NCBI GenBank assembly: GCA_017523785.1
Contig: JAFWVX010000040.1
Coordinates: forward strand, 1-37,343
Length of the DNA: 37,343 nt
Origin: Lachnospiraceae bacterium
GTDB taxonomy: Bacteria > Bacillota > Clostridia > Lachnospirales > Lachnospiraceae
Direction: 5' to 3'
The translations under genes were made by a program, and so were the position numbers. The stretch's first letter is position 1. Each line of letters starts with the position of its first letter. The notes below the pieces were generated by a model. It was not told where the DNA came from. It made no database searches and was given only the letters and a program-made list of their open reading frames with translations. Positions 1 through 37,343 of this stretch are shown here, piece by piece.

Positions 1-1135
1 CAACTTTTGCCCAGCTTCCGCCATTCAAATCATAGTTGATATGAACATTTCTTAACTCTCTATCAAATACATACACAAAACTCTCGTTGCAGACATAATC
101 ATCTCTATTAAATCTGCCACCAAAGTCTTCTACAAGTCTACCAACTTCTACACCATCTATTTCTATAATTACATCTTTTAGATAGTGAGCTGCTGATACT
201 ACTTGCTCTCTCAATCTATCAATATATTCAACATAATCAGTCTTAGAGAAATCTGTCTCTAATTCTGTGTTAATTAAAACATATCCATAACCATTGCTAT
301 CTGATTTAGAATACTCAATAGTATCCATTCTATATTCCCAGTCAGCTACAAGATTTATCTCACTAAATACATCTTCATGTATAGCACTTGCAGAAACTAG
401 AGACATATAAATCAAAGCTTGCTTAAAGTCTTTTGGTTCTGAGCTCCATGCAAAATATCTAAGTGGATAATACTTATTAAGTCTCCATCCTTTAAACTTG
501 TAATTATCTCTTCTTGGAACTGAAACAGCAAAATCAAAATCTGCTCCATCAGCCAATTCTTCTATCTCATCAGTTGACTCAGGTGCTAAATATGGACGTC
601 CGAACTCATCAGTTGTAGCTGCATTATCATCCCATTCGCCACCTGCTAAGTCATAGTTAATAGGAATATTTTTAGTATATCCCAATCCTGACTCTACTGA
701 ACCTAATAATCCTTTTTCTTCATTAGCAACTTCGTCTGTCTCAGTTTCATCTTCTACTATAGAAGATTCCTCTTCACCTTCATTTGTAGTCTCTTTGCTC
801 TCTTCAGTCTCTTCACTTTCCTCAGACTCTTTGCTTTCTTCATCTTCAAGACTCTCTTCAGTCTCTTTTGTTTCCTCAGATTCTTCAACTGTCTCTTCTT
901 CTGGTTCTTCTTCGGTGTCAACTACCTCTTCATCATCACTCTCTTCTTCTTCATCAACAGTCAATGTCTCTTTAGTTTCTTCGTCAACTTCTTCTAAGTT
1001 TTTCTCTACTACTTCTTCGCTTGATTGCTTCAATTCATTATCTAAGCTATCTGCAAATAACAAAAAGCTCTTGCTACAAAAAATCATTGTAACAATTAAT
1101 AATAACGAAAGGAACTTTTTAAAACACTTTTTCAT
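1..1135 (-). CDS. Secreted InlB-repeat protein with Glu-rich stalk (N-terminal part, runs off left edge)
   Basis: The reading frame is open from ATG at 1135 to the left edge (378 codons seen). Residues 1-29 form a signal peptide (MKKCFKKFLSLLLIVTMIFC, then a hydrophobic stretch ending near LFADS). A highly acidic Glu/Ser/Thr-rich segment of about 110 residues follows, then InlB-like beta repeats with the typical YDLxGGxW start and FKGWR core; a new repeat (INYDLNGGSWAKV) begins at the window edge. An AAGGAG site lies at 1147-1152, about 11 bases before the ATG. The architecture matches the start of the giant protein at 30845, so this is probably a second surface or secreted adhesin-like protein. 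The function is inferred from repeat type only; the C-terminus and any wall anchor are outside the window. Confidence 0.85.
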   Translation of the reverse strand, partial: MKKCFKKFLSLLLIVTMIFCSKSFLLFADSLDNELKQSSEEVVEKNLEEVDEETKETLTVDEEEESDDEEVVDTEEEPEEETVEESEETKETEESLEDEESKESEESEETEESKETTNEGEEESSIVEDETETDEVANEEKGLLGSVESGLGYTKNIPINYDLAGGEWDDNAATTDEFGRPYLAPESTDEIEELADGADFDFAVSVPRRDNYKFKGWRLNKYYPLRYFAWSSEPKDFKQALIYMSLVSASAIHEDVFSEINLVADWEYRMDTIEYSKSDSNGYGYVLINTELETDFSKTDYVEYIDRLREQVVSAAHYLKDVIIEIDGVEVGRLVEDFGGRFNRDDYVCNESFVYVFDRELRNVHINYDLNGGSWAKV

Positions 1136-1175
1136 TTTTTTAAATTCTCCTTTAATGTCTTGATGTGTACAAAAA

Positions 1176-1199
1176 ACAGGTTGTTGGCACACAACCTGT
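1176..1199 (-). terminator. Rho-independent terminator after the glycosyltransferase gene
   Basis: There is a perfect 9-bp stem (ACAGGTTGT / ACAACCTGT) with a 6-base loop. On the minus strand it is followed directly by a T run at 1171-1175. It lies about 80 bases beyond the stop of the glycosyltransferase gene at 1281 and before the ATG at 1135. Confidence 0.85.
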
Positions 1200-1201
1200 C
1201 C

Positions 1202-1230
1202 ATTTTATCATTTTTTGTATAATTATGCAA
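1202..1230 (-). promoter_or_regulatory. Putative promoter of the left-edge secreted protein gene
   Basis: On the minus strand, TTGCAT (1230-1225) and TAAAAT (1207-1202) are separated by exactly 17 bases, and TGA before the -10 makes it an extended -10 (TGnTAAAAT). The start point would fall near 1195, inside the terminator stem at 1176-1199, so transcripts starting here would lack part of the stem. Assigned from consensus only. Confidence 0.55.
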
Positions 1231-1280
1231 TAAAAATTTTTATGAATTTTGTAGATTTTGTAGATTTTTTATTCAATACA

Positions 1281-2573
1281 CTATTTTAGCATAGTTTTAG
1301 TGATATTTTCCCAAGAAATGCTTGCTAATTCTGGCTTATACGGCTTTTTATCGTCAATAGCTTCAATTATAGCATCTTTTAACCTTTTTTCGAAACCACA
1401 AAGCTCCTCTATGTCGGCATCGTCCACATTGGTCATTTCGGGCAGTTTTACATATTTTATGCAGGCGTTTTTTATATTTGCATCATAAAATGTCTTAACT
1501 CCAGGCAAATCTGAAATTACCACTTTACACCCGCAGGCTAAGGCCTCTATTGGCACCATCGGCACTCCTTCTGAAAATGAAGGTAAAATGAAAATATCAT
1601 GAGAATTGTATTCTTTTGCAAGCTCCGTCTGCTTCATAGGTGGCAAGAAATTAATTTTATTTTGTGAAGTAACACTCTCTTTTAATATTTCATCATATTC
1701 ATTTTTATCGCCAGCACCACCAATTATATCAAGAGAAATATTTTTCTCATCAATCTTCTTAAATGCTTTTACAAGTGACATCACACCTTTTTTCTTAGCA
1801 ACTTTTCCTACATATAATAATTTTGTTTCTTTGTTATCACTTTTAACTAGGTTTTCATCTTTATAAAAGATGTCACTATTATAACCTATACCTATTACTT
1901 CAATTTTATTTTCATCAACATCAAATAGTTCTACAATTTTCTGTTTATGTTCTTCGCTTGGTGAAAATATTTTATCTAGTTTTTTTATATTCTCTTTTAT
2001 AAATTCTCTTTTTAGATCTGTCTGCTGATACTGTCTCAAATCCGTATTATGACAAATCCCAAAAATTTTGTAGGGGACGACATCCTGTCGTCCCATGTGT
2101 GTGCAATCTTTATCATTGTAGGGGCGATCCTTATCATCGTAGGGGCGAGCACTGCGAGCCCGATAATCTGCTACCATTGCTGTAAGTAAATACAGATGAT
2201 GACAAATAATTAAATCCGGTTTAAACCTTCCAATCACTTCTTCAATCTTTTCTTCAAATACTTTCGCCCAAACTGCGAGCAACTTCTCATCATTTGCCAA
2301 ATCACTATATTTAATTGATTCATACGGCATAACATCTGACATACCTGCGATTTTCAAAGGAACTGCTGCCGTATTAAAAATCACTGGGTTATATACGGGC
2401 TCGCATAGCTCGCCCCTACGGTTTTCATCGACACAATTTTGCTCGCCCTCATACATAGCGCAAATAATCTCTTGCTCGTGCCCCATCCTCTTGAAGCATT
2501 TCACAAGTTCCGACAAATATACACCGCTTCCAGTGCTACTAGGTTTTTGTGCTAATACGCTTAATATTCTCAT
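1281..2573 (-). CDS. Glycosyltransferase family 4 (GT-B fold), carrying two palindromic-element inserts
   Basis: This 430-residue protein looks like a retaining GT4 enzyme that would transfer a sugar from a nucleotide-sugar donor to a cell-surface glycan or other acceptor; the substrate cannot be told from sequence. The N-terminal Rossmann half starts MRILSVLAQKPSSTGSGVYL, with the Gly-rich acceptor loop. The donor-binding half begins at LLYVGKVAKKKGV and holds the family E-x7-E motif in EGVPMVPIEALACG near residues 335-343. Two stretches do not look like GT4 sequence and coincide with palindromic repeats: RRGELCEP (DNA 2396-2419) and the segment from RARSARPY to GRQDVVPY (DNA 2070-2162), the latter just before KIFGICHNTDLRQ. 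The start is supported by AGGGGA a few bases upstream. The gene is monocistronic: it has its own promoter (2616-2624) and terminator (1176-1199). Confidence 0.9.
   Translation of the reverse strand: MRILSVLAQKPSSTGSGVYLSELVKCFKRMGHEQEIICAMYEGEQNCVDENRRGELCEPVYNPVIFNTAAVPLKIAGMSDVMPYESIKYSDLANDEKLLAVWAKVFEEKIEEVIGRFKPDLIICHHLYLLTAMVADYRARSARPYDDKDRPYNDKDCTHMGRQDVVPYKIFGICHNTDLRQYQQTDLKREFIKENIKKLDKIFSPSEEHKQKIVELFDVDENKIEVIGIGYNSDIFYKDENLVKSDNKETKLLYVGKVAKKKGVMSLVKAFKKIDEKNISLDIIGGAGDKNEYDEILKESVTSQNKINFLPPMKQTELAKEYNSHDIFILPSFSEGVPMVPIEALACGCKVVISDLPGVKTFYDANIKNACIKYVKLPEMTNVDDADIEELCGFEKRLKDAIIEAIDDKKPYKPELASISWENITKTMLK
2070..2162 (+). repeat. Composite palindromic element inside the glycosyltransferase gene
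   Basis: Three GTAGGGG heads occur in tandem: a full ACGAC-type hairpin at 2070-2094 (GGGACGAC / GTCGTCCC), a truncated copy at 2118-2130 and a GAGC-type copy at 2139-2162. The order and spacer (ATGTGT...TCATT) match the intergenic copy at 32777-32848, so this is a mobile composite rather than native coding sequence. The host frame stays open through it. Confidence 0.85.
2396..2419 (-). repeat. Palindromic element, GAGC type, inside the glycosyltransferase gene
   Basis: GTAGGGGCGAGC - TAT - GCGAGCCCG on the minus strand. It is translated in frame as RRGELCEPV, a different frame from the copies in nnrD. Confidence 0.85.
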
Positions 2574-2615
2574 TCAAAATCCCCTATGGCTTGCGCTATC
2601 CCATATATTAGCCTT

Positions 2616-2624
2616 ATTATAGCA
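2616..2624 (-). promoter_or_regulatory. Extended -10 promoter element of the glycosyltransferase gene
   Basis: TGCTATAAT (TGn plus a perfect TATAAT) lies on the minus strand 43 bases before the ATG. The -35 region (GTATTA, 2644-2639) is poor, as is common with extended -10 promoters. The same TGCTATAAT occurs before gpx at 36302. Confidence 0.6.
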
Positions 2625-2673
2625 TATTTCCCTATATATAATACATATTCTTTGACATCCTACCCCCTATTTA

Positions 2674-2702
2674 TTGAAAAAGCGACATAGTTTTGTTATA
2701 AT
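2674..2702 (+). promoter_or_regulatory. Consensus vegetative promoter of the 2738 gene
   Basis: TTGAAA (2674-2679) and TATAAT (2697-2702) are separated by 17 bases. The expected start near 2709 leaves a leader of about 30 bases that carries GGAGG at 2726-2730. It is divergent from the glycosyltransferase promoter. Confidence 0.75.
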
Positions 2703-2737
2703 TATAGTTTAGAAAAGTAATATATGGAGGGACTATT

Positions 2738-3595
2738 ATGTTAAAAAAGATATCCTTACTTGTAATCGCCGCTATGATCGCAACTAACATTTTTACCTAT
2801 GCAGCAGCACCTAAGACAGCTCTTGACTATGCAACTATGGAATACTCTGGGAACTCTGCAAGAGATTCATTTGAAGAGAGTCTTGCTAAAGATCAAAAGA
2901 AATTTAAAGCTAGACAAAGAAATCAGGATAAGCATTCTGGACCTGGTGCAGTTGAGACATCTGGAAACTATGTAGCAAATCCTGATTTAACAGAATATTT
3001 TGAGACTACTGCTCCACCAGAGTATCAAGGCGACTTCGTTGAGGTAGTTGATCCAAAATATGGCATCACTTTCAGAAGTAAAAGACATTTTAAGACAAAC
3101 CTCGGTGAGTTTGATTTGATTGATGCATCATTTGATCCAGTTGAGAATAATTCTTATACAAATTATCAATTTAGATTAAAGGTTGGAAAAGTAAATCAAA
3201 AATTAACTACATCATATCGTGTATTTTTGAAAGCATATAATGCAGCTGGAGCCTTTGTTGATTATACTTATACTTTCTTCAATCCTGATGTGTCTTTAGT
3301 TCATAGAGAGTTAGCACTTAAATTATTTAAAAATAATGATAGACATGTTGCAAGAATTGAATTCGGATTAGACACAAGCGGAATTGATCCTGCAGTCGTT
3401 GCAAAAAATAATGTTTCTTTCTTCAACTTTGGATATGCAGATTTGTTTGAGAGATTGGCTGCTGCTGACAGTCCATTCACTGAAGAGCAGAAGGCTGAAT
3501 TGATAGCAACATACAATAAGAAATTTGATGCAGATCTTAAAGAAGCAGAGAAAGATGTTGCTATAGTAAATGAAATTCACGAAGTAGTTGAATAA
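2738..3595 (+). CDS. Secreted protein of unknown function
   Basis: I do not recognise this 285-residue protein. It has a clear signal peptide (MLKKISLLVIAAMIATNIFT, cleavage probably after YAAA near residue 24) and no lipobox, wall-sorting motif or later membrane segment. The mature part starts with a charged, probably helical stretch rich in Lys, Gln and Asp (residues 40-70). It continues with a beta-rich middle containing many aromatic residues (KYGITFRSKRHFKTNLGEFD and TSYRVFLKAY) and ends in an acidic helical tail. The start is fixed by GGAGG at 2726-2730, seven bases upstream. It stands alone, with its own promoter and a terminator directly behind the stop, and is the only plus-strand gene in the first 36 kb. 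It may be an abundant extracellular protein, but nothing in the sequence points to an activity. Confidence 0.85.
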   Translation: MLKKISLLVIAAMIATNIFTYAAAPKTALDYATMEYSGNSARDSFEESLAKDQKKFKARQRNQDKHSGPGAVETSGNYVANPDLTEYFETTAPPEYQGDFVEVVDPKYGITFRSKRHFKTNLGEFDLIDASFDPVENNSYTNYQFRLKVGKVNQKLTTSYRVFLKAYNAAGAFVDYTYTFFNPDVSLVHRELALKLFKNNDRHVARIEFGLDTSGIDPAVVAKNNVSFFNFGYADLFERLAAADSPFTEEQKAELIATYNKKFDADLKEAEKDVAIVNEIHEVVE

Positions 3596-3601
3596 TTAAA
3601 T

Positions 3602-3635
3602 AAAAAGAGTTAGGCAATGACCTAACTCTTTTTTT
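3602..3635. terminator. Bidirectional terminator between the 2738 gene and nnrD
   Basis: The stem AAAAAGAGTTAGG / CCTAACTCTTTTT has a 6-base loop and T runs on both strands. It directly follows the plus-strand stop at 3595 and touches the nnrD stop at 3634, so it serves both convergent genes. Confidence 0.9.
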
Positions 3636-4611
3636 ATTTCCCTTTTATCATCTTTATCGCTTCTGCGATATGTCTAACTGTATCACTCGCAGTCATTGAT
3701 ATCTCGCCCTCGTCGCGAGCGGCAAGTTCGCCAGCGAGTCCATTTACAAATGCGGCTGCGACAGTCGCGTCAAAATCATTGTCAATGTAGCCGAGAAGTC
3801 CTGTGATAATTCCTGAGAGGACATCGCCGCTGCCGGCGGTGGACATACCTGGAGTGCCGCGGTTCACTAGTTCTATTTTTACATTCGGGCTCGCAACGCT
3901 CGCCCCTACGAGAGTTGGGCTCGCCCCTACGATAGTAGTTGGGCCCTTTAGTAAAAGGGTGATATTATATTTAGTGACAAACTGTTTTACCCTTTCGATA
4001 TTCGGGCTCGCAGTGCTCGCCCCTACGGAAGTTGGGTTCGCCCCTACATTGGACGACAGGGTGTCGTCCACTACTGAGCCTACAAATGCAGCATCGTAGA
4101 GTCTCTTGAATTCCATAATATGTGGTGTGAGAACTATTCTGCACTTCGCTTTACTTAATATATCAATATTTTCAGATAATATATTTAGTGCATCTGCATC
4201 AAGGACAAGTTTACCTTTAAAGTTTTCTATGATATAGTAGACAATTTCATGTGCACCCTTGCTCTTCCCAAGTCCCATTCCACAAGTTAGGACATCAACT
4301 TTTTCAAGCAAGCCATCTATATTCTCTTTATTGAATATGATTTCATTCTCAGTGCTGTCTATCGGATAAATCATAACTTCAAGTATGTTTTGACTTACTA
4401 TAGGAACTAGATATCTTGGTATCGCCACTGTAGAAAGTCCTGCACCGGACTTGAGTGCGGCAAGTGCCATCGCTGATAATCTTATCGCTCCGCTATACTC
4501 TACCGCACCACCAAGTAGTGCAACTTTTCCATATGTTCCCTTGTGAGAATCTCTAATTCTGTCTGGAATAATTTTTGCTACATCTTCAATTTTTATAACT
4601 TCATTTTCCAT
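3634..4611 (-). CDS. nnrD: ADP-dependent (S)-NAD(P)H-hydrate dehydratase (YjeF C-terminal/ribokinase-like fold)
   Basis: The enzyme would repair damaged NADHX/NADPHX to NAD(P)H using ADP. Family motifs seen are KVALLGGAVEYSGAIRLSA near the start, the Gly-rich TCGMGLGKSKG, LVLDADALNIL, VLTPHIMEF and GMSTAGSGDVLSG (about residue 260, with the catalytic Asp), then NGLAGELAARDEG near the end. The epimerase half (NnrE) is absent, so this is the stand-alone dehydratase. Two segments look foreign and coincide with palindromic elements: VVDDTLSSN...VGASTASPN (DNA 4003-4070) and VGASPTLVGASVASPN (DNA 3886-3930), which bring the length to 325 residues. The ATG lies 6 bases after the stop of the 4618-5298 reading frame and has no good ribosome binding site, so it is probably translated by coupling. 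It would be the last gene of the giant-protein transcript unless an unseen internal promoter exists. Confidence 0.92.
   Translation of the reverse strand: MENEVIKIEDVAKIIPDRIRDSHKGTYGKVALLGGAVEYSGAIRLSAMALAALKSGAGLSTVAIPRYLVPIVSQNILEVMIYPIDSTENEIIFNKENIDGLLEKVDVLTCGMGLGKSKGAHEIVYYIIENFKGKLVLDADALNILSENIDILSKAKCRIVLTPHIMEFKRLYDAAFVGSVVDDTLSSNVGANPTSVGASTASPNIERVKQFVTKYNITLLLKGPTTIVGASPTLVGASVASPNVKIELVNRGTPGMSTAGSGDVLSGIITGLLGYIDNDFDATVAAAFVNGLAGELAARDEGEISMTASDTVRHIAEAIKMIKGK
3886..3930 (-). repeat. Palindromic element, GAGC type plus a half copy, inside nnrD
   Basis: A full copy at 3886-3909 (translated VGASVASP) is followed by a head-only copy at 3917-3930 (translated VGASP). The inserted residues lie between TTIV and the NRGTPGMSTAGSGD motif. 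Confidence 0.85.
4003..4070 (-). repeat. Composite palindromic element inside nnrD
   Basis: A GAGC-type copy (4003-4026, translated VGASTASP), a head-only copy (4034-4047) and an ACGAC-type hairpin (4051-4069, GGACGAC / GTCGTCC, translated VDDTLSS) lie in one run. All are read in the same frame as the copies in the giant gene. Confidence 0.85.
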
Positions 4612-4617
4612 TTACAA

Positions 4618-5298
4618 TTATAGAATTGGAATTATCTGATGTGCAAGATTCTTCTTATCAATAAGTTCACCAGTACTACTGTCAAATGTATAAATCTCAT
4701 CTCCCACAATCAATTCACCTGTGAAGACTGCACCAGTTAGAACTCCCTCCTCTTGCAAGTAATATGTCTTGCCCTCAAACTCTACTAATCCGGTCATCAT
4801 ATATCCATTATTGTCAAATATGTAATAGTAAATTCCGTTGTAATTTGGTATAGCATATACTCCTGCAGTTAATGCACTTGTAGTATTATCCTCATTCTTC
4901 TTCACATACTTCCATCTATTCATAGTTGAGTCAAATAACCAAGTTCCAGTGTTATCTGTGATATTGAGAATTTCTTCTATTATTTTGCCTGATCCTGCTA
5001 TCACATATGTCACATTATTAATTGTAATTGACTGATTCCATAAAGCACCTTTATATTCTCCGTTTTCCATCAAATAATATTTTCCTGCTTCTATTGTTCC
5101 GCTTGCCTCTATCTGTCCAGATTGAATATTAATCGTATATGACTTAGCACCTTCCTCTACTGTTATAAATCCTGTCATCATTTTTCCTTTATTGTCAAAT
5201 GCATAGTAAAGATCTTTTGAACCATCAGAAATCTTATACATACCATTTTTAAGTTGTATGTTCTCACCATTATCTACAACAGCATATTTTGTATTCAT
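4618..5298 (-). CDS. Out-of-frame C-terminal wall-binding domain of the giant protein
   Basis: This 226-residue frame encodes two units of the glucan/choline-binding-like wall-binding repeat: NGMYKI...YYAFDNKGKMMTGF...YYLMENGEYKGALW, then GTWLFDSTMNRWKYV...AGVYAI...YYIFDNNGYMMTGL. It has no signal peptide. The upstream gene ends with GSWVYYPEADDWGYKIS, which matches the GTWLFDSTMNRWKYV that opens the second unit. The first unit is therefore split: its head is in the giant frame and its body is here. Before the ATG the frame stays open back to 5334 (TEIAKALTSNAD), and no ribosome binding site stands before the ATG. One extra A in the AAA at 5334-5336 would fuse the two frames. I read it as a frameshifted tail, not an independent gene. 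Confidence 0.8.
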   Translation of the reverse strand: MNTKYAVVDNGENIQLKNGMYKISDGSKDLYYAFDNKGKMMTGFITVEEGAKSYTINIQSGQIEASGTIEAGKYYLMENGEYKGALWNQSITINNVTYVIAGSGKIIEEILNITDNTGTWLFDSTMNRWKYVKKNEDNTTSALTAGVYAIPNYNGIYYYIFDNNGYMMTGLVEFEGKTYYLQEEGVLTGAVFTGELIVGDEIYTFDSSTGELIDKKNLAHQIIPIL

Positions 5299-5324
5299 AT
5301 CTGCATTGCTAGTAAGTGCCTTTG

Positions 5325-8300
5325 CTATCTCTGTTTAGCAGAAATCTTATATCCCCAATCATCTGCTTCTGGATAGTAAACCCAAGAACCATCACTCTCA
5401 TTAACTTCAGCATTGATTACAGAATCAACTGTTCCGGACTTAACCATATTGGCTGGCAGTGTGCCACCGCCACCGCCGCCACCTCCACCACCGCCTCCGC
5501 TACTTTGCTTCTCCCATACAGCGCTTAATACCATATTCGCTGAAACCGTTATCACCTGTCTATTACCATAAGTATCTCTTCCATTATCTGCTTTCCAATA
5601 TTTAAAGTCAAATCTCTTTTTCTCAAATGCTACAGGACTAAGTGCCTGTGCTATACCTTCAACAAATGTCTGATCAGCCATCGTTCCAGTTCCACCGCTA
5701 GCATCAAAACTTACTCTGAAGGTTCTTCTTACTTTATATTGAGCATATAAAGTGTTGATACTTGTGTCAAGATACAGTGCATTTAGATCAACTGCATTGC
5801 TGCCTGCTGCATCTGAAGACCAGTAATTAAACATTCTGACATTTGAAGGACTTGCATAAGGACTCACAATATTTCCCTTTGCATATTTTGGTTCGCCTGA
5901 TGCTCCTCTTGTATTATATGGTGCATCATAGAAGGCTGTGAATGTCAAATTATTATATCCATCTGGCATACTTCCATTTCCGATATTGAGTGTCACAGTG
6001 TATTCATTATTTAACCAGAGTGGATAAAGTGTCACTTCTCTAAGCTCTCTATTTGTCGTATCCATAGTCCAGTAATCAGTTCCCGCATAATTCTTTCTGT
6101 CTATCGCATCAACAATCTTACTTCTTATGAACTTACCAGAGAATGTATAACCATTTCTCGTCTTGCCATCAAAGTAGCTAAGTTCTGACAACTTTTGGTC
6201 ATATCGCAAGTCAATAATTCCTGCATATGGGTCTACTTGAGTTGGAGTATAATTTTCATGTTGTAAAAGTTTTAATTTAATTATCCTTCTTTCCCACATT
6301 GCATATAAATGTAAAGTAGTTGGATCATCACCTCCAAAACTTCTATATGACAAATCACCAATTATAAGTTCTGACTTACTTGCTTTCATTGCTTCAGCAT
6401 CTTTTGGTACATAAGATGTTGTAGCCCAACCTACAAAATCATATCCCCTTACTACAAAATAGTTCTTAGCAAGTTTCTTTCTTTCATTTTCTCTAAATGG
6501 CTGATCTTGCATATCTCCTTGAAGTTCATTAGTATATCCACCTGGAGATACAGGAACATTTGGATGGAATACAACTCTATATGTTGCTGACTCCCAATCT
6601 GCCACAAATGCTTTATCTGCATAATAAATATATGTGTCTCCAGTAAATGTTTCACCATCTACTCTGTAACCAAGGAAGGCTCTAGTTCCTCTTGATGGAG
6701 TTGCTGGCCACACTATCTTTTGTCCATAACTAATTGTGGCACGCTTTACTTCAGTAGTTCCATCTTCCCAAGTTCCACCATTTGCATCAAATATAATATT
6801 ATATATTGCACTTTCTATCTTACTTACTAAGTTAAATGCTCGTGTAGCTGCAGTAACTTCAAAATCCTTAAGAGTTACAAATTGTCCACTTGTGAATCTC
6901 TTAGTTCCACCTGAATATGTATACTCATATCCTTTGTCCTTTACTCCTACTGGAATTGCATTAGGACGAAGTCTCATCGCATGAGTAAATAATATACTTG
7001 TAGAAGCAACTACTCTTCCTGCATCAATATAATTAATTACATATGTTTCTTCTTCCCATACTGAATAAAGTTTTATTGTTGCATTTGCCTTAGCAAGTTT
7101 AGACACTAATTGCTTATCGACGAATACAACTTTTTCGCCATCTGCATTTACATCCCAACCTATAAATCTATATCCTAGTCTTTCATATGTATTTTGACTT
7201 AATTCAAATTCTTCATTAAACTGTTTTGTCACTGATGTCATAACACCTGGATTATCAGCATGACTTCCGATAAATTCTACTGTGTAAGAACCAATAGCCC
7301 AGTTTGCAAATATAAGTTTAGAATCAGTGAAGTCAACAGTTGCATTAGTAAATGGCGTTATCTTATCTTCATTTAACCAACCATTTACTGTATATCCCAT
7401 ATAATCTGCTATTGGGAATGTAATCTGAGTGTTTCTAACAAGGCTAGCTTTAATTCTAGTTCTTCCATTGATATTTCCACCATTAGCATCAAATATTAAG
7501 TCAACTGCTTCTTCAGCTAATACCCATACTGCATAAATTCTAATATCTGAAGTTCTAACTCTGTTATAAATATTATCAGCTATTTCAAAATTGTAGAAGT
7601 CAACTCTATCCGCACCCTCAGTGAGCGACCAACCACTAAATTTATATCCTGCCTTAGTAAATGTATTTACAGGTATAGACTTATTGTCCCCATAAACATA
7701 TGTCTTACTTGGCATATCTCCAGCTGTTGGGCTTGAGCCATCAAATGTAATAGTGTACTCATTTCCTTTCCAAACAGCATACAACTCAACTTTGTCGCCA
7801 TCAATCGATGAAAGTTTTGAAGTTGTATTTCCAGCGTCAAATGCCTTTGTTTCATCATTTGCATCATATGACCAATAAGCAAAATGATAATTTTCTTTTG
7901 TATATGATGGGTCTATATTTGCTATGGTTACTTCAGTGTCATATTCATACTCAGGACTTTCAAATTTTGCTTCGCTTCCATTATTAGCATAGTAAGCGAC
8001 TTTATATTTTATCTTTCTCCAGTTAGCCGTAAGTGTTATAGTTCCATCAAAGTCACAAGTCTCTGGCAATGTGTAAGCACTACCATCTCTTGTCCAGCCA
8101 GTAAATTCATAACCTTCTCTATAAAGAGTTGGCACAGGTATTGTATCTCCATTTGCAAAATGTCTTGTATAGTTGCTTACACCATCAACCAAACCTCCGC
8201 CACCATTATATACTATAGTTCCTTTTATACTTGAAGTTAAAATCCAATCAGCATACAAATCAATAGTTCTTCTATATCCTTCCTTAGCACTTATTACTGC

Positions 8301-11300
8301 TGCATTTGCATAGACTGCTTGAGAAGTAGCAGAAAGTGCCCAACCATTAAATGTGTATTGTGTTTTTCCATAAGAATTAGCTATAAGTGTGTGGTCTGCT
8401 CCATATGCTACATTAAGTTCTGATGCCATACCTCCCGAAGTTGCTCCATTTCCTCTATAGTTAATATTGTATGTCAAAGCATTCCACTCTGCCGTAAGTG
8501 TTACTATGCCTCTATTTATAGTTGTCAAGTTAGATACATCTGCTCTATCAGAATAAGAATTATTTCCAAGTTTCCAACCCGCAAATGTATATCCTTCTTT
8601 TGTAAATGTATTATTGTTAAGTTTTATAGTTTCTCCATAAGTTGCTTTTTGAGTTGGCATTAATCCTTGACCGCCATTAGCTGCAAATGAAATCGTATAA
8701 GTATTTGGTGCCCATTTAGCATAAAGAGTAGCACCAGCAATCGCACCATAATCCCATCTATTATGAACTTTCGCATTATTATATTCATAATATAAGAATG
8801 TGTATCCATCTCTTGTAGGTTCTTCAAATGCCACATAGTCATCTAAATCTACAGCCTCAGTTTTTGTCTCTCTTCCACTTCCATACACACCACCTCTTGC
8901 ATTTAGGTTCACAATATATTTATTGCTTATCCATTTTGCATAGATAGTAGTGTCTTGTGTGATTAAAGTATTTATAAAGTCAAACCTTGTTGTGTATGTA
9001 GTATCAGTAAACCAACCTATGAAGTCATATCCTTCATAAGACACTCTTGGTTCTGATGCTGTTCCTCTATAGACGATATTTTGAGTTGCGATTGCAGCTT
9101 CTATCGCAGCATCTGATACAGTAGATACAAATACTACTTTAAATATTTCTGGTCCTGCCTTCTCATATTTTACATAGACTGCAGTATCTTCAGTAATTAA
9201 TGTATTTTCAAAATCAAATTTCTCTGTATAAGCACTGTCCTTATACCAGCCTTTAAACTCATATCCACTTACTTTTATGACATCAGGCTCTGATGCTGTT
9301 CCTCTATTTACTATACTTTGAGTTGCAAGATTTTTTTGAACTTCACTGATGGTAGATATGAAGTAGACTTTATACTCAGTGTAGTTTCCAATTACTAAAT
9401 TATTCTTATATACACTTGTTATTAAGTCATCGTGGATAAACTTATCAGCTATAAATGAAGTCTTGTAAGAATTTATATCTTCTGCAGTTTCTCTTGTCCA
9501 ATTATTAATTATATGACCAAAGCCATTAGCCCTTGCAAATGCTATGCTGTCAACATAAGTGTTTTTACTATGTTTTGTATTTGCAGTTTGAGCCATAATA
9601 GCAGTATTGTCATCTTGAAGTGCACTGTAGATTCCATACATATGATGGTTAGCATAAGTTGAAGCATTGCCATCTGATGTATTATTTTTAACCACGATAG
9701 GAGCATCTCCAACTACCATAGTTTTATTATTCATATTGATTGCTGCTATTATGCCACTATTATTTGTAGCTGTGCAACCAACGACCTTATTATCTTTAAC
9801 CACAAGTGAACCAAGTATATTCATGCTTGTTTCGTTAGTCATATTTATAAATGCATTTCCTAAAGTATTTCTTGCAAGTTTGTTATTGATAATGCTTAGT
9901 GTTGCTGCTCTATTGACATTGATATTTGCACTTAATATATTTCTTGCAGCCGATACAGTTCCTATTACAACTTCACCACTTATATCAAGTGTAGTATTTT
10001 CAAATAAAGTATTTGTAGCACTTATATTACTAAATACTGAATCTTTAAGTTTATAAGTTGCATTTCCACTATTTCTCGTCATTATGTTATCGACATTAGT
10101 GAACTTATCAAATACTGAGTTATAAATATATGGGTCAGTGTTTAATTTATCAAGTAGCAATTTATTATTGGCATTTGAATACTCAGTAAATACTACATTG
10201 TCAGAAGCAAATGTTGAATATCTTGTAGTAGTTGCAGGTGACCATCCTACTATCTTATCAGATACAAGTTTCAAGTTCTTATCTTTATTTCCAAATAATC
10301 TCAAATCAACTCTTGAAGAACTTGTATAAGTATTTGTTACTTGAGTATATGTGTATGTGCCACCTTTAGCAAATGCATCACTTGAAATATTTGTTATAGT
10401 TGATAATTTGTCTTGACAATTAGTAATATTGATATTTATATTCTTATTTCTTGTTACGAATGTATATCCTTTTAAGATATGACCATTTAAGCAAATATTA
10501 ATCACAGCTTCAGCTGGATTTGCTCTTGTGCCATTTGTTGCATTTCCAAGATAGACAACAACTGGAGTATCACTTATTACATCTTCTACCAAGTAGATAC
10601 TTACTTCACTCTCAGCAGCAATAGAACTAATTTTATCTACCATATCACTCTTAGTAACTGGTTCATAGAATATATTTGAAGTATGGTCACCAAAGTCTGA
10701 CTCAGTATGAGTTAAGCATGTTGAAGTTGATGATATGCCACAGACCTTATGTAGATGAGTTTCACCCATAAGGAATTTAGCATAGAGTTTTGTATCTGCA
10801 GTAACTCTGTCATTTTCATAGTCCCAATACTGTGTTTCATCTACAGAAGTTGCCCAGCCTAAGAATTTCTCAGCACCAACTATTAGTGATGGTGTTGCTG
10901 GCTTAACTTTTCCATTTCTAACGACACTTTGAGTTGCTACATCAGATGCATACACTCCTTCACTTAAGAAAAATTCAACATAGTAAGATGAAGTAATGAT
11001 TACATTATTCTCTTCAAGAGCAACCATTGGTCTCTTTGACTCAATCCTATAACTATCTGCCTTAAATATACTATCAAATTTGTTTTTATTTTCTGCAGTT
11101 GCGTAAGTCCAATTATCAATAATATGTCCATAGCCATCTGCATGATTAAAGCTTATGCCAGCTATATATGATGAGGCCTTAAATTTAGTATTATTCTCTT
11201 GAGTAAATATTGCTGTAGAATTATCATTTGTTGCTGAGTATAATTGATAAACATGTTGCTGATTATTCTTTGTATTGCCGTTTTCATCTGTGTAGACATC

Positions 11301-14300
11301 ATTGTCGCTAATCACTATGCTTCCTGAACCAACTACTACAGTTTGACCCTGCGCCATATAAATTGCAGATGCGATATTTTCATTTGTTCCAGTAGCAGAG
11401 ACAAATTTATTGTTCTTTACAATTAATGAACCAAGTATTTTATCTCCATTCTTCAATTCTAAGAATTTTTGTGCTTGTGTATCTCTCTTTATATTATTAT
11501 GTGTGACAGAAAGAGTTGCAGCTTTTTCTACTATTATATTTTTAGAAGTGCCAACTATAGCCTTTCCAGTTTCAGCTATCTCGTTGTTATCAATGTTGTT
11601 ATTTCCAGCGAATATTATATCACTGCCATTTGTTGATATATCAAATATTGTTCTCTCCATCTTGTTATTAGATATAGTGATATCTTTTACAGAGAGACCC
11701 AATGCTCTATTAAATACAACCATTCCATTAAAGCCGCTAATATCAACCTTCTCAAGTTTCATACTTGTGAATTGTGCTGCACTATCAGCAGAAGTTGAAA
11801 ATACTTGATTTCCTTGTATGCTTGAGTCATATTGAATAAATCTTACATCGTAAGCATTAAAGCTGCGATTTGCATTAGTTGAATTGTTGTAAATGCTATA
11901 ACCTTTTACTAATAAATTCTTATTTACACCATATAAGTCTACATTATTTGCTGTAAACATATTTCCATCGTCAGTATCTCTTGTCAAATTAGATATCGTA
12001 TTCTGACAGTTAGTTATAACAAGCTTGTATGCCGTCTGATTAAATCTTATATTGTGAATTGAGAAACCATTAAGACAAATATATGTGTCCGCAGTCAATA
12101 CAACTGACCTATAATCTGAACTACCTTCTACACCAATATTTGAATTAAGATATATATACTTCTCTCTTGGTTCTTCAAGCAATGTCTTAAACTCACTTGT
12201 TCCTATGCCCTCTTCTACACCGCTCCACATAACAGCTCTATGAACATTTGTGTCAAGTGAATGAGTGCAAGAGCCTGATGCCACACCGCATATTGTATGA
12301 ATATGCGAATCATAAACTGTATAGAATTTAGTATTTGATTTTATAGGATATTGATAAATATTAATTACATCTTTTCTATCTGCATCTGACTTAGTTGCCC
12401 AGCCAAGGAAAGTTCTTCCTGCCCCTGTTGGGTCAGAAGGCGAAGCAACTGTAGTTACATATTTATATTTTAGAACTGATTGAGTTGCAATCTCTTGCAC
12501 TCGTGTATCTTTATCAAACATAAACTCAACATCATAAACCGCATTTATGATTACATTATTTTCGTAAAGTAATGTTCTTAAATCATTTCTTTCTTTTCTA
12601 AATGTTTCTGTTATGAAAATATTTTTATATGCTTCTACATCCTCTGCAGTCTCCGTAGTCCAATTATTGATGATATGTCCGTATCCTTCTACATGAGCGA
12701 ATCCAATTCCACCGATAAATGATGATGAATTAAATTTGCTGCCGCTTTCTTGAATAAATATAGGACTATTGCCATCATCTGTTGCTGAATATAATTGATG
12801 AACTTTTTGAACTGTATTCTTGATTGTTCCTGTTGCATCAGTATAGACATCATTATCTTTTATAACGATACTTCCAGTTCCAACTGTCACTGAAGAACCA
12901 TTTATCACATAAACTGCTGATGAAATGTTGTTACTTGAGCCAGTTGCTGATATATATTTATTATTAGTCACGACAAGTTTACCAAGCATCTTATCACCAT
13001 TCTTAAACTCTAAGAACTTCTGATCTTGGTATGTTCTCTCAATCTTATTATTGATTACAGAAAGTGTTGCAGTTCTTTCTACTAATATGTTTTTAGTTGT
13101 GTTTATAAGTGCTCTATTACCGCCTAATGTTTCGTTAGCATAGATATCCACGTTGCCATCAAGTATTATGTCTTGTCCATTTGCTCCAATGTCAAATATC
13201 GTTCTCTCAAATTTGTTGTTACTTATATTGACATCCTTAATCCTAATTCCAAGTGCTCTATTAAATAAGACATTTCCATTAAATCCACTTATATCTACCT
13301 TCTCAAATGTCATAGAAGTTAGTTGTGATACATTGTCGGCTGATGTTGCAAATACTTGATTAGCATCTACATTTGTATTGTATTGAGTAAATGTCACATC
13401 ATAAGCATTAAATGTCTTAGTTTCAGTTACTGAATTTGTGTAAATGTTATAACCTTTGATTGCGATATTCTTATTTACACCAAAGATGTCTACATTGTTA
13501 GAATTAAATATAGTTGCATCATCTGTATTTCTTGTGATGCTTGATACTGTCCTTTGACAATTAGTTATAGTTAAATTATAATTTGTTGCATTAAATCTCA
13601 CATTGTGAATTGAGTGTCCATTTAAGCAGAGATATGTGTCGGCTGTAAGAGTTATTGTTTGATAGTCTGAACTTCCTTCAATTCCTATATCAGTATCAAG
13701 GAACAAATACTTCTCATTTGCATCTTCAATTATTACTTTAAATTCATTGACCGTTGTCCCTTTTTCTATCTCTTTAAACTTAACAGCACTATGAACTTCA
13801 TCAACTAATCTGTGTGTGCAAGATTCAGATGCTACACCGCAGATTGTGTGAATGTGATAGTTAAATATAGCATATAATTTTATATCTCTTGTCACTCTAT
13901 ATGAAGCTAAATCTACTAGGTTTTCTTTATCTAGTGGTGTCTCTGACCATCCAAGGAATGTTCTGTTCTCTCCACTTAAGTCAGCAGGGGTTGATACTGG
14001 GTGTGGATTACCATTTACTATTATAGCCTGAGTTGCTATGCCAGCATAAGTTCTTTCATCGAACATAAACTCTACATAGTAACCATCATTAATCACTAAA
14101 TTTGCACCATTTAACACAGTTTTAAGTGTAGAGCGTCTAGTTCTATCGGCTACTATACTAGTAAGATATGAGTCCACATCTTCTGTATTAGTGGTCCAAT
14201 CTCTCATAATGACACCAAATCCATTAGTTTGGCTAAACATCACACTGTCAATCATAGAACTTGTAGCAAATTTAGTTCCAGTCTCTTGAGTAAGTAACGG

Positions 14301-17300
14301 AGAAGAATTATTGGTTATAGCACTATATAATCCATATACATGCTGCTGTCTATTCTTGTTATTTCCACTTGCATCTGTGTATACATCGTTTCCCTTAATT
14401 ATTATGCTTCCTGAGCCAACTGTTGCATTATATGATTGCATGTCAACCGCTCTCGTAATATATGTAGAAGTACCAGAGGCTGATACTATCTTGTTTCCAC
14501 TCACTTCAAAGTCACCTAGTAATTTTGTATCATTGGTTCCAAATAGTATAAATTGTTGAGAGCCAGCCCTCTTAGCCATCCTATTTCTGCTAAATGTAAA
14601 CTTAGCACCTTTTGCAATAGTAAATGCTCCAGATTGTGTAAAGAATGTTTGAGCGTCTGCTGTTATATAGTTAGAATGAATATTTGTAACTCCATCTTCT
14701 ACACTTAAAGCTGATTCCATTGAGATTAGTCCAGCTGTTCCAGTATTTGTATTATTACTTATTTCGTTATTGCCTTTTAATTTCAAGCTTCCATAAGATG
14801 TAAGCGATAGTAATTGCTGAGTTGATCTATTATTTTTTATATTTGTATCTTTCATTGTGAGCATAATTGCATTCTTCATTATGCTCTGTGAATTAAATCC
14901 GCTAAACTCGCAAGACTCTAAAGTTACTGTTGTTCTACGAGCTGTGCTGTTATCTGAAGTATATATATTGTATCGCGTGATTGCTGATGACGTATATTGA
15001 GTAAACTTCACGTTATAAAAGTTTAAGGTTTTTTGAGCATTAGATGTTCCATTTGTGTAGTAAATACCATTTGATTTAATTGTTATATTTTTGCTTATGC
15101 CATACACATTCACAAAATTTTTATTAAACACATCATGTGAGTTATCACTTTGTGTAATTGCTGCATCGCTTGTTGCCTGGCAGTTTGTTATAGTTACTTT
15201 AAAGTCTGTGTCATTTGCATCAAATCGAACATTATGGATAGAGAATCCATTTAAGCAGATGTTCACATTTGCTGTAATTACCACCGAAGCATGATCTCCG
15301 CCTTCAGTTCCAATATTAGATCTTAGGTATAAGTATTTATCTCCTGAACTCTGAAGCAAAGTTGCAAAATCACCAACTGATATATTGACAGGCACAGGTG
15401 CCCAATCAACTACTCTATGCTCATCTGTCACTAGTGTATGAGTGCAGACAGAACCTGATGCCACGCCACATATCTTATGACTATGTGAACTAAATACTGC
15501 ATAAAACTTTATATTTTCCGTTATCTGATAATTAGTTATCACAATTGCGTCATCTTCAGTAGCATTTGACTTAGTTGCCCAGCCTACGAAAATTCTTCCT
15601 TTTCCGAGTGGGTCTGATGGTGAGGCCACACTTTCAATATAATTATTCTTAAGTATAGACTGAGTAGCAATTCCGGTGTATGTAGTTTCATCATACATAA
15701 ATTCTACATCATAAGTTGTATAGATTATTACATTGTCTCTATACAATAATACCTTCAAGTTCCTGTTTTCTCTTCTAAATGGTTCAAGTTTAAATATATC
15801 TTTATATGAGTTAACATTATAAGTAGTATCGGCAGTCCAGTTGTCAATTATATGACCAAGTCCTTCTATATTAGCAAAGCCAATTCCATCAATGTAAGAC
15901 GAAGTTGCAAACTTAGTTCCACTTTCTTGTACAAGTAATGGAGTTGTCGCATCATATGTCGCACCATATAGTTGATAAACTTTTTGACTTGTGTTCTTTA
16001 TTGTTCCATCTGCATCAGTATACACATCATTATCTTTTATAACTATACTTCCACTTCCAACTGTAACCGTTGCATCACTTAATACATAGGCTGCTGCTGA
16101 AATATTGTTGCTTGCACCTACAGCTGATACAAATTTGTTTTCAGTCACATTAAGACTGCCAAGTATCTTGTCCCCGTTCTTAAACTCTAAGAACTTCTGA
16201 TCTTGGTATGTTCTCTCAATTTTATTATTATAAACACTTAATGTTGCTGACTTCTCTATAATTATATTCTTAGCAGTGTCAATAAGTGCTCTACTTCCAC
16301 CTATTGATTCATTGCCATAAATATCTACACTTCCATCAAGTGTTATGTCTTGTCCATTTGCTCCTATGTCAAATATTGTTCTCTCAAATTTACTGTCATA
16401 AATGTTGACATTCTTAAGTGTAATTCCAAGTGCTCTACTAAATAAAGCATTTCCACTAAAGCCACTTAGATTTACTTTCTCAAACTTCATAGAAGTTAAT
16501 TGTGAAGCATTATCTACTGATGTTGCAAATACTTGATTGGCATCTACATTTGTATTGTATTGAGTAAATGTCACATCATAAGCATTAAATGCCTTAGTTT
16601 CAGTTACTGAATTTGTGTAAATGTTGTAACCTTTGATTGCGATATTCTTATTTACACCGAAGATGTCTACATTGTTAGAATTAAATATAGTTGCATCATC
16701 TGTATTTCTTGTGATACTTGATATAGTCTCTTGACAGTTAGTAATAGTCAAATTATAAGTTGTAGTATTAAATCTCACATTGTGAATTGAATGACCATTT
16801 AAGCAGATGTATGTATCTCCACCTATTGCAATTGACTCATAGTTAGAGCTTCCCTCAATTCCTATATCTGATTCTAAGTATAAATACTTTATATCATCTG
16901 TCTCAAGTTTAGATTTAAACTCGGCAACAGTTATCTTTTTGCCAATTGGATACCATTCAACTACCGCATGAGTTCCATCAACTATTGTGTGTGTGCAAGA
17001 CATTGTTCCTATACCACATATCTTATGATTATGCGAACTAAATACTGCAAAGAATATTGTGTCATCTGTTATTTGATACTCATCAATTTTAATTACATCA
17101 TCCTCAGTTGCATCTGACTTAGTTGCCCAACCTATGAAATTTCTTCCTTTTCCTTTTGGGTCTGATGGTGTTGCCACTGCTTTTGCATATTCATTTACTA
17201 ATACATTCTGAGTTGCAATAGTTGGTATGTAAGTGCTTTCATCATACATAAACTCTACTTTAAATCCAAAGAATGCTTTAAGAGTTATATCTCCAGTGAT

Positions 17301-20300
17301 AGTTTCTGGTATTTCTTTATAGAACTCATCACTGTCATTTATCTGCCATCCTTTAAAGTTACTTCCATCTGTGAAGTTATCTGCTGTAGGAAGTTTTGTC
17401 ACAAATCCTTCCCTATATGTTGTCATATCTAACCAGTTAGAATCGTCTATCAAGTTTCTTCCAGTCAAATCCCAAGTGATATTACTATAAGTTGCATTTA
17501 GAAGTTTTGATGTGATATCTGCATAGAATGCTGGACGAGTTCCGTAACTTGTATCTGTTACTATTCCTCCTACTGCATTTATTGAACCATCTGCATTTAC
17601 TGCAGCTGCTCTATTATCTCCACTACCTACTGAACGCAAGTAGTATCTATTCTCTGCCAAGCTTACTCTTCTTGTCTTCTCTGCTTTTCTTGCTTCATCG
17701 TTTTCAAACATATCACGAGCTTCTTCTATGCTTAGTAAGAAGAACTTGTCGCCTGATCTATTCTCTATCACATCTTTCTCATCATCAGTGAATGAATTTG
17801 GATAGTTGTAGAATGTATTATTGAGCCAAGTTCTTATAGAGCTTGTTTCCCAAGTTGTAGCTTCATCTACTGAATTATATTGTTCATTGCCAATTATTTT
17901 TTCAGCAACTAAGAGTGCTCTGTAACCTACCACATCAACAACTTTCCATCTAAGTGGGTCATATACATATTCATCATCTGATGACTGTGGATAAATACCA
18001 AAGAATATATCTTCTCCAGGATTCAATGGTAGCTTTACAAATGTTGCATAGAGTTTTATATCTTTTGTCACAGCAAAACTAGCAAAATCTATTATATCTT
18101 CCTTATTTGCATTTGACTTTGTTGCCCAACCTATAAATATTCTACCAGCACCAGTTGGATCTGAAGGTGAGGCAACAGCAGTTATATGTTTATTTTTAAG
18201 TATTGATTGAGTTGATAAGCCTGGCACATAAGCATCATCATCATACATAAATGCAACCTTAAATACAGCATTTATTATGACATTATTATTTATAAGTATA
18301 GTCTCCAATTTATTTGCTTCTTTTCTAAATGTCTCTGCTACGAATATATCATTATATGCATCTACATTATCGGTAGTTTCTGCCGTCCAATTATCAATTA
18401 TATGTCCAAAGCCTTCAGTGTGAGCAAATCCAATACCTGCAATATAAGATGAAGTAGCAAACTTAGTTCCAGCACTCTGTGTGAATATAGGAGTTGTATC
18501 ATCATCATTTGCACTATACAATTGATAAACTTTTTGAACTGTATTCTTTATAGTTCCATCTGCATCAGTATACACATCATTATCTTTTATAACTATACTT
18601 CCTGTTCCAACTGTCACTGTTGCACCACTTAATACATAGGCTGCTGCTGAAATATTGTTGCTTGCACCTACGGCTGATACAAATTTGTTTTCAGACACAA
18701 CAAGATTACCAAGTATCTTATCCCCGTTCTTAAACTCTAAGAACTTCTGATCTTGGTATGTTCTCTCAATTTTATTATTATAAACATTTAATGTTGCTGA
18801 CTTCTCTATAATTATATTCTTAGCAGTGTCAATAAGTGCTCTACTTCCACCTATTGATTCATTGTCATAAATATCATTATTTGCTTCAAATACTATGTCT
18901 TTTCCATTTGATGTTATATCAAATAGGCTTCTCTCAGCTTTATTTCCATTAATTCGTGAATTTTTCAATGTCAATTCCAATGCTCTGCCAAATAAGGCTG
19001 TTGCATTGAAATTATATATCTCTACATCTTCAAACTTCATACTTACAAGCTGTGAAGCATTGTCTGTTGGTGTAGTAAATACTTGGTTTGCCTCAATGCT
19101 ATTATCAAATTGAGTAAATGAAACGCTATAAGCATTAAATGCTTTTTCTGTATTCTGAGTATTATTATATACATTAAAGCCTTTTACATTGATGTTATTA
19201 TCTCTTCCGTAGATATCAACATCATTTGAAATGAATAATACACCGTCGTCGGTATTTCTTGTGATATGAGAAACTACTGGTTTACAATTTGTTATTACTA
19301 ATTTATAGTTTGACTGGTTAAATCTGACATTATGAATTGAGTGTCCGTTTAAGCAGAGATATGTGTCAGCTGTCAAAGTTATAGTTACATATTCTGAACC
19401 CGCTTCATCTCCTATGTCTGATGTGAGACATAAATTTTTCTCTTTGTTGACTTCCATTGCAGATTTAAATTCATCTATAGTTGCATTTTCTACTATTTCA
19501 TTCCAAGCTACTATATCATGTTTCTCTGGCAATAGTGTGTGCGTGCAAGAAGTTGTAGAAACTCCACAAATAGTATGCATGTGAGTTTCAAATATAGCAT
19601 AGAACACCGTGTCTTCTGTCAATACATAAGTTGTTATCTCAATCAAATCTTTAGGATTTGCATCTGACTTCGTTGCCCATCCTAAGAACTTTCTTCCTTT
19701 TCCTTTTGGATCAGAAGGTGTTGCAACTCTTTCTATAAACTCTCCTGCTATTACACTTTGTGTAGGTATAGTTGGTATATAAGTATCATCTTCGTATTTA
19801 AACTCAGCATTAAATGCATCACCGATTATAAGTCTATTTCCATCTATTATGGTCTTAAGTGAATGTCTCTTATATGGGTCTGCTACAATTCTCTTCGCAA
19901 GCTCAACTGGGTCCTCAGTGCCTACATAATTTTCAGTAATTACACCGAACCCACTTTCGGTTCCAAATGCCACACTGTCAATATAGTTTTCATCGCTAAA
20001 GTTTCCAGACGACTGGACAAATATAGGAGTACTTTCATTTAATGCACCTGAATATAGTCCATACATATGGTTTCTGTCACTATAACTTCCTGTTATTCTA
20101 TTATTTTTAATATAGAATGAACTGTTTGCCATAGTTATCTGTTGTCCAGCTCTCACATAAAATGCAGTAACTAAACTATCGGTATTAATGTCTTGACGGT
20201 ATTCATTATCTTCGATTCTAATTTGCGCTGTTCCTGTTAGTGTTAGAAAACTACCGCCACTCTGAATTGTGAAAATTGACTGACTTCCTGTTGTCTTAAC

Positions 20301-23300
20301 AAATTTATTATTTCTTATAATTATTTTCGTGCTATTATATACATTAACCCCTGCTTCAAAATATAGAAAACCTGAACTTGCACGGTTGTTTGTTGTCATA
20401 TCTTTATTTCCATCAAACAATACTGTTCCATTTATAAAAGTAGTTGCAGATGTATAATTTGAATGCATAAATGCATAGGCATCACTTCCTATGTTATATT
20501 CGTTGTTGATAAAAGATAAATCTCCATCGTATCTTATTTCTCTGCTATTGTATAAAAATTGTCTATAGAATTTATTGTTGGCAAATACTGTACCACTGCG
20601 ATATGTTACACTTGCTCCTGTCACATTGTTTTGAATTGCACTTAAGTGAATGGTATTGGCAGATGCTATTACCTCTGTCATAGTGAACGAACCTTCATTG
20701 TTGAGCATATGAGCACTAATATCATTATTATATATGTAAAGCTTTTGTGCAAACCAAGTATTATTATGATTTAATATAAGTGAACCCGAAGTTAAGTTAT
20801 AATTAGAAATAGACGAAGATGCTATAAACACTCGGCTTCCATTCTCAGCACTATAAGAAGTTCCAAATACAACATTTCTTGTCACACTGCTTGATACAGG
20901 TCTAAATGCTATGTTTAATGATTCTATTCTATCTACACTTGTTGCATTTTCAAATGCTATAACTGAGTCAGCATAGATATCTATAGGCCCACCAACAGAC
21001 AAAAGTTTAGGAACTACACCGTCAAATAAGATTTCGTCTGCTGCAGCTCTTATACTTGCATTTGCTACTTGGCAGTTGCCGATATTTACTTCTTTTCTGT
21101 CAGATGATGTAAACTTAACAAAATTGAGTGTCTTTCCATTTAAGCAAAGATTCAAAGTGTCACTTACAGTAACTTCTGTAGTTATGGTTAAATCTTCAAA
21201 AAGGAAGAAGTTTCCACTTGTAGGGAATCCGTGTCTTCTAATATAAACTGAAGTAAGTGCCTCATATTCCACAAAACCACTATGTGCTAGCACTCCGTTA
21301 TGCATACAACTACCTTCAGTGTATAATCCACATATTTTATGCTTATGTTCTTCAAATAACTGGAATACTGTGTAGAAATTTGTATCTTCATATATCTCAT
21401 ATGTCATAGTTTCTATGATTTCATCAAGTGTAGCATCAGATTTAGTAGCCCAGCCCATAAACTCTCTTTCTCTTCCAGTAGGATCTGATGGAGTAGCAAC
21501 TGCCGCGATTACCTTACCTCTTATAATTGACTGCGAAGCAATTCCTATATCACTTCCATCGTTATAAAGGAAATTAACAATGTATCTTTCACTTAGTGCT
21601 ACAAATTTATATTCTTCATCATAAACTGCAACTAATTTTCTTCCTGTCTTTCCATATGAATCTCCTATAAAGATATCTTTATAAGATTCAACATCTTCAG
21701 CAGTCAACTCAGTCCAATTATCAATTATTCGTCCAAATCCATCTCTTTCTGCAAACCCGATAGAATTTATAAAACTATTTTTGTTAAATTTGTTTGAAGT
21801 CTGGTTAAATATAGCAGTAGTGTTGTTTGTCTCTTCACTATATATTCCGAACATATGAGTGTTGCCACTTTCTGTTCCTGTTATTGTATTTCCATTTATA
21901 ATTATTGATCCACTTGATATATTAATCTTTTTATTTTTAGACACTAAAATTGCAGCCTTAATATTGTCATTTGGTGCATTCTGCTGCACTTCATTGTCAA
22001 ATATTTCAAGGCTGCCCGAATTATCTAAAGTAATCAAATTAGAATTATTGGCATTATAAATGATAGAATAATTACCTGTGCTATTTTTAAGTCTATTATT
22101 CCTAATGATTGCCTTTGCACTATTAACTATTCTCAAATCATTTTCAGTATAAACAAAACTATATGGTGAATTACTTGTAGCACCATCTACATTTTCTGAT
22201 ATTATAATATTGCCATTTAAAAACTCTATAGGCTCACTTGCATTAGCCCAGATAAATGGTTTTGCTTCGTTGTTATTATTAAAAGTATTTCTATTTATAG
22301 TACTTGAACCATCAAATGTAATTCCATTTAGTGCATAGATGAAATGTCCACCAACTATATTTTCTTTAAATTCATTTCCGTCTAATATATTAATTACTGA
22401 ATTTGCATTTGCTGATCTTATAAAATCTTTAGCTACATTATTTCCCTCAATTGTTGTATATAAGAATTCAATTGTTCCTGCATTGTTGAACAATGAATTA
22501 TTTGTAGTATTGTCAGTTATTGTTGTATTTTCAAACTCAGTGATGACATTTTGTGTATCAAATAAACTATTTCCCAAAATATTATAGTCACTGATGTTTG
22601 ATTCTACTATTCTAAGAATGCTATTTAGATTCGCAGTGTAAGAAACTTTAAATACTGCGCCTCTTGTTATGTTGCTTGTGACATTTTTAAAATTCACATT
22701 GTAGAATGTCTGGTCTTGCTTTACACTCACATACTCTGTATTGATTATGTGGTCTGCATTAATATCGATAGTTCCCTTTGCTGCTATCACATTTACATTC
22801 ATAGTGTTAAATAATGCATATGTCTCTTGTGTAGTGCTTGCTTCAGGATTTGTAAGAGCTTTAATGCTTGTCGCATCGTCATCACAGTTAGTTATATTGA
22901 TAGTAGAATTGTTGTCAGAACTAAATCTAACCTCTTTTAATTCAAATCCATTGAGACATAGGTTTAGTGTGTCATTCACTTGCACGAATGCTCTCAATGT
23001 TATATCTTCTCTTAGATAATAATTTCCAGATTTTGGGAAACCATTCTTACTTATGTACTCATTTGTAATAACATCAAAATCAATATTTTCACTGTGGTCA
23101 TCAATTCCAGTGTGATTACATGCACTGCCTATATCTAATCCACATATTTTATGCTTGTGTTCTTCATAGACTGTATATAATTTTATATCAGCATTTACTG
23201 GTCTTACATATATATCTATGACTTCATCTTTTGTCGCATCTGATTTTGTTGCCCATCCTAAGAAATATTTGCTCTTGCCACTTGGATGAGATGGCGATGC

Positions 23301-26300
23301 CACCTTTTCTATATATTCATTTACAAATACTGACTGAGTTGAAATTGTAGGCACATATGTAGTTTCATCATACATAAACTCTATATTGTAGAAGCAGGCT
23401 ATAACTATGCCACCTTTATATTTATTTATAGATAAGTTTTTGCCTTCATTTCTAAATGTATTAATTTTGAAATTATTATTATATCCTTCATAATCTTCTG
23501 CAGTCGATTCGTTCCAGTTTTTAATTATGTAACCGAATGCTCTATCACCTTCAAATCCAATACCATCTATTATAGAATCTTTTGAGAATTTAGTTCCTTC
23601 TTGTTGGACAAAGATTGGTGTATTAAAGTTTGTTGCCATACTCCATATCGCAAATACCGTCTGCTCAGGATTAATTATAGTTCCCTCCTCGTCCTCATAT
23701 ACATTGTTGTTATTTATAATTATAGGGTTGTTTCCTATTTTTATTGAAGATCTTTCCGACCTAAGAATTCCAGCAGCAATGTCAAATGACTCACCAACTG
23801 CTTCAACAATTTTATTATTTTGTATTCTTAATTTGCCAAATGCTTCAATTTTTCCAATCGAATTAATTACACCTTGATAATTATGTTTTCTTATACGGTT
23901 ATTTGATATTTCAAGTTCAGCATTTTCATTAATTACAAGTTTTGTATTTTCATTTATATATAATACATTTCCACTAGTTATCTTATTATTATTTATGAAC
24001 AATTCTCCATCAACAATATTTATATCTGAATCAAATGCTCCTAATATTCTATTATCTATGATTACATCGTTTCCAGTATTGTTTGTTATTATATTTGTGC
24101 CATAGAAATTAATAGTCGCACTTACACTATATATCAATTGAACTTTATAAGAAGTGTATCCCGAAATATTTACATTTTTAAAGCTTATTTTTGTGTTCTC
24201 CTTAGAGCCCTCAGATGCCATAAAATTAGTGTTTGTATATTGAGAATCTGTTACAGAAGTTGATTCTACATTCACATTATCAAATGTAATTTCTTTTCTA
24301 CCTTCCGCATTGCCAACATATATTGCATCGTAGTCATTTGCTGCTGTAGTCTTCTTCTTAACAAATGTCGCATTATAAATATACACCTGCTTTGAACTAG
24401 TTGTGTCAATATGTATATACCTTCCACCAACTATATTTATATTTTTCACACCGCTCTTATCTATACCATATATATCGAAGTTCACATTGTTGAACACTTC
24501 CATGTCGGTATTTCCTATCTTTGATACAGTGTCTTGGCAGTTGGTGATTAATACTTTGTGTTCACTCTCTTTGAAGCTACCAGTAATTGAGTAGCCATTT
24601 AGACAAATGTTTATATCTCTTGTAAGAGTGATTTGCTCAGAAGTAAGTGTAATGTTTTTCTGCAAACAAATATACTGACCCAAACCTCCCTTTGTGCCAT
24701 TTAGATAATCATTTATGTCTTCGTCTTTAACTTCTTTTAGTAGCGCCATCCAGTTGACAGAAGTTGTATGTGTATTTCCATCGTGAGTACAAGTACTAGC
24801 TGTAGAGATACCGCATAGTTTATGGACATGCGACCTAAATACTGCATAGAGTTTCTTATCTTCATTAATCAATAATGAATAAATATCGATTATACTATCT
24901 TCGCCGCCGTATTTGTCAAGTGACCAACCCATAAATAGTCGTCCAAGTCCTGTCACATCCGATGGTGTCGATGCTTTCTTGATATAATAATTTCTCAGCA
25001 CACTTTGAGTTGCAACTACAATTTCGCGGTCACCATCCATAACGACAAAGTCAACAGTGTTGAAAATATTTATTATCAAATCACCATCTTTAATAGCAGC
25101 AAGAAGCAATTCATTGTCATATCTATCTGCAAAAATATTATGTTTAAATGATTCAACATCTTCAGCCAGTGTATCCCAGTTTTTCAAAATATATCCAAAC
25201 CCATCTGCCTGGCTGAATGCTATTCCCTCTATATAAGTGTCTTTACTAAACTTACATCCTGGTTCCATTTCAAATAGTGCAGTTGAGTTGTCAGTTATAG
25301 TGCTGTATAGCGGGTAGACATGCTGTTCGGTATTTCTTACCGTTCCTTCCTCGTCAGTATACACATCATTATTCTTTATTACTATACTGCCAGTACCAAC
25401 TATCATAGAATTTGCAGCCGCTGTAAGTGCCATCATCTTATAAGTGCTTGTTCCACTGCTCTCGGTAAATTTATTATTCGTTATAGTCAAATCTCCAAGA
25501 ATTTTCGCACTACTGTTTAATAACAACATTCTTTGATCATAATTTGCTTGCTTTATCTTGTTATTATTGATTATAAGTTTTGCACCGGTATTTATATTAA
25601 GCGATGTTACTTCTAGAAAATTAATAGAATCACCCGTACCATTATTGTTTTCAAATGTTGCAGTTCCATTTTCTATGTTAAAATCACTATTTATATGAAA
25701 TAGGTTTCCATAACCTGTCTGTGTACAATTTTTGAATTCGTTATCTCCATAGAGTGTAAGACTTCCATATTCACCAATTGAAATGACCTCATAATCACAA
25801 GTTATATTTTGAATCTTAGTGTTCTTCATAGTCAATTTTATAGCACCTGATATAAGTCCACCTGAATTAAATCCACTAAATTCACAGTCTTCAATATTCA
25901 GTGTTGCCTGCACTGCTTCATCGTCATAATTAGAAATGTTCATTTTGTACACTACTGAAGTGTCATATGGCTCAAAGCTGGCATCGTAGAAGTTTAGAGT
26001 TTTTTGTGCATTAAAATCGTCATTTATAACAAATATGCCGTCTGCTTTCATAGTAATATTCTTATTGATTCCAAATATATTTGCATTGTTTTTATTAAAA
26101 AGATCAAAACGCATTTCACTCAAAGTCATAAATGAATTTGTGTTCTTACAGTTTGTTATATTTACCTTTTTAGTTGTATCATTTGGGTCAAAACGAATAT
26201 TGTGCATTGAGAAACCGTTCAAACAGATATAAATATCATCAGTTATAACTATTGCTTGGTGATTTCTTGAACCTTCTATGCCTATATTAGACAAAAGATA

Positions 26301-29300
26301 TAGGTACTTAATTCCAGGTGACTCAAGTAGAACTTTGAAGTCTTCAGGTGTCATATCTTTTTCAACTGGCACCCACTCTACAGAGTCATGAGTATCTGTA
26401 ACTAATGTATGAGTACATACTGAACCTGATGCCACACCGCAGATCTTGTGATAGTGGTTTTCAAATACAGCATATAATTCTGTGTCCTCAGTTATAATGT
26501 AGTTTTCTATATCAATGATATCATCAGGGTTTTCATCTGTATTAAGTGCCCATCCCAAAAATACTCTTTTAACTGGTGCTGGATCCTCTGGGTCATCTAT
26601 ATCTTCCTTAAGTAAATGATAATTCAAAAAGACAGACTCTGTTGCTACCTGCACCTTCTCTCCATTGTAATAAGTATAGAATTTTACCGTTTTAAATCTA
26701 TTTATAATTAAATCTTGATCTTTTATACCTATATCTACATTTGATATTCTCTTCTTATCTGCAATTATATTTTCTATGTATGATTTTTTATCTTCTGCAT
26801 TTGTTCTCCAGTCTTTCATCACTATACCGTATCCGTTTGTCTGTGAGAAACCAATGCTGCCTATTACTGAATTTTTGTTAAACTTAGTTCCATGCTGCTG
26901 AACAAAAAACGGTGTTGAATTATCAGTTGTAAGTGCATATGCTTGAATAATTGGCTGCTCAGTATTTTCTATTGTTCCATCATCATCTGAATATACTTTA
27001 TTATCTTTTATAGTTATAACACCACTTCCGACTGTGATACTCTTACCTGCTGATATGCTAAGTGCTGAAGGGATAACAGTAGGTGCTAATCTAGACTCAC
27101 TTACAAATTTATTATCACATATTTCTAAATCTCCAAGTATAGATGAGTTATTGTTATCAATAAATACTACTTTTTTAGAATAGTCTATTTTTTTCTGTTT
27201 GTTGTTCTTAAGTGATAATTTTGCTCCCGCAGCTATATTAAATGAAGATGTAAGTCTTAAAACACTTACATTGCTTTGGTTTGTAAGTGTGTTGTTAGAT
27301 ATTGTTGTTGTGCCATCTTCTACATTAAAATATGAGGTGCTAAGTAATAAACTGTTTGAGCCAGAGTTTGTATTATTGCTAATATTATTATTGCCCTTAA
27401 GTGTAACACCGCCATAGCTTGCAGCATTAATTAGATATTGAGTTGATGAAGTAGTTGATATAGTTGAGTCTTTTAATGTCACCTTCATTGCATTAGAAAT
27501 CACACCATAGGATTTAAATCCTGTAATGGTGGTATTTTCAAAATTTATAGTTGTCTGTTGACTTTGGTTATTAGTATTAGTATAAATATTATATCTTGAT
27601 ACCTGTGTGTCATTGTAAGGAGTTAAAGTGGTATCAAAGAAGTTTACAGTTTTATTTGCATTGGTATTATTTCCTACATAATATATTCCATGTGCTTTTA
27701 TTCTTATGTTATTATTTACTCCCAAGATGTTTGCATGATTTTTAGTAAATATATTGAGACTTGAATTGCTCTGTGTGATAGTAGACGTTTCGGTATAGCA
27801 GTTAGTAATAGTGAGTTTATAGTTTGTTGTATTCTCTGCAAATCGAACATTGTGAAGTGAATAACCATTTAGGCATAAGTTCACATTTCCTCTTATGGTT
27901 ATCGCTATATCATCTGATGAGCCTTCTGTTCCTATATCTGATAATAGGAATAAATGTTTGTCTCCAGCTGTCTCAAGTAATGTTTTAAAATCCTCTGCAC
28001 TTATACCATTTGTAACATAATCCCACTCTATATTTTCATGAATGTCTTGAAGCAGCTGATGTCTACAAGTATTATTATCTTCAAGTCCACAGTCTTTATG
28101 AACATGTCTTGTAAAATATCCTGGCGAACTTGATGTTGGTCCTTTGTCAACTCGGGCATATGTCGCATCTTCCACCCGTGCATCTGCATATGCTGTTCTT
28201 TTACCTCCGACTAATTTGTCGTCATCACTAAACATATACCAAGAGCTTGTTACAGCCGCAGTAGAAAAGTTTTCTCCGACAAGTATGGTCTCTAAATTAC
28301 TATTATATGATATCATTTGATCCATCCTTGTTACTTTTCTTGTGTCAAAATTTCTTAAATCCAATACCTTTACTTTATCAATTTGTTGAAACATGCCTGA
28401 CATGTCTGTTACATTGCTAGTGTCAAAGTTTGATACATCTAATTTTGGAACTTGAAAACATCCTGCAAACATACTTAGCATAGTAGTTACTTTTGATGTA
28501 TTTAAATTACTTACATCCAATTGCAACAAACTAGCACAATTATAAAACATAGATGTCATATCTGTTACATTGCGTGTGTCAATTAGATTAAGATAGAGGT
28601 TTTTAAGTGCATAGCAATTTGAAAACAACCTGTTCATTGTAGTGACCTTTGATGTATCAAAACCATTTAAATCTATTGATTTTAATTCTCTACAATTTAA
28701 AAACATAGCTGCCATATCTGTTACATTACTCGTTTGAAAGCTTGTCAAATCTATAGTTTCCAATTTAGAGCAATATGCAAACATAGAGTTAAATGTTGTC
28801 GCTTTAGATGTATCTAAATATCTTAAATTATGAATGGCAATTACGTTCTCAAAAGTCGAATACCCAGAAGTCCCTATTCGACTAAATAAACGGCTAGCAG
28901 TTGCTATGGTTTTAATCCTACTTCCTTCTCTATTTCTTATAATAACTTTTTTACCCACAAGGTAAAAATCATACCCACCTTCTTCCCAATAGTCATCATA
29001 AGTTGTTACAATATCATCGTTGCTATTTCTTAATTCTATATTAGTTATGTTTACTGGTCGATATCCATTTGGTCCTCGAGTTACTGGTGTTACTCCATCA
29101 CTTTCTACCCCCCACCAGGCAGGTCTAATTCCTTCTTCTATCCATTTTGCTGTCAATGTAAGGTTGCCTGTCATTGTTGTAGGTATTTTTCTATATACAT
29201 TTCCACTACTATCTTCCCATCCACCCAATGCACATCCTTCTGGTATATTTGTCATCTCTACTAATCTTGGAAGGTCCATTTCATATCCTGAACGATATTT

Positions 29301-30845
29301 TGTCACTGCACCCCATGATGAATACGCATTGAAAGATGCTCCTCCTAATTCAAGTGTTAAATTGTACTCAGTAGCACTGAAAAATACATTGTTTGCATCT
29401 ATTGTTATGACAGGTCTAACTCCAGGCATATAACTATACATAGCACGTGATAAGACACTAGGAGTATATCCCACTTCTACATAATATGCATTAGCTCTAT
29501 TAGACTCATCTATTGTTCTTAGCCAATAGTCTTCTGTGTAATGCGATACTCCTGCTTTATAAATTGTATACTGTGTGGTTGATGATTTCTTTTGCTCATC
29601 TGTCAAAGCATTAAATTCTGAAGTACTTAAAAGGAAAACCTTGTCTGTTGTATTACCTCCCGTTGCTCCACCATTCACTACACTCGTATTAATAATGGCA
29701 GCTTTTTCTGTAGCATTAAAAGCTTTATCATAAAATGTTGAATTTAGCCATTCTCTCATTTGTGAATTTGACCAATATGGATTGGTTCTTGTCGAATCAT
29801 AGTTTCTATTATCAATAGTCTTTGTTGATAATAGCCTATAATATCTTCCACCTGTCACAGATATTACGTGCCACTCTATAGGTTCAACTATATTTTCATT
29901 TGAAGTTGTCTGAGGATAGGAACCAAAAATTACCTTTGATCCTACAATAGGTGTATCACCAAAAAGATCTGTAACAATAGAAATAGATGCGACCTCCAAG
30001 TCAAGAAGCAGTTCTGATGCACTTGCAACTTCAGCATCACTTTCTGTCGCAATTTCGACTTCACTTGTTGTTGCAACTTTTTCTTCTTCAACTATCTCAC
30101 TCTGTGTGCTCTCGTACGGGCGAGTTTCACGAGCCCCACTCTCAGTTGCTATTTCGCTTTCACTCAACTCGTTGCTCTGAGTTTCGCTTTCACTTGCTGT
30201 TGCGATATCCCTATCATCATCTGCCTCTTCAATCTCACTTTTTGTTGCAAGCTCGACTTCTTCGTCTTCACTATGTGCAAACTCATCTTCATCGCTTGCT
30301 CTTGCATCTGAAGGGCTCGCCTCTACACCATCTTCACTCACCTCTTCACTTTCTTCATCAGAGCTTGCAGTAGTCTCCACTTCTGTCTCGTCTTCTTCAG
30401 GCTCTATATCATAATTATCAATTTGGGTTTCTTCTTCGTCATCGAATGTTGTTGAAGGGCTCGCAGGGCTCGCCCCTACAGTTTCTTCACTTTCTTCTTC
30501 AGGGCTCACTTCTTCTTCTGGTTCTTCTTCGTGGGACGACAAAATGTCGTCCCCTACAGTTTCTTCTGGTTCTTCATCAGGGCTCGCAGTGCTCGCCCCT
30601 ACACCATCCTCGTTTGCCCCTACACCATCCTCACTTTCTTCACTGTCATTCATTAGGTAAGTTGTTTTTGAGTAAGAAAACTGCTCGTAATATCTATAAG
30701 TGATATCGCTGTTATCTGGTGCTTCCTCAGTTGCCTTATCAACATAATGAGAAATTGACACAGCAAAAGCACTCATGCCTGAGTTTGAAACTGTCATGGC
30801 AATGAGAAGAATAACTGCTATTAATTTTTTATAACGTGTAAACAT
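5325..30845 (-). CDS. Giant modular secreted adhesin-like protein (8,506 residues)
   Basis: Order of parts: signal peptide (residues 1-29); acidic Glu/Ser stalk with ATxS repeats and palindromic-element inserts (about 65-290); DUF6273-like domain (295-484); InlB-like repeat (about 490-570); seven BspA-like units (678-859); eleven His/Cys-capped beta-helix/InlB modules (914-7153) with a second DUF6273-like domain at about 4270-4445; about 15 InlB-like repeats (7153-8448); 12 Gly (8450-8461); and the start of a wall-binding unit before TAG at 5325. No catalytic domain is visible, so adhesion or a structural surface role is inferred from repeat types only. The rest of the wall-binding domain is out of frame downstream. 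The ATG at 30845 is the only start before the signal peptide; AAAGGA lies 16 bases upstream, rather far, and a 15-codon leader frame precedes it. At roughly 0.9 MDa the protein is among the largest bacterial proteins. Confidence 0.93.
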   Translation of the reverse strand: MFTRYKKLIAVILLIAMTVSNSGMSAFAVSISHYVDKATEEAPDNSDITYRYYEQFSYSKTTYLMNDSEESEDGVGANEDGVGASTASPDEEPEETVGDDILSSHEEEPEEEVSPEEESEETVGASPASPSTTFDDEEETQIDNYDIEPEEDETEVETTASSDEESEEVSEDGVEASPSDARASDEDEFAHSEDEEVELATKSEIEEADDDRDIATASESETQSNELSESEIATESGARETRPYESTQSEIVEEEKVATTSEVEIATESDAEVASASELLLDLEVASISIVTDLFGDTPIVGSKVIFGSYPQTTSNENIVEPIEWHVISVTGGRYYRLLSTKTIDNRNYDSTRTNPYWSNSQMREWLNSTFYDKAFNATEKAAIINTSVVNGGATGGNTTDKVFLLSTSEFNALTDEQKKSSTTQYTIYKAGVSHYTEDYWLRTIDESNRANAYYVEVGYTPSVLSRAMYSYMPGVRPVITIDANNVFFSATEYNLTLELGGASFNAYSSWGAVTKYRSGYEMDLPRLVEMTNIPEGCALGGWEDSSGNVYRKIPTTMTGNLTLTAKWIEEGIRPAWWGVESDGVTPVTRGPNGYRPVNITNIELRNSNDDIVTTYDDYWEEGGYDFYLVGKKVIIRNREGSRIKTIATASRLFSRIGTSGYSTFENVIAIHNLRYLDTSKATTFNSMFAYCSKLETIDLTSFQTSNVTDMAAMFLNCRELKSIDLNGFDTSKVTTMNRLFSNCYALKNLYLNLIDTRNVTDMTSMFYNCASLLQLDVSNLNTSKVTTMLSMFAGCFQVPKLDVSNFDTSNVTDMSGMFQQIDKVKVLDLRNFDTRKVTRMDQMISYNSNLETILVGENFSTAAVTSSWYMFSDDDKLVGGKRTAYADARVEDATYARVDKGPTSSSPGYFTRHVHKDCGLEDNNTCRHQLLQDIHENIEWDYVTNGISAEDFKTLLETAGDKHLFLLSDIGTEGSSDDIAITIRGNVNLCLNGYSLHNVRFAENTTNYKLTITNCYTETSTITQSNSSLNIFTKNHANILGVNNNIRIKAHGIYYVGNNTNANKTVNFFDTTLTPYNDTQVSRYNIYTNTNNQSQQTTINFENTTITGFKSYGVISNAMKVTLKDSTISTTSSTQYLINAASYGGVTLKGNNNISNNTNSGSNSLLLSTSYFNVEDGTTTISNNTLTNQSNVSVLRLTSSFNIAAGAKLSLKNNKQKKIDYSKKVVFIDNNNSSILGDLEICDNKFVSESRLAPTVIPSALSISAGKSITVGSGVITIKDNKVYSDDDGTIENTEQPIIQAYALTTDNSTPFFVQQHGTKFNKNSVIGSIGFSQTNGYGIVMKDWRTNAEDKKSYIENIIADKKRISNVDIGIKDQDLIINRFKTVKFYTYYNGEKVQVATESVFLNYHLLKEDIDDPEDPAPVKRVFLGWALNTDENPDDIIDIENYIITEDTELYAVFENHYHKICGVASGSVCTHTLVTDTHDSVEWVPVEKDMTPEDFKVLLESPGIKYLYLLSNIGIEGSRNHQAIVITDDIYICLNGFSMHNIRFDPNDTTKKVNITNCKNTNSFMTLSEMRFDLFNKNNANIFGINKNITMKADGIFVINDDFNAQKTLNFYDASFEPYDTSVVYKMNISNYDDEAVQATLNIEDCEFSGFNSGGLISGAIKLTMKNTKIQNITCDYEVISIGEYGSLTLYGDNEFKNCTQTGYGNLFHINSDFNIENGTATFENNNGTGDSINFLEVTSLNINTGAKLIINNNKIKQANYDQRMLLLNSSAKILGDLTITNNKFTESSGTSTYKMMALTAAANSMIVGTGSIVIKNNDVYTDEEGTVRNTEQHVYPLYSTITDNSTALFEMEPGCKFSKDTYIEGIAFSQADGFGYILKNWDTLAEDVESFKHNIFADRYDNELLLAAIKDGDLIINIFNTVDFVVMDGDREIVVATQSVLRNYYIKKASTPSDVTGLGRLFMGWSLDKYGGEDSIIDIYSLLINEDKKLYAVFRSHVHKLCGISTASTCTHDGNTHTTSVNWMALLKEVKDEDINDYLNGTKGGLGQYICLQKNITLTSEQITLTRDINICLNGYSITGSFKESEHKVLITNCQDTVSKIGNTDMEVFNNVNFDIYGIDKSGVKNINIVGGRYIHIDTTSSKQVYIYNATFVKKKTTAANDYDAIYVGNAEGRKEITFDNVNVESTSVTDSQYTNTNFMASEGSKENTKISFKNVNISGYTSYKVQLIYSVSATINFYGTNIITNNTGNDVIIDNRILGAFDSDINIVDGELFINNNKITSGNVLYINENTKLVINENAELEISNNRIRKHNYQGVINSIGKIEAFGKLRIQNNKIVEAVGESFDIAAGILRSERSSIKIGNNPIIINNNNVYEDEEGTIINPEQTVFAIWSMATNFNTPIFVQQEGTKFSKDSIIDGIGFEGDRAFGYIIKNWNESTAEDYEGYNNNFKINTFRNEGKNLSINKYKGGIVIACFYNIEFMYDETTYVPTISTQSVFVNEYIEKVASPSHPSGKSKYFLGWATKSDATKDEVIDIYVRPVNADIKLYTVYEEHKHKICGLDIGSACNHTGIDDHSENIDFDVITNEYISKNGFPKSGNYYLREDITLRAFVQVNDTLNLCLNGFELKEVRFSSDNNSTINITNCDDDATSIKALTNPEASTTQETYALFNTMNVNVIAAKGTIDINADHIINTEYVSVKQDQTFYNVNFKNVTSNITRGAVFKVSYTANLNSILRIVESNISDYNILGNSLFDTQNVITEFENTTITDNTTNNSLFNNAGTIEFLYTTIEGNNVAKDFIRSANANSVINILDGNEFKENIVGGHFIYALNGITFDGSSTINRNTFNNNNEAKPFIWANASEPIEFLNGNIIISENVDGATSNSPYSFVYTENDLRIVNSAKAIIRNNRLKNSTGNYSIIYNANNSNLITLDNSGSLEIFDNEVQQNAPNDNIKAAILVSKNKKINISSGSIIINGNTITGTESGNTHMFGIYSEETNNTTAIFNQTSNKFNKNSFINSIGFAERDGFGRIIDNWTELTAEDVESYKDIFIGDSYGKTGRKLVAVYDEEYKFVALSERYIVNFLYNDGSDIGIASQSIIRGKVIAAVATPSDPTGREREFMGWATKSDATLDEIIETMTYEIYEDTNFYTVFQLFEEHKHKICGLYTEGSCMHNGVLAHSGFVEYEALTSVYIRRHGFPTSGNFFLFEDLTITTEVTVSDTLNLCLNGKTLNFVKFTSSDRKEVNIGNCQVANASIRAAADEILFDGVVPKLLSVGGPIDIYADSVIAFENATSVDRIESLNIAFRPVSSSVTRNVVFGTSYSAENGSRVFIASSSISNYNLTSGSLILNHNNTWFAQKLYIYNNDISAHMLNNEGSFTMTEVIASANTIHLSAIQNNVTGASVTYRSGTVFANNKFYRQFLYNSREIRYDGDLSFINNEYNIGSDAYAFMHSNYTSATTFINGTVLFDGNKDMTTNNRASSGFLYFEAGVNVYNSTKIIIRNNKFVKTTGSQSIFTIQSGGSFLTLTGTAQIRIEDNEYRQDINTDSLVTAFYVRAGQQITMANSSFYIKNNRITGSYSDRNHMYGLYSGALNESTPIFVQSSGNFSDENYIDSVAFGTESGFGVITENYVGTEDPVELAKRIVADPYKRHSLKTIIDGNRLIIGDAFNAEFKYEDDTYIPTIPTQSVIAGEFIERVATPSDPKGKGRKFLGWATKSDANPKDLIEITTYVLTEDTVFYAIFETHMHTICGVSTTSCTHTLLPEKHDIVAWNEIVENATIDEFKSAMEVNKEKNLCLTSDIGDEAGSEYVTITLTADTYLCLNGHSIHNVRFNQSNYKLVITNCKPVVSHITRNTDDGVLFISNDVDIYGRDNNINVKGFNVYNNTQNTEKAFNAYSVSFTQFDNSIEANQVFTTPTDNASQLVSMKFEDVEIYNFNATALFGRALELTLKNSRINGNKAERSLFDITSNGKDIVFEANNDIYDNESIGGSRALIDTAKNIIIEKSATLNVYNNKIERTYQDQKFLEFKNGDKILGNLVVSENKFVSAVGASNNISAAAYVLSGATVTVGTGSIVIKDNDVYTDADGTIKNTVQKVYQLYSANDDDTTPIFTQSAGTKFATSSYIAGIGFAHTEGFGHIIDNWTAETTDNVDAYNDIFVAETFRKEANKLETILINNNVIINAVFKVAFMYDDDAYVPGLSTQSILKNKHITAVASPSDPTGAGRIFIGWATKSNANKEDIIDFASFAVTKDIKLYATFVKLPLNPGEDIFFGIYPQSSDDEYVYDPLRWKVVDVVGYRALLVAEKIIGNEQYNSVDEATTWETSSIRTWLNNTFYNYPNSFTDDEKDVIENRSGDKFFLLSIEEARDMFENDEARKAEKTRRVSLAENRYYLRSVGSGDNRAAAVNADGSINAVGGIVTDTSYGTRPAFYADITSKLLNATYSNITWDLTGRNLIDDSNWLDMTTYREGFVTKLPTADNFTDGSNFKGWQINDSDEFYKEIPETITGDITLKAFFGFKVEFMYDESTYIPTIATQNVLVNEYAKAVATPSDPKGKGRNFIGWATKSDATEDDVIKIDEYQITDDTIFFAVFSSHNHKICGIGTMSCTHTIVDGTHAVVEWYPIGKKITVAEFKSKLETDDIKYLYLESDIGIEGSSNYESIAIGGDTYICLNGHSIHNVRFNTTTYNLTITNCQETISSITRNTDDATIFNSNNVDIFGVNKNIAIKGYNIYTNSVTETKAFNAYDVTFTQYNTNVDANQVFATSVDNASQLTSMKFEKVNLSGFSGNALFSRALGITLKNVNIYDSKFERTIFDIGANGQDITLDGSVDIYGNESIGGSRALIDTAKNIIIEKSATLSVYNNKIERTYQDQKFLEFKNGDKILGSLNVTENKFVSAVGASNNISAAAYVLSDATVTVGSGSIVIKDNDVYTDADGTIKNTSQKVYQLYGATYDATTPLLVQESGTKFATSSYIDGIGFANIEGLGHIIDNWTADTTYNVNSYKDIFKLEPFRRENRNLKVLLYRDNVIIYTTYDVEFMYDETTYTGIATQSILKNNYIESVASPSDPLGKGRIFVGWATKSNATEDDAIVITNYQITENIKFYAVFSSHSHKICGVASGSVCTHTLVTDEHRVVDWAPVPVNISVGDFATLLQSSGDKYLYLRSNIGTEGGDHASVVITANVNICLNGFSIHNVRFDANDTDFKVTITNCQATSDAAITQSDNSHDVFNKNFVNVYGISKNITIKSNGIYYTNGTSNAQKTLNFYNVKFTQYTSSAITRYNIYTSDNSTARRTTVTLESCEFSGFNSQSIMKNAIMLTMKDTNIKNNRSTQQLLSLTSYGSLKLKGNNEISNNTNTGTAGLISMESALSVEDGVTNIHSNYITADAQTFFTQSGAFTIAKGAKFTFSRNRMAKRAGSQQFILFGTNDTKLLGDFEVSGNKIVSASGTSTYITRAVDMQSYNATVGSGSIIIKGNDVYTDASGNNKNRQQHVYGLYSAITNNSSPLLTQETGTKFATSSMIDSVMFSQTNGFGVIMRDWTTNTEDVDSYLTSIVADRTRRSTLKTVLNGANLVINDGYYVEFMFDERTYAGIATQAIIVNGNPHPVSTPADLSGENRTFLGWSETPLDKENLVDLASYRVTRDIKLYAIFNYHIHTICGVASESCTHRLVDEVHSAVKFKEIEKGTTVNEFKVIIEDANEKYLFLDTDIGIEGSSDYQTITLTADTYLCLNGHSIHNVRFNATNYNLTITNCQRTVSSITRNTDDATIFNSNNVDIFGVNKNIAIKGYNIYTNSVTETKTFNAYDVTFTQYNTNVDANQVFATSADNVSQLTSMTFEKVDISGFNGNVLFNRALGIRIKDVNISNNKFERTIFDIGANGQDIILDGNVDIYANETLGGNRALINTTKNILVERTATLSVINNKIERTYQDQKFLEFKNGDKMLGKLVVTNNKYISATGSSNNISSAVYVINGSSVTVGTGSIVIKDNDVYTDATGTIKNTVQKVHQLYSATDDGNSPIFIQESGSKFNSSSFIGGIGFAHVEGYGHIINNWTTETAEDVEAYKNIFITETFRKERNDLRTLLYENNVIINAVYDVEFMFDKDTRVQEIATQSVLKYKYVTTVASPSDPTGAGRTFLGWATKSDADRKDVINIYQYPIKSNTKFYTVYDSHIHTICGVASGSCTHSLDTNVHRAVMWSGVEEGIGTSEFKTLLEEPREKYIYLNSNIGVEGSSDYRSVVLTADTYICLNGFSIHNIRFNQTAYKLVITNCQNTISNLTRDTDDGNMFTANNVDLYGVNKNLLVKGYSIYNNSTNANRSFNAYDVRFIQYDSSIQGNQVFSTSADSAAQFTSMKLEKVDISGFNGMVVFNRALGLSVKDITISNNKMERTIFDISTNGSDIIFAGNNNIDNNEIAETGKAIVGTSKNIIVEKAATLSVTHNNIKRDTQAQKFLELKNGDKILGSLIVKNNKFVSATGTNENIASAIYMAQGQTVVVGSGSIVISDNDVYTDENGNTKNNQQHVYQLYSATNDNSTAIFTQENNTKFKASSYIAGISFNHADGYGHIIDNWTYATAENKNKFDSIFKADSYRIESKRPMVALEENNVIITSSYYVEFFLSEGVYASDVATQSVVRNGKVKPATPSLIVGAEKFLGWATSVDETQYWDYENDRVTADTKLYAKFLMGETHLHKVCGISSTSTCLTHTESDFGDHTSNIFYEPVTKSDMVDKISSIAAESEVSIYLVEDVISDTPVVVYLGNATNGTRANPAEAVINICLNGHILKGYTFVTRNKNININITNCQDKLSTITNISSDAFAKGGTYTYTQVTNTYTSSSRVDLRLFGNKDKNLKLVSDKIVGWSPATTTRYSTFASDNVVFTEYSNANNKLLLDKLNTDPYIYNSVFDKFTNVDNIMTRNSGNATYKLKDSVFSNISATNTLFENTTLDISGEVVIGTVSAARNILSANINVNRAATLSIINNKLARNTLGNAFINMTNETSMNILGSLVVKDNKVVGCTATNNSGIIAAINMNNKTMVVGDAPIVVKNNTSDGNASTYANHHMYGIYSALQDDNTAIMAQTANTKHSKNTYVDSIAFARANGFGHIINNWTRETAEDINSYKTSFIADKFIHDDLITSVYKNNLVIGNYTEYKVYFISTISEVQKNLATQSIVNRGTASEPDVIKVSGYEFKGWYKDSAYTEKFDFENTLITEDTAVYVKYEKAGPEIFKVVFVSTVSDAAIEAAIATQNIVYRGTASEPRVSYEGYDFIGWFTDTTYTTRFDFINTLITQDTTIYAKWISNKYIVNLNARGGVYGSGRETKTEAVDLDDYVAFEEPTRDGYTFLYYEYNNAKVHNRWDYGAIAGATLYAKWAPNTYTISFAANGGQGLMPTQKATYGETIKLNNNTFTKEGYTFAGWKLGNNSYSDRADVSNLTTINRGIVTLTAEWNALTYNINYRGNGATSGGMASELNVAYGADHTLIANSYGKTQYTFNGWALSATSQAVYANAAVISAKEGYRRTIDLYADWILTSSIKGTIVYNGGGGLVDGVSNYTRHFANGDTIPVPTLYREGYEFTGWTRDGSAYTLPETCDFDGTITLTANWRKIKYKVAYYANNGSEAKFESPEYEYDTEVTIANIDPSYTKENYHFAYWSYDANDETKAFDAGNTTSKLSSIDGDKVELYAVWKGNEYTITFDGSSPTAGDMPSKTYVYGDNKSIPVNTFTKAGYKFSGWSLTEGADRVDFYNFEIADNIYNRVRTSDIRIYAVWVLAEEAVDLIFDANGGNINGRTRIKASLVRNTQITFPIADYMGYTVNGWLNEDKITPFTNATVDFTDSKLIFANWAIGSYTVEFIGSHADNPGVMTSVTKQFNEEFELSQNTYERLGYRFIGWDVNADGEKVVFVDKQLVSKLAKANATIKLYSVWEEETYVINYIDAGRVVASTSILFTHAMRLRPNAIPVGVKDKGYEYTYSGGTKRFTSGQFVTLKDFEVTAATRAFNLVSKIESAIYNIIFDANGGTWEDGTTEVKRATISYGQKIVWPATPSRGTRAFLGYRVDGETFTGDTYIYYADKAFVADWESATYRVVFHPNVPVSPGGYTNELQGDMQDQPFRENERKKLAKNYFVVRGYDFVGWATTSYVPKDAEAMKASKSELIIGDLSYRSFGGDDPTTLHLYAMWERRIIKLKLLQHENYTPTQVDPYAGIIDLRYDQKLSELSYFDGKTRNGYTFSGKFIRSKIVDAIDRKNYAGTDYWTMDTTNRELREVTLYPLWLNNEYTVTLNIGNGSMPDGYNNLTFTAFYDAPYNTRGASGEPKYAKGNIVSPYASPSNVRMFNYWSSDAAGSNAVDLNALYLDTSINTLYAQYKVRRTFRVSFDASGGTGTMADQTFVEGIAQALSPVAFEKKRFDFKYWKADNGRDTYGNRQVITVSANMVLSAVWEKQSSGGGGGGGGGGGGTLPANMVKSGTVDSVINAEVNESDGSWVYYPEADDWGYKISAKQR
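5463..5498 (-). repeat. Run of 12 glycine codons in the giant gene
   Basis: Twelve Gly codons (mixed GGC, GGT and GGA) follow QSS and precede TLPANMV. This GC-rich block stands out in an AT-rich gene and separates the InlB-like repeats from the wall-binding region. It is a flexible linker and a likely site of copy-number change. Confidence 0.9.
5500..9385 (-). repeat. C-terminal array of about 15 InlB-like beta repeats in the giant gene
   Basis: Units of about 65-100 residues recur with the family pattern: a strand such as YTISFAANGG, a central GYTFAGW-type core and a closing LYAxW. Closings seen in order include TIYAKWIS, TLYAKWAP, TLTAEWNA, DLYADWIL, TLTANWRK, ELYAVWKG, RIYAVWVL, KLYSVWEE, HLYAMWER, TLYPLWLN and VLSAVWEK. 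Units are clearly diverged, unlike the modules upstream. Such repeats usually serve as stalks or spacers in surface proteins. Confidence 0.85.
9385..28106 (-). repeat. Eleven tandem His/Cys-capped beta-helix + InlB modules of the giant gene
   Basis: Each module opens with HxH[KT]xCG...CxH; the first His codons end at 28106, 26456, 24830, 23159, 21347, 19583, 17033, 15485, 13856, 12305 and 10757. Next come a strand-rich part with [IL]CLNG and ITNC, an Asn-rich body of many INNN-type turns typical of parallel beta-helices, a conserved GSIVIKDNDVYTD stretch and HIIDNW. Each ends with an InlB-like repeat (VEFMYD...ATQS...ASPSDPTGxGRxFxGWATKSDA...LYAVF). Spacing is about 515-605 residues; module 11 is about 457 and module 6 is longer because a DUF6273-like domain follows it. 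By body type, modules 1, 2 and 8 group together, as do 4 and 5, and 6, 7, 9 and 10; 3 and 11 stand apart. Confidence 0.9.
17515..18035 (-). other. Second DUF6273-like domain, inserted between modules 6 and 7
   Basis: It begins GEDIFFGIYPQ, continues with LRWKVVDVVGYRALLVAEKI, WETSSIRTWLNNTFYN, FTDDEKDVI and KFFLLSIEEA, and ends near GTRPAFYADIT. This is the order of motifs known for DUF6273 (FGxYPQ, xW, RxWLNxxF, FLLSxxE, GxRPxx). An InlB-like repeat of its own follows before module 7. Confidence 0.75.
28269..28814 (-). repeat. Seven BspA-like (DUF285-type) 26-residue repeats in the giant gene
   Basis: Seven exact 26-residue (78-base) units with the pattern DTSxVTxMxxMFxxCxxLxxLDLxxF. Units alternate between a NVTDM and a K[VA]TT[MF]-type core. 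BspA-like repeats form short leucine-rich solenoids in surface proteins of oral and gut bacteria and mycoplasmas, where binding to host proteins has been reported for some. Confidence 0.88.
29395..29960 (-). other. First DUF6273-like domain of the giant protein
   Basis: Motifs in order: SKVIFGSYPQ, IEWHVISVTGGRYYRLLSTK, YWSNSQMREWLNSTFYDKAF, KVFLLSTSEF, YWLRTIDES and MPGVRPVITID (residues about 295-484). The domain family is common in secreted Firmicutes proteins and has no assigned function that I know of. Confidence 0.78.
30114..30136 (+). repeat. Degenerate palindromic element in the giant gene
   Basis: GTACGGGCGAGT - TTC - ACGAGCCC. The loop-closing pair is T-A instead of C-G. It is translated on the minus strand as GARETRPYE. 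Confidence 0.7.
30313..30326 (-). repeat. Degenerate palindromic-element fragment in the giant gene
   Basis: GTAGAGGCGAGCCC on the minus strand differs from the head of a GAGC-type half copy by one base and is translated VEASP. Confidence 0.5.
30457..30479 (-). repeat. Palindromic element, GAGC type, in the giant gene
   Basis: GTAGGGGCGAGC - CCT - GCGAGCCC, translated VGASPASP within the Glu-rich stalk. Confidence 0.85.
30533..30557 (-). repeat. Palindromic element, ACGAC type, in the giant gene
   Basis: Perfect 8-bp stem GGGACGAC / GTCGTCCC, translated VGDDILSSH within the Glu-rich stalk. Confidence 0.85.
30580..30623 (-). repeat. Palindromic element, GAGC type plus a half copy, in the giant gene
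   Basis: A full copy at 30580-30602 (VGASTASP) is preceded in translation by a head-only copy at 30611-30623 (VGANE), the same full-plus-half arrangement as in nnrD. Confidence 0.85.
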
Positions 30846-31064
30846 TTTTTTATAGTTGGGTTCCTTTATTACTTTTTTTCAATATCAAAAACAACACTTT
30901 TGCCTGCCCTCCAAAAATGTACACTAAAACCACGAATAGATAAAATCCACTCGCTCTATATTATGTCTTAATTATACATAAAAAACACTATATTTTGTAG
31001 TTTTTAGCAAAAAATTAATAAATTCTTAATAATTTGCATATTCTTAAAAAAGCCATGAAAACAT
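30846..31064 (-). promoter_or_regulatory. Leader region of the giant gene with a 15-codon upstream reading frame
   Basis: On the minus strand a strong GGAGGG (30912-30907) stands nine bases before a GTG (30897-30895). The GTG opens a 15-codon frame (VLFLILKKSNKGTQL) ending at TAA 30852-30850, four bases before the giant ATG and in a different frame. The giant gene's own AAAGGA (30867-30862) lies inside this small frame. A TATAAT hexamer is at 30976-30971, but I see no matching -35. Whether the small frame is translated is an inference. Confidence 0.35.
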
Positions 31065-31092
31065 CAAAAAATGGCAGTTTTCTGCCATTTTT
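31065..31092. terminator. Terminator after gpmI
   Basis: Stem ATGGCAG / CTGCCAT with a TTTT loop, flanked by an A run and a T run so that it works on both strands. It lies 19 bases beyond the gpmI stop and would separate the five-gene cluster from the giant gene. Confidence 0.88.
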
Positions 31093-31110
31093 AAGGTTTT
31101 TAACAATTTT

Positions 31111-32679
31111 CTATTTTATAATACTTTTCTCCCACCCATCAGGGGCTTTATAGCCCATAAGTGTGACGATGGTTGCTGCAACATTTGCAAGACCGAATTT
31201 GCCATCATTTGCAGTAAATTTGCTCTTGTCATCGTCAATTATGAACCACACTGGATTTAACGAATGAGCCGTCCTTATCTGGTCTTGATTTTTATAATCG
31301 AACATCTGATCTGAGTTTCCGTGGTCAGCGACTACAAGTAAGAGCACATTGTTTTTTCTACATTCCTCTCTAAGTCTCGTAAGCTCTAAATCCACACACT
31401 CAAGTGCAACTCTTGTCGCATCAACATTTCCTGTATGCCCCACCATATCACCATTTGGAAAGTTACAACGAATGAATGAATATTTTTTATCTCGCACCGC
31501 ATCTATCATCGCATCAGTTATTTCTCCGGCTTTCATCCAAGGTCTCTCGTCAAACGGACAATTGTCACTAGCTATCTCCTTATATGTCTCATACTCTTCA
31601 CTAACTTTTCCACTTCTGTTTCCATTCCAAAAATATGTCACGTGTCCATACTTCTGAGTTTCTGAAACTGCATACTCATAAAGTTTATTCTTAACCATAA
31701 AGTCGGTGAGAGTGTTTGAAATCTGTGGTGGATTCACAAGATATTTTTTTGGAATTTTCAAATCACCATCATACTCAAGCATTCCAGCAAACACAACTTT
31801 TGGTCTTTTTCCTCTATCAAAAAATGTAAAGTCATCATCATCAAATGCCATAGATATTTCTATTGCTCTATCGCCTCTAAAGTTATATAAAATAACACTG
31901 TCATTATCTTCAATCTTTCCAACAGGTGTATCAGAATCAGCAATTACAAAAGGATTAAGATATTGGTCTGAATCACATCCTTCATTGTAATATGTCTCAA
32001 TTGCTTCTCTTGCTGACTTAAAATATTTTCCTATTCCGTGGACATGAGTATCGTATCCTTTCTTCACCATCTCCCAGTCAGCTTTATATCTATCCATCGT
32101 GATTACCATTCTTCCGCCGCCACTTGCAATCATCGCATGAAAATTGTCATCGTTTAATTCTTTGAAACAATCTTCTATCATATCAATATATTTGAATGCT
32201 GACTTAGATGGCACGTCTCGTCCATCAAGAAGTGCATGCACAAAACATTTTTTTACTCCAGCAAGTTTTGCATTCTTAAGTAAATCAATCAAATGAGAAA
32301 TATTTGAGTGAACATTTCCATCAGATAGTAAACCAATGAAATGCATCTTAGAATTATTTTGTTTGCAATTATCTACCAAAGTTTTCCAAGTGTCTGTCGC
32401 ATAGATTTTTTTTGTTGCGATTGCCTCGTCTACAAGTTTAGCACCTTGAGAAATGACTTGTCCACTGCCGAGTGCATTGTGACCAACTTCGCTATTTCCC
32501 ATATCGTCATCACTTGCAAGTCCTACTGCAGTTCCATGTGCTGCTATAGGGGTTGCAAATGAATTTTTAATCATATCTTTATAAGTTGGCATATATGCAG
32601 CCTCAACCATATCTCCCTTATCTTTTTTTCCGATGCCGACACCGTCAAGAACGGCAATGGCAATTCTTTCATACTTCAT
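31111..32679 (-). CDS. gpmI: 2,3-bisphosphoglycerate-independent phosphoglycerate mutase
   Basis: This glycolytic enzyme interconverts 3- and 2-phosphoglycerate without the bisphosphate cofactor, in the cytoplasm, using Mn(II). At 522 residues it is full length for the alkaline-phosphatase-superfamily enzyme. Visible active-site parts are D12 in the first metal site (AVLDGVGIG), S63 as the phosphorylated Ser (DDMGNSEVGHNALGSG), LLDGRDVPSKS, NFPNGDMVGHTGN, and ADHGNSDQM near the C-terminus with the second-site Asp and His. AAGGAG (32690-32685) lies five bases before the ATG, and the first palindromic element starts five bases behind that site. It is normally a glycolytic-cluster gene; here it is the last of five minus-strand genes ending at the terminator 31065-31092. 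Confidence 0.96.
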   Translation of the reverse strand: MKYERIAIAVLDGVGIGKKDKGDMVEAAYMPTYKDMIKNSFATPIAAHGTAVGLASDDDMGNSEVGHNALGSGQVISQGAKLVDEAIATKKIYATDTWKTLVDNCKQNNSKMHFIGLLSDGNVHSNISHLIDLLKNAKLAGVKKCFVHALLDGRDVPSKSAFKYIDMIEDCFKELNDDNFHAMIASGGGRMVITMDRYKADWEMVKKGYDTHVHGIGKYFKSAREAIETYYNEGCDSDQYLNPFVIADSDTPVGKIEDNDSVILYNFRGDRAIEISMAFDDDDFTFFDRGKRPKVVFAGMLEYDGDLKIPKKYLVNPPQISNTLTDFMVKNKLYEYAVSETQKYGHVTYFWNGNRSGKVSEEYETYKEIASDNCPFDERPWMKAGEITDAMIDAVRDKKYSFIRCNFPNGDMVGHTGNVDATRVALECVDLELTRLREECRKNNVLLLVVADHGNSDQMFDYKNQDQIRTAHSLNPVWFIIDDDKSKFTANDGKFGLANVAATIVTLMGYKAPDGWEKSIIK

Positions 32680-32694
32680 GTATACTCCTTTTTT

Positions 32695-32746
32695 GTAGGG
32701 GACGACATTCTGTCGTCCCTTGGGCGGACAAAATGTCCGCCCCTAC
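32695..32746. repeat. 52-base inverted doublet of palindromic elements, between trmL and gpmI
   Basis: An ACGAC-type and a GGAC-type hairpin (GGGCGGAC / GTCCGCCC) face each other, so the whole doublet runs from GTAGGGG to CCCCTAC. It is identical to 34573-34624 except for one base, and the 18 bases that follow (ACATCACATTTACATTGT) are also shared. Confidence 0.9.
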
Positions 32747-32776
32747 ACATCACATTTACATTGTGATCCTTTTTTT

Positions 32777-32877
32777 GTAGGGGACGACATTCTGTCGTCC
32801 CATGTGTTGACAAATCTCATCATTGTAGGGGCGAGCACTGCGAGCCCGAATCTCGTAGGGGCGGATACCATCCGCCC
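32777..32877 (+). repeat. Three palindromic elements in direct order, between trmL and gpmI
   Basis: ACGAC type (32777-32801), GAGC type (32825-32848) and GGAT type (32855-32877, GGGCGGAT / ATCCGCCC). The first two and their spacer resemble the composite inside the glycosyltransferase gene. No T run follows any stem, so these are not ordinary terminators. Confidence 0.88.
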
Positions 32878-32882
32878 ATTTG

Positions 32883-33440
32883 TTACTTGTACTTTAAATT
32901 ATGTAATTCACCTTTTTCTACAAGCCCATTGAAATTATTTTGTCTCAACGCCTCATACAATACTATCGCCACCGAATTCGACAAATTTAACGACCTCTCA
33001 TTTTCTATCATCGGTATCCTTATACAGTGTTCTTCATCACTCGCAAGTATTTCTTCTGGAATTCCTGCGGATTCTTTTCCAAACATTATAAAGTCTCCAT
33101 CATTAAATTTCACATCTGTATAACTCTTGTGAGCCTTTGTAGTTGCGAACCACAGTGTGGGCTCGCAGTGCTCGCCCCTGCTTGGGCTTGTAAACTGCGC
33201 CCCTACATCTTCGTACGGGCGAGCCCTCCTTATGTACTCCAAAAATTCATTATAAGAATCATGAGTAAATAACTTTAGCCTCTCCCAATAATCAAGCCCC
33301 GCATGGTGAATATTCTTTCTCGTAAGTTGAAAACCAATCGGATAAATCAAATGAAGTGCAGAGCCAGTTGCGACACAGGTTCTGCCTATATTTCCAGTGT
33401 TATCAGGTTTTTCAGGTTCATGTAAAACTATATTAAACAT
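32883..33440 (-). CDS. trmL: tRNA (cytidine(34)-2'-O)-methyltransferase, SPOUT family, with an element-derived insert
   Basis: The enzyme would methylate the wobble ribose of certain leucine tRNAs. SPOUT/TrmL motifs are clear: HEPEKPDNTGNIGRTC at the start, FGKESAGIPEEIL, and the AdoMet-binding knot IPMIENERSLNLSNSVAIVLYEALR near the end. TrmL is usually about 150-160 residues; this one has 185 because about 25 extra residues (roughly 72-95, RARPYEDVGAQ...GEHCEP) lie between FLEYI and LWFATTKAHKSYTDV, exactly where palindromic elements sit in the DNA. I chose ATG at 33440, one base after the TAA of the preceding gene, which suggests coupled translation; a TTG at 33449 would add three residues. 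Fold tolerance of the insert is unknown, and the motifs on both sides are intact. Confidence 0.93.
   Translation of the reverse strand: MFNIVLHEPEKPDNTGNIGRTCVATGSALHLIYPIGFQLTRKNIHHAGLDYWERLKLFTHDSYNEFLEYIRRARPYEDVGAQFTSPSRGEHCEPTLWFATTKAHKSYTDVKFNDGDFIMFGKESAGIPEEILASDEEHCIRIPMIENERSLNLSNSVAIVLYEALRQNNFNGLVEKGELHNLKYK
33159..33226. repeat. Cluster of palindromic elements inside trmL
   Basis: A GAGC-type copy at 33159-33181, a diverged copy at 33184-33206 and a head fragment (GTACGGGCGAGCCC) at 33213-33226. The first is read as RGEHCEP, a third reading frame of the same element. Confidence 0.8.
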
Positions 33441-33441
33441 A

Positions 33442-34497
33442 TTAACCAAATTTAAATATCAAAATTCTTGTATCAAATTTTCCATCAGATGAAAATACTC
33501 TCTGCATCGTGCATCTACCCGGAATTGTTATGTAATCATTTAACCAAGTTCCTGAGTCGATTGAAAATAAGTTTTGTGTGTTCGGTCCAGTGACTACAGT
33601 GACAACATTTTCACCTGCAACGAGATGTGTCAATATATATGTTGTAATCTCTAAATCATTGTTGCTTGCGATGAAATTTGAATTGTTGTCATACTTCGCT
33701 CCAATTAAAAGCAGTTTATCTATCGCAGATTTTTTTCCATTTTCATCATTTGCCAAACTATACATCGCAATCTCTTGCACGTATTGCTTCCTAAGCAAAT
33801 CGACATTCGCATTCAAATCGACAACGCCAGTATTTAAATAATATGTGACAACATTTTTTCCATACTTGGTCGCAGTGCAACTATGCCCTGTTTCTCTTAT
33901 GTGATTACTTGCAAATTCCGCATCGGTGCAATTTATATAATTGTTGAATAACTGATTTGCCTGAAGTGTGATATTTGTAATTGGGTCTTCAAATGTCACA
34001 TCCACGTTATACCACTCGCCATCAAGATATATTCGATTCCAAGCATGTGCACCATTTTGACTTGCTGAATTAATCGCCTCGCCAGTCACAACTGTAGTTG
34101 AAAGCCCACAAGTTTTCGCCATAAGATCAAATGCCTTCGCATAGCCAGAGCAGACGGCTTTGTGATTTACAAGTGCACCATAAGCTTTATAACTATCGTT
34201 TATAAAAAAAGAATCATTTGAAAGTTCATCTATATCATAAGTCACAGTCGCAACGAGGTATTTTATGATCTCAATTTCTTTTTCGAAGTCGGTCATATTT
34301 GGTCTTATGTGACTCATTATAAAATTATTTACAACATTTATAATCTCAGTATTTTGACTCTCATCTTCTGCAAGGTAAGTTGCGATAAGAGAAGGGTCAA
34401 GGCCGATGGTTGCGATGTTTACAGCAAAAATATTACTTATTGAACTAAGTAATAAAATCGTTGTTAACAACAAACTTGTAAACCGTTTTTTTATCAT
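33442..34497 (-). CDS. Secreted transglutaminase-like (papain-fold) protein
   Basis: Transglutaminase-like domains act as cysteine proteases, peptidases or cross-linkers; the substrate here is unknown. Numbered from the upstream ATG at 34515, the triad is C122 (KAVCSGYAKAF), H157 (NGAHAWNRIYL) and D172 (WYNVDVTFEDP), the usual Cys-His-Asp order. A signal peptide (MIKKRFTSLLLTTILLLSSI) starts at 34497. I prefer that start because the alternative ATG at 34515 lies inside a degenerate palindromic element (34505-34528) that would have brought it in; neither ATG has a good ribosome binding site. The C-terminal 150 residues after the triad are not recognised. The stop overlaps the trmL start region by coupling (one base between), so the two are co-transcribed. 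The protein would act outside the cell. Confidence 0.88.
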   Translation of the reverse strand: MIKKRFTSLLLTTILLLSSISNIFAVNIATIGLDPSLIATYLAEDESQNTEIINVVNNFIMSHIRPNMTDFEKEIEIIKYLVATVTYDIDELSNDSFFINDSYKAYGALVNHKAVCSGYAKAFDLMAKTCGLSTTVVTGEAINSASQNGAHAWNRIYLDGEWYNVDVTFEDPITNITLQANQLFNNYINCTDAEFASNHIRETGHSCTATKYGKNVVTYYLNTGVVDLNANVDLLRKQYVQEIAMYSLANDENGKKSAIDKLLLIGAKYDNNSNFIASNNDLEITTYILTHLVAGENVVTVVTGPNTQNLFSIDSGTWLNDYITIPGRCTMQRVFSSDGKFDTRILIFKFG

Positions 34498-34504
34498 ATA
34501 CTGT

Positions 34505-34528
34505 GGCACTCGCATAACTCGTGTCTAC
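34505..34528 (-). repeat. Degenerate palindromic element over the alternative start of the transglutaminase-like gene
   Basis: GTAGACACGAGT - TAT - GCGAGTGCC on the minus strand. It keeps the GA/GA core, and the outer arm is changed on both sides (CAC / GTG), so pairing is retained. The ATG at 34515 is formed by the loop. Confidence 0.55.
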
Positions 34529-34534
34529 GAATAT

Positions 34535-34557
34535 GGGCTCGTAAAACTCGCCCATAC
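34535..34557 (-). repeat. Palindromic element, GAGT type
   Basis: GTATGGGCGAGT - TTT - ACGAGCCC, with a T-A loop-closing pair replacing C-G. Confidence 0.8.
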
Positions 34558-34572
34558 ATTTTTATATCAATT

Positions 34573-34624
34573 GTAGGGGACGACATCCTGTCGTCCCTTG
34601 GGCGGACAAAATGTCCGCCCCTAC
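34573..34624. repeat. 52-base inverted doublet of palindromic elements, second copy
   Basis: Matches 32695-32746 with one difference (C for T in the first loop) and shares the same 18-base right flank. Confidence 0.9.
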
Positions 34625-34640
34625 ACATCACATTTACATT

Positions 34641-34663
34641 GTACGGGCGAGCACTGCGAGCCC
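34641..34663 (+). repeat. Palindromic element, GAGC type, just after the binding-lipoprotein stop
   Basis: GTACGGGCGAGC - ACT - GCGAGCCC, eight bases from the stop at 34671. There is no T run after the stem on either strand, so a terminator role is unlikely. Confidence 0.85.
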
Positions 34664-34670
34664 TTAACTA

Positions 34671-35705
34671 TTAATTTAAAACTTTCTTTAATACTTCTAA
34701 ATTTTTCTTCATATACGAGAGATATGTCTCTCCCTTTTTCATCTCATCACTACTAACAGCTTGTATAGAATACATTGTCTCAATTTTTGCATCCTTTTTA
34801 TTACTATTTTCTATGACAGCTTTTGCAATCTTGTCTTCGCTTCTCTCTATCTTCATAACATATGGAAGATTTTCTTCTCCAAGCTTGTCCGCCAAAAACT
34901 TAATAGTCTTGAAACTTGCCTCAGTCTCAGCAGCACACCCTTTAAATGCAGCGAAATAATCAATTCCATAATCATCTACCATATACCTAAATGGAAATCT
35001 GTCGCCGAAAAGTAGCACTTTTCTCTTTGCACTACTTACAACATTTTTATATTCGTCATTTAATTTATTTAATTCTTCTAAATATGTTGTTAAATTATTT
35101 TCATAGACATTTGCATTGTCAGAATCAAGGGCTTCAATTTCACTTTTCAAATAAGAACATACTGTTATCGCATTTTCAAGTGACAGCCATACATGCTCAT
35201 CATATTCTATCTCTTCTTCGTGGTGTTCTTCTTCTTCACCTTCATGGTGTTCTTCACCATCTTCTTCGTCGTGGTGATGCTCCTCTTCTTCCATTCCCTC
35301 TTTTAGTTCCTCAATCTTAACCTTATCTCTTAAAAGTTCCATAAGGTTTATAGTTTTTAAATCTTTATTTACAGCCTGTCTTATAGCACCTTCTGCCCAC
35401 TTGTCAGACTCTCCACCAACATAGATAAATAAATCAGCTGTTCCTATATCAAGTATGTCTTTTGCAGTTGGCTGGAAATTATGAAGATCTACACCGCTTG
35501 TCATCAGGATACTTAGGTCAAACTTTTCTTCGTTTCCTTTTATGATGTTAGATACCCAGTCGTATTCTGGATAAATAGTTGTGACTATTTTTATTTTTTT
35601 TGAATCTTCACTTGCCGAAACATTTTGAGTTACATCTGTTTTGCTACACGCACCAATGACTACCATTGATGCAATCAAAGATACGACTAAAAAAACTTTT
35701 TTCAT
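34671..35705 (-). CDS. Metal-binding lipoprotein of a zinc/manganese ABC importer (ZnuA/AdcA/TroA-like)
   Basis: This is a cluster A-I substrate-binding protein that would capture Zn(II) or a similar metal outside the membrane. It has a lipoprotein signal with lipobox IGAC (C20), then KIVTTIYPEYDWVSNI, the first ligand H75 (SGVDLHNFQPTAKD), a His/Glu-rich loop with seven His at residues 143-162 that is typical of zinc members, and H171 (YDEHVWLSLENA). The usual third-ligand HxxFxYF is replaced by GDRFPFRYMVDDYG, a variant I recall from other Clostridia, so the metal site may differ. No permease or ATPase gene is adjacent. The gene starts 24 bases after the gpx stop; GAAAGGAAG lies about 17-25 bases upstream, rather far, and an ATAGG is closer. 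It is likely in the gpx transcript. Confidence 0.92.
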   Translation of the reverse strand: MKKVFLVVSLIASMVVIGACSKTDVTQNVSASEDSKKIKIVTTIYPEYDWVSNIIKGNEEKFDLSILMTSGVDLHNFQPTAKDILDIGTADLFIYVGGESDKWAEGAIRQAVNKDLKTINLMELLRDKVKIEELKEGMEEEEHHHDEEDGEEHHEGEEEEHHEEEIEYDEHVWLSLENAITVCSYLKSEIEALDSDNANVYENNLTTYLEELNKLNDEYKNVVSSAKRKVLLFGDRFPFRYMVDDYGIDYFAAFKGCAAETEASFKTIKFLADKLGEENLPYVMKIERSEDKIAKAVIENSNKKDAKIETMYSIQAVSSDEMKKGETYLSYMKKNLEVLKKVLN

Positions 35706-35729
35706 AACTAAAATACCTATTCTTCCTTT

Positions 35730-36269
35730 CTATAACAATGACTTAATTAGCTTTTCTACTTCAGCCATATCCGCAGTAGGCTCAAATCTTGCAACAACAT
35801 TTCCATCTCTATCAATTACAAACTTTGTGAAATTCCATTTTATGTCATCGCCCTTTTCCCAATCAGGATTCATTTTTGAAAACATCTCAGTGAGTTTCTT
35901 TCCCATCTCGCTGTCGCCAAAACCCTTGAAGCCTTTTTGAGTTTTCAAATATTTATAAAGTGGCAATTCATTCTCGCCATTTACATCTGCTTTCTTCATT
36001 TGCTCAAATGTTGTATTGAAATGAAGCTGACAGAACTCGTGAATCTCTTTATCACTACCTGGAGCCTGCGCACCAAACTGGTTGCAAGGGATGTCCAAAA
36101 TCTCGAGTCCCTTCTCATGATAATCTTTATACATCTGCTCTATTGGAGCATATTGTGGAGTGAAGCCGCAGCCCGTTGCAGTATTTACCACCATTATAAC
36201 TTTACCCTTAAAATCTGAAAGCTTCAAATCGCTTCCATCACTCTTTTTTACTGAATAATCATAAATCAT
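35730..36269 (-). CDS. Glutathione peroxidase family protein (Cys type, probably thioredoxin-dependent)
   Basis: It would reduce hydrogen or organic peroxides in the cytoplasm. At 179 residues it is full length. The catalytic tetrad is visible: C34 (NTATGCGFTPQ, codon TGC, not selenocysteine), Q64 (CNQFG), and W145 and N146 (KWNFTKFVIDRDG). C80 (HEFCQLHF) is a candidate resolving Cys, as in two-Cys members that use thioredoxin; C62 is another. AGGAGGT at about 36280-36274 gives a near-ideal ribosome binding site. An extended -10 promoter (36302-36310) lies just upstream, so this is the first gene of the minus-strand cluster. Its position next to a metal-binding lipoprotein and near feoB fits a metal/oxidative-stress setting, but no regulator or operator was recognised. 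Confidence 0.95.
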   Translation of the reverse strand: MIYDYSVKKSDGSDLKLSDFKGKVIMVVNTATGCGFTPQYAPIEQMYKDYHEKGLEILDIPCNQFGAQAPGSDKEIHEFCQLHFNTTFEQMKKADVNGENELPLYKYLKTQKGFKGFGDSEMGKKLTEMFSKMNPDWEKGDDIKWNFTKFVIDRDGNVVARFEPTADMAEVEKLIKSLL

Positions 36270-36301
36270 ATGTACCTCCTAGAATTTAAAGCATTTACTA
36301 T

Positions 36302-36310
36302 ATTATAGCA
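36302..36310 (-). promoter_or_regulatory. Extended -10 promoter element of the gpx cluster
   Basis: TGCTATAAT on the minus strand, 33 bases before the ATG. A weak -35 candidate (TGTTAA) stands 16 bases upstream. The remaining DNA up to 36419 carries the start region of the divergent gene, and I see no clear promoter for that gene. Confidence 0.6.
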
Positions 36311-36419
36311 CAAATTCTGAAACTTAACACTTAGATTTATTCGCAGAATTTTCACAATTTTTACAAGGTTTTTACACTTATTTTTTGTATATTTAAAGCA
36401 TAAGAAAGGAGCAAAGACT

Positions 36420-36887
36420 ATGGATAACAATTATGGAAATGAAGGAAATGTTTATAGACATAAGCATAGCTACTTAACTGTAATCGCAATTGTTTTGTCA
36501 GTTATTAGCATTCTATTTTCGACATTTACACTTGTAACTATAAGGAGTCCAAAACACAAGTTTCATATGAGTCAGATGAGCGAGATGCCTTGTCAAATGA
36601 GAAATGGAGACAACTTCAATCGTCCAAACGATATGCAAAGATTCGGAGATAACAATTTCCGCTTCAATGCACCAGATGGAAATTCTGGCAGAAACTTCGG
36701 TAGAAATTTTAGCAATGACAAAGATTCTCAATTTAAAAGACCAAGCAAAAGCGATTGGAATAAATGGGGCGACAGAAATAACAAAAACGATAACAAGAAC
36801 GACTCTTCAAACAATAATTCAATTAAAGAGAGCGGCCCAACTACCGCTCCCGAAACAGCACCACCAAGTATGATGCCAAATTTTTAA
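36420..36887 (+). CDS. Single-pass membrane protein with a long Asn-rich tail, function unknown
   Basis: The protein has 155 residues. A short N-terminal part (MDNNYGNEGNVYRHKHS) precedes one membrane segment at about 17-41 (YLTVIAIVLSVISILFSTFT). The rest is low-complexity, rich in Asn, Asp, Gly, Arg and Lys, ending in a Pro/Thr/Ala stretch (PTTAPETAPPSMMPNF), and is probably disordered and outside the cell. Just after the membrane segment is a Met/His/Cys cluster, HKFHMSQMSEMPCQM. AAAGGAG (36405-36411) is eight bases before the ATG. It is divergent from gpx and ends at a terminator shared with feoB. I do not recognise the family. Confidence 0.75.
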   Translation: MDNNYGNEGNVYRHKHSYLTVIAIVLSVISILFSTFTLVTIRSPKHKFHMSQMSEMPCQMRNGDNFNRPNDMQRFGDNNFRFNAPDGNSGRNFGRNFSNDKDSQFKRPSKSDWNKWGDRNNKNDNKNDSSNNNSIKESGPTTAPETAPPSMMPNF

Positions 36888-36912
36888 ATAATATTTGAAT
36901 CTCTTTTTTTAA

Positions 36913-36940
36913 AAAAACAGGGCTTGAGAACCCTGTTTTT
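36913..36940. terminator. Bidirectional terminator between the 36420 gene and feoB
   Basis: The stem AAAAACAGGG / CCCTGTTTTT has an 8-base loop. T runs on both strands serve the convergent genes ending at 36887 and 36974. Confidence 0.88.
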
Positions 36941-36973
36941 CGTTTAAGGAGAACAACTTCTCTAATCTACATT

Positions 36974-37343
36974 TTAATGCTTCACCGGTCTAAATAGTAA
37001 CACGAGCACAATTACGATCACTGCAAATGACACGATTGTCGCTGCACTCATAACTCCTGCCGTAAAAAACATTCCGATATTATATGTACACATCGCGAGC
37101 AGGTATCCCACCATCATTTGGAATATAAATGTGAACCAACCCCAGCTCGCTTTGCCTTGCTCTCTAAATGCAGTTGCAATTGCAACCATACATGGAGCAT
37201 TGAATATATTAAATAACATAAAACTTAGTCCTGTCAAAACACTTCCATTAAATAATTGCCTAATAGCTGCTATGACATCTGCCTCATCTTCTGATGCTGC
37301 ATGGGCAAGCATTCCTAAAGTAGCTGTCGCTTGCTCTTTTGCA
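36974..37343 (-). CDS. feoB: Ferrous iron transport protein B, C-terminal end (runs off right edge)
   Basis: The last 123 residues are visible and the frame is open through the right edge. They hold the C-terminal membrane part of FeoB: LTGLSFMLFNIFNAPCMVAIATAFREQG with the conserved Pro-Cys pair, then KASWGWFTFIFQMMVGYLLAMCTYNIG and a final hydrophobic helix ending RPVKH. FeoB imports Fe(II), using an N-terminal G-protein domain that lies outside the window. The ATG at 37312 is internal, not the start. The gene ends convergently with the 36420 gene across a shared terminator. Confidence 0.9.
   Translation of the reverse strand, partial: AKEQATATLGMLAHAASEDEADVIAAIRQLFNGSVLTGLSFMLFNIFNAPCMVAIATAFREQGKASWGWFTFIFQMMVGYLLAMCTYNIGMFFTAGVMSAATIVSFAVIVIVLVLLFRPVKH

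Follow-up and report, generated by a model that had tools for sequence, protein, structure and literature searches.

GTAG-tagged REPs and REPINs with associated RAYT (TnpA-REP) proteins have been described repeatedly (PMC2817692, 2010; PMC3116915, 2011; PMC3733652, 2013). In the portions of these reports that we draw on, such systems have a GTAG head, a hairpin and more than 100 copies; some elements form inverted pairs 2 nt apart, RAYT genes are bordered by elements, and some copies lie in frame within genes. The family described here shares all of these features. Section 15 of PMC3733652 reports intragenic in-frame GTAG REPs in O. terrae, Thauera and Xanthomonas recB, where, as here, single or grouped REPs are translated as extra residues; it also describes different REPs at about one site in recB of two Xanthomonas species. 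The RPEs of Rickettsia are likewise palindromes that lie in frame within unrelated protein genes.

The window analysed here is the whole stretch of 37,343 nucleotides. A first-pass annotation had placed palindromic elements in two intergenic blocks (32695-32877 and 34535-34663) and in frame within a glycosyltransferase, NnrD, TrmL and a giant ORF, and inspection of the sequence finds elements in both blocks and in all four genes. The window contains 20 copies of GTAGGGG; the mean over 100 dinucleotide-preserving shuffles is 0.73 and the maximum 3. Among the peptides first proposed, VGASTASP is read in NnrD and in the giant ORF, where further variants also occur (VGASVASP in NnrD; VGASPASP and VGDDILSS in the giant ORF), and the reverse reading RARSARPY in the glycosyltransferase lies at 2139..2161. 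RGEHCEP is correct for TrmL but not for the glycosyltransferase, which reads RGELCEP. The elements and their host genes are as follows.

1281..2573, minus strand: host gene for a GT4-type glycosyltransferase (Pfam Glycos_transf_1; congeners aligned)
2070..2094, plus strand: class C REP (GTAGGGGACGAC..GTCGTCCC), antisense in the GT4 gene
2118..2138, plus strand: degenerate REP head within the GT4 gene
2139..2161, plus strand: class A REP (GTAGGGGCGAGCACTGCGAGCCC), antisense in the GT4 gene, translated RARSARPY
2397..2419, minus strand: class A REP, sense in the GT4 gene, translated RGELCEP
3634..4611, minus strand: host gene for an NnrD-type NAD(P)H-hydrate dehydratase (TIGR00196, E=1.3e-53; orthologues)
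3887..3909, minus strand: class A REP in NnrD, translated VGASVASP, with a degenerate head copy adjoining (3910-3930)
4004..4026, minus strand: class A REP in NnrD, translated VGASTASP, with a degenerate head copy at 4027-4047
4050..4074, minus strand: decayed class C REP with GTAG head in NnrD, translated VVDDTLSS (from sequence and alignment)
5325..30845, minus strand: host gene for a giant repeat protein of 8506 aa, with elements in its acidic N-terminal part
30457..30479, minus strand: class A REP in the giant ORF, translated VGASPASP
30533..30557, minus strand: class C REP in the giant ORF, translated VGDDILSS
30580..30602, minus strand: class A REP in the giant ORF, translated VGASTASP, with a head remnant at 30617-30623
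32695..32719, plus strand: class C REP, left half of a REPIN lying between trmL and the gene at 31111-32679
32722..32746, minus strand: class D REP, right half of the same REPIN after a 2-nt spacer
32777..32801, plus strand: class C REP, intergenic
32825..32847, plus strand: class A REP, intergenic
32855..32877, plus strand: class B REP (GTAGGGGCGGATACCATCCGCCC), intergenic
32883..33449, minus strand: host gene for a TrmL-type tRNA 2'-O-methyltransferase (orthologues; TIGR00185, E=1.1e-51, with 174.8 bits below the cut-off of 190.6)
33159..33181, minus strand: class A REP with GCAG head in TrmL, translated RGEHCEP
33184..33206, minus strand: class A-like REP in TrmL, translated VGAQFTSP
34535..34557, minus strand: decayed class A REP, intergenic, read from the sequence
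34573..34597, plus strand: class C REP, left half of a second REPIN
34600..34624, minus strand: class D REP, right half of the second REPIN
34641..34663, plus strand: class A REP with GTAC head, intergenic

The family extends well beyond the window. The pattern GTAGGGGN{11,17}CCC has 170 matches in the 1.2 Mb genome and none when reversed, and it places the GTAG tetranucleotide immediately 5' of a hairpin. Eleven congeners have 4 to 425 matches each; other genera mostly stay at or below their own reversed-pattern control, with the exception of one genome (G024) that carries a separate set. There are four main sub-classes (A to D) of 22-25 nt, all with a GTAG head. Classes B to D form hairpins of 8-9 bp with a 3-nt loop, and the folding energy is -9.4 kcal/mol for class B and -10.1 kcal/mol for class C (z about -5). 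Class A folds weakly (-4.1 kcal/mol, z -0.93, equalled by 32 of 200 shuffles), because two positions of its imperfect stem are mismatched.

Elements were sampled in the DNA around listed matches from this genome (G000, n=106, 170 matches) and the congeners G005 (n=75, 120 matches) and G008 (n=83, 425 matches, seven listed places being left out), after exclusion of matches with four unpaired outer bases (113 to 106, 89 to 75 and 90 to 83, respectively). Five inverted pairs with heads outward and a 2-nt spacer, all outside genes, account for 10 of the 106 elements in this genome; G005 has one REPIN pair with a 6-nt spacer, and no pair was found among the 83 elements of G008. The elements had been thought stop-free in several frames. 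This holds for five of the six frames in 81 of the 106 elements of this genome and for four in the other 25, but never for all six, since the GTAG head always gives a TAG stop in one sense frame; at most two sense and three antisense frames are open.

Two RAYT genes accompany the elements in this genome. RAYT-1 (172 aa) is bracketed by class B elements in inverted orientation: the first ends 11 nt ahead of the ATG and the second begins 1 nt past the stop codon. For RAYT-2 (161 aa), a class D element follows 4 nt past the stop, and another GTAG palindrome, recognised by eye, lies upstream of the start. The Y1_Tnp profile matches RAYT above its cut-off, and the sequence contains PNHLHML and WQKSFYEHIVRDEKDY..YNP, which we take to be the HUH motif and the C-terminal tyrosine domain of Y1-family proteins. 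Against the NF047646 profile ('REP-associated tyrosine transposase') RAYT-1 scores 78.4 bits (E=4.9e-22), slightly short of the curated cut-off of 80, which no RAYT match in the genus exceeds; the best match of RAYT-1 among solved structures is the TnpA-REP 4er8 (E=3.4e-4). For class A, the commonest class, a search of this genome (56% complete) found no flanked RAYT; in the congeners G003 and G009, RAYT genes have class A-type elements on both sides. A single element adjoins the RAYT of G001 (downstream only, GTAC head), G010 (upstream, in opposite orientation) and G008 (upstream, of a frame with an inner stop), and none was found flanking that of G011. In G002 and G007 the RAYT matches are longer proteins with no adjoining REP found, the downstream contig of G002 being only 2 nt, and there is no RAYT match in G005 (98% complete, 120 element matches) or G004 (4 matches).

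Among the best 80 of 385 RAYT relatives in named genomes, mainly Clostridia by title, a GTAG hairpin lies within 200 nt upstream in 17, downstream in 11 and on both sides in 6, compared with 2 of 80 at an upstream control site 2 kb away; by this strict test, 58 of the 80 have none. The GTAG phyla listed in the part of PMC3733652 that we cite omit Clostridia; if the host belongs to that class, as the RAYT relatives suggest, it represents a host group beyond the 2013 survey list.

The first-pass annotation knew of no description of this family, a view that is not supported, given its GTAG-tagged REP and RAYT anatomy and the in-frame copies reported in 2013 (PMC3733652, in the section cited above). 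It is very probable that the elements are GTAG-tagged REPs and REPINs, non-autonomous and copied by the RAYTs of the genus, of which an in-gene minority is tolerated in loops. RAYT transposases would copy the hairpins into single-stranded DNA, with putative recognition and cleavage of the single-stranded element. Insertions into genes would usually be lost, which would leave most surviving copies extragenic. The elements being short and mostly stop-free in four or five of six frames, a minority would keep the frame in flexible loops and persist as extra residues. Such copies may later diverge, be replaced or acquire neighbours, which would account for the differing elements seen at one loop among the orthologues of sister species. 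The in-frame, apparently loop-tolerated copies in unrelated enzymes also resemble the behaviour of RPEs, but a Rickettsia-type protein-coding family unrelated to REP/RAYT is highly improbable: all four classes carry the GTAG head and none the CGTC tag of RPE-4 and RPE-6, and the same genome holds two RAYT genes that have a GTAG hairpin at either end, whereas the intragenic CGTC repeats of R. conorii (RPE-4/RPE-6) have no dedicated transposase according to the part of PMC3733652 cited here.

The elements are depleted in genes. Those within ORFs number 45 of 106 in this genome, 22 of 75 in G005 and 8 of 83 in G008 in the sampled DNA, compared with fractions of 0.89, 0.86 and 0.84 expected from random 23-mers, and 60, 48 and 75, respectively, lie wholly outside genes. 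Even so, two species have a large share of sampled copies in genes (42% and 29%) for elements that are usually treated as extragenic; as far as the cited part of PMC3733652 goes, most REPs are intergenic. Compared with known REPs, this share is among the less expected features, together with the reuse of loops across species and a sense bias that is equal outside genes. The 45 in-gene copies sampled in this genome are spread over 25 host genes. By raw count, 8 of 24 Pfam-scanned hosts act in RNA modification or translation (LepA, MnmA, MnmE, MnmG, KsgA, TrmL, CysS and HisS), and close relatives lack the same insertions. Such natural pairs of enzymes with and without an element could inform on the cost of an in-frame insertion, and the set of insertions on RAYT target choice. 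In nine of the 45, the element falls in the first 50 codons of the ORF, and some of these nine may be untranslated leader; two more lie near an ORF end. The in-gene test requires an ORF running through the element, so that the lack of in-gene copies in the TAG frame arises by construction and is not evidence.

Mobile bypass elements occur in some mitochondria, and the palindromes here are GC-rich within AT-rich genes, as might be the case were they skipped by the ribosome or removed from the message. That they go untranslated is nonetheless extremely improbable, as the ORF continues through the in-gene elements (the test defines them so), and at none of the 52 testable places of 146 in the three genomes was a gene found to be split by an element or to bypass it with a frame change.

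TrmL, NnrD and one KsgA loop are longer at the element positions than in element-free orthologues. Between fixed anchors, TrmL has 46 residues in this genome and 25 in 19 relatives from other genera; the first NnrD loop has 55, where most other genera have 32-34, and for the first loop of KsgA the count is 55, compared with 16-31 in element-free relatives. The inserted stretches are low-confidence or loop segments in AlphaFold models, with pLDDT below 50 at TrmL 81-92 and NnrD 184-200 and confident cores. The alignment of orthologues proposed in the first-pass annotation bears out added length for TrmL and NnrD relative to other genera. Several congeners have equally long loops that lack any recognisable element, in GT4, in TrmL of G007, in NnrD of G006 and G010 and in MnmE of G014. 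These loops therefore vary in length anyway, and elements are one source of length among others. MnmE was dropped as a clean insertion, with 27, 35 and 34 residues in element-bearing loops versus 13 to 27 in others. The second KsgA loop is about 20 residues long without an element in several congeners of the alignment.

Sister species carry different elements, classes or frames in the same loops of TrmL, NnrD, KsgA and MnmE. Relative to the GTAG REP/RAYT systems in the cited portions of the literature, loop reuse across species is a feature of the present genus, and where the recB account in PMC3733652 concerns two species and about one site, here differing classes and frames share a loop in several congeners and in four genes. 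That the same loops bear elements in several species, and that a third of the scanned hosts serve RNA modification or translation, could be read as exaptation, in which the inserted segments are selected for some new enzyme property and useful loops are refilled. We regard this as very improbable. Within loop limits chosen by the analyst, identity to G005 is 0.31 in NnrD (core 0.84), 0.30 in TrmL (core 0.90), 0.31 in KsgA (core 0.86) and 0.27 in MnmE (core 0.90), so that the element peptides look tolerated rather than selected; moreover, loop length and reading frame vary among species, and the loop is present without an element in some congeners. The notion that the elements are a source of new peptides in enzymes survives as raw material, since residues are added; fast divergence and placement in loops or low-confidence segments argue against anything further, and the peptides are presumably neutral.

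Within genes, 63 elements are in sense orientation and 12 antisense. A reading of this bias as selection on peptides was given up, since it is equally strong between co-oriented genes (117:28, Fisher p 0.59). The sense bias also opposes the frame constraint, as fewer sense than antisense frames can be open. One might suppose that a live RAYT/REP system is a standing generator of loops, in which the transposition intermediate targets DNA that transcription has made single-stranded, so that new elements enter genes mostly in sense orientation, and in which permissive loops in RNA-modification enzymes fill up repeatedly across species and frames; we consider this unlikely, if less so than exaptation. 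In the two genes that face opposite to their neighbours, the only such cases, all six elements follow the gene, five of them in one gene. Element orientation agrees with regional GC skew in 195 of 264 cases, and replication direction may therefore be a cause of orientation.

The GTAGGGG head matches 20 times in the window, against a mean of 0.73 in shuffled sequence, and reading the window sequence bore out the element coordinates of the first-pass annotation, which had placed copies in intergenic DNA and inside four genes (those for the GT4 glycosyltransferase, NnrD and TrmL, and the giant ORF). A genome-wide pattern search gives four main classes:

Class A: GTAGGGGCGAGCACTGCGAGCCC
Class B: GTAGGGGCGGATATCATCCGCCC
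Class C: GTAGGGGACGACATTCTGTCGTCCC
Class D: GTAGGGGCGGACATTCTGTCCGCCC

On folding, classes B and C form strong hairpins after an unpaired GTAG; class A folds weakly, with two mismatches in its stem. An inverted pair at 32695-32746 folds into two hairpins, and five inverted pairs with a 2-nt spacer are present in the sample from G000, the genome holding the window, all of them outside genes.

GTAG and CGTC REPs are defined in PMC3733652, which records families of the GTAG type from Proteobacteria, Cyanobacteria, Chloroflexi and the PVC group. PMC2817692 describes two inverted REPs flanking the genes for REP-associated tyrosine transposases (RAYTs), and PMC8266576 deals with what GTAG and the stem mismatches do in E. 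coli. The G000 elements fit this known GTAG REP and RAYT kind. RAYT-1 of G000 (172 aa), a Y1_Tnp gene, is flanked by a pair of class B elements in inverted orientation; one ends 11 nt 5' of the ATG and the other begins 1 nt past the stop. It matches the NCBIfam REP-associated tyrosine transposase model at E=4.9e-22 (78.4 bits; cut-off 80), and its closest solved structure is TnpA-REP (4er8, E=3.4e-4). RAYT-2 (161 aa), recovered by searching with the REP-associated tyrosine transposase family, has a class D element 4 nt past its stop and, upstream of the start, a further GTAG palindrome.

A profile search of the congeners gave no RAYT match in G004 or G005; the G002 and G007 matches are longer proteins beside which no REP was seen, the G002 contig hardly extending downstream. 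Flanks were inspected in G001, G002, G003 and G007 to G011. Class A-type elements lie on both sides of the RAYT genes of G003 and G009 (the G009 frame reads 73 aa), and single elements lie downstream in G001 (GTAC head), upstream in opposite orientation in G010, and upstream in G008, where the frame has an inner stop; no element adjoins the one RAYT inspected in G011. When named genomes were scanned with three RAYTs as queries, the best 80 of 385 loci were kept, mostly Clostridia by title, and from the identity of these RAYT relatives we infer that the host belongs to Clostridia. Among these best 80, a GTAG hairpin lies within 200 nt upstream in 17, downstream in 11, on both sides in 6 and on neither in 58, whereas a control position has one in 2 of 80.

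The pattern GTAGGGGN{11,17}CCC was surveyed in 40 genomes including G000, with the reversed pattern as control. It has 170 matches in the G000 assembly (1.216 Mb in 48 contigs, 56% complete), where the reversed pattern has none, and 4 to 425 in each of 11 congeners. Twelve genomes from other genera of the family have 0 to 14 matches, almost always no more than the reversed pattern gives. G024, from another family of the same order, has 50, many with their own consensus; its contig C3 carries its own GTAG REP set at 91631-92509 (GTAGGGGCGGATTCCATATCCGCCC and relatives), and among these lies a partial RAYT match (91757-91948). In G008, 80 of 83 sampled elements are 24 nt long, and tandem arrays have about 47-nt spacing in a single orientation, with eleven consecutive copies at C10:93-586 (locus L263, C10 1-15800). 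Contigs C3, C7 and C8 of G005 (for example loci L284, L285 and L303) hold a second repeat near GTAGGGGGTGGTGCTGGGGAGACCC with non-pairing ends; at six listed places it lies 28-50 nt from GTAGGGGCGAGTTACACGAGCCC, as if the two were parts of one bigger module.

Copies inside genes were counted in the DNA around listed elements of three genomes, with ORFs called at at least 100 codons plus a codon-usage filter.

Sampled elements relative to ORFs, fraction of random 23-mers inside ORFs, and open frames per element
G000: 106 elements; 45 inside, 60 outside, 1 overlapping; 25 host genes; random 0.89; five frames open in 81, four in 25
G005: 75 elements; 22 inside, 48 outside, 5 overlapping; 18 host genes; random 0.86; five open in 31, four in 41, three in 3
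G008: 83 elements; 8 inside, 75 outside; 4 host genes; random 0.84; five open in 78, four in 5

Judged by the random 23-mers, elements are under-represented in genes (binomial p < 1e-28 per genome, clustered copies not being independent). PMC3733652 has the majority of REPs intergenic, lists intragenic copies with their encoded residues, and suggests possible neutrality for these in linkers or loops. The 45 in-gene copies in G000 comprise 34 that are 50 or more codons away from either end of their ORF, 9 close to the start and 2 close to the end. A Pfam scan of 24 G000 hosts, the giant ORF excluded, matched 20; the other four match nothing.

G000 host genes with a Pfam match
LepA, MnmA, U32 peptidase, ABC ATPase, nucleotidyl transferase, histidine kinase, radical SAM protein
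Glycerol-3-phosphate acyltransferase, RecG, MnmE, MnmG, KsgA, threonine synthase, class V aminotransferase
CysS, HisS, GIY-YIG protein, and the window's GT4, NnrD and TrmL

Some copies sit close to the ORF start and ahead of the domain, and may be leader sequence: those in LepA, CysS, the nucleotidyl transferase, the acyltransferase and the GIY-YIG protein, and three of the five in threonine synthase. The giant ORF (5325-30845, 8506 aa) contains many diverged direct repeats spaced by about 1.55 kb and more, and its REPs lie in an acidic, serine-rich N-terminal region. In the G005 sample (L264-L303) five genes stop precisely on the TAG in an element head, a kind of ending absent from the samples of G000 and G008; PMC3733652 reports such endings for REPs elsewhere.

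In-gene copies in G000 are read in two sense frames (19 and 16 copies) and three antisense frames (4, 3 and 3), the third sense frame being barred by TAG. Across the three genomes, sense copies outnumber antisense ones 63 to 12 inside genes and 117 to 28 between co-oriented genes, with no difference between the two (Fisher p 0.59), so the strand bias is not particular to coding. Two genes are oriented opposite to their neighbours; the six elements in them, of which threonine synthase has five, all follow the gene. For 195 of 264 elements the orientation also matches regional GC skew, which is confounded with gene direction. The bias may stem from replication, from transcription or from some role in the mRNA.

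Comparison with orthologues places the elements in loops of differing length. Between the anchors LDYW and TTKA, the TrmL loop has 46 residues in G000 and exactly 25 in 19 relatives of other genera. With other elements it has 53 (G009) or 58 (G010), with seemingly decayed ones 30 to 37 (G001, G002, G005), and without an element 29 to 36 (G003, G008, G011), or 53 without a recognisable one (G007). In NnrD the first loop is 55 residues long in G000 versus 32-34 in most other genera; it has 50 with a decayed element in G005, and without a recognisable one 41 (G001, G009), 51 (G010) or 65 (G006). The second holds an exact element in G005, another class in G001 and none in G009. In KsgA the first loop, which contains elements in G000, is 55 residues long there, 40 and 35 with other elements in G005 and G006, and 16-31 in element-free relatives; the second carries elements in G000, G005 and G001 and has some 20 residues without one in several congeners. 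MnmE was dropped as a clean insertion, because its loop between the NKxD and STKT motifs has 27, 35 and 34 residues with an element (G000, G005, G009) against 13-27 without. The congener alignment of GT4 shows loops of variable length even where elements are absent. Elements in the same loop across species may reflect shared descent or repeated insertion at one site. Between G000 and G005 the cores are 84-90% identical and the element loops 27-31%. In AlphaFold models with confident cores, the TrmL and first NnrD inserts fall in segments with pLDDT < 50, and the second NnrD insert lies between two strands.

Split genes were also looked for, as same-strand neighbours of an extragenic element that match different parts of one relative. 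There were none at 25 testable places in G000, 17 in G005 and 10 in G008 (from 48, 48 and 50), and thus no split genes or frame changes across an element were seen. In the literature searched, which fell short of most subscription journals, we found no description of a family of this kind that combines a Clostridia-type host, such an in-gene share, and loops holding different elements from one species to another.

A lipoprotein-like ORF at 34671-35705 of the window, possibly of metal-transport type, has a His/Asp/Glu-rich loop, HHHDEEDGEEHHEGEEEEHHEEE.
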